From Vibrio azureus (GTDB lineage: Bacteria > Pseudomonadota > Gammaproteobacteria > Enterobacterales > Vibrionaceae): a stretch of DNA of 64,000 bases. Positions 1-64,000 of the stretch are shown here, piece by piece (the stretch's first letter is position 1; every line of letters starts with the position of its first letter). The stretch lies in NCBI RefSeq assembly GCF_002849855.1, contig NZ_CP018617.1, forward strand, positions 310,001 to 374,000, read 5' to 3'. The notes beneath the pieces are model-generated. The model worked only from the letters and a program-made list of their open reading frames with translations, was not told the origin of the DNA and did not search any database. Made by a program: the position numbers and the translations under genes.

Positions 1-247
1 GTAGCTGTTCTAAGTATTGTGGGGCCACATTTGTCTTTTCTCTTAACTTCCTGAGTGCCGTCATGTCGGTTGAATCGTCAATATCTACGTCGACAAAGCC
101 TCCCGGTAGTCCCCAACGTCCGATAAATGGATCATTGGCACGTTTAACCATGAGTACTTTCAGTGCATGGTCTTTTACCGTAAATAAAACACTATCCACT
201 GTAAATAAGGGGTTTTTAAATTCTTTAATATCGTATGAGGTTTTCAA
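1..247 (-). CDS. Nudix-type regulator, NrtR-like (partial)
   Basis: Reverse-strand frame open from a TTG at 247 to the window edge, about 82 residues seen; the C-terminus, where NrtR has its winged helix, is missing. The fragment reads as a Nudix N-half with FTVDSVLFTV, then VLMVKRANDPFIGRWGLPGG, then FVDVDIDDSTDMTALRKLRE. The Nudix box is degenerate: the REUxEExGU core is replaced by RKLREKTNV, so hydrolysis is unlikely. A lost catalytic box is common in NrtR repressors of NAD metabolism. It is divergent from prs-nadV with paired operators between, which supports a regulator of that operon. The start is uncertain: an ATG pair at 253-258 lies in another frame and stops after a few codons, so either TTG is used or there is a small frameshift. 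An ADP-ribose pyrophosphatase is the alternative. Confidence 0.75.
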   Translation of the reverse strand, partial: MKTSYDIKEFKNPLFTVDSVLFTVKDHALKVLMVKRANDPFIGRWGLPGGFVDVDIDDSTDMTALRKLREKTNVAPQYLEQL

Positions 248-264
248 GCTGCATGCATCATATT

Positions 265-283
265 TAGTGTCTTAGTGACACAA
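265..283. promoter_or_regulatory. Inverted-repeat operator, NAD-salvage divergon, copy 1
   Basis: GTGTC-TTAGT-GACAC, perfect 5-bp arms with a 5-nt spacer, just upstream of the Nudix-type regulator start. The same arm and spacer design recurs at 430-450 before prs. It is probably the autoregulatory site of the NrtR-like protein; the binding assignment is inferred. Confidence 0.55.
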
Positions 284-397
284 TAAATCAATTCGTAGTA
301 AACATCAATATATTTGGCCATCTTAATCCCTAACTCAAAAAAGAAACTCACTATTTCATTGTTTTTATAAAATTATACCTCTAGAACACATTTTTTA

Positions 398-426
398 TTG
401 ATCGTGGCATTTTATTTTGTTAGATT
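398..426 (+). promoter_or_regulatory. Candidate sigma-70 promoter for prs-nadV
   Basis: TTGATC, a 17-bp spacer, then TAGATT. The inverted repeat at 430-450 covers the expected transcription start, the right layout for repression. Confidence 0.45.
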
Positions 427-429
427 CAT

Positions 430-450
430 TTTGTGTCGTTGAGACACAAA
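430..450. promoter_or_regulatory. Inverted-repeat operator, NAD-salvage divergon, copy 2
   Basis: TTTGTGTC-GTTGA-GACACAAA, perfect 8-bp arms with a 5-nt spacer. It sits directly downstream of the predicted -10 and 17 nt before the prs start, and shares the GTGTC-N5-GACAC core with the copy at 265-283. Confidence 0.6.
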
Positions 451-466
451 TTAAGGAAAGAGAAAG

Positions 467-1321
467 ATGAAAGTCGTTGGATACACATTATTGGGTGAGA
501 AATCTCCAATTATTTATGAAAGTTTTACCTTTTCCGGTGGTGAAGAGCATGTACGATTTGAGGCATTTTGTGCCGACAATCTCTCTAAAATCGAAATACT
601 TGAGCGAGTGACGGATTCTTCTAAAGTCATGAGGCTGATGCTGGCCGTCGATGCATTAAAAAGGATGACAAACGAGTCACTGCCAATAGAGCTCGTTATT
701 CCTTATTTCCCATATGCACGCCAAGACAGGGTGTGTGTAAAAGGTGAAGCATTAGGCGCTTCTGTTATGGCAAATATTATTAATAGTTTGGGGTTTTCTA
801 AAGTCACTGTTTGGGATGCGCATAGCGATGTATCTCCAGCGTTACTGGAAAGGGTTATCAATATTCCCCAAATTAAACTGTTAGAGAAGTGTGACGACTT
901 AGCCCAACGACTTTCAAGCGGTAAATTAACATTGGTTTCACCGGATGCAGGGGCAGCGAAGAAAACCATCAAGATCGCAGAAACCTTCAATGGTGAACCA
1001 GAAGTTATTCAAGCACAGAAAGTGAGAAACCTGAAAACAGGTGAAATTGTCAAAACTGAGATTCTTGGTGATGTGAAAGACAAAAATGTACTGATTACAG
1101 ATGATATTTGCGATGGCGGAAGAACGTTTATTGAACTGGCCAAAGAGCTCAAAGCAAAAGGAGCAAAAGAAATCTCATTATTTGTCACTCACGGTATTTT
1201 TTCAAATGGCTTATCTGTCTTCGACGGCTTGATCGAGCACATTTACACAACTGACTCATTCAGAGCCAAAAACGAATTCACCTTTAGTAGCCAAGTTAAT
1301 CTTCAAGTTTTTGAGATGTAG
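467..1321 (+). CDS. prs: Ribose-phosphate pyrophosphokinase (PRPP synthetase), NAD-salvage type
   Basis: Makes PRPP from ribose 5-phosphate and ATP, here probably to feed the nicotinamide phosphoribosyltransferase encoded next. At 284 residues it is shorter than the usual housekeeping enzyme (about 315). It keeps the FPYARQDR segment near residue 81 and the PRPP-binding loop ITDDICDGGRT near residue 209 (classic form: DDxxxTGGT). The first half carries the expected EALGASVMANIINSLGF helix. The start has a good AAGGAAAG ribosome site. It is followed after 10 bp by nadV, so a two-gene operon is clear. A second, operon-borne PRPP synthetase beside nadV is known in bacteria and some large phages. 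It is probably repressed by the NrtR-like protein encoded divergently. Confidence 0.92.
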   Translation: MKVVGYTLLGEKSPIIYESFTFSGGEEHVRFEAFCADNLSKIEILERVTDSSKVMRLMLAVDALKRMTNESLPIELVIPYFPYARQDRVCVKGEALGASVMANIINSLGFSKVTVWDAHSDVSPALLERVINIPQIKLLEKCDDLAQRLSSGKLTLVSPDAGAAKKTIKIAETFNGEPEVIQAQKVRNLKTGEIVKTEILGDVKDKNVLITDDICDGGRTFIELAKELKAKGAKEISLFVTHGIFSNGLSVFDGLIEHIYTTDSFRAKNEFTFSSQVNLQVFEM

Positions 1322-1331
1322 GGAGAAAATT

Positions 1332-2927
1332 ATGACTATCACAGCGGCAACCATGCAAAAAGACGTCTACAAAGAGTTTCACAGTCGTGCTTACCACCCA
1401 GAAGTCAGCGAAGTATATGCCAACTATACATCTCGTAGTGGAAAGTTAAGTAATGTTGAAAATAATGACAAGGTCGCATTTGTTGGGCTTCAGTACTTCA
1501 TAAAAAGCTATTTACAAGAAGAGTGGGCTGACTTTTTTGCCATGGACAAAGAAAGTGCAGTAAAGAATCATCGAAGAATTATGAGCGCGATGTTGGGATA
1601 CTCGGTCAATGTGAAATACTTGGAAGACTTACATGATTTGGGTTATTTACCACTGAGAATTAAGGCGCTTCCAGAGGGCTCGTTGGTTCCTTATCTAGTC
1701 CCACCGATCACGGTTGTTAATACCAAAGAAGGATTTCAATGGTTGACTAATATGATCGAAACGGTATTGAGCTGTGAAAACTGGCCGATTCAAACGAGTG
1801 CGACGACCTCCGTAGCATATCTCAAGGTATTTAAAGAGTTTGCAAACAAGACGGGGCTTCCATTGGATATGGTTCCTTTTCAAGGCCATGACTTTAGCTT
1901 TAGAGGGATGTTCGGTAAACAGGCGGCTGCAATGAGTGGCTTTGGTCACCTCGCTTCGGGACTTGTAGGTACTGATACGATTCCTGCGGTATTGTTTGCA
2001 GAAAAATATTACGCTGCGAATGTCGATGAAGAATTGGTGGGATGTTCTGTTGATGCAACGGAACATTCAGTGACATGTTCTTGGATTATGGAAGGAGAAA
2101 TTGAATTCTTTCAGTACCTAATGAGAGAACAATCTCCTACTGGTATTTTAAGCGTTGTTTCTGATACGTGGGACTTCTGGACACTGGTTACCGACTACTT
2201 GCCTCAGCTCAAAGATGAAATTATGGCGCGCGACGGAACATTAGTGATTCGGCCCGATTCAGGAGACCCTGTCAAAATTTTAACAGGCTACACAACTTCT
2301 CCAGTCTCGGATTACAGTGAGCTATTTGCGACCCAAAAAGAAGCTGAGCAGGACGTGATTGAAAAGGGATATGAAGCGTATCGCTGGCACGGAAAGTACT
2401 TCAGCTTTGAAGATGAAAACACGATCGCTTTGATGGACTGCGAAGTAAAAGGACTGATCGAATGCCTGTGGGACATATTTGGTGGCACAATGACTGACAA
2501 AGGATACAAGCTCCTCGATGAGCACGTTGGGGCGATCTATGGTGATGCTATTACCCTCATTCGTCAACGCCAAATCTTACAGCGGTTAATGGATAAAGGG
2601 TTTGCTTCAAAAGTCGTCTTAGGTATTGGTTCTTACAGCTACCAGTATGTGACTCGCGATACACACGGTTCAGCAGTGAAAGCAACAAGTGTTGTAAAAA
2701 ATGGTGAGCGAGTGGCTATTTTTAAAGACCCTAAAACGGATACCAAGAAAAAATCGGCAAAAGGGTTACTAAAAGTTGAAAATATCGATGGCGAGCTGAC
2801 CTTATTTGACGATGTATCTGAACAAGAAGAAAAAGAAGGGCTACTAGAAACTGTGTTCGAAGACGGAAAATTAGTGAAAGAAACGACGCTGAAACAAATC
2901 AGGGCCTTAATCAGCGAACAGATCTAA
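1332..2927 (+). CDS. nadV: Nicotinamide phosphoribosyltransferase
   Basis: Converts nicotinamide and PRPP to NMN, the one-step nicotinamide salvage route to NAD. The protein has about 531 residues, normal for NadV/NAMPT. Visible motifs: GHDFSFRGMFG, SGLVGTDTIPA near residue 210, ATEHSVTCSW near 243 (holding the active-site histidine of the family), VIRPDSGDPVKI near 305, and the GIGSYSYQYVTRDTHG segment. The start is set at the ATG behind GGGAGA (1321-1326); a longer in-frame start at 1311 would overlap the prs end and lacks a better ribosome site. Co-transcribed with prs. The next step (NMN adenylyltransferase) is not in the window. Confidence 0.95.
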   Translation: MTITAATMQKDVYKEFHSRAYHPEVSEVYANYTSRSGKLSNVENNDKVAFVGLQYFIKSYLQEEWADFFAMDKESAVKNHRRIMSAMLGYSVNVKYLEDLHDLGYLPLRIKALPEGSLVPYLVPPITVVNTKEGFQWLTNMIETVLSCENWPIQTSATTSVAYLKVFKEFANKTGLPLDMVPFQGHDFSFRGMFGKQAAAMSGFGHLASGLVGTDTIPAVLFAEKYYAANVDEELVGCSVDATEHSVTCSWIMEGEIEFFQYLMREQSPTGILSVVSDTWDFWTLVTDYLPQLKDEIMARDGTLVIRPDSGDPVKILTGYTTSPVSDYSELFATQKEAEQDVIEKGYEAYRWHGKYFSFEDENTIALMDCEVKGLIECLWDIFGGTMTDKGYKLLDEHVGAIYGDAITLIRQRQILQRLMDKGFASKVVLGIGSYSYQYVTRDTHGSAVKATSVVKNGERVAIFKDPKTDTKKKSAKGLLKVENIDGELTLFDDVSEQEEKEGLLETVFEDGKLVKETTLKQIRALISEQI

Positions 2928-3039
2928 AACAATGATAAGTCATTGGGAAGATGAGCATTGAACCTGATTGTGTTGCGATTAAAAAGTGTATTGCCACTAC
3001 AAGGGTTTCAAAGTTCAAAGGTAAGATGAGGCTCAATCT

Positions 3040-3765
3040 TTGTTTTGGTTCACAAAAGCGGCTGAACAGGGGTTCGTTCCTAACGCTCAATGCCTGCTAG
3101 GACTCTTATATTATACAGGAGACAAAGTCGCTCGTGACAAAACTAAGGCTATGTCTTGGTTACAAAAAGCAGCTAAGCTTGGGTACACTAACGCTCAATT
3201 CTTCCTTGGAGTGATGTACGATAGAGGGCAAGAAAACCTTCGTGACGAGAATCAAGCGTTATATTGGTACAAAAAAGCGGTTGGGCAGGGACATACAAGC
3301 GCTCAATTTTATTTAAATAGGATGCGTGATAAGGGTCGAGGAAACTTGCAAGATGGGAGACAAGAGGTTGTCTCTTGGCTCAAAAAAACCGAGCAGGGGT
3401 ATGATGATTTTCTATTCTACCTAGGAATTACTTTCTATGAAGAAGGCTTCGATCTAGATAAGAAGCAAGCCGTGTATTGGTTCAAAGAAGCAGCTGGGCA
3501 GGGAATCAGTGAAGCTAAATTCTACCTAGGGTTTATATATTTGAAAGGTATAGATGTCATTCGAGATGAAACACAAGCCTTGTATTGGTTTAAGAAAGCT
3601 GCCAAAGAGGGGCAAGCGGAGGCTCAATTCTACCTAGGTGTTAAGTATAGTGAATACGCCACTCAGGATAAGGCTCAATCGTTATATTGGCTTCAAAAGG
3701 CCGCTGAACAAGGCCATATTGAATCAGTGGAATACCTGCATCACAACGATGAAGTAAAAATGTAG
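3040..3765 (+). CDS. Sel1-repeat protein, N-terminus probably lost
   Basis: About six tandem Sel1-like (TPR-related) repeats of about 36 residues with the signature A-x-LGxxY-x(n)-D-x-x-x-A-x-x-W-x-x-x-A-A-x-Q-G. Such proteins act as scaffolds for protein-protein contacts. No ATG opens the frame: a TTG at 3040 is the only candidate and lies inside a repeat (upstream in-frame residues read DEAQS before a stop). There is no signal peptide, although many Sel1 proteins are exported. I therefore read it as a 5'-truncated gene, perhaps still translated from TTG. The repeat at residues 98-115 is also degenerate. No neighbour suggests a pathway. Confidence 0.75.
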   Translation: MFWFTKAAEQGFVPNAQCLLGLLYYTGDKVARDKTKAMSWLQKAAKLGYTNAQFFLGVMYDRGQENLRDENQALYWYKKAVGQGHTSAQFYLNRMRDKGRGNLQDGRQEVVSWLKKTEQGYDDFLFYLGITFYEEGFDLDKKQAVYWFKEAAGQGISEAKFYLGFIYLKGIDVIRDETQALYWFKKAAKEGQAEAQFYLGVKYSEYATQDKAQSLYWLQKAAEQGHIESVEYLHHNDEVKM

Positions 3766-3833
3766 AGGTAAAACGGTATTTTGAGGTTATTTAGGTATAT
3801 ATCATTGAAACAGCATAAGTTGAATTCTGGCTG

Positions 3834-4505
3834 TTACTCGATAATATTCTGAATGATTTGCCAACATTTCGTGGGGTTTGTTTGAAGGACGAAATGAGTC
3901 CCCTCGACCTCGTGAATGACGAGTTTCTGGCACCGCCTTTTAAAAGCCTCAAGTGCCCTTTTAGACACCAAGTTATCATTCTTGGGCCGAATATACGAGC
4001 AAGGTACTTCGATTTCAATCGTGTGATCGTTTAACTTTGCAATATGATTAATTCTACTTTTTAAGACGTGTTCACTGACAGAATTTAGCGATTTATTGAA
4101 CAGGGAAACTAATCGTGTATCTGAGAATTGCCCGAACAGCAGCTTACTTAAAATTGGCTTTGGTAAAATATTTCTTTTTAAAACAGTCAAAGGTAAATAT
4201 TTAGCAAATTGAGCTAATCGAGAAGGGCACTCTAGAAAGCTTGCAACAAAAATGATGTGTTTAATGTTTGGGCTGCCAATCTGTAACATGCTGTAGGCAA
4301 CCATCCCTGAATAAGATTCAGCAATCAATACAATAGGATCTTCACCAATGTTGGCGATAATATGCTGTGCTTGATCATGATAATCTGCATCAGAACGTTG
4401 AAGAAGTGGTAATGAGATTACTTCAATCTCGTCTGGTACCACTTCAATGAAAGGGGCGAATAATAAGCCTGTCCCATCCATTCCTGGTATTAAAACTATT
4501 TTCAT
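3834..4505 (-). CDS. Alpha/beta hydrolase
   Basis: 223 residues with an alpha/beta-hydrolase layout: the N-terminal IVLIPGMDGTGLLF oxyanion-loop strand, the nucleophile elbow VLIAESYSGMVAY near residues 62-75 (Ser in E-S-Y-S-G), a late acidic segment PKNDNLVSKRALEAF, and the histidine motif EGTHFVLQTNP close to the C-terminus. Substrate unknown; the small size fits esterase or lipase-like members. Predicted cytoplasmic, with no signal peptide. It converges on the Sel1 gene with a 68-bp gap. Single-gene unit with an ATG start. Confidence 0.85.
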   Translation of the reverse strand: MKIVLIPGMDGTGLLFAPFIEVVPDEIEVISLPLLQRSDADYHDQAQHIIANIGEDPIVLIAESYSGMVAYSMLQIGSPNIKHIIFVASFLECPSRLAQFAKYLPLTVLKRNILPKPILSKLLFGQFSDTRLVSLFNKSLNSVSEHVLKSRINHIAKLNDHTIEIEVPCSYIRPKNDNLVSKRALEAFKRRCQKLVIHEVEGTHFVLQTNPTKCWQIIQNIIE

Positions 4506-4850
4506 TATTTAGTCTGATTAATTTATCTAAAAGTGATGCCTATAAAATAACGGTTTCTCCATTAAAAAGTAAAGAATACATACACTCCTGATATACACAT
4601 GACATATTGGATATGTACTTTATGCTCTCAAAAGTGAAATTTTTCATTCATAATTTATGTTATTGTGAAGTCGGAGGCTTAAGTCAATTTCGTTATTTCT
4701 TTTTAACGGAGTGTACTAACCAGATGAAAATTGCTGCATTTTGTTAATCTAATAGGTGAAATCTGAATATAAATCATTGATTTATATTTGTTTTTGTATT
4801 TTAATCTCGACAGGAGTGGTTGAACAGGACACACAAGGAGAGCCAAGCCG
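4506..4850. other. Intergenic, AT-rich
   Basis: 345 bp between two divergent genes. It should hold both promoters, but I could not pick convincing -35/-10 pairs. No repeats, ORFs or RNA structure were recognised. Confidence 0.5.
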
Positions 4851-5453
4851 ATGCGGTACTTATTTTTATTGTTGATATTACCTTTTTATTCTTTTGCTGA
4901 AATCAACCTCCCTTTGCAAAAGGAACTTATTGAAATGGAGAATCAAGACCAACATATTCGAAAAGTAATAGGAGAGACAGGGTGGAAAGATATACCTAAA
5001 GAACTCATAGAAAAAATGATTGAAATAGACAAAACTAATACAGTAAAGCTTAAAGCGATCATTAAAAAACATTCTTGGCTAACAAAAGATTTAGTTGGGA
5101 TTGAAGGAGTGAGTGCAGCATTTATGATCATCCAACACTCACCTGATGAGGCATTTCAAGAATATATGCTTCCTTATTTAAAACGATCATATTCAAATGA
5201 TGAAGGTGTTAGTGGACAGCAAATTGCTCTTTTAACTGATAGAATTCTTGTACATCAGGGAAAGAAACAAATCTATGGTACTCAAGCTACTATAACTGAT
5301 GGAAAAGTTGTATTTCACCCGATTGAAGATGAAGCTAATGTTGATGAACGTAGAGCAAGCATGAAGATGCCGCCATTAGATTTTTATCTAAAAATTATGG
5401 AGGAGAGCAACGGGATTAAAGATCACCCTGAAATAGACTTAAGCAAGATGTAA
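4851..5453 (+). CDS. Exported protein, DUF6624-type
   Basis: 200 residues starting with a short signal peptide (MRYLFLLLILPFYSFA) and a strong AAGGAGAG ribosome site. The mature part matches, from memory, the DUF6624 pattern: a charged helical start with IEIDKTNTVKLKAIIKKHSW, then GIEGVSAAFMIIQHSPD, then ALLTDRILVHQGKKQIYGTQ and a C-terminal DERRASMKMPPLDFYL. Function unknown; expected periplasmic. Stand-alone gene, followed by a hairpin at 5455-5477. Confidence 0.75.
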   Translation: MRYLFLLLILPFYSFAEINLPLQKELIEMENQDQHIRKVIGETGWKDIPKELIEKMIEIDKTNTVKLKAIIKKHSWLTKDLVGIEGVSAAFMIIQHSPDEAFQEYMLPYLKRSYSNDEGVSGQQIALLTDRILVHQGKKQIYGTQATITDGKVVFHPIEDEANVDERRASMKMPPLDFYLKIMEESNGIKDHPEIDLSKM

Positions 5454-5454
5454 T

Positions 5455-5477
5455 AAGGCATTAACTTCGAATGCCTT
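5455..5477 (+). terminator. Hairpin after the DUF6624 gene
   Basis: AAGGCATT and AATGCCTT, perfect 8-bp arms with a 7-nt loop, starting right after the stop codon. It has no T-tract, so a weak terminator or RNA-stabilising hairpin. Confidence 0.45.
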
Positions 5478-5579
5478 GCTCTCCGGTATGTTCATGTATT
5501 GCAAATGAAAAACTAATCTTGTAAGTTCGGTTAAATATCAATTTATAAAAAACAGTGTGCTCATTTAATACGCACAACT

Positions 5580-6386
5580 ATGATGTTAACGACCAAGGAA
5601 TATTCTGTGCGTAGTGAAATATTAGAGAACCTTAAAGCTCTTGAAGTCAAAGAGGACATTAAAATACTGTATGCTTGTGAATCAGGCAGTCGTGCATGGG
5701 GGTTCCCCTCTGCTGACAGTGATTACGATGTGCGTTTTATTTACGTCCGAAACAAGGATTGGTATCTAAAAGTTGACCATGAATATCAAAGAGATGTCGT
5801 GGAAAAGCCGATCAGTGACTTATTAGATATCAGTGGCTGGGACTTAAAAAAAGCACTTAAACTTCTCAGAAAATCAAACCCTGCTCTAATAGAGTGGTTT
5901 AACTCGCCAATTATTTATCATCAAAATAAGGAATTTACAGACGCTTTTAAAAAGCTAATACCAACCCTGTATTCTCCACGATCTTGCTTTTATCACTATT
6001 CTCATATGGCAAATGGAAATTTTAGAGAATATTTACAGGGTGAAACAGTAAGAGTTAAAAAGTACTTTTATGTACTTAGGCCTATTTTAGCGATGCAATG
6101 GATTGAGCAAGAACGCGGCGTCGTGCCAATGGAATTTGAAGTATTAGTGAACGAGTTGGTGCATGATGAAACCTTGAAATGTGCCATCCAAAAGCTGCTT
6201 GAAGATAAACGTCAGGGCTTTGAAAGTGCATATCTTCCTAGAATTGATGTAATTAGCGACTTTATTAGTTCAGAATTAGAAAGGTTTAAAGATAAGGCTC
6301 AAGAACAGCAAAAATCTGAAACAGATTTTAGTCAGCTTAATCCATTTTTCATTGATGTTTTGAATGGTGTATATGGCAGTGAATAA
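5580..6386 (+). CDS. RlaP-type nucleotidyltransferase
   Basis: 268 residues. The pol-beta nucleotidyltransferase signature is visible as GSRAWGFPSADSDYDVR at about residues 37-53 (G-S followed by D-x-D metal ligands), then the family segment RFIYVRNKDWYL. The C-terminal part has the FREYL..VRVKKYFYVLRPILAMQWI helix of the RlaP/PF10127 group, which has been linked to predicted RNA-repair cassettes. No RNA ligase or other repair gene is adjacent here, so it appears as an orphan. Two ATGs stand at the start; the ribosome site is weak. Confidence 0.85.
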   Translation: MMLTTKEYSVRSEILENLKALEVKEDIKILYACESGSRAWGFPSADSDYDVRFIYVRNKDWYLKVDHEYQRDVVEKPISDLLDISGWDLKKALKLLRKSNPALIEWFNSPIIYHQNKEFTDAFKKLIPTLYSPRSCFYHYSHMANGNFREYLQGETVRVKKYFYVLRPILAMQWIEQERGVVPMEFEVLVNELVHDETLKCAIQKLLEDKRQGFESAYLPRIDVISDFISSELERFKDKAQEQQKSETDFSQLNPFFIDVLNGVYGSE

Positions 6387-6542
6387 GTAATGAGTGATGA
6401 ACATGAGTTAAAGTGTGGTGGATAGTTAAAGTTTTTCAGCAAGTCCTTCTGAGTAGGATATACTTATTTATGCAAGATTTTATTGAATATATCCACTAGC
6501 TGATTAAGTTTGAATTAAGCCACTAAAAGCACAATCAAAAAT

Positions 6543-9161
6543 ATGAAAGCAAATAAAAACAATGATCTACACTTTTATGAATTGTTCATCACCTTGCAAG
6601 GCCGTATCAGCAGGCAAACATTTATTGTCGGTACTGTCTTTGTAATAGCGGCTTTTCTTTGTGCGAATATACTGCTGAGTTACACATCTGTTCATACAAT
6701 GGCTGCTTCATTTTATGTGTTTTTACCCTTCGCGTGGGCCTTGTTAGCGTTAGCTGTAAAGCGCTGCCATGACATCAATTATTCCGGTTATTGGTTGATC
6801 GTTTTGCTATTACCAGTAATTGGCCCATTATTCCTTTTGGGCCAATTATCATTCCGTAAAGGAAATGCCGCTCTTAATCGTTTCGGTTTACGCTTTGAAG
6901 ACATTGAAACAGACTATTTTAAAAATCCAGATGTTGAGAATAGACTGGTCAATGACGTCACCTTACAAAATCCAATCACCGTGAAACAAAGTCTCAAGCC
7001 AGCTACGGTTGAAGAGCTTATCAATTTTATTAAAACGACTCACGAGCCTATCTGTATCGGTGGCGGTCGTTTTAGTATGGGTGGACAAACTGCGAGTGCC
7101 GAAGCCACGTTTATTGATATGCGTGATCTCAACCAAGTGACGCACTTTTCACTTCCTAATAAAACCGTCACTGTACAAGCTGGCGCACGCTGGTGTGATA
7201 TTCAACGCTTTATTGAGCCATTCGACCTATCCATTAAAATTATGCAAACCTATTCCAACTTTACTGTTGGTGGCTCCCTCAGTGTGAATGTGCATGGTCG
7301 GTATATTGGATTAGGCCCATTAATTCTCTCTGTTAATTCAGTGACAATTCTTCTTCTCGATGGCACAGTGAAAACCGTTTCGCCAACAACGGATTCGGAG
7401 TTGTTTTATGCCACCATTGGAGGCTACGGAGCAATCAGTATTATATTGGAGGCAGAGTTGAGTCTGGCAGACAATATTCGTCTCGAAAGATCCAAACAGC
7501 GCCTATCCGTATCAGAATATCTCAAGTTTTTTAAAGACAACGTTCGTCAATCTCAATCGATTGTATTGCATAATGCCGATATCTACCCACCGCATTATAA
7601 CAAACTCCTTGCGATATCGTGGCAAGCAACCGCTCGCCCGGCTACAACCGCTACGAGAACTCAAACAGTTAAACGTGTTTATCCGATTTTCCGTTACTTG
7701 TTCTGGCTAGTTTCTAGCATTCCTTTTGCAAAATACTTCCGTGAATATGTCATAGATAGCTTGTTTTATAGTAAGAAAGTCGTCCATTGGAGAAACTATG
7801 AAGCTGGCTATGATGTTGCTGAGTTAGAACCGGAATCAAAAAGGAAGTACACCTATTTTTTGCAAGAATACTTTGTTCCAATTGATCGCTTGGATGACTT
7901 TATGAGCGACATGCGTGAAGTCCTAAAGCGTTATCAAGTTAATATGATTAATGTTTCGATCCGACACGCCTTTGCTGATCATGGCTCATTGTTGGCCTGG
8001 GCACAAACGGAAGTCTTTGCTTTTGTGATCTATTACAAGCGTAAAAATACGCCAGAGGATGCTAATAAAACCGCTATTTGGACGAGGGAGTTGATCAATA
8101 AAGTATTGAGAGTGAATGGCAGTTATTACTTACCCTATCAGATACAAGCGAGTGAGAGAGCGTTCCATCAAGCATATCCGAGAGCAAAAGAATTATTCGC
8201 GTTGAAACAACAATATGACCCAACATATCGACTGCGTAATCAGCTCTGGGACACATATTACAAACCACAAATTGATAGACAGGCAAAGACAACATCAGCA
8301 AATGCAGAGTTTCATGCCGTTTTAAACCATAGTGATTGGCACGACAAGCTGTATTTGTTCTTGCAAAATATTTTCCGCCTTTATCCTGAAGACAAATTTT
8401 TTATCTTGATAAAAGAGCTCTCACGCGGTTTTGATAACGATAATGAGACGTACAATGCGATTCAACAACAGATTAAATCCATCAAGCCATTGTTGAGTGA
8501 GTTAACTTATGCGGTTCCGGCTCTGCGTACACAAAAAGCAGAAATGCTGAAACAAACCCGGCAGTTATTGGGTATGCGTAATCAATTTGATGGTTATGTT
8601 GAAATGGGGTCGACCGGTCGCTATTTCAGTGTACTCAAGAAGCACATGAGCTTCACAGGGAAACAATACTTTATTCATGAAAGCCCACCTAGCAATAGTC
8701 CACCTGATCTATTAGATAGAGGTCAATTTAAATTTGAAGGTCAATACCTGCCACTCAATGATTATGCAGCGATAACACCTGAACAAATACCTGATAATAG
8801 TATTGAACTGTTTACTTGTTATATTGGGCTTCACCATATCACACTTGACCGTCTTGATGCCTTCATCGCCTCTATCGTCAGAGTGTTGAAGCCGGGTGGT
8901 GTCTTTATTTTACGAGATCACGATTGTACGACAGAAGAAATGAAAACCTTTGTTTCACTTATTCATACAGTGTTTAACTGCGGCACTATAGAAACGCTGG
9001 CCTATAATCAAGCGGAGTTTAGACACTTCCGTGCAATCAGTGAATGGGTAACAATGTTAAAGCAGCACGGTCTAACCACAGATGGCAGAAAGCTTTTACA
9101 AGCCAATGATCCTTCTGATAACTTACTGATGCTCTTTACTAAAGAGGAGCGTTCGGCATGA
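6543..9161 (+). CDS. Three-domain fusion: DUF805, FAD-binding oxidoreductase, SAM methyltransferase
   Basis: 872 residues. Residues about 10-120 are a DUF805 membrane domain with two or three hydrophobic spans and the RCHDINYSGYW signature. Residues about 150-560 are a VAO-type FAD-binding oxidoreductase (aldonolactone-oxidase style): CIGGGRFSMGGQ, VQAGARWCDIQ, VGGSLSVNVHGR, a family that oxidises sugar lactones or similar alcohols. Residues about 680-860 are a class I methyltransferase-like domain with YVEMGSTGRYF, SIELFTCYIGLHHI and VLKPGGVFILRDHD. The gene overlaps the next by 4 bp (ATGA), so the pair is translationally coupled. Membrane-anchored with soluble catalytic parts is the likely topology. 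I do not know a pathway; the domain combination is unusual. The ribosome site is weak. Confidence 0.85.
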   Translation: MKANKNNDLHFYELFITLQGRISRQTFIVGTVFVIAAFLCANILLSYTSVHTMAASFYVFLPFAWALLALAVKRCHDINYSGYWLIVLLLPVIGPLFLLGQLSFRKGNAALNRFGLRFEDIETDYFKNPDVENRLVNDVTLQNPITVKQSLKPATVEELINFIKTTHEPICIGGGRFSMGGQTASAEATFIDMRDLNQVTHFSLPNKTVTVQAGARWCDIQRFIEPFDLSIKIMQTYSNFTVGGSLSVNVHGRYIGLGPLILSVNSVTILLLDGTVKTVSPTTDSELFYATIGGYGAISIILEAELSLADNIRLERSKQRLSVSEYLKFFKDNVRQSQSIVLHNADIYPPHYNKLLAISWQATARPATTATRTQTVKRVYPIFRYLFWLVSSIPFAKYFREYVIDSLFYSKKVVHWRNYEAGYDVAELEPESKRKYTYFLQEYFVPIDRLDDFMSDMREVLKRYQVNMINVSIRHAFADHGSLLAWAQTEVFAFVIYYKRKNTPEDANKTAIWTRELINKVLRVNGSYYLPYQIQASERAFHQAYPRAKELFALKQQYDPTYRLRNQLWDTYYKPQIDRQAKTTSANAEFHAVLNHSDWHDKLYLFLQNIFRLYPEDKFFILIKELSRGFDNDNETYNAIQQQIKSIKPLLSELTYAVPALRTQKAEMLKQTRQLLGMRNQFDGYVEMGSTGRYFSVLKKHMSFTGKQYFIHESPPSNSPPDLLDRGQFKFEGQYLPLNDYAAITPEQIPDNSIELFTCYIGLHHITLDRLDAFIASIVRVLKPGGVFILRDHDCTTEEMKTFVSLIHTVFNCGTIETLAYNQAEFRHFRAISEWVTMLKQHGLTTDGRKLLQANDPSDNLLMLFTKEERSA

Positions 9162-10225
9162 ATCTGAAAAAAGTAACCTTGGTTACCCTTGGCTTACTGG
9201 TCGTTTTAGGTATTAACAACTTATGGCGTTCTTCTGAGCCAAGACAAGTTATTGATTCAAAGCCAGCCCAATCATCTGAAATTGTTACCCCGATAGAATA
9301 TCAACGTCCACTCAATCAGACACTGCTGACTTTCTCTGAATGGTATCTTGTTTATAGCCCCAGTAACTTTGCGACGTTTATTAAAACCCATTTCACCAAT
9401 CAGTTTCCTTTCTTCGGTGAGAGCTTACAATTTTGGCAAGGCTATTATCAAATCAGCAGATATGCGAAACAATTGAATTATTCAAATGTATCCTACCATA
9501 TTATGCTCTGGGTCATTGGAAGCAGTACAACGATTGAATACACCATCCGTGGTATTTATGAACAAACCATTGGTGCCTTTACTGCGAGCGTTTCTGGTCG
9601 GGTACAGGAGGATGATTACGCTGCCAAAGTCGCACAAGATTACGTGGATTTTATTAATAAACGTCCTTGGTATGAATTTGACTTCGGCTCAGCCCTCAAA
9701 CATCTATGGACTGATAATGCATCAACACCACTTTCATTGAGAAAATTTGAACGTCTCTATGTGTTGACTAGTGAGTACCTCGTTAAAATGATTTATGCGA
9801 AAGTCATCAAATTAGGTACCCATAGCGCATTTGGTGTCGCGAAACCAACCACTGCTGTACTGCTGCAAGCAAAAGCAACAGAAATTCCAAAATCGGCTGA
9901 AATTAAACAACGTTATGAGAACGGAGACGTGCTGGTACTGGCACCACGTTATGAACCTTTTACACAATTTGTGCTTGAATTGAGTAAACAGCCTGCAGCG
10001 ATCAAAGAAATCGCCGGCAACAACCATTTTATTACTATCAGCGCCATCTCGGCTGATACCGCAAACCTTAAATGTAATGCGTGCCTCACCTTATTTACAC
10101 AAAATATCCTTACTCAACCGCATCAGATCAGAACCGTACTGATTGCACCAGTGACTACCCTCCTCGACAATATCCGTGAGATCCAAAGCAGTGGTTATAG
10201 GATTGAACATGTTTATGATTTTTGA
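9158..10225 (+). CDS. Membrane-anchored protein of unknown function, partner of the fusion enzyme
   Basis: 355 residues with one N-terminal hydrophobic segment (VTLVTLGLLVVLGI), either an uncleaved anchor or a signal peptide. The rest is soluble with aromatic-rich motifs (TFSEWYLVYSP, FPFFGESLQFWQGYY, YTIRGIYEQTIG). The last quarter reads KAEIPKSAEIKQRYENG-like and ends with an alpha/beta stretch VLIAPVTTLLDNIREI. I do not recognise a family. The 4-bp overlap with the preceding gene argues for a shared task, perhaps as a periplasmic or membrane partner of the oxidoreductase/methyltransferase. Confidence 0.75.
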   Translation: MNLKKVTLVTLGLLVVLGINNLWRSSEPRQVIDSKPAQSSEIVTPIEYQRPLNQTLLTFSEWYLVYSPSNFATFIKTHFTNQFPFFGESLQFWQGYYQISRYAKQLNYSNVSYHIMLWVIGSSTTIEYTIRGIYEQTIGAFTASVSGRVQEDDYAAKVAQDYVDFINKRPWYEFDFGSALKHLWTDNASTPLSLRKFERLYVLTSEYLVKMIYAKVIKLGTHSAFGVAKPTTAVLLQAKATEIPKSAEIKQRYENGDVLVLAPRYEPFTQFVLELSKQPAAIKEIAGNNHFITISAISADTANLKCNACLTLFTQNILTQPHQIRTVLIAPVTTLLDNIREIQSSGYRIEHVYDF

Positions 10226-10227
10226 GG

Positions 10228-10347
10228 ATGATTAAAATTGCTCCACTTCCAGAGTGGCGTTGTATTCACAACGGAGAATGGCGTACCGAGTCTGAGATTG
10301 CACAATTAAAAAAAGACAGTGGCAATACGCTAAGTGATACGGTTTGA
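10228..10347 (+). CDS. Small protein (39 aa), end of the fusion-enzyme operon
   Basis: ATG two bases after the upstream stop, with GAGG overlapping that stop as ribosome site. It encodes 39 residues starting MIKIAPLPEWRCIHNGEW and ends 44 bp before a terminator. The position within the transcript and the good spacing favour a real small gene; no family recognised. Confidence 0.45.
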   Translation: MIKIAPLPEWRCIHNGEWRTESEIAQLKKDSGNTLSDTV

Positions 10348-10391
10348 CGTATTTTATATGATTGCATTAAGCCATCATGGAATGAAATTAA

Positions 10392-10422
10392 GAAGCCTTT
10401 CTAACTGGAGGCTTCTTTTTTT
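10392..10422 (+). terminator. Rho-independent terminator
   Basis: GAAGCCT and AGGCTTC arms with a 10-nt loop and a run of T. It closes the 6.5-10.3 kb operon. Confidence 0.85.
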
Positions 10423-10645
10423 ATTCGTGAAGGTTTAAGCTTTGGGGTGCAGGCAAAAGAGATATAATCGTGAAATGTTTATAGCATACCTGCCAGTTTT
10501 CAGTGTTTGTCCCTGTTGCTCGTGCCTGTTTCGCTGTTTTCGAGCAATGTAAGAGGATGAGCACATACATTTCTCAGCCAACGATAATATTTTTAAAGGC
10601 TTAGCTGAGGTTTTTTATTGAAAGATTTAAACTGCAATAGATGAA

Positions 10646-10927
10646 CTAATAGTTCCATGCCGAAAAACTTATCAGGTTTGCGGTTAGAAGCATAAAACTC
10701 GAAAAGAAGATCCAATTCTTTCTCTTAGGTCGTATTTTATACACTCTTTCATCACGTTGTACATAGACGTCACCACTAAGAAGCAAGACAAGAGTGATAG
10801 GCGTGCATAACAGCATAGTCATAATTATAAACCAAGCCCGACGGTACCATGGCGTTTGCTCATAGCGGATATCTAATATTTCAAATTGGTCACTGGGAAG
10901 TAATGAGTTATCTTTATTCTTTGTCAT
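10646..10927 (-). CDS. Small two-TM membrane protein
   Basis: 93 residues: a charged N-terminus with FEILDIRYEQTPWYRRAW, a hydrophobic span (FIIMTMLLCTPITLVLLL), a short charged loop VYVQRDERVYKIRPKRKNW and a second span ending in FSAWNY. Both ends are likely cytoplasmic. No family recognised. Monocistronic, with AT-rich DNA on both sides. Confidence 0.65.
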   Translation of the reverse strand: MTKNKDNSLLPSDQFEILDIRYEQTPWYRRAWFIIMTMLLCTPITLVLLLSGDVYVQRDERVYKIRPKRKNWIFFSSFMLLTANLISFSAWNY

Positions 10928-11239
10928 AAACTATATCTAATTTTTAATCTTGAAAATTTGATTGCTGTGATCATCATAGCTAATAAAAGCTGCTATCTTT
11001 TAAACGTTGCCATGAGGAGAATTGGTATTTTTGACCAAACGATGCAGAAATATACATGCCATTAGTTTAAAGTTTATATTTTGTAATGAAAAATAAAATA
11101 AGCCTGAATAATTAGTGTTTTTTACTAAATCTTTCTTATTGTGATTTATGTCACACTTTAGTTTTTTCTATACCCTCTGAGAACAATTCAACGAAAAAGT
11201 ATCAAAATATTATTTTTAAATCAGACTATTGATTAATAG
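10928..11239. other. Intergenic, AT-rich
   Basis: About 310 bp upstream of the small membrane protein, with long A/T runs. It presumably holds that gene's promoter; nothing else recognised. Confidence 0.4.
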
Positions 11240-11693
11240 GTTAAAGTACTTATTGGTTTAAGAGGTAACGCTCATCAAGATCCAAGTGGCTCTTCACTTT
11301 GCTTTACCATTCCAGTAGAAAAAATTTATAAACTTAAAGCCAGGGCAAAACATCAAATTTATTTTTAATCCGGCACCATCTTTGAAATTCGGAACTAAAG
11401 AGATAGACTGTCATTCGCTTATCATCTGTATTGATGGTATATTTTGTGCTGGTGAGCAATTTTCCAAGGCTCCGTTTGTTATATTGCCTTATCCATTTTG
11501 AGTGATATTGGTGGGGGCCGCTCCATTACTCAGTATTATTCCTTTCTTATTCAATGGTGTATTTGCAACTGAAACTATATCAATGCTTCCTTGTTACATT
11601 CATGTCGCTTTAGGCTTGATATGGTTGATTCTTAGTGCAAGCATTTTATCATATAGGTACCTGATCTATATGCGAAGTAAAATTTGGTTATAA
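11240..11693 (+). pseudogene. Decayed membrane-protein gene with two lesions
   Basis: Joining frames gives a continuous protein-like reading of about 150 codons. It starts VKVLIGLRGNAHQDPSGSS and runs to AKHQIYF, where a one-base shift near 11365 is needed to continue as NPAPSLKFGTKEIDC and then IICIDGIFCAGEQF. An in-frame TGA at 11499-11501 then precedes VILVGAAPLLSIIPFLFN and a hydrophobic C-terminus ending IYMRSKIWL. No start codon is left at the 5' end. The C-terminal part looks like two membrane spans. The family is unrecognised. Alternatively only the last 63 codons, from GTG at 11502, are translated. Confidence 0.5.
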
Positions 11694-11779
11694 GGCATGA
11701 CTACTAAAGAATTATATAGCGCTTAGTTGATACTTTGATTACGAAGTTAATATTTACTCTAAAGGAAAATTAAGAGTAA

Positions 11780-11798
11780 AGGCACCTCTGTAGTGCCT
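11780..11798 (-). terminator. Hairpin downstream of the Rid gene
   Basis: AGGCAC and GTGCCT arms with a 7-nt loop. Read on the minus strand it is followed by a T-rich stretch, so it could end the DUF2798-rid transcript. Confidence 0.4.
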
Positions 11799-11861
11799 AT
11801 ACTTGTTTATTTCTTTAGTTATGTTCTTTATATTTTTATTGTTGTTTTTCACCGTGCCTAA

Positions 11862-12245
11862 TTACAAAGCGATTGTGGCGTCGACTTCTACGAGCAGATC
11901 GGGGTGAAACAATCCTGCAACCTGAACCAAGGAGCTTGCGGGGTAATGGCCGTTATAGATCTCTATTAACGCTTCTCTTGCTGTAGGAATATCTGCGGTA
12001 TTAGTAATGTAGATTGTGACTTTTATCAGTGACGCTAATGTCTCTCTATGATCCAGGGCAACGGTTTCAATCTGTTTATAAATGACTCTGAGTTGTTCGT
12101 CAATGCCTTGTTTTTGCGCACTCGAACCGAATGCAGTAAAGCCCGAAGTATAAAGTACATTTTGGTGTTCTACTGCATGAACATAAGGACCCACTGCATC
12201 CCCGAGTTCTGAGTAATGGTGCTTCTTAATTTTAGCGTTAGGCAT
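11862..12245 (-). CDS. Rid-family (YjgF/RidA-like) protein
   Basis: 127 residues covering a complete Rid fold: GPYVHAVEHQNVLYTSGF near the start, LASLIKVTIYITNTADIP in the middle, and SSLVQVAGLFHPDLLVEVDAT at the end. RidA enzymes hydrolyse reactive enamine/imine intermediates using an arginine just before the S-x-V strand. Here that place is Ser-Ser, so classic RidA imine deaminase activity is doubtful and it belongs to another Rid subgroup. The ATG lies 1 bp after the stop of the broken DUF2798 gene, so the two formed an operon. Confidence 0.88.
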   Translation of the reverse strand: MPNAKIKKHHYSELGDAVGPYVHAVEHQNVLYTSGFTAFGSSAQKQGIDEQLRVIYKQIETVALDHRETLASLIKVTIYITNTADIPTAREALIEIYNGHYPASSLVQVAGLFHPDLLVEVDATIAL

Positions 12246-12246
12246 G

Positions 12247-12500
12247 TTATTTTCTCTGAAATTTGAATTGGATTATTTTTAACGTGATGCTTTGGATGAA
12301 CGGACCAAAAACGATGGAAATAGTGGCTGCTGTAGGCCAAGCAAACATAAATGCTTTCCCCAAGCACTTAAAAAACTTTCTTTAAACCCTATATTTAACC
12401 ACGTGATCCACAGTGTCATTATGCTTGATAATAACAGCGACATGAGTAATCCCAAAATAGCTCTTTGTTTCATATGAGTGTTTATCTGTGAGCCCTCCAT
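12247..12500 (-). pseudogene. DUF2798-type membrane protein, single-base frameshift
   Basis: The first frame gives KQRAILGLLMSLLLSSIMTL and GFKESFLSAWGK, typical of DUF2798 two-TM proteins, then runs into nonsense. One base lost near 12355 restores FMFAWPTAATISIVFGPFIQ and an end at 12247, directly before the Rid start. The intact product would be about 75-84 residues. Both the restored reading and the operon position support a recent single-base deletion. Confidence 0.75.
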
Positions 12501-12877
12501 TGGAAAGCTTGCACGATCTTTATCATCATCAATGTATTACGGTCTCACATTTATCAGTCTGGAATTTCAAACATAAGCAAACGAGAGAAACTGCATCAAT
12601 TCGGCAGCAGAGTAATCTCCAAGTTGATGATATTAAGATGGCAAGCCAGTTCGCTCGTGATGGGCTTGGTTTATCTTTATTACCTGTTTCTGAGGTTTAC
12701 AATATGTTGCAGTCAGGTGAATTAGTGATGCCACTACCTAATTGGTTTGGACCAAAACGAGATTTATACTTGATCTGGCCAAGCGGGCGTCTACTTGGTG
12801 CTAAAGCACAGGCTTTTAAATTTGATGTACAGAAGTATATGAGAGAAGTGATTCATTCGTTTATGCAATTTTACTAA
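12488..12877 (+). pseudogene. LysR-family regulator, 3' remnant
   Basis: About 125 codons matching only the last part of a LysR substrate-binding domain: LESLHDLYHHQCI, then SNLQVDDIKMASQFARDGLG, LLPVSEVYNMLQSGELVMPL, and the closing LIWPSGRLLGAKAQAF. The DNA-binding helix-turn-helix and first half (about 170 residues) are absent. Its 5' end abuts and slightly overlaps the opposing DUF2798 pseudogene, so a deletion or rearrangement joined them. It is unlikely to be functional. Confidence 0.75.
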
Positions 12878-12990
12878 TAGGGTAGGCTAGATGGTGTTTT
12901 CCCATATTGACTCTGTGTGCTTAATTACCTAAGTTTTTTCTTTAAAAGCTTGTTTATATTGCGGTAAATTCGATAGAGGGAGAGGTTGTA

Positions 12991-13407
12991 TTGAAAATTA
13001 CAGAAGTGGCTAAGCCAAGCGATGAGGAGTTTGAAACGCTTAAATTTGGCCTAAATGGATTTAATGAATTTTATACTGGGTTATTATACCGAGAAACGGT
13101 TTCTTCCTTTGTAAAAGATAACAATGACAAGACTGTTGGAGGTATTCTCGGGGAAATAAAATGGGGTTGGTTGTACGTGCAAGGGCTGTGGATTTATGAA
13201 CCTCTGCGTTCAAAAGGCTTGGGTGCTGAATTATTGAACCATCTAGAAGAATTTGCGTTGTCTAAAGGTATTAGGAATTATCGACTTGAGACAACTTCAT
13301 TTCAGGCTTTAGGGTTTTATAAGAAACATGGCTATGAGGTATTTGGACAACTTGATGATATGCCACCAGGTTATACGAGTTTCTTTCTCAAGAAACAGAT
13401 AGATTAA
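12991..13407 (+). CDS. GNAT-family N-acetyltransferase
   Basis: 138 residues. The acetyl-CoA binding motif A is visible as LWIYEPLRSKGLGAELLNHL at about residues 68-87 (R-x-x-G-x-G), followed by YRLETTSFQALGFYKKHGYE. The start is a TTG with an excellent AGGGAGAGG ribosome site. The acceptor substrate is unknown. Single-gene unit. Confidence 0.88.
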   Translation: MKITEVAKPSDEEFETLKFGLNGFNEFYTGLLYRETVSSFVKDNNDKTVGGILGEIKWGWLYVQGLWIYEPLRSKGLGAELLNHLEEFALSKGIRNYRLETTSFQALGFYKKHGYEVFGQLDDMPPGYTSFFLKKQID

Positions 13408-13449
13408 TAATTGCGAGTAAAAGGCAGAAATTAAACAATAAAGGCTAGA

Positions 13450-13488
13450 AAAATAGGGACCTTCCGATCTCTACTCCTATTTTATTTT
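13450..13488 (+). terminator. Possible terminator after the GNAT gene
   Basis: AAAATAGG and CCTATTTT arms with a long 18-nt loop, followed by an A/T-rich tail. Weak but suitably placed between genes. Confidence 0.35.
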
Positions 13489-13557
13489 GGGTATATATAA
13501 ATAACCGACCTATACTCTATCTACCTAGTCACCTACTAAGTACTCAGGAGTTGCGTC

Positions 13558-13809
13558 ATGAAAAAAGTGTTATCTTTATTAATCGCAGTATGTTTTGCTG
13601 TACCCAATATGGTACTGGCTGTCGATGTCAATAAGCTGACAGAGTCTGTCGATAAAGAAAAAGTGACTGATTCGCTTGATATGGAAAAGTTAAAATCATC
13701 AGTGGATGGAACAGATGTCGATTACAAAAAAGCCTATGAGTCCATTGATAAAGATAAAGTCAAAGATGCGGTTGACCTAGATAAAGCAAAGGCTGCGTTA
13801 CTTGAATAG
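13558..13809 (+). CDS. Small exported protein with acidic/lysine repeats
   Basis: 83 residues. A clear signal peptide (MKKVLSLLIAVCFAVPNMVLA) leads into a mature part of about 60 residues made of short repeats of the form V-D-x-x-K-(V/L)-x-x-(S/A)-(V/L)-D. It is predicted to be a helical, highly charged periplasmic peptide. Good AGGAG ribosome site and a terminator downstream. Family and function unrecognised. Confidence 0.8.
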   Translation: MKKVLSLLIAVCFAVPNMVLAVDVNKLTESVDKEKVTDSLDMEKLKSSVDGTDVDYKKAYESIDKDKVKDAVDLDKAKAALLE

Positions 13810-13833
13810 TATCGAGCCGTATTTAAGATAACC

Positions 13834-13862
13834 GGGCGATCATTGGATCGCCCTCTTTATTT
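13834..13862 (+). terminator. Rho-independent terminator
   Basis: GGGCGATC and GATCGCCC arms with a 4-nt loop, then TCTTTATTTC. Ends the small exported-protein gene. Confidence 0.8.
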
Positions 13863-13900
13863 CTTGTTATTATTATACCCTAGTCTTTAGATGCCCATTC

Positions 13901-15124
13901 TCAGTATTCACTTGTTGTATTCGAGTATGATTTTATATTTTCACCGTATTTGGTTGCTGGTTTTCTTTCATGGTATTGACCTCTTGTACTTGAATACGCT
14001 TCCATATGTTTACGGTATCTAGCACTCGGGTCCTCTAACTCGCTATTTTCTGATTCTATCTCCGTGTTTTCAGCTGTTTTAGTAATGTCTGATTCTTGGC
14101 TTTCTGGTTCAGCACTTACTTCTGATAATAGCGAATTTTTGTTTGCTTCAGTGATACTTGGTATTGGGTTTTCTTGTTCACTATCGGCTTCTGATAAGCG
14201 TGCATCTTTGTCTGTTTCCGTGAGATTCTGTATTGGGATTTCTTGTTCATCATCGGCTTTTGATAACAGCGAATCTTTGTTTGTTTCAGTGATACTTTGT
14301 GTTGGTTTTTCTTGCTCAGTACTTTCTTCGGATGAGAGTGAGTGTTTGTCCGTTTCTACGTTCGCTTCTACGATGTTCTGTATTTGGCTGCCTTGTCCAG
14401 CATCCGTTGCTAGCGCCTGAGGTTGTTTATCTGTTTCTACGTAATTTGGTGCTTGGTTTTGTTGCTCGAGCTGAGCTTCTAATCTCTGAATTTTTTGCTC
14501 TAACTCTGTGATTGTTCGTGCCTGGTTTTGTTTTTCTATATTTACTTCTAGTGCCTGAAAGTCTTGAATATTTCTAGTCGTTTCCTTTGCTTGTTTTTTT
14601 TTCTTGTAACGCACCTTTTGCTTGTTAGGGTGTTTGTTGGCTTTTGTTGTACTTGGTGCCAGATGCTGTTTCTTTTTACGTACTTTTTGTGTTTGAGAGT
14701 GCTCTTCAGCCGTTTTGGCGCTGATTACCGGTGTATAATTTTCTTCAATCACTGGCTGTGTTTGGATGCTTTTATCTAGTCTCGCAACATCCTCGGCTAG
14801 CAGTTGGATACGCTGTTCCATGAACGTGTTATCAGAAGGGCGCGATGTATCACTAATACTATTTTTCTGTGAGCGAGAGAGCCCTATTGCAACTGTCGTA
14901 AAAAAGACAATAGTCGCAGGAAGCCACAAACTCTCATTATATAAGAGACTAGAGAGCATCATTAGCCAATGGTTTTCTGAAACAAGTCTTATACCCATCG
15001 TTAGACATACCTCATTCACCAAGGTAAAGCCTGCAATCAAAAATACAATAGTGATGAAAAGTTTACCAATTGCATGAGCAAACCAAGCGAGCAAACTAAC
15101 AATTATGACGGTTATGATTTCCAT
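13901..15124 (-). CDS. Membrane protein with coiled coil and tandem acidic repeats
   Basis: 407 residues. Two hydrophobic segments at the N-terminus (residues about 5-40 and 60-82) anchor it. A coiled-coil-like stretch follows (MEQRIQLLAEDVARLDKSI, later ITELEQKIQRLEAQLEQQNQ near residue 205) around a basic KKKQ-rich patch. Residues about 255-350 hold four imperfect repeats of about 22 residues with the pattern EQE-x-P-I-Q-x-(L/I)-TE-(T/A)-(D/N)-K-x-x-L-L-SEA. No enzymatic domain. It may be a membrane-tethered spacer or organiser; function unknown. The repeat part could vary in copy number between strains. Confidence 0.75.
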   Translation of the reverse strand: MEIITVIIVSLLAWFAHAIGKLFITIVFLIAGFTLVNEVCLTMGIRLVSENHWLMMLSSLLYNESLWLPATIVFFTTVAIGLSRSQKNSISDTSRPSDNTFMEQRIQLLAEDVARLDKSIQTQPVIEENYTPVISAKTAEEHSQTQKVRKKKQHLAPSTTKANKHPNKQKVRYKKKKQAKETTRNIQDFQALEVNIEKQNQARTITELEQKIQRLEAQLEQQNQAPNYVETDKQPQALATDAGQGSQIQNIVEANVETDKHSLSSEESTEQEKPTQSITETNKDSLLSKADDEQEIPIQNLTETDKDARLSEADSEQENPIPSITEANKNSLLSEVSAEPESQESDITKTAENTEIESENSELEDPSARYRKHMEAYSSTRGQYHERKPATKYGENIKSYSNTTSEY

Positions 15125-15784
15125 ACGTTTTTATGCCTATATTTATTATTAACACCCCTGAATTTAAAAGGGATCAGGATAGCCTGACGTTATGTCATCG
15201 GTTATTAGAGGCATCATGTCAATGCCTTCAAAAGCGAGGCTTTCGATATTGTATCTTTGGTAATTCAAATGAATAAGTGAATATTCTATAAACCCTCATA
15301 TGCACTAAATAAAAATACGATTAGAAAGTATTATTTGAAAGTGAATAGTGACAATCACTATTTTGACTGTTTTTTCGACAGATGAAAGGAGCAAACAGGG
15401 GAGTAAGAGTATATTGAGCTAAAAAATCATCAACTTGTTATTTTTTACATTTATATCGTAATTTATTAAATGACAATTAATTTAATAAATTACGATATTA
15501 TTCATAATAAATCATCAATAATATGGTGATTTGGCTATCACATTTTCACAAGATCAAAATTAATATCAGCGATGTCCTGCACTGTATTAGAGTGTCGTGA
15601 CCCTAATTTGCGTCTCTCTGTTCAACACATTAACGACGCGTGCTTGAAAAATGCTAACACCTTCAAATGTAACAATCCAAACAGGTACTCCTGAACCTAG
15701 TAATAAACCTAAAAACCTATCGAAAAACTCAAAGCAAAATTTCTCTAAATCGGTAAGAAAAGTTTCAATGTAGTGGTTTAATGA

Positions 15785-15789
<5 letters not shown>
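15125..15789. other. Intergenic, AT-rich, with one long palindrome
   Basis: About 660 bp without a convincing gene between the repeat protein and the IS remnant. The only clear structure is the inverted repeat at 15453-15498. Confidence 0.5.
15453..15498. repeat. Perfect 19-bp inverted repeat
   Basis: Arms at 15453-15471 and 15480-15498 with an 8-nt loop, almost all A/T with one CG per arm. No T-tract follows. It could be a regulator operator, a remnant of mobile-DNA ends or a cruciform. Confidence 0.65.
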
Positions 15790-16440
<651 letters not shown>

Positions 16441-16448
16441 CCTTTGAT

Positions 16449-16709
16449 ATGGATATTAAAAAGCTAAGGCAAGTTGAAACGGACACGATGGAATTTTCAC
16501 AAAGGCTTGAGGATAGCGTTGAAGTCAGCCGTGCGAAGCGCTCTATTATGGAAAAACAAGATACGCCAGACTTTTCTGGAGTGTTGATCGCAGTGAATAG
16601 AGCGGGGAATCAATTTAATATTTATTCACGGGTTGAAGAATCTGGATCTTTGAGGGAGCGCTTGGGAACTGGACGGCCATTCGGCTGTCCAGAGTTTGAC
16701 CGTAATTGA
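16449..16709 (+). CDS. Hypothetical protein beside the IS remnant
   Basis: 86 residues beginning MDIKKLRQVETDTMEFSQRL, charged, with a helical N-terminal half and a Gly/Arg-rich end. No family recognised. Its position directly after the IS debris, and the unremarkable C-terminus, leave open that it is a gene fragment created by the insertion. Confidence 0.35.
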   Translation: MDIKKLRQVETDTMEFSQRLEDSVEVSRAKRSIMEKQDTPDFSGVLIAVNRAGNQFNIYSRVEESGSLRERLGTGRPFGCPEFDRN

Positions 16710-16889
16710 GCAATATTTTTGTCGAGTTAGATTTTGATTTAAAACGTAGGGATAGACTTATTGAAGTTTTTAATGGTATTTTGCATTTGATTATAATATA
16801 TAGTGCAACTATATGCGTTGTATTGTGTTACATCAGTTCTGAAGGGTACATCACCAAAACTTGTACTTGTTCTGCTATTAAAAATAGAA

Positions 16890-17633
16890 ATGTTTACCAT
16901 GTTAGATACTTTATTTAATATCAATACCATTATGTATACTTTCCCAATTGCAGGTTGGGGTGTCGATACTTATGCGATGTCTTATCTGGAATTTTGGGTT
17001 AGCCTGCTTAATCTAGGCTCTGTGATTGCTTTTCGTAAAAACCATATCTCAGCTTATCCGCTGTCCATTATTGCATGTGCTGGCTTAGCCGTCATGTTCT
17101 ATCAAATTAACCTCTACTCAGATCAGTTACTTAATATTTATTTTATCGTGATCTCAATATTTGGTTGGATTTGGTGGAAAAAGAAAAAAGATGATGGCAG
17201 TGAGCTTTTTAGTATTCGTTATATGAATAAAGCTTCTCAACTTAGAATGATTGTGGCCTCAGTTATATCTATTGTTTTACTTGGCACTTTTATAGACCCG
17301 ATTTTTTCCTCACTGGCAACATTAGTCGCGACAATATTAGGTGAGAGCTATACTCACACCAATGCCGCTTTGCCGTATTGGGATGCTACAACGACCGTTT
17401 TATCTGTATTTGCCATGTATTTGTTGACAAGACGATATGTAGAAAGCTGGATATTATGGGTGATCGTTAATGTGATTAGTGTCGGGCTTTATTATTATCG
17501 TGGTGTTCTGTTTCTTTCGCTTGAATATATTATTTTCCTAGCAAACGCAATTTACGCTTGGTATCTCTGGCATAAGGAGAGCCTTTCATACTCAAGCAAC
17601 CTCAATACATGTGACTCAGTGACTCGCTCCTAA
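16890..17633 (+). CDS. pnuC: Nicotinamide riboside transporter PnuC
   Basis: About 247 residues with seven or so membrane spans. PnuC features seen: AGWGVDTYAMSYLEFWVSLL at the start, then SIFGWIWWKKKK, PYWDATTTVLSVFAMYLLTR, and the C-terminal YLWHKES. It imports nicotinamide riboside, an NAD precursor, by facilitated diffusion coupled to phosphorylation inside the cell. It complements the NAD-salvage genes at 0.4-2.9 kb but is 14 kb away and lacks the GTGTC-N5-GACAC operator. The start is ambiguous between ATGs at 16890 and 16899; an upstream extension to 16803 lacks family-like residues. No clear riboswitch could be drawn. Confidence 0.9.
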   Translation: MFTMLDTLFNINTIMYTFPIAGWGVDTYAMSYLEFWVSLLNLGSVIAFRKNHISAYPLSIIACAGLAVMFYQINLYSDQLLNIYFIVISIFGWIWWKKKKDDGSELFSIRYMNKASQLRMIVASVISIVLLGTFIDPIFSSLATLVATILGESYTHTNAALPYWDATTTVLSVFAMYLLTRRYVESWILWVIVNVISVGLYYYRGVLFLSLEYIIFLANAIYAWYLWHKESLSYSSNLNTCDSVTRS

Positions 17634-17665
17634 AGGGACGGCCAGGAGTCGTCCCTCCATTTTGT
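17634..17665 (+). terminator. Terminator after pnuC
   Basis: AGGGACG and CGTCCCT arms with a 9-nt loop, followed by CCATTTTG. It separates pnuC from the convergent gene. Confidence 0.6.
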
Positions 17666-17698
17666 GATGAGCTGTCTTATGGTATGAATCCGTGACAG

Positions 17699-18208
17699 CT
17701 ATTTACCTGTGATTTTTCTGATAGAAAGCTTAATCAAGATAAATATTGCGATGATGGCTACAATCACATACTCAAATGAGGCCATAAAGCCGACAAATAG
17801 ATTTACTTTCATCAACATCAGTGCACAAAACATCGACAGAGCTAACATCAGAAACAGCCCTATAATGCGCCCAAAACCAGGGATATACCTAAGGTTAGTG
17901 TCTTTAGAAATAATCAGAAGGCTGACGATCATCGAAATGATCGTAAGAAAGTAGAAAGTATAATTCACATTTAACAAGCTTGTCCGTGTGAAAAATAATG
18001 TATAAGCGGTTAACACAAAACCAATCGCACCAGGAATAGCAGCCGCATAGATGAGGAGAGAGTAGACATACTTATGTGGAGCTTTGATTCGTTGTGCAGG
18101 TTTATTGAGTAAGTTGTAGAACAAAGAAATTAAAGGTATCGCAGCAAGGTATATCAACACTTGTAGGTGATATTGCTCAAGTGAAATGAGCAACTGATTT
18201 ATTGTCAT
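17699..18208 (-). CDS. Polytopic membrane protein, unknown
   Basis: 169 residues with four or five hydrophobic spans: LIYLAAIPLISLFYNLL, LIYAAAIPGAIGFVLTAYTL, YFLTIISMIVSLLII, LFLMLALSMFCALMLM, and a C-terminal VIVAIIAIFILIKL. Loops are short and basic. No family recognised. Converges on pnuC. Confidence 0.75.
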   Translation of the reverse strand: MTINQLLISLEQYHLQVLIYLAAIPLISLFYNLLNKPAQRIKAPHKYVYSLLIYAAAIPGAIGFVLTAYTLFFTRTSLLNVNYTFYFLTIISMIVSLLIISKDTNLRYIPGFGRIIGLFLMLALSMFCALMLMKVNLFVGFMASFEYVIVAIIAIFILIKLSIRKITGK

Positions 18209-18419
18209 GATTTTGTCCGTATTATTCTGATTAAAATCATTTTAACGGTCAATCTTTTATGTTGAAAGCGCTTATTTTACTATCGAACTTCTTTCAGGTG
18301 GTGATAGAAGCTTCTCTTTAATGATTGCTCTCACTGCTTTATAAAACATGGTTTATATTTAAAAATGACAACATATGAGATAGAGTTAAAAATCATCCAA
18401 TACTCAAAGGAATATCGAA

Positions 18420-18905
18420 ATGTTAGTGAAGAAAGGGTTAATCGCGGCCATGCTCGTGGGAGCTTTTAGTGTTCATGCCAATGATCTTCAAGATAAAAGT
18501 GATCTACAGGATGTAAAGGATACGATAGGTGATATACAAGAGAGTATTGCACAATCTCAGGATACGATGCGATTCGAGCGCTCTGTCTCTCCGCCTTTCA
18601 ACACGCCAGAACCTAAATACAATAAGGATAAGCCTTCACACAGTTACTTTGTATTAGAGAAGTATGATATCTATAGCAGTGCTGAGGGAGAACGCACAGT
18701 ACAAGCGTTCATCACTAACAACTCTTTTAGTGGTGTTAAACTGAAGCCTTCTCAGATCAAAGCTTACTTTGGTGGTCAGAACTATGTATCGCCAATATCC
18801 ATCGATCAAGAAGGTAGTTTCGCTCAAGGAGAATCAAAATCAGTGACGCTTCATTTTGGTCAACATGATGTACCCGTTATGGGCTTGATCACTCGAAGTT
18901 ATTAG
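18420..18905 (+). CDS. Exported hypothetical protein
   Basis: 161 residues with an N-terminal signal peptide (KKGLIAAMLVGAFSVHA). The mature part starts with a short helical stretch (KDTIGDIQESIAQSQDT) and then an Ig-like beta domain: YSSAEGERTVQAFITNNSF and GGQNYVSPISIDQEGSF lead to a final VTLHF strand. Predicted periplasmic. AAGGAAT ribosome site. Family unrecognised. Confidence 0.75.
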   Translation: MLVKKGLIAAMLVGAFSVHANDLQDKSDLQDVKDTIGDIQESIAQSQDTMRFERSVSPPFNTPEPKYNKDKPSHSYFVLEKYDIYSSAEGERTVQAFITNNSFSGVKLKPSQIKAYFGGQNYVSPISIDQEGSFAQGESKSVTLHFGQHDVPVMGLITRSY

Positions 18906-18956
18906 AATCTTTTGGCGACAACACCCTACCCAAACGGCGTGGTTAAAATCGTTAAA

Positions 18957-19256
18957 AAAGTCTGAGAATTAAGGTCGCTCGCTTTTTGTGGGCGCGTTAC
19001 TGTGCCGACTTCTTACGCCAGATAACCGTTCTTCTTACAAAAAAAGAAAGCGCCTGCTATTCCGTTTCGTTGTCTTCCTTGAGTTCGACTCAGTGACCTC
19101 GCCCTTTGGGAGCGTATCACTGAGCCGACTTCTTGGGTCAGAAAACCATTCTTCTTACAAAATAAGAAAGAGCCTGCTATTCCGCTTCGTTGTTTTCCTT
19201 GAATTCAACTCAGTGACCTCGCTCTGAATCAAGCATCTTGAAGTCACTTGGGTATA
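18957..19256 (+). repeat. Long dispersed repeat, copy A, with internal 120-bp tandem duplication
   Basis: A repeat running from GTCTGAGAATTAAGGTCGC to the palindromic tail ending CACTTGGGTATA. Inside it a unit of exactly 120 bp is duplicated (18991-19110 and 19111-19230, both starting near GCG-T-CACTGAGCCGAC). The same element, single-unit and inverted, lies at 51096-51278. Reading frames through it are not genes. Confidence 0.85.
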
Positions 19257-19511
19257 GACCGGCATTTTATTTTGGTCATTAATGTTTCATATCTCAAGCT
19301 CGTTCTAACTCGTCTCGCTGAGCAAAGCAGCTTCATTGAAAATATTATTCTGAGGTTACTTGAGTATAATTCAGCCCCTTTTATTTGAATTAAAAGCAGT
19401 TGCGCTCCGCTATTTACCCATAATTAATAGCTCACCTTTTTAATCGCTTGTATATGGAATAAATCTATATTTTACATTTATGCGAGCGTATCAGGCAATT
19501 GAATGAGTATC
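19257..19511. other. Intergenic with a degenerate repeat copy
   Basis: AT-rich. Holds a diverged copy of the short palindromic repeat at 19311-19368 (CTCGCTGAGCAAAGCAGC, tail GAGGTTACTTGAGTATA). Nothing else recognised. Confidence 0.5.
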
Positions 19512-19577
19512 TTACGCGATCAAATAAAACGTTTACTTAATCAAAAGAAGTGTTATTTAAAACGGAATAAATTAACA
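19512..19577 (+). promoter_or_regulatory. Duplicated upstream block, copy 1 (before the AraC-type gene)
   Basis: TTACGCGAT, 20 bp, TCAAAAGAA, 16 bp, AATAAATTAACA. The same three elements occur with identical spacing at 20540-20605, exactly 1028 bp further on, upstream of the NusG paralog. It is a good candidate for a shared promoter/operator, perhaps bound by the AraC-type protein itself. Confidence 0.6.
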
Positions 19578-19763
19578 CGCCATGGAAAAAAATCCTACGG
19601 ACTATTAATTTAACAACATTAACATTTAGTAATAAAAACTACGAACAACAGCATTAGTGAAAGATTGTTATTTTTAATTTTATCATGTATTTGACTTTAC
19701 TTCAGGATTTTAGAGCATGCGTACGTATGTGCTGGTTAAATTATATAAAATAAAGGGAATTTT

Positions 19764-20503
19764 ATGGATATTATAACTTTAGTTGGTGAACAAAATAATC
19801 AAATTAAGATCTGTCATAAATTACTTACCGATGCAGGTTTTTGTGTCCATTTGGATACTGCTTGGGATACCCCCTTTTTAAAAAAACATCAGATCTTGTG
19901 CTGATTGAACAACCGCAACTGTTAAGCAAAGCAATACCATATCCGTTACCTAACAGTATACCTGTCATTGCCTTAGTTAACTCATCGGTATGCTGGCCGA
20001 TGACAGAGGTAAATCATGAGATCTACGATTACATTTGGACACCAGTGATTGGTGAAGAATTGATCTATCGCGTTAATCATGCACTTAAGAATACTGCGCG
20101 AGTAAAGCTGATAGATAATGACGATAGCTGCGAGGACAAGAGACTGGACATGATTTTTAATAGTCTGGAGACAAACCCTCAAGTTACTCCATTGGTGTTG
20201 AAAACTTGTCATTATTTGCATCAACACATCGAGCAAAAGCTAGTTCTGGATCAAGTTGCATCAGCGATGGGTACCAACAGGAGTAAATTGGCCGCAGAGT
20301 TCAAGTACTCACTTGGTAAAGGTGTGTTTGAATGGCTGCGTGAACAAAGGTTGCTGAAAGCCAAGCATTTACTTAGCCATACCAAAATGAGCATTCAGCA
20401 AGTTTCGCTATCGGTGGGTTATGAAAATAGTGGCAATTTTTCAACGGCCTATAAGAAGCAATTTAGCTTGTCGCCTAAGCAGCAAGTCAAATTAATTCGG
20501 TAA
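19764..20503 (+). CDS. AraC-type regulator with pseudo-receiver domain, interrupted by a -1 frameshift site
   Basis: Starts at ATG 19764 behind AAAGGGA. The first frame encodes MDIITLVGEQNNQIKICHKL to DTPFLKK and stops shortly after. A -1 shift at 19877-19883 joins it to a frame running to 20503, giving about 246 residues. The N-terminal half resembles a response-regulator receiver with SDLVLIEQ at the phosphorylation strand, Glu replacing Asp, so it is unlikely to be phosphorylated. The C-terminal 100 residues are an AraC-type double helix-turn-helix (VASAMGTNRSKLAAEFKYSL; MSIQQVSLSVGYENSGNF). The shift falls in C5-T5-A7 and on the heptamer T-TTA-AAA in the correct phase. It could be programmed frameshifting, phase variation, a fresh mutation or a sequencing error. 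It is placed to control the downstream array. Confidence 0.7.
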
Positions 20504-20539
20504 AATTCTATCCATTTTTGCAGAAATCGATGCACATTA

Positions 20540-20605
20540 TTACGCGATAAAATGCATATCTTACGCATTCAAAAGAAATGGTTTTAGATTTGCAATAAAT
20601 TAACA
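20540..20605 (+). promoter_or_regulatory. Duplicated upstream block, copy 2 (before the NusG paralog)
   Basis: Same elements and spacing as 19512-19577: TTACGCGAT, TCAAAAGAA, AATAAATTAACA. Lies 170-230 bp upstream of the NusG-like start. A further TATCTTACGC at 20557 repeats one also found at 19508. Confidence 0.6.
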
Positions 20606-20624
20606 GGGTGGATTAACACCCTGT
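20603..20624 (+). other. Perfect hairpin in the leader of the antiterminator gene
   Basis: ACAGGGTG and CACCCTGT, 8-bp arms, 6-nt loop, no T-tract. It follows directly on the duplicated block. It may end the AraC transcript weakly or act in the leader RNA. Confidence 0.5.
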
Positions 20625-20740
20625 AATGAAAAGTCACAATAATACAGAGGTTTAAAGAATATATTAGCTATGATTCTGGTGTTGTTATTTACCAGTAATC
20701 GTGTGAATAAGGAAATTATCTTAAGAAAGTCAAATGGGAC

Positions 20741-20760
20741 TTTTCGGCGGAGCCTGCTCG
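20741..20760 (+). promoter_or_regulatory. Possible ops-like recruitment element
   Basis: CGGCGGAGCCTGCTCG just upstream of the antiterminator start resembles the RfaH ops core GGCGGTAGCGTGC with one base missing and one changed. RfaH-class factors are loaded at such sites. The similarity is short and could be chance. Confidence 0.3.
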
Positions 20761-20771
20761 AAGGAAAAAAA

Positions 20772-21284
20772 ATGCAATATTGGTATGCGATTTATACAAA
20801 TCGAGATGCAGAATTCAAACTGCATGACAATATACAAAACTACAGTAATAGCAATTCTCTGAATTACGAAATCTATTTACCAATAGTCAAAGAAAAGCGT
20901 CAGTGGAGTGATCGAAAAGTTAAGGTGAATAGGCCAATGTTCAAAAACTATTTGTTCGTCAAGCACGGAGCAGAGGGGTTTCATCAACTCAAATCTCTTC
21001 CTGGTTTTAAGGATTATGTTCGGTTGGGACGTTATCCAAGCCAAATTACGCAAGAAGAAATTGATATGGTTAAGGTTGTCGAAAAAAACTTCGATAAAGT
21101 TGAATGTGTATCCTCTCGATTGATGCGGGGAGATAAAGTTAAAGTGTTTAATGGTGCGTTAAAAGGGCATCAAGGAATTTTGATCAAAGAGCCACACGGC
21201 TACAAAGTCGCATTAGAGCTCACTAGTTTAAGTCAGTGTATTAACGTTGAAGTACCAATTGAACACATCACATTATTGTCGTGA
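20772..21284 (+). CDS. NusG/RfaH-family transcription antiterminator paralog
   Basis: 170 residues. The NusG N-terminal domain opens with QYWYAIYTNRDAEFKLHDNI and carries IYLPIVKEKRQWSDRKVKVN and PMFKNYLFVKH. The C-terminal KOW motif is KVKVFNGALKGHQGILIKE at about residues 120-138. Specialised NusG paralogs (RfaH, LoaP, UpxY, ActX) travel with RNA polymerase and let it read long operons through terminators. Being first in a same-strand array of about 29 kb fits that role. The ATG behind AAGGA is chosen; an in-frame upstream ATG at 20670 adds residues foreign to the family. Confidence 0.9.
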   Translation: MQYWYAIYTNRDAEFKLHDNIQNYSNSNSLNYEIYLPIVKEKRQWSDRKVKVNRPMFKNYLFVKHGAEGFHQLKSLPGFKDYVRLGRYPSQITQEEIDMVKVVEKNFDKVECVSSRLMRGDKVKVFNGALKGHQGILIKEPHGYKVALELTSLSQCINVEVPIEHITLLS

Positions 21285-21314
21285 GGACACGATTACCATT
21301 GCAAGGAGCATGTT

Positions 21315-21560
21315 ATGAATACACTAAATTATCCATCCATTTCACGCCAACAATGGCAACAACTTACTCAGATGATTGAGAGTAAGTTCGCGATTGTTAT
21401 CGATTCTGAGCAAGGTCAAGCCAAGAGTAATGGTTTTCGATTTAGCTGGGCATATAACTCGCAGCAACAAGCTCTAGAGCTCATTTGTAACGAGAAGCCT
21501 ATTTTCGTGCCATATACTCTGATTAAGCATCAAGTAGACTCTCTCGTAAGCCAACTTTAA
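21315..21560 (+). CDS. Small protein of the giant-protein array (81 aa)
   Basis: 81 residues, soluble, from MNTLNYPSISRQQWQQLTQM to HQVDSLVSQL. AAGGAGC ribosome site. Gaps of about 30 bp to both neighbours mean co-transcription with the antiterminator. No family recognised; a small chaperone or adaptor for the large proteins is possible but unproven. Confidence 0.7.
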   Translation: MNTLNYPSISRQQWQQLTQMIESKFAIVIDSEQGQAKSNGFRFSWAYNSQQQALELICNEKPIFVPYTLIKHQVDSLVSQL

Positions 21561-21589
21561 CCGCTGCACTAATCCGTTAGGTTCAAATC

Positions 21590-24106
21590 ATGGATACCAC
21601 ACAAAAACTCTTTAACCTTGTACCTAACCACTGGCAAGATGTGTTGGTACAAGCGCATAAATTTGAAGGCTACATCGACAAGGCGGAGACTTTTGTCGAT
21701 GAACAGAAAATAGCCCTAGAAGCCCACGTTTCAGAATTATTTAACTTTCTAGATATTGATTGGGAGAAGCTTTCTACTTGGTTGCTACAAAACCCAATTT
21801 TAACTAAGTTCTCGGCCGTTAATATTGATATACCCGCGTTCATCGCCTTACCAGATGGGTTTGATGGCAACGACACCGCGCAGATGCAGGCACTTGTCAA
21901 AGAGAAGCTCGAATTGCTCAAACAAGCCTTTGCGCCGGTCGAGTTTGAGCAGATGAATCTGGACGAGCTGTTCCCACAGTTAGAAACCATCATCCAAACC
22001 TTAGTCGATTTACCCGAAGACCTAGACTTTGACGATCCACTGGCGGTGAACGAATATAAAAACAGCGTGATTGATTCGCTGAGGCCGCAAATTTACGCGC
22101 TGGTCAGCTCCTTGTTTGATCTGGACCTGAAAGACAGCATGTTGAATAGCACCTTAACCAGAACACAAACGCTGACCGACGATTTTGCCCAGAAGCTAAC
22201 ACAGTCTCCTCAGTCGCCACCAATGCAGAGCACGCAAGAAGGGCAAGATGTCGATTTCACCGATGAATTGCCCCTACAAGAAGAACCTCAAGAGGGTGTT
22301 ATTGATCCAGATTTAGGCACACTGTTTGAGCAAAACCCTGTGCAGGGCATTATCGCTTTTGTCGATAAGCTGAAAACCTTGTTACCTGCAATTGCTAACC
22401 AGTTTCAAGGCCAAAGCATCGCTGGCTTTGAAGTTGCGACGCTGATTACCATTGCCGAAGAGCTACTTACCCTTATTGCCGATAACCTTGCTGAGCTAGT
22501 GAATAAAATCGTAGAGACAGACTGGCAAAATCTAAACCTTGATGGCTTTGTGGCAGAGGTTCAATCAATCAAAGCGTTCGTGATTGAAAAGATAACCCAA
22601 TCACCGCTTGGTGGATTGTATCTCGCCATCAATTGGCCTTCTTCGTCACTGGGTTACGTGGAATCAACCCCAGAGCAAGCTTATGAAATGCTGAAAGAAG
22701 TGATAGCGGTGCCGCAAGAGCTCGAAAGTTGGGGTGAGTTACAGTCACTAACTTTACCGCAGCTGAGCGAAATCGCCCGTACTAAGCTCACCAGCGCGTT
22801 TGAACTGTTAAGGCACCTATCACCATTTGGGCTTTCCCCAGCAGGGTTAATAGACAAAGTATCCGAGCCGATGGACGCACTGCTTAGCGTGGCAAACGAC
22901 CATGATTTTGACGATTTAAGTGCCAATGTTCGCTTAGTGATTGGCAAGCTTACCTACCTTATTGAGCGGTTTTTCCCCAATTTAACGGGATCGTTAGAAC
23001 TGCCTGATGAGCATGACTTTAACGACCTGAAAGCCAACGGTCGTTTGTTGCTCGAAAAGATAATGGATATGGCTGATAAGTTGATTCCAGAACAAGATCG
23101 ATCTTTAGACGCCGGTTTAAAACCACTTGGGGAGTTGCCCTTATCGAGCTTGCTGTATTTTGTAGTAGAGCAACTTAAAAAAGGCCAACTGATTTACGAC
23201 TTTATTCAACAGCAAGACATAAAAATCGAGCTAGTCGATCAGACCCAACCCGCTGCCACAGGGCAAAAGGTGGTGGTGGAAGCACAGATTGGTCAGGAGG
23301 AGAAAGAAACCACTCAAACAACAAACCCAACTCAGCCGAATCAAACACAGGCCGCCAATCAACAAAACACCGCTGACACAGAGGCAGAAAAGCCTGATAC
23401 TGACAATAACAATGCGCAAGACCCAAATTTTGATAACGCAACAGATACCCAAGCAGATCCTCTGTCGCAAACCAATAGTGCGTTGTTAACGAATCAGCAG
23501 TGGTTAATGGCGATATTAGGTAATAAACAAACTGGCCTAATAAGCCAGATTGAAAATCAAGCCGAACAAGACTTTATCTTAAATCTACTCAGCGGCACGT
23601 TAGTTGATCAGGCAGTGAATACCTTCTTAGCGTGGCCAGAAGTCGCTAGCCTAAAAAACAATGCGCTAAGCGGCTTTGATGAGCTGCTTAAACAGTTAAG
23701 CCTGCATCCAGATCAAACCGACACCGCGCCATTAACCCTTGGCAGTTTGGTGACCTTCTCAGTTGAAGCGGTAGAAGCGGTATATAAAGCACTGCTGTCG
23801 CTGCTTGAAAAATCGATAATTACAGCCATTGAACTGCTTCACCGCACACTGTCACTATGTTTTAGCTTGCTTCGCTCTGCTCAAGTGCCAGAGGGCATGC
23901 TGCCACAGTTTTTCGAGCAACGCTTTGTACCTGTTATCGAATACACAACAGACAGCGATGCAGATGATGGTAGCGCATTGATTCAATATACCGACAGCAC
24001 TCCCAACATTTTGTGCCTAATGTTGGCGCTACCCGTGTCGACCATATCGAAACTATTAACACTGCCGCTTGAAGAATTGCAAGAGTGGATGGGGGAGGTG
24101 ACCTAA
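21590..24106 (+). CDS. Large acidic helical protein (838 aa), unknown
   Basis: No signal peptide. Leucine-rich and strongly acidic, predicted largely helical, with recurring segments such as HDFDDLSANVRLVIGKLTYL and HDFNDLKANGRLLLEKIMDM (residues about 438-500), a visible internal duplication. A Gln/Thr/Asn/Pro-rich low-complexity linker occupies residues about 565-630 and separates two helical halves. The last third has a hydrophobic stretch (VEAVYKALLSLLEKSIITAI). No known domain recognised. Base composition is higher in GC than the next gene. Second structural-looking gene of the array; a scaffold or length-setting role is speculation. Confidence 0.75.
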   Translation: MDTTQKLFNLVPNHWQDVLVQAHKFEGYIDKAETFVDEQKIALEAHVSELFNFLDIDWEKLSTWLLQNPILTKFSAVNIDIPAFIALPDGFDGNDTAQMQALVKEKLELLKQAFAPVEFEQMNLDELFPQLETIIQTLVDLPEDLDFDDPLAVNEYKNSVIDSLRPQIYALVSSLFDLDLKDSMLNSTLTRTQTLTDDFAQKLTQSPQSPPMQSTQEGQDVDFTDELPLQEEPQEGVIDPDLGTLFEQNPVQGIIAFVDKLKTLLPAIANQFQGQSIAGFEVATLITIAEELLTLIADNLAELVNKIVETDWQNLNLDGFVAEVQSIKAFVIEKITQSPLGGLYLAINWPSSSLGYVESTPEQAYEMLKEVIAVPQELESWGELQSLTLPQLSEIARTKLTSAFELLRHLSPFGLSPAGLIDKVSEPMDALLSVANDHDFDDLSANVRLVIGKLTYLIERFFPNLTGSLELPDEHDFNDLKANGRLLLEKIMDMADKLIPEQDRSLDAGLKPLGELPLSSLLYFVVEQLKKGQLIYDFIQQQDIKIELVDQTQPAATGQKVVVEAQIGQEEKETTQTTNPTQPNQTQAANQQNTADTEAEKPDTDNNNAQDPNFDNATDTQADPLSQTNSALLTNQQWLMAILGNKQTGLISQIENQAEQDFILNLLSGTLVDQAVNTFLAWPEVASLKNNALSGFDELLKQLSLHPDQTDTAPLTLGSLVTFSVEAVEAVYKALLSLLEKSIITAIELLHRTLSLCFSLLRSAQVPEGMLPQFFEQRFVPVIEYTTDSDADDGSALIQYTDSTPNILCLMLALPVSTISKLLTLPLEELQEWMGEVT

Positions 24107-24124
24107 TAAGAGATAGTCTTAATA

Positions 24125-24148
24125 GGGGCGAAAGGCAAGACCTGCCCC
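24125..24148 (+). other. GC-rich hairpin between array genes
   Basis: GGGGC with an inner AGG pairs with CCT and GCCCC. No T-tract follows. It sits between the 838-aa and 483-aa genes and could be a pause or weak terminator the antiterminator must pass. Confidence 0.45.
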
Positions 24149-24195
24149 CGTGAGTGTGAGTTACTACGTATATAAACAACGAGAAGGAAGAAAAA

Positions 24196-25647
24196 ATGTC
24201 ATGGCCAATAGATGAACCTGTTTCAATTGAAGAGTATATTCAGCAAAGTATTGCAAATCAAAAGCTTGTTAAACTTTGTAACAAAGGTATGGAAACATAC
24301 TCACAAAATACAGAAAAGTTGAATATTTTATTTGATGCTATATTTGAAATATTAGATAGCGCTCAAGGTTATTGTGATAATCATAAACTTAGAAAAGCTG
24401 ATAATGCATACAAAGGAATCAGTGAGAATGTCAGATTTTTAGTTACCAATTTGGCATCATCAATTAAATATAAGCGAACAAGTACTGAGTACGAAGAAAT
24501 ATGGTCACTATCGGAGGGTGGAAATGACTATAGAAAGCAATTGATTAGCACGGGTGAAAAAATTGAGGATAAAAAAATTTGGTATCTTCCACTTAAGTTG
24601 CTTTCTAATTTCGAACCTAAAAAATATGGCTTGTATGGTAGTGGTGATGACTTCTCAGGAAATGTTAGTTGGAATGTTGATGAAAACTCACGTGAAGAAT
24701 ATGAGCTCGTCGAACCCTATGATAGAAATATAGACGCTGTTAACAATGTTGATGTTTTATGCGTCGAATGTAATAGCATCATTGAATTATATAGTCTATT
24801 TGAGAAAGTAGATGAATCTAAGGATACAAGTACGCCTGAAATTGTATCTCAAAACTTAATTTATGAAATTATAAAACCAGATGGGTATGAGAAAGGAGAC
24901 TTTAGTGGTTTTAATGATTATTTTATACTGTCAAAAAATAGAGAAGATTTAGTCAACACCTGTGTTGAGCTCGTTGAGGCAGTGTGGCTTCGCTATATAA
25001 ATAAGGCGGAGGTACTTTTGGCCAACAGAACTACCGTTATTGATTCATTAAAAATGACGAATAGAATTATACGTAACGTGATCAATTATAGTCGAAAGAA
25101 TACTACTATAGAGTTAAACGAAACTAAAATAAAAGTACTACCAAACCCTGTAGCAGAGGGATTTATGAATTCAATATCAATGCAAAGTAACATTATTGAT
25201 AGTCGTAAGGCACTTAGTATTTTGAAAGGGGCCACCTCCTTAGTTTCGCATGACTATCTCATGGTTAAAAATAAGATAGACTCATATGATAATCAATTTT
25301 TAGGGGTAAAATTAACCAAAAGTAGTTTGAAATCAAGTTATCCTGAAGAACTACATCGAGGTATAAAATTAAATATCAATATTGAGAAGGGGAATGAAAA
25401 ATGGGTTGAAACAAAAAAAGTGCTTTTGAAGAAGTTGGATTCTGGCAATGAGCAGTTAGAGGATGATATCCGAATAGTTGATTCTAAATTGTCTTCAAAA
25501 GAAATTAATGATATTCCATATTTGAGAACTTCAGTTACTAGATTAATGCAGTGGGCTCGAAAAGAGCCTCTCAATATATCGGTATGGTTGGATGAGTTAT
25601 TATTGATTATAAATGAGAGAGAGAATCTAATAGGCTCTATAGGATAA
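24196..25647 (+). CDS. AT-rich protein of the array (483 aa), unknown
   Basis: 483 residues, Lys/Asn/Ile/Ser-rich, no signal peptide and no membrane span. It is mainly helical with stretches such as NVRFLVTNLASSIKYKRTST and VTRLMQWARKEPLNISVWL. The DNA is clearly more AT-rich than the flanking 838-aa and 1507-aa genes, suggesting a separate origin within the array. AAGGAAG ribosome site. Nothing in it resembles an enzyme motif I know. It may be a variable cargo, effector or immunity component, but that is only suggested by position and composition. Confidence 0.7.
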   Translation: MSWPIDEPVSIEEYIQQSIANQKLVKLCNKGMETYSQNTEKLNILFDAIFEILDSAQGYCDNHKLRKADNAYKGISENVRFLVTNLASSIKYKRTSTEYEEIWSLSEGGNDYRKQLISTGEKIEDKKIWYLPLKLLSNFEPKKYGLYGSGDDFSGNVSWNVDENSREEYELVEPYDRNIDAVNNVDVLCVECNSIIELYSLFEKVDESKDTSTPEIVSQNLIYEIIKPDGYEKGDFSGFNDYFILSKNREDLVNTCVELVEAVWLRYINKAEVLLANRTTVIDSLKMTNRIIRNVINYSRKNTTIELNETKIKVLPNPVAEGFMNSISMQSNIIDSRKALSILKGATSLVSHDYLMVKNKIDSYDNQFLGVKLTKSSLKSSYPEELHRGIKLNINIEKGNEKWVETKKVLLKKLDSGNEQLEDDIRIVDSKLSSKEINDIPYLRTSVTRLMQWARKEPLNISVWLDELLLIINERENLIGSIG

Positions 25648-25778
25648 GGGACGCTTAAAAGAGGAACAGTAAATAAAATTACCCTGATGCGTTATTTACT
25701 ACATACCAATAGTACCAAACCCACACACCAAAACATCTCAACAAAATAAACCACCCAACTCAAGCAAAAGGACTTCCC

Positions 25779-28700
25779 ATGCTTGCCAAACTATTCGCAG
25801 AAAAAAGCCTGCGCCTGACCACCCCTGCGGTAGATTTGGCGTTGGACTACGATGCTGTGGTTGACCACAGCATCTCCGCCTCAGGTTATGCTATTAGCCT
25901 GGGGGTTACCCCAAAACAATTAGAAGGAGATATATTTACCATCATCGAGCTGCTTGGCGGTGACGGTGCAGGACAAGATGCCAAAGACTTTCTTGGCGAA
26001 GGTATTGCCGATGTAATGAGCTTTATTCACTTTGAAACAGGGCAAATCAAGCTAGGTGATATGGTGTCGTTCTCCTACGATGACATTCGTTTAGTATATG
26101 AACAGGCTGCTAAGGGTGATAAAGAAAAGGAGGAGGCTAACAAAGGCGATACTGGCTACGATGACACTGATAACAGCGAAACCCTACTAACCAAACGCAA
26201 CACCTGTATTGAGGTACGCGGTGGTTTAATGTTTGATGTTGATGTGTCAGATCTGCTCGGCGAGGGGGCGTCGGTTCCCGAGCTAAACTTTGCAGGACTG
26301 CTGCGAATCAACGTCGGTAACATGGGGTTTGCGCCAATCTCGTTTGTGCCAGACGAGCAAAGCGTCGTACTACCAAAATCGTTAACCATTCCTCTGTTTG
26401 GCTTAGAAGACGATTTAACCATCACCCCAGATATTGAAGGACTTAACTTTGTCTCCCGAGGCTCGGGTAAAGACAAACACGCCTTGGTCACCTTTAGTGG
26501 CACGCTGCTTATCACTGGTGGCCCCTCGTGGATGCAGCCTGCCAATAATGAACCGCTTAAACTGCCGCTAGTACTCAGTGCTAAACAAGTCGATGGGGTG
26601 CGAAGACTCGCTCTGACCACGCCACTGTTTATTCAGGCGTTAAGTCTTGATTTGGCTGAGATATTGGGCACAGCAGCAGACCTTGGCGAGTTGGGCTTAT
26701 CGCTAGGTAATCTGAATCTATTGGTCTCCAGTGGTCACTCAAATAATGGCGACCAAGGCAAAGCGACATGCAGCGGCAGCATAGAATGCCATTGGCGTTT
26801 GCCGAGTGTGCTGAATGATGTGTTACCCATTGAGCCGTTTGTTGTCTTTGATAGTAATAGAGCAGAACAAACCACCTTTAAGATGCGTTTGAACTTCTCT
26901 GAAAGTGGCTTAACGGTTGATCTGCTTTCATCGCCATTGGCTCCGGCAGAGTTCGCAGGGTTTGAGTTTTATTCCGAGACGCGGCGAAATACCTACAACG
27001 AGTCTTGCCTGTGGTGGGTGATGAAATCGCATCAGTTCGGTCACATTGAATTTACTTCACCAAAATTTGTTAGCGATGGTTCGGGAGCCATGCGTGGTAG
27101 TGGTAGCTATAAAATCCTTGAGCCACTGTCGCTGCCACTCTCGTTGCTTAAAGATTTGCTCGCCAATGTTGGCTTGGGTGCAGTGGGTGAATTACTGCCT
27201 AACAGCGTCGCCCTACCGATACAAAGTGAAGGCAAGGATCTCAAATTAGGACTTGATTCATTCGGCGTTTTGGGCGAGTTAATGGATGATGCTTTAGGCG
27301 CTGTCGGTTTAGATATCGATGCGTTTAAAGCATTGTTGCCCGATTGGCTAGAACACTTCTTTACCATTAGTTTGCCATCACAATGTGATTACCACTTTAA
27401 TATCGACAGTAAGGGCAGTTGTACGGGAGGAATAACGCTGGCAGAAGGCGAAACGCTTAAATTGCTCCTACCAGCAGGCCCCGCATTGTATGGTATCGAA
27501 TTAAATTCGTTTTCACTTGGCCAATACCAAGCGGGTAAAATGGGCGTGCTTGAAGCCGATGGCACCATTGATCTGTTCTTGTTGCCCGAGATTGTTGCGT
27601 CTATGGCGGCAAGTGCTGCCAAGGTGCCGATGTTACCACCGTCAAGCTCGCTCATCACTCAGCTGAAATTTGAAAATCTGCTTGCGCTGGTGGATTTGAA
27701 TACCAAGTCAATTCAACCTGTGTTTTTTGACGACATCAGTTTAAGTCGAACAGGGGTGGAAGGATTTGAATTGGTGAGTCAATGGCATTTCCCCAAACCG
27801 ACGGTCGATGCCTTGCAACTTGCTCACACCATTACTCCGCTCATCGACTTTGTGACCACTAAAGAAGCGCTGCTGGAATCTAACGCAGACGACAGTCCTT
27901 TTGATACTTATTTTGAGATTGGTGAAAATTATCTCCAATTACCGGAATACTTAGGTGGTGTGATACTGGGTAAAAAAGGGGGCTCGATTGAGCGGTTTGA
28001 AGCCAAAGAGCTGTGGCCGTTTGTTGCCAACTCTTTAAATTTTATCAAAACAGGTCAGGTGGAACACTTATTGGCAGCCATGCCAATTGAATATCGAATC
28101 GGTAGTCAGGATGTAAGCTTCTTTGGCTTAGCGGATATACAAGTTAACTATCTGCTGAGTTCCCCTGACGAATTAGCGGATGTCGGCTTTCAAAAGCTAC
28201 AACTCAAAGGAGAAGATCAAACTCGAGCTCTGTCGGTTCTACCTAAATCAATAGTAAATGGGCAGGAAGAAGGCAATGGACTCGTTACATTACTGCGTGG
28301 TGAAGTCGACCTGAGTGATGCGATGAAAATGAGCACAACTTTTGGCTTCGCAATGAGTGAACAAGGAGTGCACAGTGGCTTTAATGCTAGTGGTCAGCTT
28401 GCCCAACTTTTTGCGATTGACATTAAAGGGGCAGTAGCACTGAATACTGAGCCTAAAGCAAGTATTATGCTTGAAGGTGCGACCAGTTTAAGGGTGGCGG
28501 ATCATCAAGTTATGTTCGGTTCAGTATCAATACAAAATGATAATTTACGCATCACAGGTGGCCTTGACTTGTTCCCTTACTTGCCACAAGTCAATATGAG
28601 CGCATTCATTGAAGGAGAGCTAAGCTCAAGTGACTTTTCATTAAATGGCCAACTGATTTTCAGTTTATTTGGTAATTCACTGCTTAAAGGCGATTTGGTG

Positions 28701-30302
28701 ATTGCGCCAGATAGAGCGACATTGGACGCCAGCATACTAGGCAAAAATCAACGTTTTGGTATTGCCGAGCATCGTGGCGGCGTTAAGCTCAGTGGTTTAG
28801 TCTTTAACTCGTTTGAACTTGTTAATACAGTCGCTAATGTCGCGTTAAGCCTTGACGAGCAGGCCTTGAATTTTGATGGAACATCGCGCTTAGCACTCCC
28901 TAGTCGTAAGGTATTGAAGTACCCAGTAGCTTATGCCGAGATGGACTTTGATGGCGATATGCGTTTGGCTGATGGTGTCGTAAAAATTAATGGTAAGGTC
29001 AACAATAATAGTTATGTTTTAGCGGGTGAGTGTAAGCTTAAAGGTGAGTTTGCCTACTATGCGTGGTTCAATGATGAACGATCAGGGGACTTTGTTTTCT
29101 CTTTAGGGGGATACCATCCTAAATATAGCAAGCCAGCTCACTATCCAAGTGTCTCTCGCTTAGAATTTGGCTGGAAAATAAGCCGTAATTTGTCGATAAA
29201 AGGGGATATGTACGCTGCCTTGACCCCTTCATGCATCATGGCAGGAGGAATGCTAAAAGCCAGTTTTGAAACCGGACCTTTGGAAGCTGGCTTTAAGGCA
29301 AAAACCGATTTTATCATGGCATGGCAACCCTTCTATTATGAAGCCGAACTCAGCGTTGATGTTTACGCAAGCGTGGAATTGAGGGTAGATTTTGGATTGT
29401 TCACCGCGTCTGTTGAATTTAGTACTTCGATTGGCGCTGATCTATCTATATGGGGACCTGACTTTGCTGGGAAAGCGCGTATTGATTGGGACATTTATGA
29501 ATTCTCAATTGGCTTTGGGCCTAAGAAAAACCAAAATACCGCAGGTATTAGTTGGGGAGATTTTAAAGACCAATACATACCTAGCTTATCATCGCCTGAA
29601 TTTGTTGACCTGTCGATTGAGTCAGGGCAGATAGGGTCTATTGATGCATGGAAAGTCGTTGATCCCGATCAACTAGAACTTCGATGTCAAAGTCCTATTC
29701 CTGTCAACATGTTAGCATTAAAATCTTCGGACAGAGAGGCATCAAACCGCGATTATGTCGAACAAGGTGACGCGTTTAATTTAGCGCCAGTTAAGGCCCA
29801 AAAAATAACAGATTGGGAAATCGACATACTCTATAAAGTATCCAATGATCCCGATTTTACTAGTCTCAAAAAAGGGATGTACTTCGAAGGAGACTCTCTG
29901 AGTAAAAACTTCCCTAAAGCGATTTGGGGCAAAGATTTCATACCAAAGCTCGAAACGCAAAGTCACTCTACGATTTCATTACTCAATGGAGCGCGAATTG
30001 TCGCGGCTAATGGTAAGCCTCCTGGCTTTACCGAAGCACTGGATGCTGACGAATTTAAATATCAAGATATCGTAGAAAATGATCCTTATTGGCAATGGGG
30101 CAGCGCCCTAAAACCATTAGTACCGAAACACGATGCCACTAATATACAAAGCATCACAGACAGTCTTACCAGTGCTGAAGTGGCCATCAAGCGGGCCAAT
30201 ATTGCACAGCTGTTTGATAGTGATGTCGAGATGGATGTAACTCCATTACATAGAGATATTCAATCGGCCTTTATCGGGGTGCCTCAAGTCTACGATCGTT
30301 AA
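25779..30302 (+). CDS. Giant DUF6603-type protein (1507 aa)
   Basis: 1507 residues, no signal peptide, beta-rich. Long runs of alternating strands carry repeated motifs such as LSGLVFNSFELVNTVANVAL and INGKVNNNSYVLAGECKLKG. The region at about residues 1165-1270 matches my memory of DUF6603: ETGPLEAGFKAKTDFIMAWQ, FYYEAELSVDVYASVEL, then TSIGADLSIWGPDFAGKA and DWDIYEFSIGFG. DUF6603 proteins are large and uncharacterised and occur in diverse bacteria and fungi. The internal pattern suggests a long beta-helix or beta-solenoid-like body. With the two next genes it forms the core of the array. Localisation is unclear, as no export signal is seen. Confidence 0.8.
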   Translation: MLAKLFAEKSLRLTTPAVDLALDYDAVVDHSISASGYAISLGVTPKQLEGDIFTIIELLGGDGAGQDAKDFLGEGIADVMSFIHFETGQIKLGDMVSFSYDDIRLVYEQAAKGDKEKEEANKGDTGYDDTDNSETLLTKRNTCIEVRGGLMFDVDVSDLLGEGASVPELNFAGLLRINVGNMGFAPISFVPDEQSVVLPKSLTIPLFGLEDDLTITPDIEGLNFVSRGSGKDKHALVTFSGTLLITGGPSWMQPANNEPLKLPLVLSAKQVDGVRRLALTTPLFIQALSLDLAEILGTAADLGELGLSLGNLNLLVSSGHSNNGDQGKATCSGSIECHWRLPSVLNDVLPIEPFVVFDSNRAEQTTFKMRLNFSESGLTVDLLSSPLAPAEFAGFEFYSETRRNTYNESCLWWVMKSHQFGHIEFTSPKFVSDGSGAMRGSGSYKILEPLSLPLSLLKDLLANVGLGAVGELLPNSVALPIQSEGKDLKLGLDSFGVLGELMDDALGAVGLDIDAFKALLPDWLEHFFTISLPSQCDYHFNIDSKGSCTGGITLAEGETLKLLLPAGPALYGIELNSFSLGQYQAGKMGVLEADGTIDLFLLPEIVASMAASAAKVPMLPPSSSLITQLKFENLLALVDLNTKSIQPVFFDDISLSRTGVEGFELVSQWHFPKPTVDALQLAHTITPLIDFVTTKEALLESNADDSPFDTYFEIGENYLQLPEYLGGVILGKKGGSIERFEAKELWPFVANSLNFIKTGQVEHLLAAMPIEYRIGSQDVSFFGLADIQVNYLLSSPDELADVGFQKLQLKGEDQTRALSVLPKSIVNGQEEGNGLVTLLRGEVDLSDAMKMSTTFGFAMSEQGVHSGFNASGQLAQLFAIDIKGAVALNTEPKASIMLEGATSLRVADHQVMFGSVSIQNDNLRITGGLDLFPYLPQVNMSAFIEGELSSSDFSLNGQLIFSLFGNSLLKGDLVIAPDRATLDASILGKNQRFGIAEHRGGVKLSGLVFNSFELVNTVANVALSLDEQALNFDGTSRLALPSRKVLKYPVAYAEMDFDGDMRLADGVVKINGKVNNNSYVLAGECKLKGEFAYYAWFNDERSGDFVFSLGGYHPKYSKPAHYPSVSRLEFGWKISRNLSIKGDMYAALTPSCIMAGGMLKASFETGPLEAGFKAKTDFIMAWQPFYYEAELSVDVYASVELRVDFGLFTASVEFSTSIGADLSIWGPDFAGKARIDWDIYEFSIGFGPKKNQNTAGISWGDFKDQYIPSLSSPEFVDLSIESGQIGSIDAWKVVDPDQLELRCQSPIPVNMLALKSSDREASNRDYVEQGDAFNLAPVKAQKITDWEIDILYKVSNDPDFTSLKKGMYFEGDSLSKNFPKAIWGKDFIPKLETQSHSTISLLNGARIVAANGKPPGFTEALDADEFKYQDIVENDPYWQWGSALKPLVPKHDATNIQSITDSLTSAEVAIKRANIAQLFDSDVEMDVTPLHRDIQSAFIGVPQVYDR

Positions 30303-30382
30303 TCATCACGCTTTACCTTCTTACGCTCTAACTCAATACCAATGTCTCACATTGAAGTCATCGGCTTCGATATGGGGGTTAT

Positions 30383-30448
30383 TTCTTCCTTGAATTCGGC
30401 TCAGTGGCCTCGCTCTGAATCAAGCATCTTTAGGCCACTTAGGTATAT
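30383..30448 (+). repeat. Dispersed repeat, partial copy inside the array
   Basis: Matches the 3' part of the long repeat at 18957-19256 (CTTCCTTGAATTCGGCTCAG to CACTTAGGTATA). Lies between the 1507-aa and 786-aa genes. Confidence 0.75.
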
Positions 30449-30542
30449 GGGTTGGTGTTTTTCAAAGTGGTAAAGCAGCAAATGCAAGCGTTGAGAATAT
30501 AAAAGTAATGTTCAGAATATAAAAATAAAGGTGGGATATTCA

Positions 30543-32903
30543 ATGACGGATGACCAGTTACAATTTATTGATTACCGTAAGCCTAAACTTGAAGCTGGTT
30601 ATTATCAGTTTGATGCTAAACAGAGGTTTCAAGGCGAATCAAGCAGTGACAAAATGCAGGTATGTGTTGCGGGTGAACGTGTCAGTATCGACCCCAAATT
30701 TATCTTTGCTCAATACCCACCTCCGGGCGAAAAAGGAGACTTCTCAGATACCATTCCACATATCTCATTTACGAAGGGCAGTTTACCGTGGCTCCGCTCT
30801 GCCTATGATAAAGATGATGAATTGGACGCTGGTGAGAATTATGAGATTTATGAACCTTGGTTGTACTTGCTAACGACCAATCAAAATGACGTCGAAGAGG
30901 GAAGTGTTAGGTTGAATGGACCTATCCCGTTAGAAGAACTCAATAAGGGCGTCTATTTCCCACTAAATCAAAAAGCGTCGCTCATTGCCGATATATCCCT
31001 ACCAGCGGCATCAAAAACCGTACGAACCATTGATGTTAAGAAAAGTTTGTTTAATAAACTGATTCTTAATGGGAGGCTAAACACCAAAGATAAAGATCAA
31101 CTTGAGTATTTGGCGCACATTCGTCGTCGATGGCAACCTGTAGGGGATGAAATCCGCTTGATGAGTACCACTAAAGCTGATCTCAATAGTGGTGATTTAT
31201 CAAAGCTGGCAGAGCTGAATTTACCTAGGGGATCTTCAGTTTCAGTGATCTCTAAAGACCGTGGTTGGCTGGTACAAAATAGCCTAAAAGGTGACATGCT
31301 GATTGATGCTGTGCCAACAGTGGATAATCATTTTGTAGTTCAAAAAATGTCACTAAAACGAGAGCTTTCGGTATTAGTATCAAATCGTTTTGGGCAAAGT
31401 GCGACTTCAGAAAATGCGAGTCGATACCCTGGTGGGCTAGAAAATACCGCGAGTGTGCTGTCTTTAGAGAGTTATTTAACCGAAGCGGTATTATCTGAAA
31501 TTCGATTACTCAGCGATAATGATTATCTTCGGTTTATTGTGCTGACTTCTTGGGATTTCTACTGTCAACCTGCGAAGATCAACTTTGAAGAGCGCGCTAA
31601 AGCATTAGATGTGAACGCATTTAAACTTCCCGACAGAAAAATACAACAAGCGAACGATTTTAGTGATCGATTACAAGCAGGTTTGGTTGCTGTACCTCAC
31701 CAGTATCGACAAGGCGCTCAATCGATTTCTTGGTATCGAGGACCATTATCACCCACCACTATGGGGGACTTTTCTACGATACAATTATCAGAACTAGAGC
31801 GTTGCCATTTGAATAATTCTTATAGTGCAACTGACGCCGACAAACTGTTGCGCTTCCATAGAAAAGAGGGGATGTTTGATATTACTTATAGCGCTGCTTA
31901 TGAGCTAGGACGTTTTTTGTCCTTTAAAAATTCTCAATTCCTAAGCGCACTAACGCAATATAAGCGTGCTCGATCCCGTTATGTCACACTGACAGATTCT
32001 GACGAAGTTCGAAATAATGCGGCAGCACAAAGAGGGATTAATATTGCGCGTTTACCCTATGCCAAACTTGATGAAACTGAAATGGAATCACAAAAAAGCG
32101 ATATCCATCAATGGCTCATGGAACTTGGTGACCTATCGGCGGTGCCTAATTGGTATCTCATTCCAGACCCAGACCTCTTACCATCTCGCTGCTTAAGAGT
32201 ATTCAGTATCGACCCTAAATGGATTCAAAGTTTATGGTTGGGCGCTTTGTCATTAAACGGCCGGCCTGACATTACTTATGCTCTGTTTGAGGAATGCCAT
32301 CAAGCACTATGGAATCAGTTGCCTCAGCATGGGGTGTTACTACGGTCAGATATCGTGTGGGCATATCCGGAGTTGATGGTGGAAATGAGAAATGTTGGTG
32401 ACGCCTCAACCCATCTGAACTTAGATTTAGAAACATACAAAGGCGATAATGCTGATGAATACACCGACTTTATCGAGCAGCAATGTCCGCTAAGCCCGAT
32501 AACGATTAAGCGGGATTTAGCCAAAGATACCTTACTTGTCTGTACACAAGTTCCATTTGATTATGCATCCCTTGCGTTGCCTCCAGAAAGTTTACATTAC
32601 GGCTCTGACTTTAATTATCAAACACATCTTTACACTAAAGATATTAAGTTCCGTGGTACCACCGCTATTGAAGGCTTAGAGATACCTATGACAGATAACA
32701 AGCTCGCGATTATTGACGTAACGGCTTTGTCAGAGGCTATCGTGACTCAATTAACGGCTGTACTGCAAAGCAAGCCAGAAAACGCAGACTATATTGACGG
32801 ATTATCGCATTTTAAATCCGCAAGGTTTAGCCGATTTATGCTGGAGGGGGAACCAAAAGTGGAATTTACCGTTGGTCTTGAAAACACAGGAACACAAGAA
32901 TGA
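30543..32903 (+). CDS. Large array protein (786 aa), unknown
   Basis: About 786 residues from the ATG behind AAAGGTGG; an upstream GTG at 30531 is less likely. No signal peptide. The start reads QFIDYRKPKLEAGYYQF, then VSIDPKFIFAQYPPPGEKG, IPHISFTKGSLPWLRSAYD and EPWLYLLTTNQ. I recall this arrangement from long uncharacterised proteins that occur near DUF6603 genes, unverified here. The middle is helical, ending with a strand-rich C-terminus. It overlaps the next gene by 4 bp, so the two are probably made in fixed ratio and may form a complex. Confidence 0.75.
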   Translation: MTDDQLQFIDYRKPKLEAGYYQFDAKQRFQGESSSDKMQVCVAGERVSIDPKFIFAQYPPPGEKGDFSDTIPHISFTKGSLPWLRSAYDKDDELDAGENYEIYEPWLYLLTTNQNDVEEGSVRLNGPIPLEELNKGVYFPLNQKASLIADISLPAASKTVRTIDVKKSLFNKLILNGRLNTKDKDQLEYLAHIRRRWQPVGDEIRLMSTTKADLNSGDLSKLAELNLPRGSSVSVISKDRGWLVQNSLKGDMLIDAVPTVDNHFVVQKMSLKRELSVLVSNRFGQSATSENASRYPGGLENTASVLSLESYLTEAVLSEIRLLSDNDYLRFIVLTSWDFYCQPAKINFEERAKALDVNAFKLPDRKIQQANDFSDRLQAGLVAVPHQYRQGAQSISWYRGPLSPTTMGDFSTIQLSELERCHLNNSYSATDADKLLRFHRKEGMFDITYSAAYELGRFLSFKNSQFLSALTQYKRARSRYVTLTDSDEVRNNAAAQRGINIARLPYAKLDETEMESQKSDIHQWLMELGDLSAVPNWYLIPDPDLLPSRCLRVFSIDPKWIQSLWLGALSLNGRPDITYALFEECHQALWNQLPQHGVLLRSDIVWAYPELMVEMRNVGDASTHLNLDLETYKGDNADEYTDFIEQQCPLSPITIKRDLAKDTLLVCTQVPFDYASLALPPESLHYGSDFNYQTHLYTKDIKFRGTTAIEGLEIPMTDNKLAIIDVTALSEAIVTQLTAVLQSKPENADYIDGLSHFKSARFSRFMLEGEPKVEFTVGLENTGTQE

Positions 32904-35900
32904 ATAAGACAATGAACTTCTTAACTGTCCCGATGAGAGTCGATGCGCTTGTGGCTGATTTCCCCATGAATGCGGTAAAGACATCAGATGACTTTGATGA
33001 CTTACCTTATCTAAGCCAAGACAATATCGACGTAAACTACGATACCGCCAATTTGGCCTCTTCTATCGCGAATACCTCATTTAACAACCTGTGTACGTTA
33101 CCACCAGGCATTCATCTGCACTGGAGCTTACCGGATGCGCTAACCAAGGGTGAGGTGACAGACGAGGGACTTAAAATGCCCAAAGTCCCCAATCGGTGGC
33201 TCATCTTACGTAATCTGAAAACCGATACAGATCCTGAGTTAGTTGATAATGAGTTATTGGCTAATAAGAGTTGGATCATCGAAAGTGATTACATTCACTC
33301 GGAAGACGCGCAATCCGTGCGCGCAATTTGTATTCCGAGCCTAGATAAAGGCGAGGGGAAACAAAAGCCCTATCATTATCTAGGACGTCAAATTGAACTT
33401 AATCAGTGGCTCAGTGAAACAGAAGAGCAAAAAGCAAAAGCCAGCTACTTGCCAGAGCTTAATGTGCTCGGTTGGGGTACGCCTTATTTTTCGTCACTTT
33501 ATACGGACTGTTTTAGCGTCTTTGGGGCTTTCGATGAAGGCATGACCAGTGAACAAGTGGCTAATTATGAATATCAAGTATTTGGTTGGTATTCCGATGA
33601 AACGCAAGATTATGTTCAGGACTCACTTATCAATGGAGAGACGTCTTTAGACACATTCATTTCCGACGCTAAACAAACCGCAAACTGGCAGGTTGAAGGC
33701 GATGTTATTGCTCAAAGGTTGCTATGTTACGGAAAAGTCAGTTTTGCTGATGAGCTTAACTTACGTGACTCCTTTAATGAAAAAGAGACAAGGTTTAATT
33801 TTTCTAAAAGTCCAATGGAGGCGGTTGCTCGTCATCTGGCGCAACGGTTTGTTGCAGAGCATGTGGAAAGTACCTCCGACGAAGATGAGAAAGAAGAAGT
33901 TGAAAAGCTTGAAAATCAGTTGCTCTCTGTTTTGATCAATGAAGACGTTCAAGGGCAGAGTATTGATTTTGTGGATAGCCTGAAATCGTCGCGACATGAA
34001 CAAGAGTTTGCTGCTGTTAGCTCGGGTTATTTATGGAAGTTAAAATCGGACGAAGCGATATTTAAAGAGGCAGTGATTGACCTAGATAGTGACAACGAAA
34101 GTGAACTACAGTCACTAAAGCTGAAGTTGAATCAGTTCAAAATCAAGGTCAAAATCCGTTTGTCTGAACTTAACCGATTGCAAGAGCTAGCCAACCAAAA
34201 CAAACACACGTTACAGTTTTTTCGAAGGTTACTTTACAGTGACTGGACCAAGTACATGCTGAGTTTGCATCCTACCGATCTTCAAAGTGATAGCTATCCT
34301 GATTTCAATCAAATTGCGTTTATGATGCGAACCGATACGATAGCGAAGCTGAAAGAACATGAAGATTTGCAGAGCTCGTTAATGAGTTCAATTGAGGCTG
34401 AAATTTGCGGGATTATGGCTTCTTACCGGGGAGAGCTCGATTTGAGTGAATCGGAAGTCGAGCGCTTTGCCTCGCCACTAATTCAAGTTCCAGGTCCTCG
34501 ATATTGGAAGCCAAAAGATCCAACGCTGTTACTTTCAGGTGAAGTTGTAAACCCCTCTCGTCGACACGGAAAAGATGGCGTATTGAAGTGCCAAGTTGTG
34601 TCGTGTGAAATGCTGACCAACGAGATGGATAGATCGATGACTCAGTGGTTACAAAATATGGATACACAGCAGCCTTGGCAATGGGCCGCTCATTCCCTGA
34701 ATCAGTGGCAACAGCAACCGTGGTCACCTTTATTCATGGAGTGGCGTGTGGCAGGCTTTCCTGATGAACGAGCGAGGACAGACAAAGAGGGAGAGAACTA
34801 TCAATATGACCAAGATTATGTCACTACACAGTACAGAATTCCCCTTAATGATGATCATTACTCGTTACCAAGTGCCGCTGTTGATCTGACTAAAGACAGA
34901 GAGCAAGAGCATTTAGTCACAGAAAGTCCCAATACCGTAAATGGACGGTCTTTACTGACTTTCTCTTTTAAAAAAGTCGTGTTAGAGAAGCTAAAAAAAT
35001 ACAAAGATGAGCTAGAAGACCAAGCGATTAATGAGGATGTTGACGAGTTTAATCATCGTCTTGAAACCATTTACGAACAATATGATGCTGAACCCATAAT
35101 GATGCAAACCTTGGATGGCTTGCATGATGAGTTGATAATGTACAGTAACTTAACTTTGCTAAAATTGTTTGACCCTTCACAGTTTGCCCATACAGATGGT
35201 TTTGATAAAGATATCAGCGATGAAGTGAATGCGCTTCTTGGTAACAAAAAATTTAAATTGCCGTCTACTGGGCATCGCTTTACACCCATTAAAAATGGTG
35301 ACCTGCAAATAGAACAGCTTCGAGTCGTTGATACGTTTGGCCGTTACAAAAATATAATCAACCCACATCGCTTACCAGAAAATAGCCGAATAAACTCAAT
35401 GCCACGAGTATTATCCCCTTTAAGGCTTTCATTTCGTTGGCTTGATCTGATTGACGAGGATACACAAGCTGTATCACCGATCAGTGGCTGGATTGGATAC
35501 AATCTTTTTGATGAAACCGTGATGATTTATGATTCTCAGGGGTACTTTGTAGGGGCAATAAACAGTGATGGTGAGTGGGTTGATGATCATGGTGATAAGC
35601 AAGCGTTGAACGTTGTTAATAATGCCAAATTACGTTCTTTGATTCTAAAATTACTCAGCTTTCATAACGATAATCGTATTTCTAAAGCTCAGTTTATTGA
35701 CCAATCACATGTGACCGAAGAGCTTTGGCAAAACTTTATCGAATTGAACCTTATAGTCCCCTACAAGCAAGGCACTAAAGCTTATCGGTTGCCGATAACC
35801 CGCGAAATGTGGCCAGCAGAGGCAGGCGTTGAGTATGAAGAAGCACTATCGCTATTTTCAGCATCAAGAAGTTCGACGAACTATTGGCCAAAGTTGAAAC

Positions 35901-36940
35901 AAGCGATTAGGCGTGGACAAGATAACGTTGAACCTTTGGGTAGTGAAAATAACATGTACTGCCCATTTCAGCCGCTAGCGATTGTCAGTGCTAATCTGGA
36001 TCTGCAGTTAATGGGTAAAGCCGATGTCGATAAAAGTTGGGCCGCACTAAATGAGTACTTAGAGACAGGAAAGCGCCGGAATCGACAGTTCACTAAGGTG
36101 AAATGGCCAATTAAACTGGGTGAATACAATAATATTGATGATGGTTTGATTGGCTATTGGACAGTTGCTGAAGGTGTTCTGTCAGAAACAGGATACTTTC
36201 CTCAATCTGATATGAGGGATGTTCATGGAGAAACGGATGAGTCGCTTGTCGATGCGGCAAATTTTGATCCGAATGAGCATGATTATGTCGACCAAATACG
36301 AGGTGAAGGTGTGCTAAACCTTACTCGTTCATTGGATGACGAACCATTAGAGCTACTCATGCTGATGGATGTTCAAAGCAAAGTCCATGCGACCACGGGG
36401 ATAGTACCAAGAAAATTGCTAAGGCTTGACCCAGAAGATTACATTAACGCTCTAAAGAATATTCAAGCTGACTACTTTGCAGCTCCGTTACTCAGTCCAA
36501 CAGAGACATTTTCTATTCCGTTGGCGAGTCAGATCACTTGGGAGTGGCAACAAACGTTACCACAGGGAGAAAGGTTGCAAAAATTCAGTGGACGGCTTGT
36601 TAATAAAGCGACTTTTATTGATCGTATTATAAACAGTCAGAATGGTGGTGAAAACACTCACATAATCGTTGGGAGTGTCGCTATGAACCCAGAAGAGTTG
36701 TGGCAATGGATGATTCAACATGAAGTATTAGCCATCATTCCTAGTGCACCTAATCTAGGGTTGCTTAACGCAGTTGATGTTTCTTTATGGTCAAAAGAGT
36801 GGCAGCAAGTGTGGGGACAGCTAGATCCTATCGTTCAAGCAAGTTGTGAGCAACAAATAGCACCTCTATCCAGCGTAGGCGTTTTAGCCAGTAAATTAAA
36901 GGCTGTAGAAGGTAGACTAAAACCCGCTATGGATAATTAA
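32900..36940 (+). CDS. Giant array protein (1346 aa), unknown
   Basis: 1346 residues, translationally coupled to the preceding gene through ATGA. No signal peptide or membrane span. Near residue 70 it has TLPPGIHLHWSLPDALTKG followed by VPNRWLILRNL, a motif I associate with giant uncharacterised proteins of the same type of cluster. Helical stretches (ELQSLKLKLNQFKIKVKIRL) alternate with beta regions such as LRVVDTFGRYKNIINPHRLP and RLSFRWLDLIDE. The C-terminal third is acidic and aromatic-rich. Function unknown. Size, coupling and lack of export signal suggest a structural subunit assembled in the cytoplasm. Confidence 0.8.
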   Translation: MNKTMNFLTVPMRVDALVADFPMNAVKTSDDFDDLPYLSQDNIDVNYDTANLASSIANTSFNNLCTLPPGIHLHWSLPDALTKGEVTDEGLKMPKVPNRWLILRNLKTDTDPELVDNELLANKSWIIESDYIHSEDAQSVRAICIPSLDKGEGKQKPYHYLGRQIELNQWLSETEEQKAKASYLPELNVLGWGTPYFSSLYTDCFSVFGAFDEGMTSEQVANYEYQVFGWYSDETQDYVQDSLINGETSLDTFISDAKQTANWQVEGDVIAQRLLCYGKVSFADELNLRDSFNEKETRFNFSKSPMEAVARHLAQRFVAEHVESTSDEDEKEEVEKLENQLLSVLINEDVQGQSIDFVDSLKSSRHEQEFAAVSSGYLWKLKSDEAIFKEAVIDLDSDNESELQSLKLKLNQFKIKVKIRLSELNRLQELANQNKHTLQFFRRLLYSDWTKYMLSLHPTDLQSDSYPDFNQIAFMMRTDTIAKLKEHEDLQSSLMSSIEAEICGIMASYRGELDLSESEVERFASPLIQVPGPRYWKPKDPTLLLSGEVVNPSRRHGKDGVLKCQVVSCEMLTNEMDRSMTQWLQNMDTQQPWQWAAHSLNQWQQQPWSPLFMEWRVAGFPDERARTDKEGENYQYDQDYVTTQYRIPLNDDHYSLPSAAVDLTKDREQEHLVTESPNTVNGRSLLTFSFKKVVLEKLKKYKDELEDQAINEDVDEFNHRLETIYEQYDAEPIMMQTLDGLHDELIMYSNLTLLKLFDPSQFAHTDGFDKDISDEVNALLGNKKFKLPSTGHRFTPIKNGDLQIEQLRVVDTFGRYKNIINPHRLPENSRINSMPRVLSPLRLSFRWLDLIDEDTQAVSPISGWIGYNLFDETVMIYDSQGYFVGAINSDGEWVDDHGDKQALNVVNNAKLRSLILKLLSFHNDNRISKAQFIDQSHVTEELWQNFIELNLIVPYKQGTKAYRLPITREMWPAEAGVEYEEALSLFSASRSSTNYWPKLKQAIRRGQDNVEPLGSENNMYCPFQPLAIVSANLDLQLMGKADVDKSWAALNEYLETGKRRNRQFTKVKWPIKLGEYNNIDDGLIGYWTVAEGVLSETGYFPQSDMRDVHGETDESLVDAANFDPNEHDYVDQIRGEGVLNLTRSLDDEPLELLMLMDVQSKVHATTGIVPRKLLRLDPEDYINALKNIQADYFAAPLLSPTETFSIPLASQITWEWQQTLPQGERLQKFSGRLVNKATFIDRIINSQNGGENTHIIVGSVAMNPEELWQWMIQHEVLAIIPSAPNLGLLNAVDVSLWSKEWQQVWGQLDPIVQASCEQQIAPLSSVGVLASKLKAVEGRLKPAMDN

Positions 36941-36961
36941 TACTGTTTTTAAAAAACAGTA
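36941..36961. promoter_or_regulatory. 21-bp palindrome resembling a LexA box but one base longer
   Basis: TACTGTTTTT-A-AAAAACAGTA, perfect 10-bp arms around one central base. CTGT and ACAG are separated by 9 instead of the 8 bases of a LexA box. It lies right after the 1346-aa gene and 94 bp before the tail-collar gene. Confidence 0.5.
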
Positions 36962-37054
36962 GACATCGGAAAAGTAGTAAATGTCGAAAAAGCTACTTTA
37001 TTAATTTTTTAATTAATATTTAAATTAAATAATAAAATTAACCAGGTGTTTATT

Positions 37055-39151
37055 ATGTCAACGACAGAATATTCAGGAATAAAAGAAATGCAAACCAGTA
37101 CATTAAATAGACAGGCATTTACAAATAGTAGCCCAATCGACTTTTTATTAATGAACCCAGAGGGTGGGCCTTGGGAAGATCATGCACCTAATACACTTTT
37201 TATTGTCGATGTGATGGGAAAAACAAAAGTTGAACAAAAGTTAATAATAAAAAACAGAAGCCAATATACAATCAGACTAGGGTTATTAGAAGAAGAGCAA
37301 TGTTATCATTTTCGCTTACTATTCCGTAATGGTGTATTTCAAAGCCCATATCCTCCAGTATTTGAAGAGCAAGAAGGGTGGCAAATAAGACAAGCTCAAG
37401 ATATAGGTGATGGCAGTTGGTGTGTCGATTTTATTTGTGAATACAGTACCAGCCTTCAACCTCAGGATGAGTTTACCTTTTCTTTCTCTTACCGTACTGC
37501 TGATGCGCTGTTGGGGAAACGAGGTACAAGAATGAAGATATGTGCTCAGGGTATGCGCTTTGAAGAGCAAGCAGAGTCATTTTCTACGAGTGTTGAGAGT
37601 CAGGTCGATATCTTAAATTTGTCTTCAAACAATGCATATATATCTGAAATTGCGACTCAAATCGGTCAATACGATAGCAAGACCGATGATATTGAAGCGG
37701 CGCTTTTAGGTGCGTTATATGCAACCAAAGATGATAATGAAGATAACTTAGCTTTTGCAAATGATCTCACAAAAGATATGACAAAAGCGAAAGAAGAAGC
37801 GGATGGAAACGATGAGGCCATTCAATATAATGAGCGTACGCAAAAGTTAAACGATTACGATCTCGCGACGAAAACAGATACAGTTAATGACGTCATAAGT
37901 GGTAGAGATAACAAAAAACATTCATTACGAAATAAGTTAGATCAGTCGGATCAATATGGCGAGAAGAAGTTTGCAAAAATGAAGCAGCTTATTTCGTTGC
38001 TGGTTCAACATGGTATAGCACTTGATAACGAAGTCGATTTAAAAAGTGAAGCGTATAATGCGAAGTTTGAAACGCTAGAGGCGATGTACCCATTAGCTCT
38101 ATCTTGTGAAACGCCGACGGGCTTAACGACAAACCAATCATCTTCCTTTTCGGTATTTTTATATAACCGTTCAAACCAAACATTAGCGTTTAGTGAACAC
38201 GCCAGTATTAAATTAATCGTACCATTTGGTGATGAATTTAGTGCTCTTGCAAAAAATGATGAAGAAACGGGTGTGCCCGTCAATAATAGCAGTGGGGTAT
38301 TGGAAAAGCTTAATAGTTCACACAACACATCTGTTTTCTCATGGACTCCAGCAGTAGATTTTTTGCTTCCAAAAGGGGATGCGATTGAAATTAAGATTGA
38401 TAATATTACCCCTAATCAGCACATTGGGCGGAGCTTTATTGACGTTAATATCTCCGGTTTAATTGGGCAGCAAAATAATACTTTTTCCTTAGCCATTACA
38501 AAAACAAACAGTAACTTAGCACGACTCGTTGGAAATCAAAATGTAGGAATTGGTATAGACAGTACCAATAGTAATAATAATGAAGCTGAAGGCATTGATA
38601 GTCAATCTCCTCATAATAGCCTAGACGTTCAAGGTGATATCAATACTCGTAGTAAGATAAAAGAGTTAGGCAATGATTTAATCCCTAGAGGCTTCATTGC
38701 CATGTTTTATAGTGATGTTATCCCAGAAGGTTGGGCGTTATGTGATGGGAAAAATTACACATCAACAGATGGCAAACATACATTAAAGGCTCCTGATCTC
38801 AGAGACCGATTTATTGTCGGGGTAGGAAAAGGCTACAAGATCAATAATACTGGAGGGGCAAATAGGGTCACTTTGAGTATTGAACAAATGCCAAGGCACA
38901 AACACGGTATATCAATACACTCCGGTGGTACACACACCCATGATGTAACCATAGATGCTGATAAAGGAGAAGCCGGAGGAACTGTTACTCACGGTTTGGA
39001 TGGCTCTGAAGGTAAAGAAACGACGAATACATTTGTCTCATCAAAATCAGGGTATCATAACCATTCTGCAACGTGTGATTACTCTGGGAATACTCACAGT
39101 CATGAAAATCGACCTCCTTATTACGCTCTTTGTTACATCATGAAACTATAA
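37055..39151 (+). CDS. Fibre-like protein with phage tail-collar C-terminus
   Basis: About 698 residues. Residues about 20-215 form an N-terminal beta domain shared with the next gene (FRLLFRNGVFQS aligns with FELKFRSGVFLE; both end in ILN-L/Q-SS-NxYI). A coiled-coil-like middle follows (residues about 220-340), then a beta domain. From residue about 540: PRGFIAMFYSDVIPEGWALC and LKAPDLRDRFIVGVGKGY, ending in a His-rich tip (MPRHKHGISIH; GYHNHSA; THSHENRPPYYALCYIMKL). That is a phage tail-collar/long-tail-fibre tip domain, which binds metal through His-x-His pairs and forms trimers. Likely an adhesin or receptor-binding fibre. ATG behind AGG chosen over GTG 37046. Confidence 0.88.
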   Translation: MSTTEYSGIKEMQTSTLNRQAFTNSSPIDFLLMNPEGGPWEDHAPNTLFIVDVMGKTKVEQKLIIKNRSQYTIRLGLLEEEQCYHFRLLFRNGVFQSPYPPVFEEQEGWQIRQAQDIGDGSWCVDFICEYSTSLQPQDEFTFSFSYRTADALLGKRGTRMKICAQGMRFEEQAESFSTSVESQVDILNLSSNNAYISEIATQIGQYDSKTDDIEAALLGALYATKDDNEDNLAFANDLTKDMTKAKEEADGNDEAIQYNERTQKLNDYDLATKTDTVNDVISGRDNKKHSLRNKLDQSDQYGEKKFAKMKQLISLLVQHGIALDNEVDLKSEAYNAKFETLEAMYPLALSCETPTGLTTNQSSSFSVFLYNRSNQTLAFSEHASIKLIVPFGDEFSALAKNDEETGVPVNNSSGVLEKLNSSHNTSVFSWTPAVDFLLPKGDAIEIKIDNITPNQHIGRSFIDVNISGLIGQQNNTFSLAITKTNSNLARLVGNQNVGIGIDSTNSNNNEAEGIDSQSPHNSLDVQGDINTRSKIKELGNDLIPRGFIAMFYSDVIPEGWALCDGKNYTSTDGKHTLKAPDLRDRFIVGVGKGYKINNTGGANRVTLSIEQMPRHKHGISIHSGGTHTHDVTIDADKGEAGGTVTHGLDGSEGKETTNTFVSSKSGYHNHSATCDYSGNTHSHENRPPYYALCYIMKL

Positions 39152-39279
39152 AACCTATCTCTACTTCTACTATTTCGATTTAAAACACGATTCACCTCAG
39201 TCTAAATTCAATAAATTTAGAGCTATTTTTGCTAGCGATTTTCTTTCGCACTACCTGTTTAACATTCAAAGGGACTACC

Positions 39280-41592
39280 ATGACAGACACCATAGACACA
39301 TCTGTAATTAATCAAGAGTTCGCTTCCGACTTATTTGACAATCGCTTATTCGATGTGAACATTGTTGACCCAATTAATAACGATAGTATTTATTTCAATC
39401 AACTTATCGTTACAGATGGTGTAGGAACAAAAACATTAAAGCAACGTTTAACCATCAAGAACATGACCAGTAATGATATTAACTTTACTGATATGTCAGA
39501 ATTTCCAGCAAGTGAAGAATATCATCATTTTGAGCTGAAATTTCGATCTGGCGTATTTTTGGAATCAGACTATTTCCCCAAATTTTCTGAAGTGGATAAC
39601 TGGCATATTAGTGAACCGAGAATCAATACAGAAACGGATATGTGGTCGATTTACTTTGTGTCAAGTAAGCCCATCTCTTTAGCGACTCAAATGACGCTGA
39701 ATTTTGATTTTGAGTACCGTTCAGCTATGGGGATAAATACTAGCCAGCATGAGGGCGCTGCTGAGTTATTCTTTTCTTATCATCAAATAAAGGCCAACCA
39801 ACAAGAAGATCATACGCAAGGCCGGGTAACGAAAAAGATAGCTATTCTTAATCAGTCAAGTGGCAACCCGTACATTAGAGATATGCGAGATTATCTCGTA
39901 CAAAATAACAAAAAGATTGATGGGATCGAACTCAATGTACTTTCAAAGTTCTACGGGTTAAAAAACTTAAGCAATCAGAGAGATAATGAATTACTTCAAC
40001 TCATCGAAAAACAAGGTAATGATTTAAATCGTGTTGACGAAGAAATTAAAAATACCGTTACTGCAACTAGAGTCGCATTAGATCAGAAAGATGAAGAGCT
40101 AGCCCAACGTCTCTCAGAGGCAACACTGCAGTTAAACACAAAAGATGACGAACTCAAGGCACAGCTCGTTGCAGCTGAATCACAGCTTCTAGCCAAAAAT
40201 GATGAATTGGGTCAGATCCTTTCCACTGCAAAGCAAGAGTTAGAGAGCCAAGATACGCAATTTGCTAACCGTTTGGATGAACATCGAGAATATCTCGAGA
40301 GTCATATTACTCAAGCTGGTCAAGAGCTGGTTGCACAGCGATGTGAACTTGATGAAAAAGACGCTCAACTGGCACAAACGATCGCGAATCACAGATTAGA
40401 GCTAGACACGAATGACAAACACTTAGAACGTCTCATAGACAATAATCAAAGTACTTTAGCCCACTCTATCGATGCCTTGACTGTTCAGGCTAATGAACAA
40501 TCTCTGCTCATTACTGCAAATGAGAAGAAAGCTGAAGCCGTCGAGGAAAGGAACCGTCAGCAACATATTCAACAAAACCAGAAACTTGACCAGAATAAAG
40601 TTGAACTGGTTCAGAAAGTGGACGATGAAGTATCGTTGCTCAAAGATGAAATCGACAGAAGTGTTATTCATTTTAATGAACAGCATTTAGAAGTTAACAT
40701 GCAGCTTGGTCAGGTCGTTGAGTCATCTAAACAAGTTTTGGAAAAGTTCGAGCAGACAAAATCTGAACTGGAAGATTCACTGATACAAATGACTACAACG
40801 GTTGATGATGTGGTTACCGAGATGTCTGTTGAAAAAGGCAGGCTTGAAGCTGTGAAGGACATCATCACTAAGGTTGAATCTGATGTGGTGGCAGCACAAT
40901 CAGACATCATTACAAATGCTGTTCTATCGAAAAATCAGCACGAAGAAAATCATCAAGGCCTGCAAGAGCTTGGAGAACGAATCAGTGTTCTTAATAGTAA
41001 ACTCAAAGAATACCAAGAAAAAGTTACTACTCGATTTGATGAGGTTACGGCCTTAATTGCGGAAAATAAAGCCTCTCAGGATCAGTTCAACCGTGATTAT
41101 GTTGATCGAATCAATTTACTTCAAGAGAGCATTGACTCAGTAAAAGCTATGCAGCAATTGCAATTGCTTTCAGTGTCCGTCTCAGTCTCCAAAGTTATTA
41201 AACGTCAAATGGTTACAATGAGACTGACAGCTTACGATTTTACCGTTGGTTACAGTGTGTCTGCTTTGCATGGAGAGATCAGTATTGAAGGAGATGTCAT
41301 CCATTACAGAGCGCCAGATGATCAAGTTGAAGAGGTCATTACATTAACCGCTAATGAAATTTCACGTGAGATCAAATTTGATGTACTTGAACATTGCGGT
41401 AGACAACTGCCACATTGGAATTCAGGCTCAGTTTATACCAAGGGAGATCGAGTGGTTGAGGCTGGCATAGAATATGTGGCCAACTGGTGGACAATTGGTC
41501 AGTCTCCGAAATCAAATTGTAAGAAATCTGATGCATGGCGAAAGGTGGGACCGATGAAAGATGATTGTGATGAGCATGAATTTGAGAGGTAA
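39280..41592 (+). CDS. Coiled-coil fibre protein with chitin-binding CBM5/12 tip
   Basis: 770 residues. Residues about 10-215 are the beta domain also found at the start of the tail-collar protein. Residues about 230-620 are a long heptad-rich coiled coil built of repeats like AxLDQKDEELAQRLSEAT and KQELESQDTQFANRLDEH. Residues about 635-700 form an Ig-like strand domain (MRLTAYDFTVGYSVSALHG). The last 60 residues are a CBM5/12 chitin-binding module: HWNSGSVYTKGDRVVEAGIE, VANWWTIGQSP, then AWRKVGP. Probably a rod with a carbohydrate-binding tip. Good AAAGGGA site before ATG 39280. Paralogous start suggests both fibres dock on the same base. Confidence 0.88.
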   Translation: MTDTIDTSVINQEFASDLFDNRLFDVNIVDPINNDSIYFNQLIVTDGVGTKTLKQRLTIKNMTSNDINFTDMSEFPASEEYHHFELKFRSGVFLESDYFPKFSEVDNWHISEPRINTETDMWSIYFVSSKPISLATQMTLNFDFEYRSAMGINTSQHEGAAELFFSYHQIKANQQEDHTQGRVTKKIAILNQSSGNPYIRDMRDYLVQNNKKIDGIELNVLSKFYGLKNLSNQRDNELLQLIEKQGNDLNRVDEEIKNTVTATRVALDQKDEELAQRLSEATLQLNTKDDELKAQLVAAESQLLAKNDELGQILSTAKQELESQDTQFANRLDEHREYLESHITQAGQELVAQRCELDEKDAQLAQTIANHRLELDTNDKHLERLIDNNQSTLAHSIDALTVQANEQSLLITANEKKAEAVEERNRQQHIQQNQKLDQNKVELVQKVDDEVSLLKDEIDRSVIHFNEQHLEVNMQLGQVVESSKQVLEKFEQTKSELEDSLIQMTTTVDDVVTEMSVEKGRLEAVKDIITKVESDVVAAQSDIITNAVLSKNQHEENHQGLQELGERISVLNSKLKEYQEKVTTRFDEVTALIAENKASQDQFNRDYVDRINLLQESIDSVKAMQQLQLLSVSVSVSKVIKRQMVTMRLTAYDFTVGYSVSALHGEISIEGDVIHYRAPDDQVEEVITLTANEISREIKFDVLEHCGRQLPHWNSGSVYTKGDRVVEAGIEYVANWWTIGQSPKSNCKKSDAWRKVGPMKDDCDEHEFER

Positions 41593-41615
41593 TTGTTGCT
41601 AATGGTTCGGGTGAG

Positions 41616-41650
41616 AGAGCCATTTTTGTGCAATGTGGCTCTTTTCCTTT
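41616..41650 (+). terminator. Rho-independent terminator inside the array
   Basis: AGAGCCA and TGGCTCT arms with a 13-nt loop, then TTTCCTTTT. It follows the CBM fibre gene. Either the array is two transcripts, or the antiterminator overrides this site. Confidence 0.65.
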
Positions 41651-41686
41651 TAGTTGCTGGAACCTGTTGATCTTTCGAGCTGACTT

Positions 41687-41811
41687 TATACCCAAGTGTC
41701 CTCGCTCCGAATCAAGCATCTTGAATTCACTTGGGTATATATAGAAAAAGTTTAAATCTCAAAAGATATACCCCACCTATATTCAAGTATCTGGAAGTCA
41801 CTTGGGTATAT
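41687..41811. repeat. Two copies of the short palindromic repeat
   Basis: Copies at 41687-41740 and 41767-41811, each bounded by TATACCC(AAG) and (CACTTG)GGTATA, between the CBM fibre and the barrel gene. Confidence 0.75.
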
Positions 41812-41833
41812 TGTTAGACAAGGAATCGTCTTT

Positions 41834-42757
41834 ATGAGCATCAAGTTAAGCTCATCGCTGTGGAGCCTACTGTTTTTTAGTATGACTGTGGATGCCGAGG
41901 CAATTATGCTGATGAACCAAACTTATAATAAGCCTTGGCATACTAAACTCAGCTACTTTATTTCTCTCTCTCAAGAAAAACGCGATGTAGATATTTCTCG
42001 CCTGTCTGAAAATAGTGCATTTGAACGTGAACTGTTCAAAGCTGATTACGATGCTACGCTACTGTCGTTTACCGTTGGAGGTAATGTATTTGATCAAACT
42101 TCGGTGCATTTAGATGTCACAGCAAGTCGTTTTGAACTTGTCGGTGATATCTATGCACCACAAGCGCAAAGTGTTCAATATCAACGTAACAAAACCTTGA
42201 TAGAAATCTTTGCCGAGCGAGATTTAAAGCAAGGATACACTGTAGGCTTTGATGCCTACTATGGCGGTGACTTCTATAAAAACCAGGGAGATGATAATAG
42301 ATATTATGACCAAGAATATGGCGGAGGTTTGATGCTATCAAAGAAGTTTCGTTTTGATGATTCTCACCTTCGCTTTGATTATATATTTAGTCATCGGCAG
42401 ATAAAGGTAGACAGCTTAGAAGAGGGGAACATTGGAAACAGTTTTCACAATATTATCGCAGGTTATAGCTACCAGTGGAACTTTGATTGGTATACCGACA
42501 TGACTGGGCGTTTGTCTTACTACCCTAATTATGACCTCAATCGGTATTGGGATGCGAGGTACATCACCTCGTTGGCGACTGAGCTAGGTTATCGGATGTG
42601 GGGGAACAATATCATGAGTTTGCGAGCTGAACGAATGTGGTTTGGCGGTCATTCGAACAGTAATATTTTCACCTTAAAACTAGAACATCAGTTTGGCACC
42701 AAGAAATCGAAGCGTCGTCAACGTCGCTATAAAATGCCAAATTTATTGATTAAATAA
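41834..42757 (+). CDS. Outer-membrane beta-barrel protein
   Basis: 307 residues. Hydrophobic signal peptide (SLWSLLFFSMTVDAEA), then alternating amphipathic strands with frequent Tyr/Phe/Trp at strand ends: TKLSYFISLSQEKRD, QGYTVGFDAYYGG, SHLRFDYIFSHRQIK, SYQWNFDWYTDMTGRLSYYP. A basic tail (KKSKRRQRRYK) follows the closing strand, unusual for a barrel ending. No close family recognised. The only clear outer-membrane barrel in the array; possible portal, receptor or assembly site. Confidence 0.75.
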   Translation: MSIKLSSSLWSLLFFSMTVDAEAIMLMNQTYNKPWHTKLSYFISLSQEKRDVDISRLSENSAFERELFKADYDATLLSFTVGGNVFDQTSVHLDVTASRFELVGDIYAPQAQSVQYQRNKTLIEIFAERDLKQGYTVGFDAYYGGDFYKNQGDDNRYYDQEYGGGLMLSKKFRFDDSHLRFDYIFSHRQIKVDSLEEGNIGNSFHNIIAGYSYQWNFDWYTDMTGRLSYYPNYDLNRYWDARYITSLATELGYRMWGNNIMSLRAERMWFGGHSNSNIFTLKLEHQFGTKKSKRRQRRYKMPNLLIK

Positions 42758-42767
42758 TATCTAGTCT

Positions 42768-42809
42768 CTTGGGTATATACCCAAGCACCTTGAGGTCATT
42801 TGGGTATAA
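42768..42809. repeat. Short palindromic repeat
   Basis: TATACCCAAGCACCTTGAGG with mirror CATTTGGGTATA; 3' of the barrel gene. Confidence 0.75.
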
Positions 42810-42853
42810 CCAAATAACCACAGAATTACTCATTATTAAATAGGGGGACGATC

Positions 42854-43750
42854 ATGCCCAGAAATACCAGTATTAAACTCGCATTGTATGGAGGGGCGGG
42901 TATTGGCTTATTATTTGGTATTGTAATGGGGTCAAGCATCGCACCTATTGCAGCAAAAACCTTAGCGGTGCTTGCTACGTTACTTGCAGCAATGCTTGGT
43001 TTAAATGACAAATATTTCAATGATACAAAATCGGTGAGAATTGGTTCATTTGGTTTTGCGTGCGTGCTTGGCATCATCATTGGAATGTTCGTTAGAGCGA
43101 ATAATATCTTATCCCCTTCTATGATGGATTTAAAACAGCAGTATTTGGCGGTTGGATTTAGTGAGGAAGAAGCTCTACATTTTATTGTCATCAAAGAGTT
43201 TGGCGGCACGGTATCGGGTTCAGATTCGTCAGTAAATACTCCACAATTGATTCAGCAGTTAGAAGGAGAAGCAAAACAGAATAACCAAAGTTCAACAGCA
43301 CCAATTCAATTTGCACAATCTATTGCAACTGCTCAGCATGCAAGTGTTTTATTTAGCTCTCCTGTTGAGCTAAATGGCTGTGATGAACTGGAATATACGG
43401 ACAACTCTCTTCCGCTTGATGAAGTTGTAAATAACTTTGAGCTTACAGGAGGTGTCTGGGAGGATCTCGTTGATCACGTTACAGAGCAAACTTCGCTTCA
43501 AGATAAAAAAGGGTTACTTCTTACAACAAAACATGCGGTCTGTCAGGTCGAACAGGTCGAAGAGCAAGAGTGTGATTCACTCACACCAGAAGTGATGAAC
43601 AGCAAGGATTATGAGTCTATTTTTTCTACTATGTCTAGCTTAGACCAAGATTGGCATACCGTCGCTTCCTCAATTGATACTTCATCACTCCATGAAGACC
43701 TAAAACTTCATTCGCTAAAAATGGTAAAAAATACATTGTGTGGATTCTAA
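42854..43750 (+). CDS. Membrane-anchored protein (298 aa), unknown
   Basis: 298 residues with two or three hydrophobic segments in the first 90 (YGGAGIGLLFGIVMGSSIAP, TLAVLATLLAAMLGL, FACVLGIIIGMFV), then a soluble acidic domain rich in Glu/Asp/Ser with few conserved-looking motifs (MDLKQQYLAVGFSEEEALHF). GGGG ribosome site. Nearly touches the protease gene that follows (1-bp gap), so they probably work together, for example as anchor and enzyme. Family unrecognised. Confidence 0.7.
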   Translation: MPRNTSIKLALYGGAGIGLLFGIVMGSSIAPIAAKTLAVLATLLAAMLGLNDKYFNDTKSVRIGSFGFACVLGIIIGMFVRANNILSPSMMDLKQQYLAVGFSEEEALHFIVIKEFGGTVSGSDSSVNTPQLIQQLEGEAKQNNQSSTAPIQFAQSIATAQHASVLFSSPVELNGCDELEYTDNSLPLDEVVNNFELTGGVWEDLVDHVTEQTSLQDKKGLLLTTKHAVCQVEQVEEQECDSLTPEVMNSKDYESIFSTMSSLDQDWHTVASSIDTSSLHEDLKLHSLKMVKNTLCGF

Positions 43751-43751
43751 G

Positions 43752-45416
43752 ATGATCGTTTTCTTATTGGAAAATAAGCGTTACTCTTGGCTGGTTAGCT
43801 TGGCGTTATTTTTTGCTTTTTTTAGTAGTAATTTTGTTTACGCAGGCTTTGACCCCGATAAATTAAGTCAATCAACAGTGAGAATCTTAATTAAGGGGAA
43901 GCAAGGCGTCACGGGAGCTGCGACAGGCTTCCTTTGGCAAAATAACCGCCAAGTCGTGACATCTTTACATGTCCTCTCTGGGCATTCAGAAAGCAAAATC
44001 ATTGTGGAATTTGGTAAGAAAAAGCGTCTAGGTCAGATAAAAGCACTCTTACCTGAAGCAGATTTGGTTCTTCTTGAGGTAAACAAGCCTGTTGAAGGTT
44101 GGATACCTCTCAAAACTTTTGACCAAGCGTCGCCAGAGTATAAAGAGGAAGTGTCTGCGCTGGGTTTTAATCGTGGTTCAATCGGTATGAGTACACGAGA
44201 GTTACGCAAAGGATTCGTTAAACCTGAAATATTGAAAGTGCTATTGCCACCCGACGCACTAAATAAGATTATTGCAGCTAATTTGTTAGATGTTTCATTA
44301 CCAATTTACTACCTAGATGGCAGCTTGTTACCGGGTTACTCTGGTGCACCAATTGTCAATACGGAAGGTCAGTTGATCGGTATAGGTAATGGTGGCTTGG
44401 AAAACGGTGCGTCTAGCGTTAGTTGGGTTATTCCTGCATCGAACTTAGTACAACTGACTCAAGCGAATACACCGGTAGAACTGCCACCTTCATTGAAGGC
44501 AATCAATACGTTGTTTAGCCAAGATCGGGTTGATGCATCTCAACAAATATCCTTGTTAACGCCCACCCGAGATACAGATGCAAAAAGTATATTCAATCTA
44601 CTGTCATCTTTTCTGATAGCACCAGCAAATGCCGACGAAGTGCAAGAGTTTGAATTTGGTTTATCTCAGCCTATCGAGGTGGATTACCAACAATTTCGTT
44701 TCATGAAGGTTAAAACCCGAACCTATCAATCATTGCTTGAATCCTCCGCAATACCGAGCGACATGAATAAGATCTTTCAGCTATTTGATGTCATTTTTCG
44801 TGATTACAAAATTCACTATCAAAACTTGGAATTTGATGTGTATGAGGATGGTCGATATGGGCTAAACATTGTTGTACCAAAGGGTGTTGCATTGATTGTT
44901 GAAGATGGGTATTTAGTGACTCAAGGCGATATGTTTTGTCGAACATGCTCGTATGAAATTCAGTATCATGCGAGGGTGTTAACGCCACAAGAACAGCTCG
45001 ATATACAGGAGGGGCCTGACAAGTTTTTGCATCTTGTTGCTAATAATCATTGGGATGATCTTAATCAAGAAGGAGATTATGGAAAATACGGAGATTTTAC
45101 ACAAATAGAATCGTTTGGCGCGCAACGGTATGTGCTCAGGGCGGCGTATTCCGACTTTAACGAACCATTTAAAGAAGTATTCGAGCTTAATTACTTTGTA
45201 GCGGCAACAAACCGAGAAGCTTGGTTTCAGGCACAAGGTATTTTAAATCGGTTTGATCAAGACTTTTTTACACGACTAGAACGTTTTCAAGGAACCGATT
45301 GTTCAAATCCGCAACTCAGCCATGATCAAATGAGAGTGTGTGGTGAGATTGAGACAATGTTTAAAGTCATGGTGAGCGTCCATTTAACAACATTTTCAAA
45401 TAAATTCTTCCTTTAA
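43752..45416 (+). CDS. Trypsin-like serine protease with extra C-terminal domain
   Basis: About 554 residues. A signal peptide or anchor (WLVSLALFFAFFSSNFVYA) precedes a chymotrypsin/HtrA-like protease domain at residues 40-235 with the full triad: His in VVTSLHVLSG near 72, Asp in EADLVLLEV near 102, Ser in LLPGYSGAPIVN near 195. The remaining 300 residues hold an unfamiliar domain with C-x-x-C (FCRTC) and C-terminal Cys pairs, and no PDZ domain is evident. Periplasmic or secreted. It could process array proteins. The ATG at 43752 is chosen; a GTG at 43740 overlapping the preceding gene is possible. Confidence 0.85.
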   Translation: MIVFLLENKRYSWLVSLALFFAFFSSNFVYAGFDPDKLSQSTVRILIKGKQGVTGAATGFLWQNNRQVVTSLHVLSGHSESKIIVEFGKKKRLGQIKALLPEADLVLLEVNKPVEGWIPLKTFDQASPEYKEEVSALGFNRGSIGMSTRELRKGFVKPEILKVLLPPDALNKIIAANLLDVSLPIYYLDGSLLPGYSGAPIVNTEGQLIGIGNGGLENGASSVSWVIPASNLVQLTQANTPVELPPSLKAINTLFSQDRVDASQQISLLTPTRDTDAKSIFNLLSSFLIAPANADEVQEFEFGLSQPIEVDYQQFRFMKVKTRTYQSLLESSAIPSDMNKIFQLFDVIFRDYKIHYQNLEFDVYEDGRYGLNIVVPKGVALIVEDGYLVTQGDMFCRTCSYEIQYHARVLTPQEQLDIQEGPDKFLHLVANNHWDDLNQEGDYGKYGDFTQIESFGAQRYVLRAAYSDFNEPFKEVFELNYFVAATNREAWFQAQGILNRFDQDFFTRLERFQGTDCSNPQLSHDQMRVCGEIETMFKVMVSVHLTTFSNKFFL

Positions 45417-45462
45417 TTTATACCCAAATGATCTCAAGCATTTGAGGTCACTTGGGTATATT
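45417..45462. repeat. Short palindromic repeat
   Basis: TATACCCAAATGATCTCAAG and mirror TCACTTGGGTATA, between protease and lipoprotein genes. Confidence 0.75.
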
Positions 45463-45497
45463 TATGATTATTAAATATGTTTTCATCTAGGAGTAAT

Positions 45498-48400
45498 ATG
45501 ACCATGCAAGTTTTTAAGTGGGTCATTTTTTTTATACCTTTGAGTTTTATTTTAGGCTGTCTTGAGGTGGGAGAGAATCAAGGCAGTTTAAAAGTGATGC
45601 TTTCGGGTTCTTTGCTAAAAGGCGTGGTGCGCAATGCTGATATTAAAGTGATCAATGAGAAAAACGTCTTAATATGGCAGGGAGAAAGTAATAATAATGG
45701 TCTTTTCGAAGCAGAATATGCCTTAGGGCAAGGCTCAATATTTACACTTATTTCAGACTTGTCCATCAAAGGAAGTATGCAGTGTGATTCAGTGTTCTGC
45801 TACGTGCCAAATCAAAATGAGCCATATAAGTTTGATGAAGATATACTCAATGAAGACTTAGGAAGTGTCGCGCTCAAAACAGCATGGTATCAGGACTCGC
45901 AAACTGATATGACAGGTGGTTTCGTCAGAGAGACACAACTTAATGGGTTAAGCACGTTAGTTGTTAACCTTGTTGAAAATGAGCTTGGGCACCCACTTGA
46001 TCAACAGAAATTTGATGCTTTGAGCAAAGTTGGGAGTGACATTGTGCTTGAGCTTTTTGGGTTCGAGTCTAATCTAGACTTGAATATGCTTAATCTAAGT
46101 CTTCCAAACGTTAAAGAAATTACCGATAAAATGGATGAAGAGTTTGTATTATTATCTTTAATTAATGCTGCAATTTCGTCAAATATTTCCTATTTATCTC
46201 TATTCACACAGCAGGAAAGCTTTTCTGAAGAATTTATCCTTACAGCTGAAATGAGAACCTTACTTTCTGAAATAAGAGTCAAGGTTTTATTAGCGGCGAA
46301 TGATTTAATAACAAGCCCTTATATTCCATTAAAATCCCCTTCCATTGGTAAAGAAATCAATAAAAGAGTGGTAGAGCCTATCGATTTTTCTAGGTTATCT
46401 GCACTGTTTGAAAACTTAGCAAGTATAAACCGTTCTTCAGCACGTCGGCCTGATGAAGTATTGTTTATTAATACTATCAATCAAGAGTTTACGTATGGTT
46501 CTCAGCCATTTTTGGCTTCCGCGAATTCAAGTAGTGGTAGACCTGTGACATATTCATCAAGCAATGAACAAGTCGCAACTATTAAAGAAGGGATGATAAC
46601 TATTATAGGCTCTGGAACCGCCACCATATCAGCAAGCGTGAGTGAAGATGAAGACTATTTAGCTGCGATGGATGCTTTTACTTTAGTTGTGAGTAAAGCA
46701 CTAAACCCTATACCATTTCCATTTTCGCAATTAGAGAAAACGTTCGGAGAAAAAAGCTTTTTCTTGCCCAGTATTATCAATGATGGCGATGATAGATCTA
46801 TTGAATATTTTTCTAGTAATCATGAGGTTGCGACTGTAGATCCTGTTACGGGAGAGGTAATGATTAAAGGGACGGGTAGCACGACCATTTCAGCACGTGT
46901 GGAGGAGGATAACCGCTATTTTGCAGCGACAGACAATTTTATTCTTAAGGTTAATAAAGCTAACAAGCGTGAACCTTTGCCATTTTCTGAACTAGAAAAA
47001 ATAGTAGGGGATACTGATTTTGTATTACCAAGTATTGTGACCAATGAAGACGATAGAACGGTTCGATATCACTCGAGTAATCATAGCGTAGCAGTGGTCG
47101 ATTCTGAGACTGGTAAGGTAACGCTTAAAGGAGCTGGTACGACAATTATTACCATGAGCGTAAATGAAAATGAGCACTACTTAGCGATACGAGATACTTT
47201 GACGTTAATCATTAACAAAGAAACGAGTACCGTACCCTTCCCATATTCGCACTTAGAGAAGACGTTTGGTGATGTAAGTTTTACATTGCCAAAGACTACG
47301 CCAGTTGGCGATAACCGAGCAATACAATATGTGTCAAGTAATCATGATGTAGCAGTCGTTGACTCAGAGAAAGGAAGCGTAATTATTCAAGGTGCTGGCA
47401 CGACACTCATTTCAGCAAGCGTGAACGAAAATGAGCGCTTTTTGGCAGCGGAAGAAACCTTGACACTGACGGTCAAGAGAGCTGTCGATCAGGCGTCTTT
47501 TCCTATTGCTAAAATTGAAAAAACGTTTGGTGATAAAAACTTTGTTCTACCGAGTATTATCAAAAGTAGTGAAGGTGGCATCGTTCAGTATTTCTCGCTT
47601 AATCATGAGGTCGCATTAGTGAATGTAGATAGTGGAGAAGTGAGCATTAATGGTGCGGGAAAAACAAAGATTCTTGCAACCATCTCAGGACGAGATAACT
47701 ATCACGATATCGTTTTTAGTGATGATGTTTCTGTTGAGATTGATATAGCCAAAGCGGATAGAATTGCGACATTTTCTCAGCCTTTTATGGCAGGAAAAAA
47801 AGGCGATAGTTTTATTCAGGAAGTTCTTGTTGATGGTTCCGTGAGTGAGATTACTTATATATCATCAGACCCATCGGTGGTGCTGGTTGATCAAGCAAGT
47901 GGGCAAGTGAGTTTATTAAAACCTGGTACTGCAACGGTAACAGGGACAGTAACAGAAGAAGCGAATTGGAATCCTGCCTATGCGGATTATAGCGTGTATG
48001 TTTACAGTAAAGAGGTCAACGATACAGGCCTAACTCGATGCTTTGATCATATACAGCAGATAAATTGTGGTGAGAGCTTTATTGGGCAAGATGCGGAGTA
48101 TGGTCGTGATGTTTCCACTTATAATGATCATGATGGCTATGGTGGTTTCAGTTTTGCGAAGTTAGACTCACAAGGAAAAGTAATTAATGAAGATGTAGAC
48201 ACCACAGTGACTGAATGGTCTTGTGTCTTGGATCTTGTTACAGGGCTAAGATGGCAAGTCAAAAAACAAGATGGCAGTGTTCATAGCAGCGAGAGGCAGT
48301 TCTACTGGTTCAATGATGACCAAACGACAAATGGTGGAAAGGAGGGGACGAAATCTGATAGCAACCATCTTGATAGCCAAGATTACGTTACCCTTGTGAA

Positions 48401-48656
48401 CGAAAGCCGACTTTGTGGGGCTGAAAACTGGCGTTTGCCAACAGTCATTGAACTGTCGAGCTTAATCAATTTTGGAACGAATGGATTAAAAGTAGATCAT
48501 CGATTTTTTCCAACGATCAATAATGGCATTTATTGGACATTCAACTCATTTTTACCAGATTCAGATGATGCATGGTACATAAGTTTTAGTACAGGCCATA
48601 GTTCATATCGTTCTAAAACAAATACCGCCAATTATCTAATACTTGTTTCTAACTAA
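45498..48656 (+). CDS. Lipoprotein with six Big2-type Ig repeats and DUF1566 end
   Basis: About 1052 residues. Lipobox FILGC with the lipidated Cys near residue 21, so membrane-anchored. Residues about 325-835 contain six bacterial Ig-like group-2 repeats of about 83 residues with the pattern YxSSNxxVAxVDxxTGxVxIxGxG, each starting (P)FPFSxLEKTFGD; the DNA is correspondingly repetitive. Residues about 895-1050 are a DUF1566/Lcl-type domain (DLVTGLRWQVKKQD, AENWRLPTVIELSSLINFG, DDAWYISFSTGHSS). The layout is typical of surface stalks that present a C-terminal tip. ATG 45498 is chosen for the AGGAG site. Confidence 0.88.
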   Translation: MTMQVFKWVIFFIPLSFILGCLEVGENQGSLKVMLSGSLLKGVVRNADIKVINEKNVLIWQGESNNNGLFEAEYALGQGSIFTLISDLSIKGSMQCDSVFCYVPNQNEPYKFDEDILNEDLGSVALKTAWYQDSQTDMTGGFVRETQLNGLSTLVVNLVENELGHPLDQQKFDALSKVGSDIVLELFGFESNLDLNMLNLSLPNVKEITDKMDEEFVLLSLINAAISSNISYLSLFTQQESFSEEFILTAEMRTLLSEIRVKVLLAANDLITSPYIPLKSPSIGKEINKRVVEPIDFSRLSALFENLASINRSSARRPDEVLFINTINQEFTYGSQPFLASANSSSGRPVTYSSSNEQVATIKEGMITIIGSGTATISASVSEDEDYLAAMDAFTLVVSKALNPIPFPFSQLEKTFGEKSFFLPSIINDGDDRSIEYFSSNHEVATVDPVTGEVMIKGTGSTTISARVEEDNRYFAATDNFILKVNKANKREPLPFSELEKIVGDTDFVLPSIVTNEDDRTVRYHSSNHSVAVVDSETGKVTLKGAGTTIITMSVNENEHYLAIRDTLTLIINKETSTVPFPYSHLEKTFGDVSFTLPKTTPVGDNRAIQYVSSNHDVAVVDSEKGSVIIQGAGTTLISASVNENERFLAAEETLTLTVKRAVDQASFPIAKIEKTFGDKNFVLPSIIKSSEGGIVQYFSLNHEVALVNVDSGEVSINGAGKTKILATISGRDNYHDIVFSDDVSVEIDIAKADRIATFSQPFMAGKKGDSFIQEVLVDGSVSEITYISSDPSVVLVDQASGQVSLLKPGTATVTGTVTEEANWNPAYADYSVYVYSKEVNDTGLTRCFDHIQQINCGESFIGQDAEYGRDVSTYNDHDGYGGFSFAKLDSQGKVINEDVDTTVTEWSCVLDLVTGLRWQVKKQDGSVHSSERQFYWFNDDQTTNGGKEGTKSDSNHLDSQDYVTLVNESRLCGAENWRLPTVIELSSLINFGTNGLKVDHRFFPTINNGIYWTFNSFLPDSDDAWYISFSTGHSSYRSKTNTANYLILVSN

Positions 48657-48726
48657 TATACCCAAGTTTTTTGCTTTAAGAAGTCGCTTTACTGAACGCA
48701 AAATTTGGCGGTTAATTGGGTATATA
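48657..48726. repeat. Short palindromic repeat, variant with longer centre
   Basis: Keeps the TATACCCAAG and TTGGGTATA ends with a diverged 48-bp middle. Confidence 0.6.
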
Positions 48727-48786
48727 AAAAATCACTCGGATGAAGAGATAACGGGTTTCAAAAAATAATTAATAAGGATTTATTAT

Positions 48787-49317
48787 ATGAAAAGGAGTCT
48801 TATTGTTATAAATAAGATATTTCTTATTTATTTTATTATCTATTCAATAAATTTACAGGCTCAAACATGTTACAGCAATATTGAACCAACGGCTCCTGAT
48901 CAAAGATTTCAAATTGAAGAGCCTACCCCCAATGAAGCTGTAGTTATTGATACCGAAACATCATTGATGTGGAAGCGATGCAGTGAAGGTTTAGAGGGAC
49001 GTAATTGTGATCAAGGAATAAGAAGTAAATTGACTTGGGAGGCTGCCTTATTGTCCACGATTTCGCAAGGTTTTGCTGGTTACTCTGACTGGAGAGTGCC
49101 AGATATAAAGGAACTGACAAGCTTACTTGAAATGTCATGCAGAGTACCTGTTATCAATGGAAATATATTTCCTGTATTTGGTGGGGGCTACTACTGGACA
49201 TCATCAACAAATATTGACCAGCTCGACCAAGCGTGGGTGATATATTTTAACTGGGGGTATATTACCACCGGTAGTAAAGATGGAACTAACGAATTATTAC
49301 TTGTGAGAAATAATTGA
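48787..49317 (+). CDS. Exported DUF1566 (Lcl) protein
   Basis: 176 residues with a signal peptide (IFLIYFIIYSINLQAQ) followed by one DUF1566 domain: VVIDTETSLMWKRCSEGLEG, GYSDWRVPDIKELTSLLEM, YYWTSSTNIDQLDQAWVIYF. The fold is found in secreted lectin-like surface proteins. It repeats the C-terminal tip domain of the preceding lipoprotein, so it may be a soluble version or have arisen by domain duplication. AAGGAT ribosome site. Only 21 bp before the endolysin gene. Confidence 0.85.
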   Translation: MKRSLIVINKIFLIYFIIYSINLQAQTCYSNIEPTAPDQRFQIEEPTPNEAVVIDTETSLMWKRCSEGLEGRNCDQGIRSKLTWEAALLSTISQGFAGYSDWRVPDIKELTSLLEMSCRVPVINGNIFPVFGGGYYWTSSTNIDQLDQAWVIYFNWGYITTGSKDGTNELLLVRNN

Positions 49318-49338
49318 ATAATTGGACAGGAGAGATAA

Positions 49339-50157
49339 ATGCATACAATCAAATCAGGTGAAACATTAATGTCGATTTGTAATGAACAATATGGTGATTC
49401 AAATTTATATCTTAAGGTTGCCAAATTTAATAATATTTCAAATCCGAATCTAATTAGAGAGGGGCAAAATATTTCACTTCCTAGTATAGATGACCTGTGT
49501 ACGGTAAGTACAAATAAAACGAATCATAATGGTTATGTTACCACTGATATTGTCTCTCGATTATGCTCTCATTTTAATCGAGAAAAATGCCATGTTATTT
49601 CTGTTGCATTAAATGAAAACATGGATAAGCATGATATTAAAAGTAAATTACAAGTAGCTCACTTTTTAGCGCAGATATTACATGAAAGTAATATGCTTAA
49701 AGCGACCAGTGAAAATCTGAATTACAGTGCTAAAGCGCTAAAGAGTGTGTTCGGTAAGTACTTTCAATGTGATGAAGATTGTGTGCGATACGCAAGGAAA
49801 CCTGAGAAGATTGCCAATCTTGTTTACGCGAATAGAATGGGCAATGGCACTATCAACTCAGGCGATGGTTGGCGATATCGAGGCCGAGGATTAATTCAAT
49901 TAACAGGTAAAAATAACTATATTCATTTCAATAAAACAGTAGATCTGGATGTTGTGGCCAATCCAGATCTTGTGAGTTCTGATCCTGATCTTTGCGTGGC
50001 TTCTGCGTGTTGGTTTTGGCAGAAAAATAAGCTCAACGAATTTGCAGATCATGATGATGTTGTTAAGGTAACAAGACGAATCAATGGTGGAATAAACGGG
50101 TTAGCCCATCGTAAAGAGCTGTTATTATTAGTCAAAAAACTGCTCAATCAAACATAA
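49339..50157 (+). CDS. LysM-GH19 endolysin
   Basis: 272 residues. Residues 1-48 are a LysM peptidoglycan-binding domain (MHTIKSGETLMSICNEQYGD ... NISLPS). Residues about 95-265 are a GH19 chitinase/lysozyme-type domain with catalytic Glu in HFLAQILHESN and the conserved GDGWRYRGRGLIQLTGKNNY and RRINGGING segments. No signal peptide, as expected of a phage endolysin that needs a holin to reach the wall. GGAGAG ribosome site. It cleaves the glycan of peptidoglycan, less likely chitin; with the CBM5/12 protein nearby, chitin cannot be excluded. No spanin gene was found. Confidence 0.9.
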   Translation: MHTIKSGETLMSICNEQYGDSNLYLKVAKFNNISNPNLIREGQNISLPSIDDLCTVSTNKTNHNGYVTTDIVSRLCSHFNREKCHVISVALNENMDKHDIKSKLQVAHFLAQILHESNMLKATSENLNYSAKALKSVFGKYFQCDEDCVRYARKPEKIANLVYANRMGNGTINSGDGWRYRGRGLIQLTGKNNYIHFNKTVDLDVVANPDLVSSDPDLCVASACWFWQKNKLNEFADHDDVVKVTRRINGGINGLAHRKELLLLVKKLLNQT

Positions 50158-50203
50158 TCAACTAAAAATACGATATCACCAAATCGTATTGAAGTACGTG
50201 CAA

Positions 50204-50255
50204 TGTCCAAATGACTTCAAGATACTTGATTTGGAATGAGGTCACTTGGGTGTAT
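50204..50255. repeat. Short palindromic repeat, degenerate left arm
   Basis: GTCCAAATGACTTCAAGATA to CACTTGGGTGTAT, between endolysin and holin genes. Confidence 0.65.
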
Positions 50256-50289
50256 TAATTAGAAAATGAATACTTTTTAAGGATAAATC

Positions 50290-50727
50290 ATGTCATTATT
50301 TTCATCGACATTATCTTCTGGTGTCAGTCACTTAGTTGACTCAATAGGCAATGCAATTGACAGTTTAATTACTTCGGATGAAGAAAAAGGTCAACTTAAA
50401 ATAGAACTTGAAAAAGAATTGAATGGATTCAAAGTTGCTCAACTTAATGCTTTAGCAAAGAAAGATGAGGAAGTAAGCACTAGGCATCAAAATGATATGA
50501 AATCGGACAGTTGGCTTTCTAAAAATATACGACCACTTTCTGTTGCATTTTTGACCATCTCTACGATGGTATTGGCTTACCTTACTATCTTTATTCTTTC
50601 TCCAGAACATATTGATATAATTACCCCTTGGTTAGATTTACTGAAAACGCTTCTGATTACGATATATGCGTTTTACTTTGGAAGTCGAGGTATAGAAAAA
50701 GTTCAGTCGATTCGGAGTACAAAATAG
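50290..50727 (+). CDS. Holin of the 3-TM type
   Basis: 145 residues. The N-terminal part is amphipathic (VSHLVDSIGNAIDSLITSDE), followed by a coiled helix KIELEKELNGFKVAQLNALA, the hinge DSWLSKNIRPLSVAFL and two strong spans (STMVLAYLTIFIL; WLDLLKTLLITIYAFYFGSRG). This is the Holin_3TM (PF11351) pattern of phage and tailocin clusters. It would form inner-membrane pores that release the adjacent endolysin. Last gene of the array, followed by a terminator. Confidence 0.88.
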   Translation: MSLFSSTLSSGVSHLVDSIGNAIDSLITSDEEKGQLKIELEKELNGFKVAQLNALAKKDEEVSTRHQNDMKSDSWLSKNIRPLSVAFLTISTMVLAYLTIFILSPEHIDIITPWLDLLKTLLITIYAFYFGSRGIEKVQSIRSTK

Positions 50728-50894
50728 TTCATCAGCTCGAGTAATTTAGCTCCACGAGAGCGAGCTCCGAAGTTTAACAAACAGTAGAAAATCTCCTGTA
50801 CATGTTTTTCATTCAGAAAGACTTTCAGGTTGATCTTGTTGCTTCTTTTAACGTATCACCTTATGAAACCACGTTGTTTTCTTCGTTGTTTTTC

Positions 50895-50927
50895 GCGCAG
50901 TATGCAGCCAGCACTGCGCTTTTTTTC
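50895..50927 (+). terminator. Terminator of the giant-protein array
   Basis: GCGCAGT and ACTGCGC arms with an 11-nt loop and seven T. It is the strongest terminator in the window. Confidence 0.88.
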
Positions 50928-50953
50928 TGCCGTCAACGCAATCAAACTAATCT

Positions 50954-50981
50954 TACTCTCTACTCTCTACTCTCTACTCTC
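50954..50981. repeat. Heptanucleotide tandem repeat (TACTCTC)4
   Basis: Four perfect 7-bp units in non-coding DNA; likely length-variable between strains. Confidence 0.8.
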
Positions 50982-51095
50982 TCACGTCTGTCATATCTTG
51001 TTGTAACCATAGCCTTCCAATTTGCCTCTGTTCCTAAAGATCACTTGGATATGGTTTAATCGCTCTAGATCAACTTACTCATTTAATTTATCTAT

Positions 51096-51278
51096 TATAC
51101 CCAAGTGACTTCAAGATGCTTGATTCAGAGCGAGGTCACTGAGTCGAATTCAAGGAAGACAACGAAGGGGAATAGCAGGCTCTTTCTTATTTTTGTAAGA
51201 AGAACGGTTGTCTGACGCAAGAAGTCGGCTCAGTGACACGCTCCCAAAGGGCGAGCGACCTTAACTCTCAGACTTTGT
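51096..51278 (-). repeat. Long dispersed repeat, copy B (inverted relative to copy A)
   Basis: The reverse complement matches 18957-19256 almost throughout, but with a single 120-bp unit. It brackets the AraC/NusG/giant-protein region together with copy A. Confidence 0.85.
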
Positions 51279-51336
51279 TTACGATTCTCAATGTAGAACG
51301 ACTATATCTTCGAATCGTTGCCGCGCCTGAGAGATA

Positions 51337-51380
51337 AGGTCATCTCGCTGAACACAGTATCTTGAGGTTACTTGGGTATA
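51337..51380. repeat. Short palindromic repeat, right half
   Basis: CTCGCTGAACACAGTATCTT and GAGGTTACTTGGGTATA. Confidence 0.65.
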
Positions 51381-51691
51381 TTGATAGACATAATGACTTT
51401 TTTTATAACCATTGTGCTTATTTCATAGGTTACCGACAAATATCCATTCCAAACTTATTATGACTTATGTTACTTTTGTTGAATATGTCTTCATTTCCTT
51501 GTGCTTTGTGTGATGCAATAGGGTTGAACTTACCTTGTCTTTCTCGCTTGGTTCTCAGACTTTTGAATAGCGCTTAATACAGATTAATCTCTGTGAGTCA
51601 TTGTTGTGTCTGAAACCTAGGGAGTTTTGTCGAACATGGTACTTTGAAATATTTGGCTTTCTCGCATTTATAATAATAGGATACTAACCGA

Positions 51692-52102
51692 ATGGAATAC
51701 ATTGATCTGGCAGCGTTGGGAAATTTTGCAGCATATTTTTTCACAGGACTTGCCTGCTTGTTAATATTTAAATATATCGCGATCGCTTTTACACCATATA
51801 ATGAATGGAAATTAATAAAAGAAGAAAAAAATATAGCAGCAGCTATTGCTCTTGGCGGCTCTCTTATTGGTTATAGTATTGCGATTAATGGTGTGTTTCA
51901 AAATGCAATCAGTTATGTTGATTTCGCTACTTGGGCATTCGTGTCATTACTGACTCAAATTATTGCGATTAAAATTGTTCGCTTTGTATTCATGCCAAAA
52001 TTCGTTCAGCGTATCGAAAATAACGAAGTCGGTGCTGCGGTAATTGCAGCTGCATTGTATATCGCAATAGGTCTTCTCAATGCTGGTTCAATGACGTATT
52101 AA
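51692..52102 (+). CDS. yjfL: DUF350 inner-membrane protein (YjfL-like)
   Basis: 136 residues with four membrane spans (FAAYFFTGLACLLIFKYIAI, AIALGGSLIGYSIAI, FATWAFVSLLTQIIAI, VGAAVIAAALYIAIGL). The F-T-P-Y-NEW-x-LIKEEKNIAAA loop is typical of DUF350/UPF0719. First gene of a yjfL-yjfM-yjfC cluster as in E. coli. Function uncertain. Confidence 0.88.
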   Translation: MEYIDLAALGNFAAYFFTGLACLLIFKYIAIAFTPYNEWKLIKEEKNIAAAIALGGSLIGYSIAINGVFQNAISYVDFATWAFVSLLTQIIAIKIVRFVFMPKFVQRIENNEVGAAVIAAALYIAIGLLNAGSMTY

Positions 52103-52113
52103 GGGTGACTTCA

Positions 52114-52908
52114 ATGAGTAAATTACAGGGCAATGTCGACATTAAAAAACACCTGATTGGTGACCGAAAGCCTATCGTTATGTTTCTGGGCCTGAGCTCC
52201 GGTGCGATGCTAAGTGGATGCGATACGGCAGAAGCCCCTTATTATGCATTCACCAAAATGGAGACGTGTAATAAGGTGCTATCAGGCCAATGTTATACTG
52301 CATACAAGTTTGCTGAACGTGAAGCAAAACGCACCGCGCTTAAATATATGCTTGAGTCTGAGTGCTCTCGAGACTTTGGTTCTAAAAACTGTCTTGAAGA
52401 TAAAGAGGGTGTTTGGTCTCCTAAAATGGCTGGTTTTATCACTCATAAAGATGAAAACAATGATAAGAGCTATCCATTTTTTACCTCTGATTCTTATAAA
52501 AGCAGCCTCTATAACGTCGCGTTTATGGCTGACGGTCGGAGGATATCCGATATCCAAGATGCTGATGGGCTTAATCTTGCGCTTGATGACTCGTATAGAA
52601 AAAACCTGCCAAGCTCTAGACTTGATGACAATGAAGCGGAGTACCTTCGATGTCAACAGGCTCAGCAACAGCTTGCAGAATTTGAACGAACAGATTGCAG
52701 TGAATACAGAGTAAGATCTGGTACTGGACGTATTGGCGGCGTTAATAGCAATAACTTTTATGGCCAGCAAAAGAAAAAATCGAAATTAGAATCGAAAGTT
52801 AAGTCTGCCACTAAGACGCATGCTTTCAAAGCCAGCTCAGTTAAATCGACAAAGTCATCTGGTGGATTTGGAAGATCTGGCCGCTCTTTTGGTGGCTTTG
52901 GCGGTTAA
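52114..52908 (+). CDS. yjfM: DUF1190 (YgiB/YjfM-like) protein
   Basis: About 264 residues with a lipobox-like MLSGCDTAEA near residue 30 and Cys-rich conserved part (METCNKVLSGQCYTAYKFAE). It ends in a Gly/Ser/Phe-rich tail (GGFGRSGRSFGGFGG) usual for DUF1190. ATG 52114 behind AAGGG is chosen over GTG 52105. Sits 11 bp after yjfL and 18 bp before the ATP-grasp gene. Confidence 0.85.
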   Translation: MSKLQGNVDIKKHLIGDRKPIVMFLGLSSGAMLSGCDTAEAPYYAFTKMETCNKVLSGQCYTAYKFAEREAKRTALKYMLESECSRDFGSKNCLEDKEGVWSPKMAGFITHKDENNDKSYPFFTSDSYKSSLYNVAFMADGRRISDIQDADGLNLALDDSYRKNLPSSRLDDNEAEYLRCQQAQQQLAEFERTDCSEYRVRSGTGRIGGVNSNNFYGQQKKKSKLESKVKSATKTHAFKASSVKSTKSSGGFGRSGRSFGGFGG

Positions 52909-52926
52909 CGGGGATTGGGAAGATCT

Positions 52927-54093
52927 ATGCTTCAAATTGATATTGAACCTCGTAAAAACTGGGCAGAACGCTTATTAGAGCTTGGGTTTGATTTTTATGA
53001 AGTGTCTTCAAAACATCCTTATTGGTGTGAAAACCGGTATTTTCAGGTGAGTCGTGAGCAAGTTGATTACATTGATAAAGTGACCGAAGAGCTGCATGGT
53101 TTAGCGATTAAGGCTGTGGCTCATGTATTTGAACATGACTTACTTCATCTATTTGGTTTACCTGAAAAGCACCACCGTTTGTTACGTCAGTCTTGGGCAA
53201 CGGATAAGTCTTATCTGTATGGTCGGTTTGATTTCGCTTGGGACGGTTATAGTGAAGCAAAAATGTTGGAGTATAACGCTCAGACTCCGACTTCTTTATT
53301 CGAATTGTCCGTAGCGGCTTGGGATTGGATGAAGCAGTGTGTTGATTTAGCTAAGTTGCCACGTCATGTCGATCAATTCAACTTGCTTGATGAACGAATT
53401 ATTGCTCAGTTTGCTTATTTGCGTGAAGCTAAAAATCTTGAGTCACTGACATTGCATTTTGCGTGTGATGAGACATCGTCAGAAGATAGACGAACGGTCA
53501 CTTACTTAGCCCAATGCGCAGAGGAGGTTGGCTTTCAGACTGAAATGGTTGATATTAATCAGATTCAACTATCTGTCGATAATGAATTCTTAGATCACAA
53601 TGCCAACAAGATATTTAATATGTTTTCATTGTACCCCTATGAATTTGCTTTACTTGATGAATACGGCGACTACTTAGCTGAAAGTGGTTGTCGATTTATA
53701 GAGCCAATCTGGAAAGTGTTATTAAGTTCGAAAGCGCTTCTACCCATAATGTGGAAACTTTACCCTCAGCATCCCAACTTGCTCGAATGCTACTTTTCAT
53801 CTGAAGACTCAGCAAAGCGAATGATTAATAAGGTAACTAAGCCAATTTATTCTCGCGAAGGTTCGAACATTGAGATTGTGCTGGAAGGTAAAACAGTAGA
53901 GGGCACGACTGGAAACTATGGTAATGAAGGGTTTATTTGTCAGGAATATGTACCATTAGCGGAATTTGAACATGGACACATCGTTGTCGGTTCTTGGATG
54001 ATTGGCAAAACCGGTAGTGGTATTTCATTTCGCGAATCCAATAATCGCATTACCAATGATGTTGCTCGTTTTATTCCCCATATTATTGCTTAG
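52927..54093 (+). CDS. yjfC: Glutathionylspermidine synthase-like ATP-grasp ligase (YjfC/YgiC type)
   Basis: 388 residues, full-length synthetase domain without the amidase half of E. coli Gss. Seen: FDFAWDGYSEAKMLEYNAQT followed by PTSLFE, the ATP-grasp lysine region YSREGSNIEIVLEGK, and the end GSWMIGKTGSGISFRESNNR. Predicted to ligate an amine to a peptide carboxylate; the E. coli homologs' substrates remain unclear. ATG 52927 behind GGGAAGA chosen. Last gene before a strong terminator. Confidence 0.88.
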   Translation: MLQIDIEPRKNWAERLLELGFDFYEVSSKHPYWCENRYFQVSREQVDYIDKVTEELHGLAIKAVAHVFEHDLLHLFGLPEKHHRLLRQSWATDKSYLYGRFDFAWDGYSEAKMLEYNAQTPTSLFELSVAAWDWMKQCVDLAKLPRHVDQFNLLDERIIAQFAYLREAKNLESLTLHFACDETSSEDRRTVTYLAQCAEEVGFQTEMVDINQIQLSVDNEFLDHNANKIFNMFSLYPYEFALLDEYGDYLAESGCRFIEPIWKVLLSSKALLPIMWKLYPQHPNLLECYFSSEDSAKRMINKVTKPIYSREGSNIEIVLEGKTVEGTTGNYGNEGFICQEYVPLAEFEHGHIVVGSWMIGKTGSGISFRESNNRITNDVARFIPHIIA

Positions 54094-54097
54094 GTAG

Positions 54098-54132
54098 GTC
54101 AACAAACTCTGGTGTTTGTTGACTTGATTTTT
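54098..54132 (+). terminator. Terminator after yjfLMC
   Basis: GTCAACAAAC and GTTTGTTGAC, perfect 10-bp arms with a 6-nt loop, then TTGATTTTT. Confidence 0.85.
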
Positions 54133-54150
54133 AAAGTGAATGATAGGGGG

Positions 54151-54184
54151 TATACCCAAGTATCTTGAGGTTACTTGGGTATAT
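54151..54184. repeat. Short palindromic repeat, compact form
   Basis: TATACCCAAG-TATCTTGAGGTTA-CTTGGGTATA, the cleanest copy in the window. Confidence 0.85.
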
Positions 54185-54201
54185 CTTCCAAGCAAAAGAG
54201 C

Positions 54202-55158
54202 TTAAATTAATTCCAGTGTATTCAAAATCATTATCCCGATAGTACAGGTTATGGTAGAGAGTACCGTTGTTAAAGCAATGATGTTGGCGGCCAAAACGGC
54301 ATTCCCACCCATTGAACGGGCCATAACATAGCTTGCAGAAGCAACAGGAGAGGCATTCATAAAAAATAGTATCCCAAGTTCAACGCCTCTAAAGCCCATA
54401 AAATAAGCACCGGAAGTAATGGCGATTGGCGCGAGCATGAGCTTATAACTGCTAGCAAACCATGATGGTGCTTTTTCCTGCTTCATTGAATTCAGATTAA
54501 GAGAGCCACCAATACATAAAAGAGCGAGCGGAAGAGTCATTTTTGATAAGTAGTGTCCAGCCTCTATTGCGATGCTGGGAACGGGAATAGACAATACGTA
54601 ACAGAACAGTCCCGCCATAATGGCAATGATCAATGGGTTTTTGGTCAAAGTTCTTGCCATCATTTTAGCGGTTTGCGAGCCTGAAGTCGTACCTTTCGGA
54701 GAGAGACAAATAACGGCTTGAATGTTATAAAGGAAAATAGTGATGGCCATGTAAAGAGCGGCAAGGGCAATTCCCTGAGCACCATAAGTACTAGTGACGT
54801 AAGCTATGCCAATAATGCCGGTATTAGAGCGAAATGCACCTTGAATGATGACACCTTGCTCTGGTGAGCAACTGAAAAATAGTTTGACAGAAATATATGC
54901 AAAAATGAAAAAGCATACAGTAGCGATAATTCCGTAGCTTACAAAGCTCTTAGCTGCGACAAAGTTATGTTCAGAGGCCACAATACTTAAAAAAAGCATG
55001 GTTGGTAATGTTACTTGAAAAACTAATTTAGCCCCAATTTCAATAAAATTATCGTTAATCAGCCCAACACGTTTAAACAGAATACCCAATAGTAACATTA
55101 AACAGATTGGTCCAGTGATAGATAAAGATAGTTGCAATTGCTCTAAGATTGTCGCCAT
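54202..55158 (-). CDS. AEC-family (auxin efflux carrier-like) permease
   Basis: 318 residues with about ten membrane spans in two halves. Family marks: ITGPICLMLLLGILFKRVGL at the start, FRSNTGIIGIAYVTSTYGA in the middle, LALLCIGGSLNLNSMK, and FFMNASPVASASYVMARSMG toward the end. Related proteins export malonate, malate or other small organic acids; substrate here unknown. Monocistronic. Confidence 0.88.
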   Translation of the reverse strand: MATILEQLQLSLSITGPICLMLLLGILFKRVGLINDNFIEIGAKLVFQVTLPTMLFLSIVASEHNFVAAKSFVSYGIIATVCFFIFAYISVKLFFSCSPEQGVIIQGAFRSNTGIIGIAYVTSTYGAQGIALAALYMAITIFLYNIQAVICLSPKGTTSGSQTAKMMARTLTKNPLIIAIMAGLFCYVLSIPVPSIAIEAGHYLSKMTLPLALLCIGGSLNLNSMKQEKAPSWFASSYKLMLAPIAITSGAYFMGFRGVELGILFFMNASPVASASYVMARSMGGNAVLAANIIALTTVLSTITCTIGIMILNTLELI

Positions 55159-55978
55159 AGGTCACCCAGTTTAAAGAAGATTATATTCCCAGGTAGGCTC
55201 ACACACTACATACTAAGGTGCTATTTTAGCTCTCATAGGTTGCAGTGTGATTAAATAATTATTTTACCTTGGAAATATAAATGTTGTACATTGCAAATCG
55301 CTATAAAGGCAGTGAATCAAGCGCATCATAATCCAAAAACTGCCTAGAACTTACCTAGATATGCCAGCTGAATTGAGATGATGTTGCTATGGCTTGATAT
55401 TGTCTTTAATTATTTTTATTCAGTGACATAGCTTAGAATCAAGCATGTTGAAGTCACTTGGTATACTGTAATTTAGCCACATTTTTAACCTTTTGGATAG
55501 CCATAAAATCAAAAATTTTGAGTGAAAGCCGGAGTTTTTAGTTCATTAGTTAACCAATTAGTGTATATGTATATTTATTATTAATTGTGGGGGGATAGTG
55601 ATGAACAGTAATATAATAGGATATAAACAAAACACTATTTCTAGAATAATTATTCTGAAATAAGTACCTTTACCTATGATAATAATAAAAGACTTTCTTT
55701 GGCTTTTTGAAGTTATTAGATTTCTTTTTAAAAATATTTTTTCAATATTGATCGTTAAAATTACATCATCAAAAGTCTAAACACATTCCTTTTAAAGCCT
55801 CGCTACTCAAGTTTTTTGGCGAGTCAAGTTAAATTATAGGGAGGTAAAGCAGACACGTTAGAGGAATGAGAGCCCTATGGCAAAAATGTTTTTTAATAAG
55901 ACGGAGCTTGCGAAGAGCACTTAAAATACTTGTCATACAGATTGATTTTGTCAGAAAACTAAAAAAGAGGGTTTATTG
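55159..55978. other. Long AT-rich intergenic region
   Basis: About 820 bp. Holds a degenerate short repeat (55421-55466), a 14-bp palindrome AGAATAATTATTCT (55643-55656) and a possible 20-codon ORF at 55601-55663 behind GGGGGG, too short to trust. A further 15-codon frame starts at 55876. Promoter for the hydrolase gene presumably lies here. Confidence 0.5.
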
Positions 55979-57307
55979 ATGTCGTTTTCAACGTCAAGTA
56001 TGAAAGTCGCTCTAGGTTTACTTGCTGTCACTTTTGGCCCGATGAATTTGGCTAGTTCTTCGGAGGTACCTTTGTTAAGTGCGAGTGAGTCTGATCCGAT
56101 TACATTGGGGTGGATGCAGGGCTTTCCTGTGCCAAAAAATAAGCTCATCATGCAACCAGAATCTGATTTCTTTAGCTTCCCTAAGATGCGATGGACAGTA
56201 TGCCATATCCGTGAATTGATGCCGACCAAAGAAGTCAGCCGTGGTATCGGAGCGGCGGCAAGTATCACTCAAAATCTGGATAAAGCGATTGATAAGATAG
56301 AATTTAAGCCCCTTGGTAGTGATAAGGTCATGACATGGAGGGCATCTTTAGCTTCCAACTATACTGATGGTATGCTGATTTTACATCAGGGGCAGATTGT
56401 CTACGAGCACTACTCTGGCTGCCTCGACCCAATCACTCAGCATGCTGCGATGTCGATGACAAAATCTCTTACTGGGTTGTTAGCTGAGATTTTAGTTGTT
56501 GAAGGGGCATTAAATGAGGATGAACTTGTCGCAAATATCATTCCTGAGCTTAAAAACAGTGCGTTTGGAACGGCTACGGTCAGACAAGTTATGGATATGA
56601 CAACGTCATTAAAATACAGTGAGAACTATGCTGATCCTAATGCTGATATCTGGGTTTATTCAAAGGCAGCGAGCCCCTTACCAAAGGATAAAAGCTACCA
56701 AGGGCCAGATGGTTATTTTGACTATCTAAAAACATTGAAAAAAGACACTATCGCTCATGGTGAAGTCTTTGGCTATAAAACGGTCAACTCAGATACTTTA
56801 GGTTGGATAATATCAAGAGTTACTGGTAAGAGTATGGCTGATTTATTATCCGATCGGATCTGGTCTAAAATGGCTGCAGAGCAGAGCGCCTATATGACGG
56901 TTGACGCGAAGGGCGTTCCTTTTGCCGGAGGAGGGTTGAGCGCTGGACTGCGTGATTTAGGACGAATTGGCTTATTGATGCTGAATGGTGGAGTGATTAA
57001 TGGCCAGCGATTGTTTCCAGAAAAAGTGGTGAGCAATATTAGAGCTGGAGGAGATAAAAAAGCGTTTGCTAAAGCGGGTTATAAAACGCTAGAAGGTGGC
57101 AGTTATCGCAGTATGTGGTGGGTGATGCACAATGAAAATGGTGCTTTCTCTGCCCGTGGCGTGCATGGACAAACCATCTATGTTGATCCAAGTGCGGACA
57201 TGGTGATTGTCAGGCTTTCTTCTTACCCTACCGCTTCGAATTCAGCCATTGATCCGACTTCATTACCAGCCTATCAAGCGGTTGCCAATTACTTGAGTTC
57301 AAAATAA
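55979..57307 (+). CDS. Exported serine hydrolase, beta-lactamase class C-like
   Basis: 442 residues. N-terminal signal-like stretch (MKVALGLLAVTFGPMNLASS). The SxxK catalytic motif is in HAAMSMTKSLTGLLAE near residue 160; a second-motif region lies around KTVNSDTLGWIISRV and the third around ARGVHGQTIYVDP. The family includes esterases, 6-aminohexanoate-oligomer hydrolases and D-Ala carboxypeptidase-like enzymes; substrate not predictable. ATG behind AGAGGG chosen over TTG 55976. The class C Y-x-N tyrosine is not obvious. Confidence 0.85.
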   Translation: MSFSTSSMKVALGLLAVTFGPMNLASSSEVPLLSASESDPITLGWMQGFPVPKNKLIMQPESDFFSFPKMRWTVCHIRELMPTKEVSRGIGAAASITQNLDKAIDKIEFKPLGSDKVMTWRASLASNYTDGMLILHQGQIVYEHYSGCLDPITQHAAMSMTKSLTGLLAEILVVEGALNEDELVANIIPELKNSAFGTATVRQVMDMTTSLKYSENYADPNADIWVYSKAASPLPKDKSYQGPDGYFDYLKTLKKDTIAHGEVFGYKTVNSDTLGWIISRVTGKSMADLLSDRIWSKMAAEQSAYMTVDAKGVPFAGGGLSAGLRDLGRIGLLMLNGGVINGQRLFPEKVVSNIRAGGDKKAFAKAGYKTLEGGSYRSMWWVMHNENGAFSARGVHGQTIYVDPSADMVIVRLSSYPTASNSAIDPTSLPAYQAVANYLSSK

Positions 57308-57356
57308 TGACTTAATTTCTCCCTCCTCTTTGTTAAAGAATGTTTTGATATAAATA

Positions 57357-57454
57357 TATACCCAAGCACCTTGAGGTTACTTGGGTATAATGATGGGATG
57401 GAGAGCATAGAGTCATCGTGATAGACCCAAGCAGCCAGAGGTTGCTTGGGGATC
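57357..57454. repeat. Two short palindromic repeats
   Basis: A clean copy at 57357-57389 (TACCCAAGCACCTTGAGG, CTTGGGTATA) and a variant at 57422-57454 (AGACCCAAGCAGCCAGAGG, GCTTGGGGAT), between convergent genes where they may act as bidirectional terminators. Confidence 0.75.
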
Positions 57455-57487
57455 AACGGTGAGCTAAAGCCCTAATAGTCTGTTGGA

Positions 57488-58588
57488 TTAAGGGGTAGGT
57501 CTTTGTACGAGTGGTGCGCTAACTTCTTGAGGCTCTAACTTGATTGTTTGAGTAGGGAAAGCAATATCGGCATCATGTGCTTTGATGATCGCAACGACCT
57601 TCATTAAAACGTCTTGTTTGACTTCGTGATAGCGAACCCAGTTCACCGTTTTAGTGAAGGTATAAATAAAGAAGTCGAGTGATGAAGCACCAAACTTGTT
57701 GAAGTTAACAATTAAAGTTTGGCTACTGTCGATATCATCATGTTGTTTCAGCATCTCTCGTACGGCATCGATGATCAACGGTATTTTTTCTGCATCATCA
57801 TAGCGTAGACCTATGGTTTCATAAATTCTTCGGTTCAGCATGCGCGAAGGGTTTTCAACCACAATATTACTAAAAACTGAGTTGGGTACGTAGATAGGGC
57901 GTTTTTCAAAGGTACGAATGCAAGTCATTCTCCAACCAATGCGTTCTACAGTTCCTTCGATTTGACGATCAGGTGAGCGGATCCAATCTCCGACTTTAAA
58001 TGGACGGTCAAAATAGATCATCATGCCACCAAAAAAGTTAGAGAGTAGATCTTTTGCGGCGAGACCGACAATCAAGCCACCCACACCACCAAAGGTCAGC
58101 AGCCCGGACAAACTCAGACCGAAGGCTTGCATAATGGTCATTACGCCAATGACAATAAAGAACAGCCGAAACACTTTTGCGATGGCTTGAACTGTGGTTT
58201 CATCACGATTCTTTTGTGCCAAAATATACGCTTCAACATTGCTCACTAAACGCAGTACAGCCCACACGAGCATACAAATCACAAGCAGCAGTTTTAGAGT
58301 GCTCAGCCAGTTCACTTGGCTATCGAGCTCGCTTTGCAAAACGATTCCTAAAGACACGGTCGCAGGCCAACACCAGATAAGTGCGCTGACTGGAGTTTTA
58401 ATTGCCGCGAGGATCATGTCATCCCATTTAAAGGGTGTTTTCTCAAATAAAATGGTAAGACGAGAGCAGAGAATTCGCCATATTACCCAAGAGAAAAAAC
58501 TGGCAACAGTAATGAATAAAACACTGCTGCTCCATTGTTGATGGTTAGCTAATATATATTGTTGGATTTCAGAGAACCAAGACGTCAT
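57488..58588 (-). CDS. MscS-family mechanosensitive channel
   Basis: 366 residues with about four or five spans. The pore helix is VGGLIVGLAAKDLLSNFFGG at about residues 172-191, followed by the MscS beta domain start FDRPFKVGDWIRSPDRQIEG and FEKRPIYVPNSVFSN. Extra N-terminal spans make it larger than MscS (286 aa), like E. coli YnaI. It opens on membrane tension to release solutes during hypo-osmotic shock. Confidence 0.92.
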   Translation of the reverse strand: MTSWFSEIQQYILANHQQWSSSVLFITVASFFSWVIWRILCSRLTILFEKTPFKWDDMILAAIKTPVSALIWCWPATVSLGIVLQSELDSQVNWLSTLKLLLVICMLVWAVLRLVSNVEAYILAQKNRDETTVQAIAKVFRLFFIVIGVMTIMQAFGLSLSGLLTFGGVGGLIVGLAAKDLLSNFFGGMMIYFDRPFKVGDWIRSPDRQIEGTVERIGWRMTCIRTFEKRPIYVPNSVFSNIVVENPSRMLNRRIYETIGLRYDDAEKIPLIIDAVREMLKQHDDIDSSQTLIVNFNKFGASSLDFFIYTFTKTVNWVRYHEVKQDVLMKVVAIIKAHDADIAFPTQTIKLEPQEVSAPLVQRPTP

Positions 58589-58668
58589 AGTTATCGTGTA
58601 ATTTTATCATTCAATCGGTCAACACTAACAGAATGGCATCGATTACCCCAGTAAAATTGTCAAAGCCT

Positions 58669-58711
58669 CAATATCTCGCTGGACGCAGTATTTTGAAGCC
58701 ACTTGGATTTA
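58669..58711. repeat. Short palindromic repeat, diverged
   Basis: CTCGCTGGACGCAGTATTTTG and CCACTTGGATTTAT, downstream of the subtilisin-like gene. Confidence 0.55.
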
Positions 58712-58862
58712 TCTTATTTTTTTAAGAAAAGGCATACTGCTTGTTAATGGAACTCAACAAAAGGAATGAAGGGGTATCTGCCTGATCCCCCCTTAATAAG
58801 CAAATTGCCGATGGTAGCGAATGATTAGCTTTATGCTACTGACATCTAAGAGCTATCGACCT

Positions 58863-60587
58863 CTAGGGTTGCTCAGACAAACTTGAAAAGATCGCTTCAG
58901 CATCAACAATACCACCAGAAATGGATAAGGTTTCAAATGGGACTAACTGCTCTGGTGAAGATGGCTTTTTCACTAATAAGTCAGCATAAGGTCGAGCTTG
59001 ATCCATTAATACCGATTTCAGCTCTGTTGCTGTGAGATCAGGGTGATGAGACCAGACGAGTGCAGCGACACCCGAGACCACGGGCGCGGCCATGCTGGTG
59101 CCGCTGAGTGATTCATAAGTGTTATCGGGAGTTGTCGATAGGATACGGTAACCCGGAGCGAAAATATCAACACTGGTTTGGCCAAAATTACTGAAGCGTG
59201 CGACCAGTTTTTCGTCAGCATATTTCGCTGAAGCACCAACATCCATCCAAGTTTCAATTGGTTGTGACCAAGCATGTTGAGCAAAACGATTTGGGAAACT
59301 TGGTTTTAAGTCATTATCACTTTTGCTGTTGCCAGCAGAGTGAACGATGAGCACACCTTTTTTGGCCGCATAGCGGAAAGCATGATCGACGACAAACTTG
59401 CGTGGAGAATAACTTTTACCAAAACTCATATTGATAATATTCGCGCCGTTATCAACGGCATATCGAACCGCGTTGGCAATGTCCTTGTCACGTTCATCAC
59501 CGTTAGGAACCACTCGTACAGACATGATTTCTACGTTCTCAGCAATACCATCAATACCTATCCCATTACCACGTTCAGCCGCAATGATCCCGGCTACGTG
59601 AGTACCGTGTCTGCCTGATGGGCCTTTAACCAGGTTATTTCCATAGCCTTTCTCCCAAGGATTGCTAATATCATCTTGCACTATCATTTGACGGGTATCG
59701 AAGTTGACGTTGTAATGATACTGCAGTGCTTCTAAATAACGATTATAACGAGAGTCCAAATATTTAAAGGAATACCAAGTGTCAAAAAGCTCGATTAAAT
59801 CCTTCGCTGCTTTAGCAACTTGTGGAGAATCATGCTGCAAGAGTGGCGTTAAACCATCAACACTAAAGTCATCGTGTAAAATCACATTTAGGATTTGTTG
59901 TTGAAGCGAGCGAGCAAGGCCTGTTGCTTGTTCAACGCGTTCTAATGCAGAGCGATTACTTTCCACGGCCTCAAGGTAGTTTTGTTCGATTTTTTTGTAA
60001 TACGCTTGTTGTTCATCATCTAGCCATTGTTGTTCCGCTAAAATATCAAGGTACTTTTTGTATTCGCGAGTCACTTCCAGTGTGTCTTGGTTAACATTCT
60101 GTCCATGCTGATTGCCAAGGAAATTCCAGCCATGTACGTCATCAATGTAACCATTGTTGTCATCATCGAGACCATTATCAGGAATTTCTTTTGTGTTGGT
60201 CCACAGTTTATTTTTAAGATCCTCATGCTCGATATCAACGCCAGAATCTAAGACTGCCACAACAATCGTTTTTGGGATTCTAGGAGGCAATAAGGCGTCA
60301 TAAACAAAATTGGCACCGACACCTTGTACATTAGATGTTATCGGTGAAAGGTTAAACCAATCTTGCTGACTCTCTAGCGGCGGTGTTAAAAAACGTAAAA
60401 AGGAATACACCGGCTTAGGCGTTGCTTTGATAGAGTAATCTTCAACAATGGTGCCTTTGACGTTGGTTATATAAGGTGAATTTGCGCCATAAGGTGAATC
60501 AGTATGTCCGGTTGTGTACGCAGCAAGTGCATGAGACGAAGCCAACATAGCGATATTTATAACAGAGAGTCTCAGCGTTTTCTTCAT
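58863..60587 (-). CDS. Subtilisin-like serine protease (S8), exported
   Basis: About 574 residues from the ATG behind GGTGG; a GTG four codons upstream is possible. Signal peptide SVINIAMLASSHALA. Catalytic triad: Asp in VVAVLDSGVDIEHEDL near residue 110, His in GRHGTHVAGIIA near 328, Ser in SGTSMAAPVVSGVAALVW near 492. A helical insert of about 170 residues (EYKKYLDILAEQQWLDDEQQ and on) separates Asp and His, longer than usual. No C-terminal secretion domain. Confidence 0.9.
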   Translation of the reverse strand: MKKTLRLSVINIAMLASSHALAAYTTGHTDSPYGANSPYITNVKGTIVEDYSIKATPKPVYSFLRFLTPPLESQQDWFNLSPITSNVQGVGANFVYDALLPPRIPKTIVVAVLDSGVDIEHEDLKNKLWTNTKEIPDNGLDDDNNGYIDDVHGWNFLGNQHGQNVNQDTLEVTREYKKYLDILAEQQWLDDEQQAYYKKIEQNYLEAVESNRSALERVEQATGLARSLQQQILNVILHDDFSVDGLTPLLQHDSPQVAKAAKDLIELFDTWYSFKYLDSRYNRYLEALQYHYNVNFDTRQMIVQDDISNPWEKGYGNNLVKGPSGRHGTHVAGIIAAERGNGIGIDGIAENVEIMSVRVVPNGDERDKDIANAVRYAVDNGANIINMSFGKSYSPRKFVVDHAFRYAAKKGVLIVHSAGNSKSDNDLKPSFPNRFAQHAWSQPIETWMDVGASAKYADEKLVARFSNFGQTSVDIFAPGYRILSTTPDNTYESLSGTSMAAPVVSGVAALVWSHHPDLTATELKSVLMDQARPYADLLVKKPSSPEQLVPFETLSISGGIVDAEAIFSSLSEQP

Positions 60588-61010
60588 GGTTTTAACCACC
60601 TTTTCGTTGATGTTTCAGTTAACGTTGAGAAAATCCTAAATATTAAAAGCAACTTTGCGAGTCAAATGTTAATAAAATGTTAAATTGATCTCGCTGTCAC
60701 AATGAGCAACCTAATAAACTTTGAACTGCTCAACTTTATAAAAAAAACAGCAGATAATTTTATTAAAACTGTGCATTTCTATTGTTAATTCTAACTTTAG
60801 CGTTTGGTCTCAATTATTTTTCACGTGCTAAATATAACTAAAAGGTATAAAGAGAGTTAAATAGAGGGCGATAGTGTATGCCATTACTCAAATATAACCA
60901 TATGGTTGCTTGTAAAGTGTTCAAACACACCAGTGTTGAAGGTAAATCACTTAAATTTAAGTAAATAGTCTCTACACTTAAAATATGACAATAAAAACAA
61001 GGAGACGCAT
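60588..61010. other. Divergent intergenic region
   Basis: About 420 bp of AT-rich DNA between the S8 protease and Lon-family genes, presumably with both promoters. No repeat or RNA recognised. Confidence 0.5.
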
Positions 61011-63371
61011 ATGGCAGGACAAAGGTTAGAACCTAAACAGCTATATTCTGTTGCTGAGCTAGAAAATATGCCATGTAAGTCAACCAAGGAACTCCCTCCG
61101 ATTGATGAAATAGTGGGGCAAGAACGTGCTCAAAAAGCGGTTGAATTTGCCATGTCAATCAAGGAAAAAGGGTACAACATTTACGCAATTGGTCAGAATG
61201 GCTTAGGAAAGCGTACGATGATCCTACGCTATTTAAACCGACATCAGCATGATGAAACGGCGTTATTTGATTGGTGCTATGTCGCGAATTTTGAGGATAC
61301 GCGGACCCCAAAGGTATTAAAGTTACCATGCGGAGTCGGGAGCCGCTTAAAAAGTGATATCGAAAAACTGATGGCGAAGTTACTCAATGCCATTCCACTC
61401 GCTTTCGATAATGAAATGTACTATAGCCGTGCAGATAGATTGAAAAATCAGTTGGCGAATAAGCAGCAACTTGAGCTAGACAGCATAAGTAAGGAAGCCA
61501 AAGAAAAAGGCATCAGCTTGACCATCACTGCACAAGGCGATTATCAATTTGTTGCAATGGATGGTGAAGAGCTCCATACCGAAGAATCGTTTGATGCTTT
61601 GAGTAAGAAAGAACAAGAGTACTTTTCGAGCAGTATCGATGAGCTTGAGGTAAGCTTAAGAGGAATGATTCGTGAGCTGACGGAATGGGAAGAGTCGTTC
61701 AGTGACAAAATTAAAAAGCTCAATGATGATGTGACATTAGACGTCATCACGCACTTTATAAAGCAACTTAAACTGGACTATGCCGGCTATTCAGAAATAA
61801 AAGCTTACTTAACCGAATTACAAAAAGACATTGTTGAAAACGCAGATATCTTTTTAGAACAGAGTGGTGAGCAGGGCGAAATGGCCACGGCCTCTTTGGA
61901 TAAAAAGCTACCAAGGCGTTATAAGGTCAATGTTTTAGTCGGTAGAAAAAACAGTGACTTTCCAATTGTCGTTGAAGAAAACCCGAACTATCACTCTTTG
62001 TTTGGTTCTATTGAAACGGCGACATTCAAAGGAACAGTGTTTACCGATTTTTCACTGATTCGCGCCGGAAGCTTACATAAAGCCAACGGTGGTGTGTTGC
62101 TAATGGATGCACAGAAGGTTCTTGAGCAGCCTTATGTCTGGGACGGATTGAAACGGGCGCTGCGTTCAAGACAACTCAGTTTTACCTCCTTAGAAAAAGA
62201 GGTGACGTTAACCGGCGCTGTATCTCTTGATCCAGAACCTATTCCCTTAGACATCAAAATCATTTTGTTTGGTGACTATCGTACTTATCAGCTTTTACAG
62301 CATTACGATCCAGAATTTGCTGAATTGTTCCGTGTCACTGCTGACTTTGAAGACGAAATGAAACGGACACCAGACTCTGAGTTACAGTATGCTCGCTTTA
62401 TCTCTAGCGTCGTCAATGACAACAACATGCTGCATTGTGATAAAAAAGCCATTGCTCGTATTATCGAATACAGCTCTCGTTTGTCAGGTGATCAAACCAA
62501 GCTGTCATTGCATTCTGCCAACATCGCCAATTTGCTGCGTGAATCCAACTATGTTGCTCGCCAGGCCAATTCAAATATGATTCGTATTGGTCATGTTGAG
62601 GAAGCTTTAGGTAATCAAGCGATGAGAGTGAGTCGGCTGCAAGACAGTGTGATGGAAACGTTTGTTAACGGCACTACCTTGCTGCGGACAGAAGGCTCAG
62701 CGGTAGGGCAGGTTAATGCCCTTTCTGTATTGAGCACCAGTGATCATATGTTTGGTGCGCCCAATCGAATTACCGCGACTACTTGCTACGGTGATGGCGA
62801 GGTCATTGATATTGAAAGAAGTGTTGATCTTGGTGGCAGTATTCACTCAAAGGGAGTGATGATTTTGTCGGCTTACTTGTCGTCGGTATTTGGTAAGACC
62901 GCGAGAGTGCCATTAACCACAACCATTACCTTTGAACAGTCCTACGGTGGCGTCGATGGAGACAGTGCGAGTATGGCAGAATTTTGTGCCGTGGTGTCTG
63001 CTTTTTCAAGACAGCCTAACCGACAAGATATCGCTATTACAGGCTCAATGAATCAATTTGGAGAAGCTCAACCTATTGGTGGGGTGAACGAGAAAATAGA
63101 AGGGTTTTATGACGTATGTATGATAAAAGGTCGTCATGAAACGCAGGGAGTGATCATTCCTCGCTCCAACGCCCACAATTTAATGCTGCGTCCGGATATT
63201 GTTAAAGCGGTTGAAAAGGGCGATTTTCATATTTGGGCCATTGATCATGTGACGGAAGCGGTTGAACTCTTTACGGGTAAAGCCGCAGGGATGGCAACCG
63301 ATGAGGGCTCCTACCCAATTGATACCATATTTGGTTTAGCGCAAGCAAAACTGAATGCTTTAAGAAAATAG
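61011..63371 (+). CDS. Lon-family ATP-dependent protease (LonB-like)
   Basis: 786 residues. An AAA ATPase with Walker A IGQNGLGKRT near residue 62 and the Walker B-like GGVLLMDAQKVLEQPYVWDG near 360. A coiled-coil insert lies between (residues about 120-290). The Lon protease domain near the end has the Ser in GGVDGDSASMAEF (residue about 655) and the Lys in IGGVNEKIEGF (about 697). The layout is that of the LonB/YcbZ group, not the housekeeping Lon with its N-terminal substrate domain. Strong AAGGAGA ribosome site. Confidence 0.92.
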   Translation: MAGQRLEPKQLYSVAELENMPCKSTKELPPIDEIVGQERAQKAVEFAMSIKEKGYNIYAIGQNGLGKRTMILRYLNRHQHDETALFDWCYVANFEDTRTPKVLKLPCGVGSRLKSDIEKLMAKLLNAIPLAFDNEMYYSRADRLKNQLANKQQLELDSISKEAKEKGISLTITAQGDYQFVAMDGEELHTEESFDALSKKEQEYFSSSIDELEVSLRGMIRELTEWEESFSDKIKKLNDDVTLDVITHFIKQLKLDYAGYSEIKAYLTELQKDIVENADIFLEQSGEQGEMATASLDKKLPRRYKVNVLVGRKNSDFPIVVEENPNYHSLFGSIETATFKGTVFTDFSLIRAGSLHKANGGVLLMDAQKVLEQPYVWDGLKRALRSRQLSFTSLEKEVTLTGAVSLDPEPIPLDIKIILFGDYRTYQLLQHYDPEFAELFRVTADFEDEMKRTPDSELQYARFISSVVNDNNMLHCDKKAIARIIEYSSRLSGDQTKLSLHSANIANLLRESNYVARQANSNMIRIGHVEEALGNQAMRVSRLQDSVMETFVNGTTLLRTEGSAVGQVNALSVLSTSDHMFGAPNRITATTCYGDGEVIDIERSVDLGGSIHSKGVMILSAYLSSVFGKTARVPLTTTITFEQSYGGVDGDSASMAEFCAVVSAFSRQPNRQDIAITGSMNQFGEAQPIGGVNEKIEGFYDVCMIKGRHETQGVIIPRSNAHNLMLRPDIVKAVEKGDFHIWAIDHVTEAVELFTGKAAGMATDEGSYPIDTIFGLAQAKLNALRK

Positions 63372-63437
63372 TCACGTTACCTGAAACTTATTCGATCAAG
63401 CATTTATATCGCGGTTGTAAAACACTTATCAAATTAA

Positions 63438-63473
63438 TCTCTAGCAAGCTTTGAGCTTTCTAGAGATTTTTTT
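63438..63473 (+). terminator. Terminator after the Lon-family gene
   Basis: TCTCTAG and CTAGAGA outer arms and AAGCT/AGCTT inner arms, then seven T. Confidence 0.88.
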
Positions 63474-63594
63474 AGCTTTATATGAACTCTAATGATGTTT
63501 GCTTGTCATACACAGTGTGACAGTTATTTTAGGTGCATTTTTACTCTCACTTATTAAGAACTCTGTTCCATATGAAGTAAGTTCCCTATTTTTT

Positions 63595-63610
63595 TGTGAT
63601 CCTATGCACA
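63595..63610. promoter_or_regulatory. CRP-like site upstream of the porin gene
   Basis: TGTGA-TCCTAT-GCACA matches TGTGA-N6-TCACA with one mismatch, about 260-275 bp before the porin start. Confidence 0.45.
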
Positions 63611-63870
63611 TTTTTTTGTGTTAATTCACATTAGGAAGTGTAAAAAATTTGTAGTCATACGCGATTATGAACCATCTGACTGACAATTTCCCCGCCTCTG
63701 GTTAGTCATTTTGCCTATTTTTATAGTCATTTCGAAAATAAAGCTAGTCTATTCAACCTGTTGCGTCATTTTCTAAAGTTGTTACCATTCTTCCCGTCTT
63801 CTTAATCGAGCACGATATCATTGTGCTAGAAATGGGAGACTGTCGATAAAACAATGGTATGGAAAACAAA

Positions 63871-64000
63871 ATGAAATTAAAAACTCTAGCAGTAGCAGTG
63901 GCTCTAACAGCAGCTGGCTCACAAGCATTCGCAACAGAACTATACAGCCAAAATGGCGGCACTCTAGAAATGGGCGGCCGTGCTGAAGCGCGTCTATCTA
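63871..64000 (+). CDS. Outer-membrane porin (5' part only)
   Basis: 43 codons to the window edge. Signal peptide KLKTLAVAVALTAAGSQAFA, then ELYSQNGGTLEMGGRAEARL, the first strand of a Gram-negative general porin. An in-frame ATG at 63859 could extend it by four residues. About 480 bp of untranslated or intergenic DNA with a CRP-like site precedes it. Exact porin type (OmpU, OmpL or other) cannot be decided from this part. Confidence 0.8.
   Translation, partial: MKLKTLAVAVALTAAGSQAFATELYSQNGGTLEMGGRAEARLS

Follow-up and report, generated by a model that had tools for sequence, protein, structure and literature searches.

A modular cassette of giant proteins, adaptor fibres and a variable gene slot in Vibrio azureus that resembles an enzyme-carrying machine

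What is encoded by sixteen same-strand genes that lie 3' of an AraC-type ORF and combine giant proteins, fibres and a phage-type lysis pair? The genes lie in a 64,000-nucleotide stretch of the Vibrio azureus genome (NZ_CP018617.1, positions 310,001 to 374,000), hereafter the window; coordinates count from its first letter and all features are on the forward strand. All sixteen genes were present at their places, and profile searches confirmed HTH_18/AraC, DUF6603, Collar, CBM_5_12, Trypsin_2, Big_2 with Lcl_C, Lcl_C, GH19 with LysM, and holin domains. The array contains a cassette that looks like a machine for bringing an enzyme to a cell or surface that it targets.

Gene content and extent of the array

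The AraC-type ORF (19841-20503, TTG start; HTH_18, 9.9e-20) is likely a local regulator. A 66-nt repeat, a putative operator, lies 5' of this ORF (19508-19577) and again 5' of the NusG gene (20540-20605). The local alignment score of the two copies (42) was equalled by 0 of 1000 Markov shuffles (maximum 40) in a test made post hoc, once the repeat had been noticed; the motif scan used a pattern built from those same two copies. The next gene (20670-21284), predicted to encode a NusG/RfaH paralog, does encode a NusG paralog, of the UpxY-type antiterminator family (NF033644; 111.8 bits against a cut-off of 100), but the protein scored below the RfaH and LoaP cut-offs. RfaH ops-like sites occurred at chance frequency (6 observed versus 6.5 expected). 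The 81-aa protein p81 (21315-21560) matched no Pfam or PHROG family.

The following seven genes encode two proteins of a variable region, g838 (21590-24106) and g483 (24196-25647), the DUF6603 giant protein (25779-30302; PF20248, 8.7e-79), g790 (30531-32903), g1346 (32900-36940) and two fibres (37046-39151 and 39229-41592). The g790 protein had been described as 786 aa long; counted from a GTG farther upstream it has 790 aa. Its gene overlaps that of g1346 by 4 bases. Neither g838, g790 nor g1346 matched a Pfam, PHROG or NCBIfam family.

Farther downstream lie omb307, anch298, tryp558 and big1059 (41834-48656) and lcl176 (48787-49317; Lcl_C/DUF1566, 2.9e-29; export-type N-terminus), the membership of all five being doubtful. 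The supposed outer-membrane barrel, omb307, matched no family in Pfam, PHROG or NCBIfam. The array ends with two possible release genes, encoding a LysM-GH19 endolysin (gh19, 49339-50157; best PHROG the endolysin phrog_181, 2.1e-75) and a holin (50290-50727; phrog_3427, 5.5e-26), and an 85-aa ORF lies 3' of the latter. No spanin-like ORF was recognised by eye among ORFs of at least 40 aa at 50100-51700. A holin and endolysin gene pair outside a phage, as found here, is a feature of type 10 secretion; judging from its adjacency to the core, the pair may serve release.

We searched the surroundings of 80 related loci (single-sequence phmmer, E 1e-3, with up to 10 kb taken from each flank, so that homologues may exist farther away). 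Eleven gene products (NusG, p81, g838, g483, omb307, anch298, tryp558, big1059, lcl176, gh19 and holin) had no homologue there, and the array was not supported as one 16-gene system. AraC-type matches were few (3, all weak, in 2 loci, L072 and L075). Judged by sequence comparison, the evolutionarily supported unit is the slot, DUF6603, g790, g1346 and the adaptor fibres (21590-41592), and the earlier border was too wide. Lytic release is thus a guess specific to the window, because NusG, omb307 to lcl176 and the holin/endolysin pair have no relatives around the 80 loci.

The conserved core and its fibres

One scan of GTDB genomes turned up 213 relatives of g1346, the signature protein, distributed over nine labelled phyla, and the g1346 alignment shows invariant columns. 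The three core genes occur together in seven of these phyla. The carriers include cyanobacteria, Chloroflexota, Actinomycetota, Bacteroidota, Pseudomonadota and others. Among 44 g1346 loci flanked on either side by 8 kb or more, DUF6603 was present in 40, g790 in 32 and an adaptor fibre in 27; four had neither DUF6603 nor g790. g790 lies directly upstream of g1346 in 36 of 70 testable loci, and an adaptor fibre directly downstream in 40 of 63. In all, g790 gave 67 matches in 55 loci, a count that takes in the window's locus plus two genus loci that are split. An independent draw gave the same picture: DUF6603 was found in 9 of 398 genomes of the window's phylum, one being the window's own, and in all 8 others (7 genera), found by DUF6603 alone, g790 and g1346 stood beside it. 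Scattering of the genes among relatives had been named as a finding that would refute the system; for the core we found the reverse, DUF6603, g790, g1346 and an adaptor fibre being together in several phyla. Since this synteny holds across phyla, the array is more than a chance assembly.

Gene fusions tie the same proteins together. DUF6603 is fused with g790 in L014 and L034, and g1346 with a collar domain in L079; a 2882-aa ORF of L027 consists of a g1346 region and an adaptor, and the adaptor is found at the g1346 C-terminus in L024, L069 and L077. These fusions bear on the possibility that the giants of the core stay inside the cell or bound to its envelope, for instance as lipid-transfer-like or storage proteins, and that fibre and slot genes are just frequent neighbours. 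We regard this as improbable: the core is fused with both a fibre tip and an adaptor, and the same gene order recurs in several phyla.

The C-terminal part of DUF6603 is conserved, amphipathic and beta-rich; the N-terminal part lacks close relatives (residues 1-850 had no homologue in the related loci at 1e-5). The beta moment of the DUF6603 core was high (z 6.3 in the window; median 4.7 over 55 homologues), and the predicted model, which is only partly confident, showed likeness to barrels only at an rmsd of 7-19 Å. Neither the name nor the accession of this family (PF20248) occurred in a paper among 5.39 million PMC open-licence texts.

A domain overlooked in the original prediction, as was the swappable slot described below, is common to the two window fibres: both begin with an adaptor of 150 aa (fibre 2 N-terminus versus fibre 1, 7.6e-19). 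Fibre 1 matches the adaptor profile and ends in a phage-tail-collar tip (Collar, 6.1e-07). Fibre 2 continues as a coiled coil and ends in a CBM5/12 tip, whose CBM_5_12 match (8.1e-06) sits exactly at the cut-off. The tips are exchanged among relatives, since 46 fibres fell into 19 tip clusters, with S74, Laminin_G_3, Fib_succ_major, Collar and CBM among the tip families.

The core, fibres and slot proteins mostly lack export signals. A strongly hydrophobic N-terminus was found in 1 of 53 DUF6603 proteins, 0 of 59 g790, 7 of 77 g1346, 0 of 51 adaptor fibres, both window fibres being negative, and 0 of 38 slot proteins, by a crude score that also rates omb307, a probable signal carrier, as negative (1.61). 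The N-terminal hydrophobic 10-mer reached at least 2.2 in anch298, tryp558 and big1059, which by score gives these three an export-type N-terminus; gh19 has no signal peptide by this score. With signal peptides mostly absent from core, fibres and cargo, the particle proposed below is probably built in the cytoplasm. By eye, an export-type protein directly follows g1346 in L043 (with fibre-like repeats) and in L114, so some relatives may export their own fibre.

The variable slot before DUF6603

The gene for g483 ends 131 bases before DUF6603, and the same position holds swappable enzymes in other loci. Above the cut-off these were Lipase_3 (L002), Lactamase_B (L008, L012 and L036), Peptidase_S8 (L026) and Exo_endo_phos (L078), that is, lipase, metallo-beta-lactamase-fold, subtilase and DNase I-like types; a Lactamase_B match in L016 was just under the cut-off. 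An enzyme family (E 1e-3) was matched by only 8 of 48 slot-region proteins scanned, a count that omits one Fe-ADH neighbour judged to be housekeeping. The window's own slot proteins are orphans without a recognisable enzyme. g483, placed in the slot by comparison, has one relative only (95%) and weak rows only in Pfam, PHROG and NCBIfam; g838 matched nothing but itself when the 7993 candidate proteins with the most words in common were scored. From its position, g483 is a candidate cargo, and g838 is possibly cargo or a cargo partner.

The slot is swapped between near-identical cassettes of Okeania (L002/L004, g1346 88% identical) and at the same insertion site in Microcystis (L021/L031, g1346 81% identical). 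The DUF6603 N-terminus tends to change with it: at a core identity of at least 40%, its median coverage was 1.00 with homologous slots versus 0.63 without, the pairs being non-independent. Exceptions were L049/L054 and L002/L004, with coverages of 0.99 and 0.94 without slot homology. In 35 of 37 loci no same-strand ORF of 60-199 aa, taken as immunity-like, lay beside the slot, which speaks against an ordinary antibacterial toxin system.

The lack of immunity-like neighbours would also suit a complex for feeding, cell-bound or shed, whose fibres bind polymers or surfaces and whose slot enzyme breaks down extracellular DNA, lipid or protein, with no entry into a target cell. Slot enzymes that include a lipase, a subtilase and a nuclease fold, CBM5/12 and lectin-like tips, the export-type proteins after g1346 in two loci (L043, L114) and the many carriers that are cyanobacteria by record title are in line with such a role. 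However, a signal peptide is the rule in enzymes and adhesins that are exported, and by the crude test none of 38 slot proteins and 51 adaptor fibres has one, and swapping of the slot along with part of the carrier protein would be more typical of effectors. We consider feeding possible but unlikely.

A putative particle and its relation to known machines

With the synteny, the fusions, the swapping of tips and slots and the general lack of signals in view, we consider it on balance probable that the cassette encodes a protein particle that is modular, carries an effector and has its origin in no known tail or Tc machine. In this putative particle, DUF6603, g790 and g1346 would form the chassis. 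The fibres would dock through the 150-aa adaptor, with the C-terminal side of g1346 as the probable site. Their exchangeable tips would recognise the target; those of the window are a collar tip and one of the CBM5/12 type, which perhaps binds chitin. The cargo, an enzyme in a number of relatives, would be encoded directly 5' of DUF6603 and would probably bind that protein at its variable N-terminal part. The amphipathic beta-rich part of DUF6603 may work at a membrane, either as a barrel or as a lipid-facing sheet. Once assembled, probably in the cytoplasm, the particle would exit by lysis or another route; in the window's genome, release could fall to the endolysin and holin encoded next to the core.

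A more specific proposal, to which we give somewhat less than an even chance, is a non-contractile machine of an entirely new kind for extracellular effector delivery, in which enzyme cargo is carried by the DUF6603 N-terminal part, adaptor-docked tips are swapped on the DUF6603/g790/g1346 core and the beta part opens or crosses target membranes. It would have spread horizontally over many phyla and be aimed at non-kin, perhaps eukaryotic, cells, because the cargo has no immunity gene. If the particle reading is right, the cassette would add a delivery-type machine whose core matches no T6SS, eCIS, tailocin or Tc family, and hundreds of giant proteins now labelled "hypothetical" would gain a function. 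Because tips and cargo are swapped in nature, binding and cargo loading can be tested directly.

As predicted, the scanned proteins included no capsid, portal, terminase, sheath or integrase family (the AraC-type protein and big1059 lay outside the PHROG scan). A tailed prophage was rejected: the Pfam and PHROG matches of the window proteins scanned included no capsid, portal, terminase or integrase gene, and g1346 and DUF6603 were absent from 50,697 phage records (tblastn). IMG/VR stretches matching the search patterns (5 and 22) encoded no relative. An eCIS, T6SS or tailocin was likewise rejected, as sheath, tube, baseplate and ATPase were represented in the array proteins scanned only by weak baseplate-named rows that the endolysin owes to its LysM part (phrog_975, 2.2e-05, being one) and a DotU row of the holin far under the cut-off (14.6 of 90 bits). 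A DNA-less particle, phage-tail-like or prophage-derived and related to tailocins, its tube and baseplate diverged past recognition, would account for the fibre matches to Collar, S74 and tail-fibre PHROGs, the endolysin and holin, and those baseplate-named rows. We think this very improbable, as the window proteins scanned contain no sheath, tube or capsid family, g1346 and DUF6603 are missing from the phage records, and the matching IMG/VR stretches encode no relative.

The earlier description of an undescribed system of signal-less giants with fibre tips is supported for the core, which matched no known phage, T6SS, eCIS or Tc family. In its logic the cassette resembles the PVC/eCIS, which combine a fixed core with exchangeable fibre tips and exchangeable cargo; unlike these, the array proteins scanned have no sheath, inner tube or AAA ATPase family. 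Tc toxins follow the logic of cargo and receptor proposed here, and their family domains are SpvB, TcdB mid and RHS. No TcA, TcB or TcC family domain was found in window proteins (Pfam, E 0.01), and a Tc toxin complex was rejected. According to two papers, the Tc toxin of Yersinia entomophaga is released by a type 10 secretion system (PMC10847048, PMC10847046). The cassette is similar in having giants that are probably built in the cytoplasm and, in the window, phage-type lysis genes nearby. It differs in its core, in a cargo encoded separately 5' of DUF6603 and in lysis genes that were not found with the core in the relatives searched.

Like polymorphic toxins, as covered in passages of a paper (PMC3482391), the cassette combines swapped enzyme modules with a constant carrier, its toxicity being putative. 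Unlike them, its module is a separate upstream gene rather than a C-terminal tip and lacks the small immunity-like neighbour; the carrier family is absent from those passages.

The mosaic adhesive trimers (MATs) of Bdellovibrio (PMC10769870) have a signal peptide, with a conserved beta-rich domain after it, and are located on the predator surface. The adaptor fibres would share with them a trimeric, phage-fibre-like tip region: the fibre profile matched bd2133 (8ond, E 1.8e-07), the tail fibre 9qgo (E 3.2e-17) and 6ov6 at the sequence level, the trimeric state being putative. Unlike the MATs as described there, the fibres lack a signal (51 of 51, crude score), and they come together with a core of three giant proteins. 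In the relatives' proteins, tail-fibre families and one tail protein family were among the best 25 of 99 and of 95 families.

The giant-protein array and its conserved core

The window belongs to contig 2 in a genome of 4.83 Mb. The original prediction described one unit of sixteen same-strand genes after an AraC-type ORF; every one of these genes was found, and their domain content, analyzed with Pfam, PHROGs and NCBIfam profiles, largely agreed with that account. In these three collections, the giant proteins g838, g790 and g1346 had no family and g483 had weak rows only.

A protein search with g1346 returned 54 rows, including the window's own protein, and one scan of GTDB genomes yielded 213 relatives among 215 pattern matches. 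Profiles of the DUF6603 protein, g790, g1346 and the N-terminal fibre adaptor were applied to the ORFs of the loci kept for the best 80 of these relatives; three loci without an ORF labelled g1346 were omitted from neighbour counts. Among the 44 loci flanked on either side by 8 kb or more, DUF6603 was present in 40, g790 in 32, an adaptor fibre in 27 and all components in 19; four had neither DUF6603 nor g790. The gene order was either the window's own arrangement, slot - DUF6603 - g790 - g1346 - fibre (the slot being the gene directly before DUF6603), or g1346 - fibre - slot - DUF6603 - g790, in which case g790 may lie outside the 10 kb examined. The array was not supported as a 16-gene unit: the NusG paralog, p81 (81 residues), g838, g483, the putative outer-membrane barrel omb307, the anchor anch298, the protease tryp558, the lipoprotein big1059, the DUF1566 protein lcl176, the endolysin gh19 and the holin were without relatives in the flanking DNA of the 80 loci.

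Since the 80 loci had been selected by g1346, we performed a reverse test from DUF6603 alone. PF20248 detected DUF6603 in 9 of 398 genomes of the phylum, the window's included, and in none of 14 control genomes. Both g790 and g1346 adjoined DUF6603 in all eight non-window genomes, which represent seven genera (two of the genomes are closely related). A cassette sub-type (L115, L116, L117, L118 and L119) has longer DUF6603 ORFs of 3247-3390 aa, with > 2300 residues preceding the conserved part.

Several ORFs fuse components of the cassette. DUF6603 and g790 form a single ORF in L014 and L034, as do g1346 and a collar tip in L079; a 2882-aa ORF in L027 covers the g1346 match plus the adaptor, and in L024, L069 and L077 the adaptor is the C-terminal domain of g1346 itself. 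These fusions suggest a physical chain DUF6603 - g790 - g1346 - fibre.

Nine phylum labels occurred among the loci in the tree, and record titles added SAR324 and KSB1. Loci holding the three core genes together came from seven of the nine phyla (Cyanobacteriota, Acidobacteriota, Chloroflexota, Pseudomonadota, Bacillota, Bacteroidota and Actinomycetota). The cassette is rare in the window's genus, with weak matches in 2 of 195 genomes besides the window, and 4 of 368 other genomes of its class had matches. Phage records, and those viral contigs that matched the search patterns, yielded no relative of g1346 or DUF6603; distant relatives were found on seven plasmids. Sinobacterium caligoides has four g1346 paralogues (P0013, P0014, P0016 and P0019); a single cell may thus harbour several cassettes.

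Exchange of slot genes and fibre tips

The slot gene lies close to DUF6603 (the median gap is 21 bases, gaps do not exceed 100 bases in 33 of 37 loci, and the window's is 131), and its identity varies from locus to locus. Matches above the Pfam cut-off were Lipase_3 (L002, 2.4e-15), Lactamase_B (L008, L012 and L036), Peptidase_S8 (L026) and Exo_endo_phos (L078, 3.5e-06). Lactamase_B in L016 fell just below the cut-off, and weaker sub-cut-off rows were Exo_endo_phos (L024, L070 and L039) and Lactamase_B (L031). The L008 protein also matched ComEC proteins weakly. Clustering placed the L015, L021, L032, L033, L048 and L054 slots in one family, with an EWCHL-GHGDGG motif seen in the sequences of L015, L021, L033, L048 and L054; this family may be an HNH-like nuclease. 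Overall, 8 of 48 slot-region proteins (10 + 32 + 5 + 1 from four scans, one Fe-ADH neighbour excluded) matched an enzyme family at E 1e-3. In the window, g838 was an orphan in the protein search and g483 had a single relative (95%) on a 3.2 kb contig, which fits a fast-changing slot; the two proteins are candidate cargo.

Close cassette pairs show slot swapping directly. In the Okeania pair (L002/L004), g1346 is 88% identical and the slot proteins do not match each other; the fibres match only over their first ~ 580 residues, and the DUF6603 proteins still match over the greater part of the shorter protein, while the N-terminus of one is extended by ~ 250 residues. The Microcystis cassettes (L021/L031) occupy the same insertion site, with flanking proteins 93-100% and g1346 81% identical, and differ in slot and fibre tip; their next ORF, cut by the locus end and without a DUF6603 label, is alike in its later part only. 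Across 703 locus pairs, which are not independent and include exceptions and 3 pairs in neither class, DUF6603 N-terminal coverage was higher with homologous slots. The medians were 1.00 (14 pairs) versus 0.63 (80 pairs) at a core identity of 40% or more, 0.84 (7 pairs) versus 0.42 (465 pairs) at 30-40%, and 0.98 (4 pairs) versus 0.53 (130 pairs) at 20-30%.

Window fibres 1 and 2 have a common N-terminal region (7.6e-19). This adaptor recurred in fibres of distant loci (55 ORFs spread over 45 loci, one of them the window's). The tips are diverse, forming 19 clusters among 46 fibres, with Collar, S74, Laminin_G_3, Fib_succ_major and CBM domains. The fibre profile matched 9qgo, a tail fibre of solved structure, and the Bdellovibrio protein bd2133 (8ond), one of the mosaic adhesive trimers (PMC10769870). 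Directly after g1346, the ORFs L043:13711-15156 and L114:16179-18821 have, by eye, an export-type N-terminus; adaptor fibres elsewhere differ. A two-part glycosyltransferase with TPR repeats (L053:17677-19590) adjoins the fibres of a Lewinella cassette.

Proposed mode of action

Gene order, fusions, exchange of tips and slots, and a general lack of signals are directly supported. The most likely mechanism, whose physical and functional steps we infer, is that the chassis proteins would be assembled in the cytoplasm, the slot protein loaded via the variable part of DUF6603 and the fibres docked on g1346. The particle would exit by lysis or another route, and its tips would bind a target, upon which the cargo would be presented or delivered. 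Among working systems, the nearest parallel is the Yersinia entomophaga Tc toxin, which is assembled in the cytoplasm and released by a set of holin, endolysin and spanin (PMC10847048). By the features tested, the window system qualifies as neither phage, T6SS nor eCIS, as had been predicted, nor as a Tc. In a PMC set that contains no preprints and only a minority of subscription journals, no paper names DUF6603/PF20248, and among the papers listed by broader searches none describes such a system in its title or the start of its abstract.

Regulation and repeats around the array

Regulation of the array looks local: the NusG paralog is of the UpxY type (NCBIfam) and a 66-nt repeat precedes both the AraC ORF and NusG. 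The local alignment score of this repeat was reached by 0 of 1000 Markov shuffles, in a test made after the repeat had been seen. Judging from its family, the NusG paralog could aid transcription of the 20 kb operon; ops sites were not found above chance. At 19764-20503, the AraC-type ORF starts at TTG, and an ATG frame just upstream runs into it out of frame and then terminates; the regulator's coding sequence may be divided between these two frames.

Many intergenic regions (at 19195, 30386, 41678, 41749, 42771, 45428, 48692, 51319, 54146 and 55405) carry a dispersed repeat of ~ 32-62 nt whose end reads CACTTGGGTATA or similar; the copy at 30386 is inside the array, between DUF6603 and g790. 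Upstream of the regulator, at 18978-19217, is a 120-nt tandem duplication with copies 84% identical.
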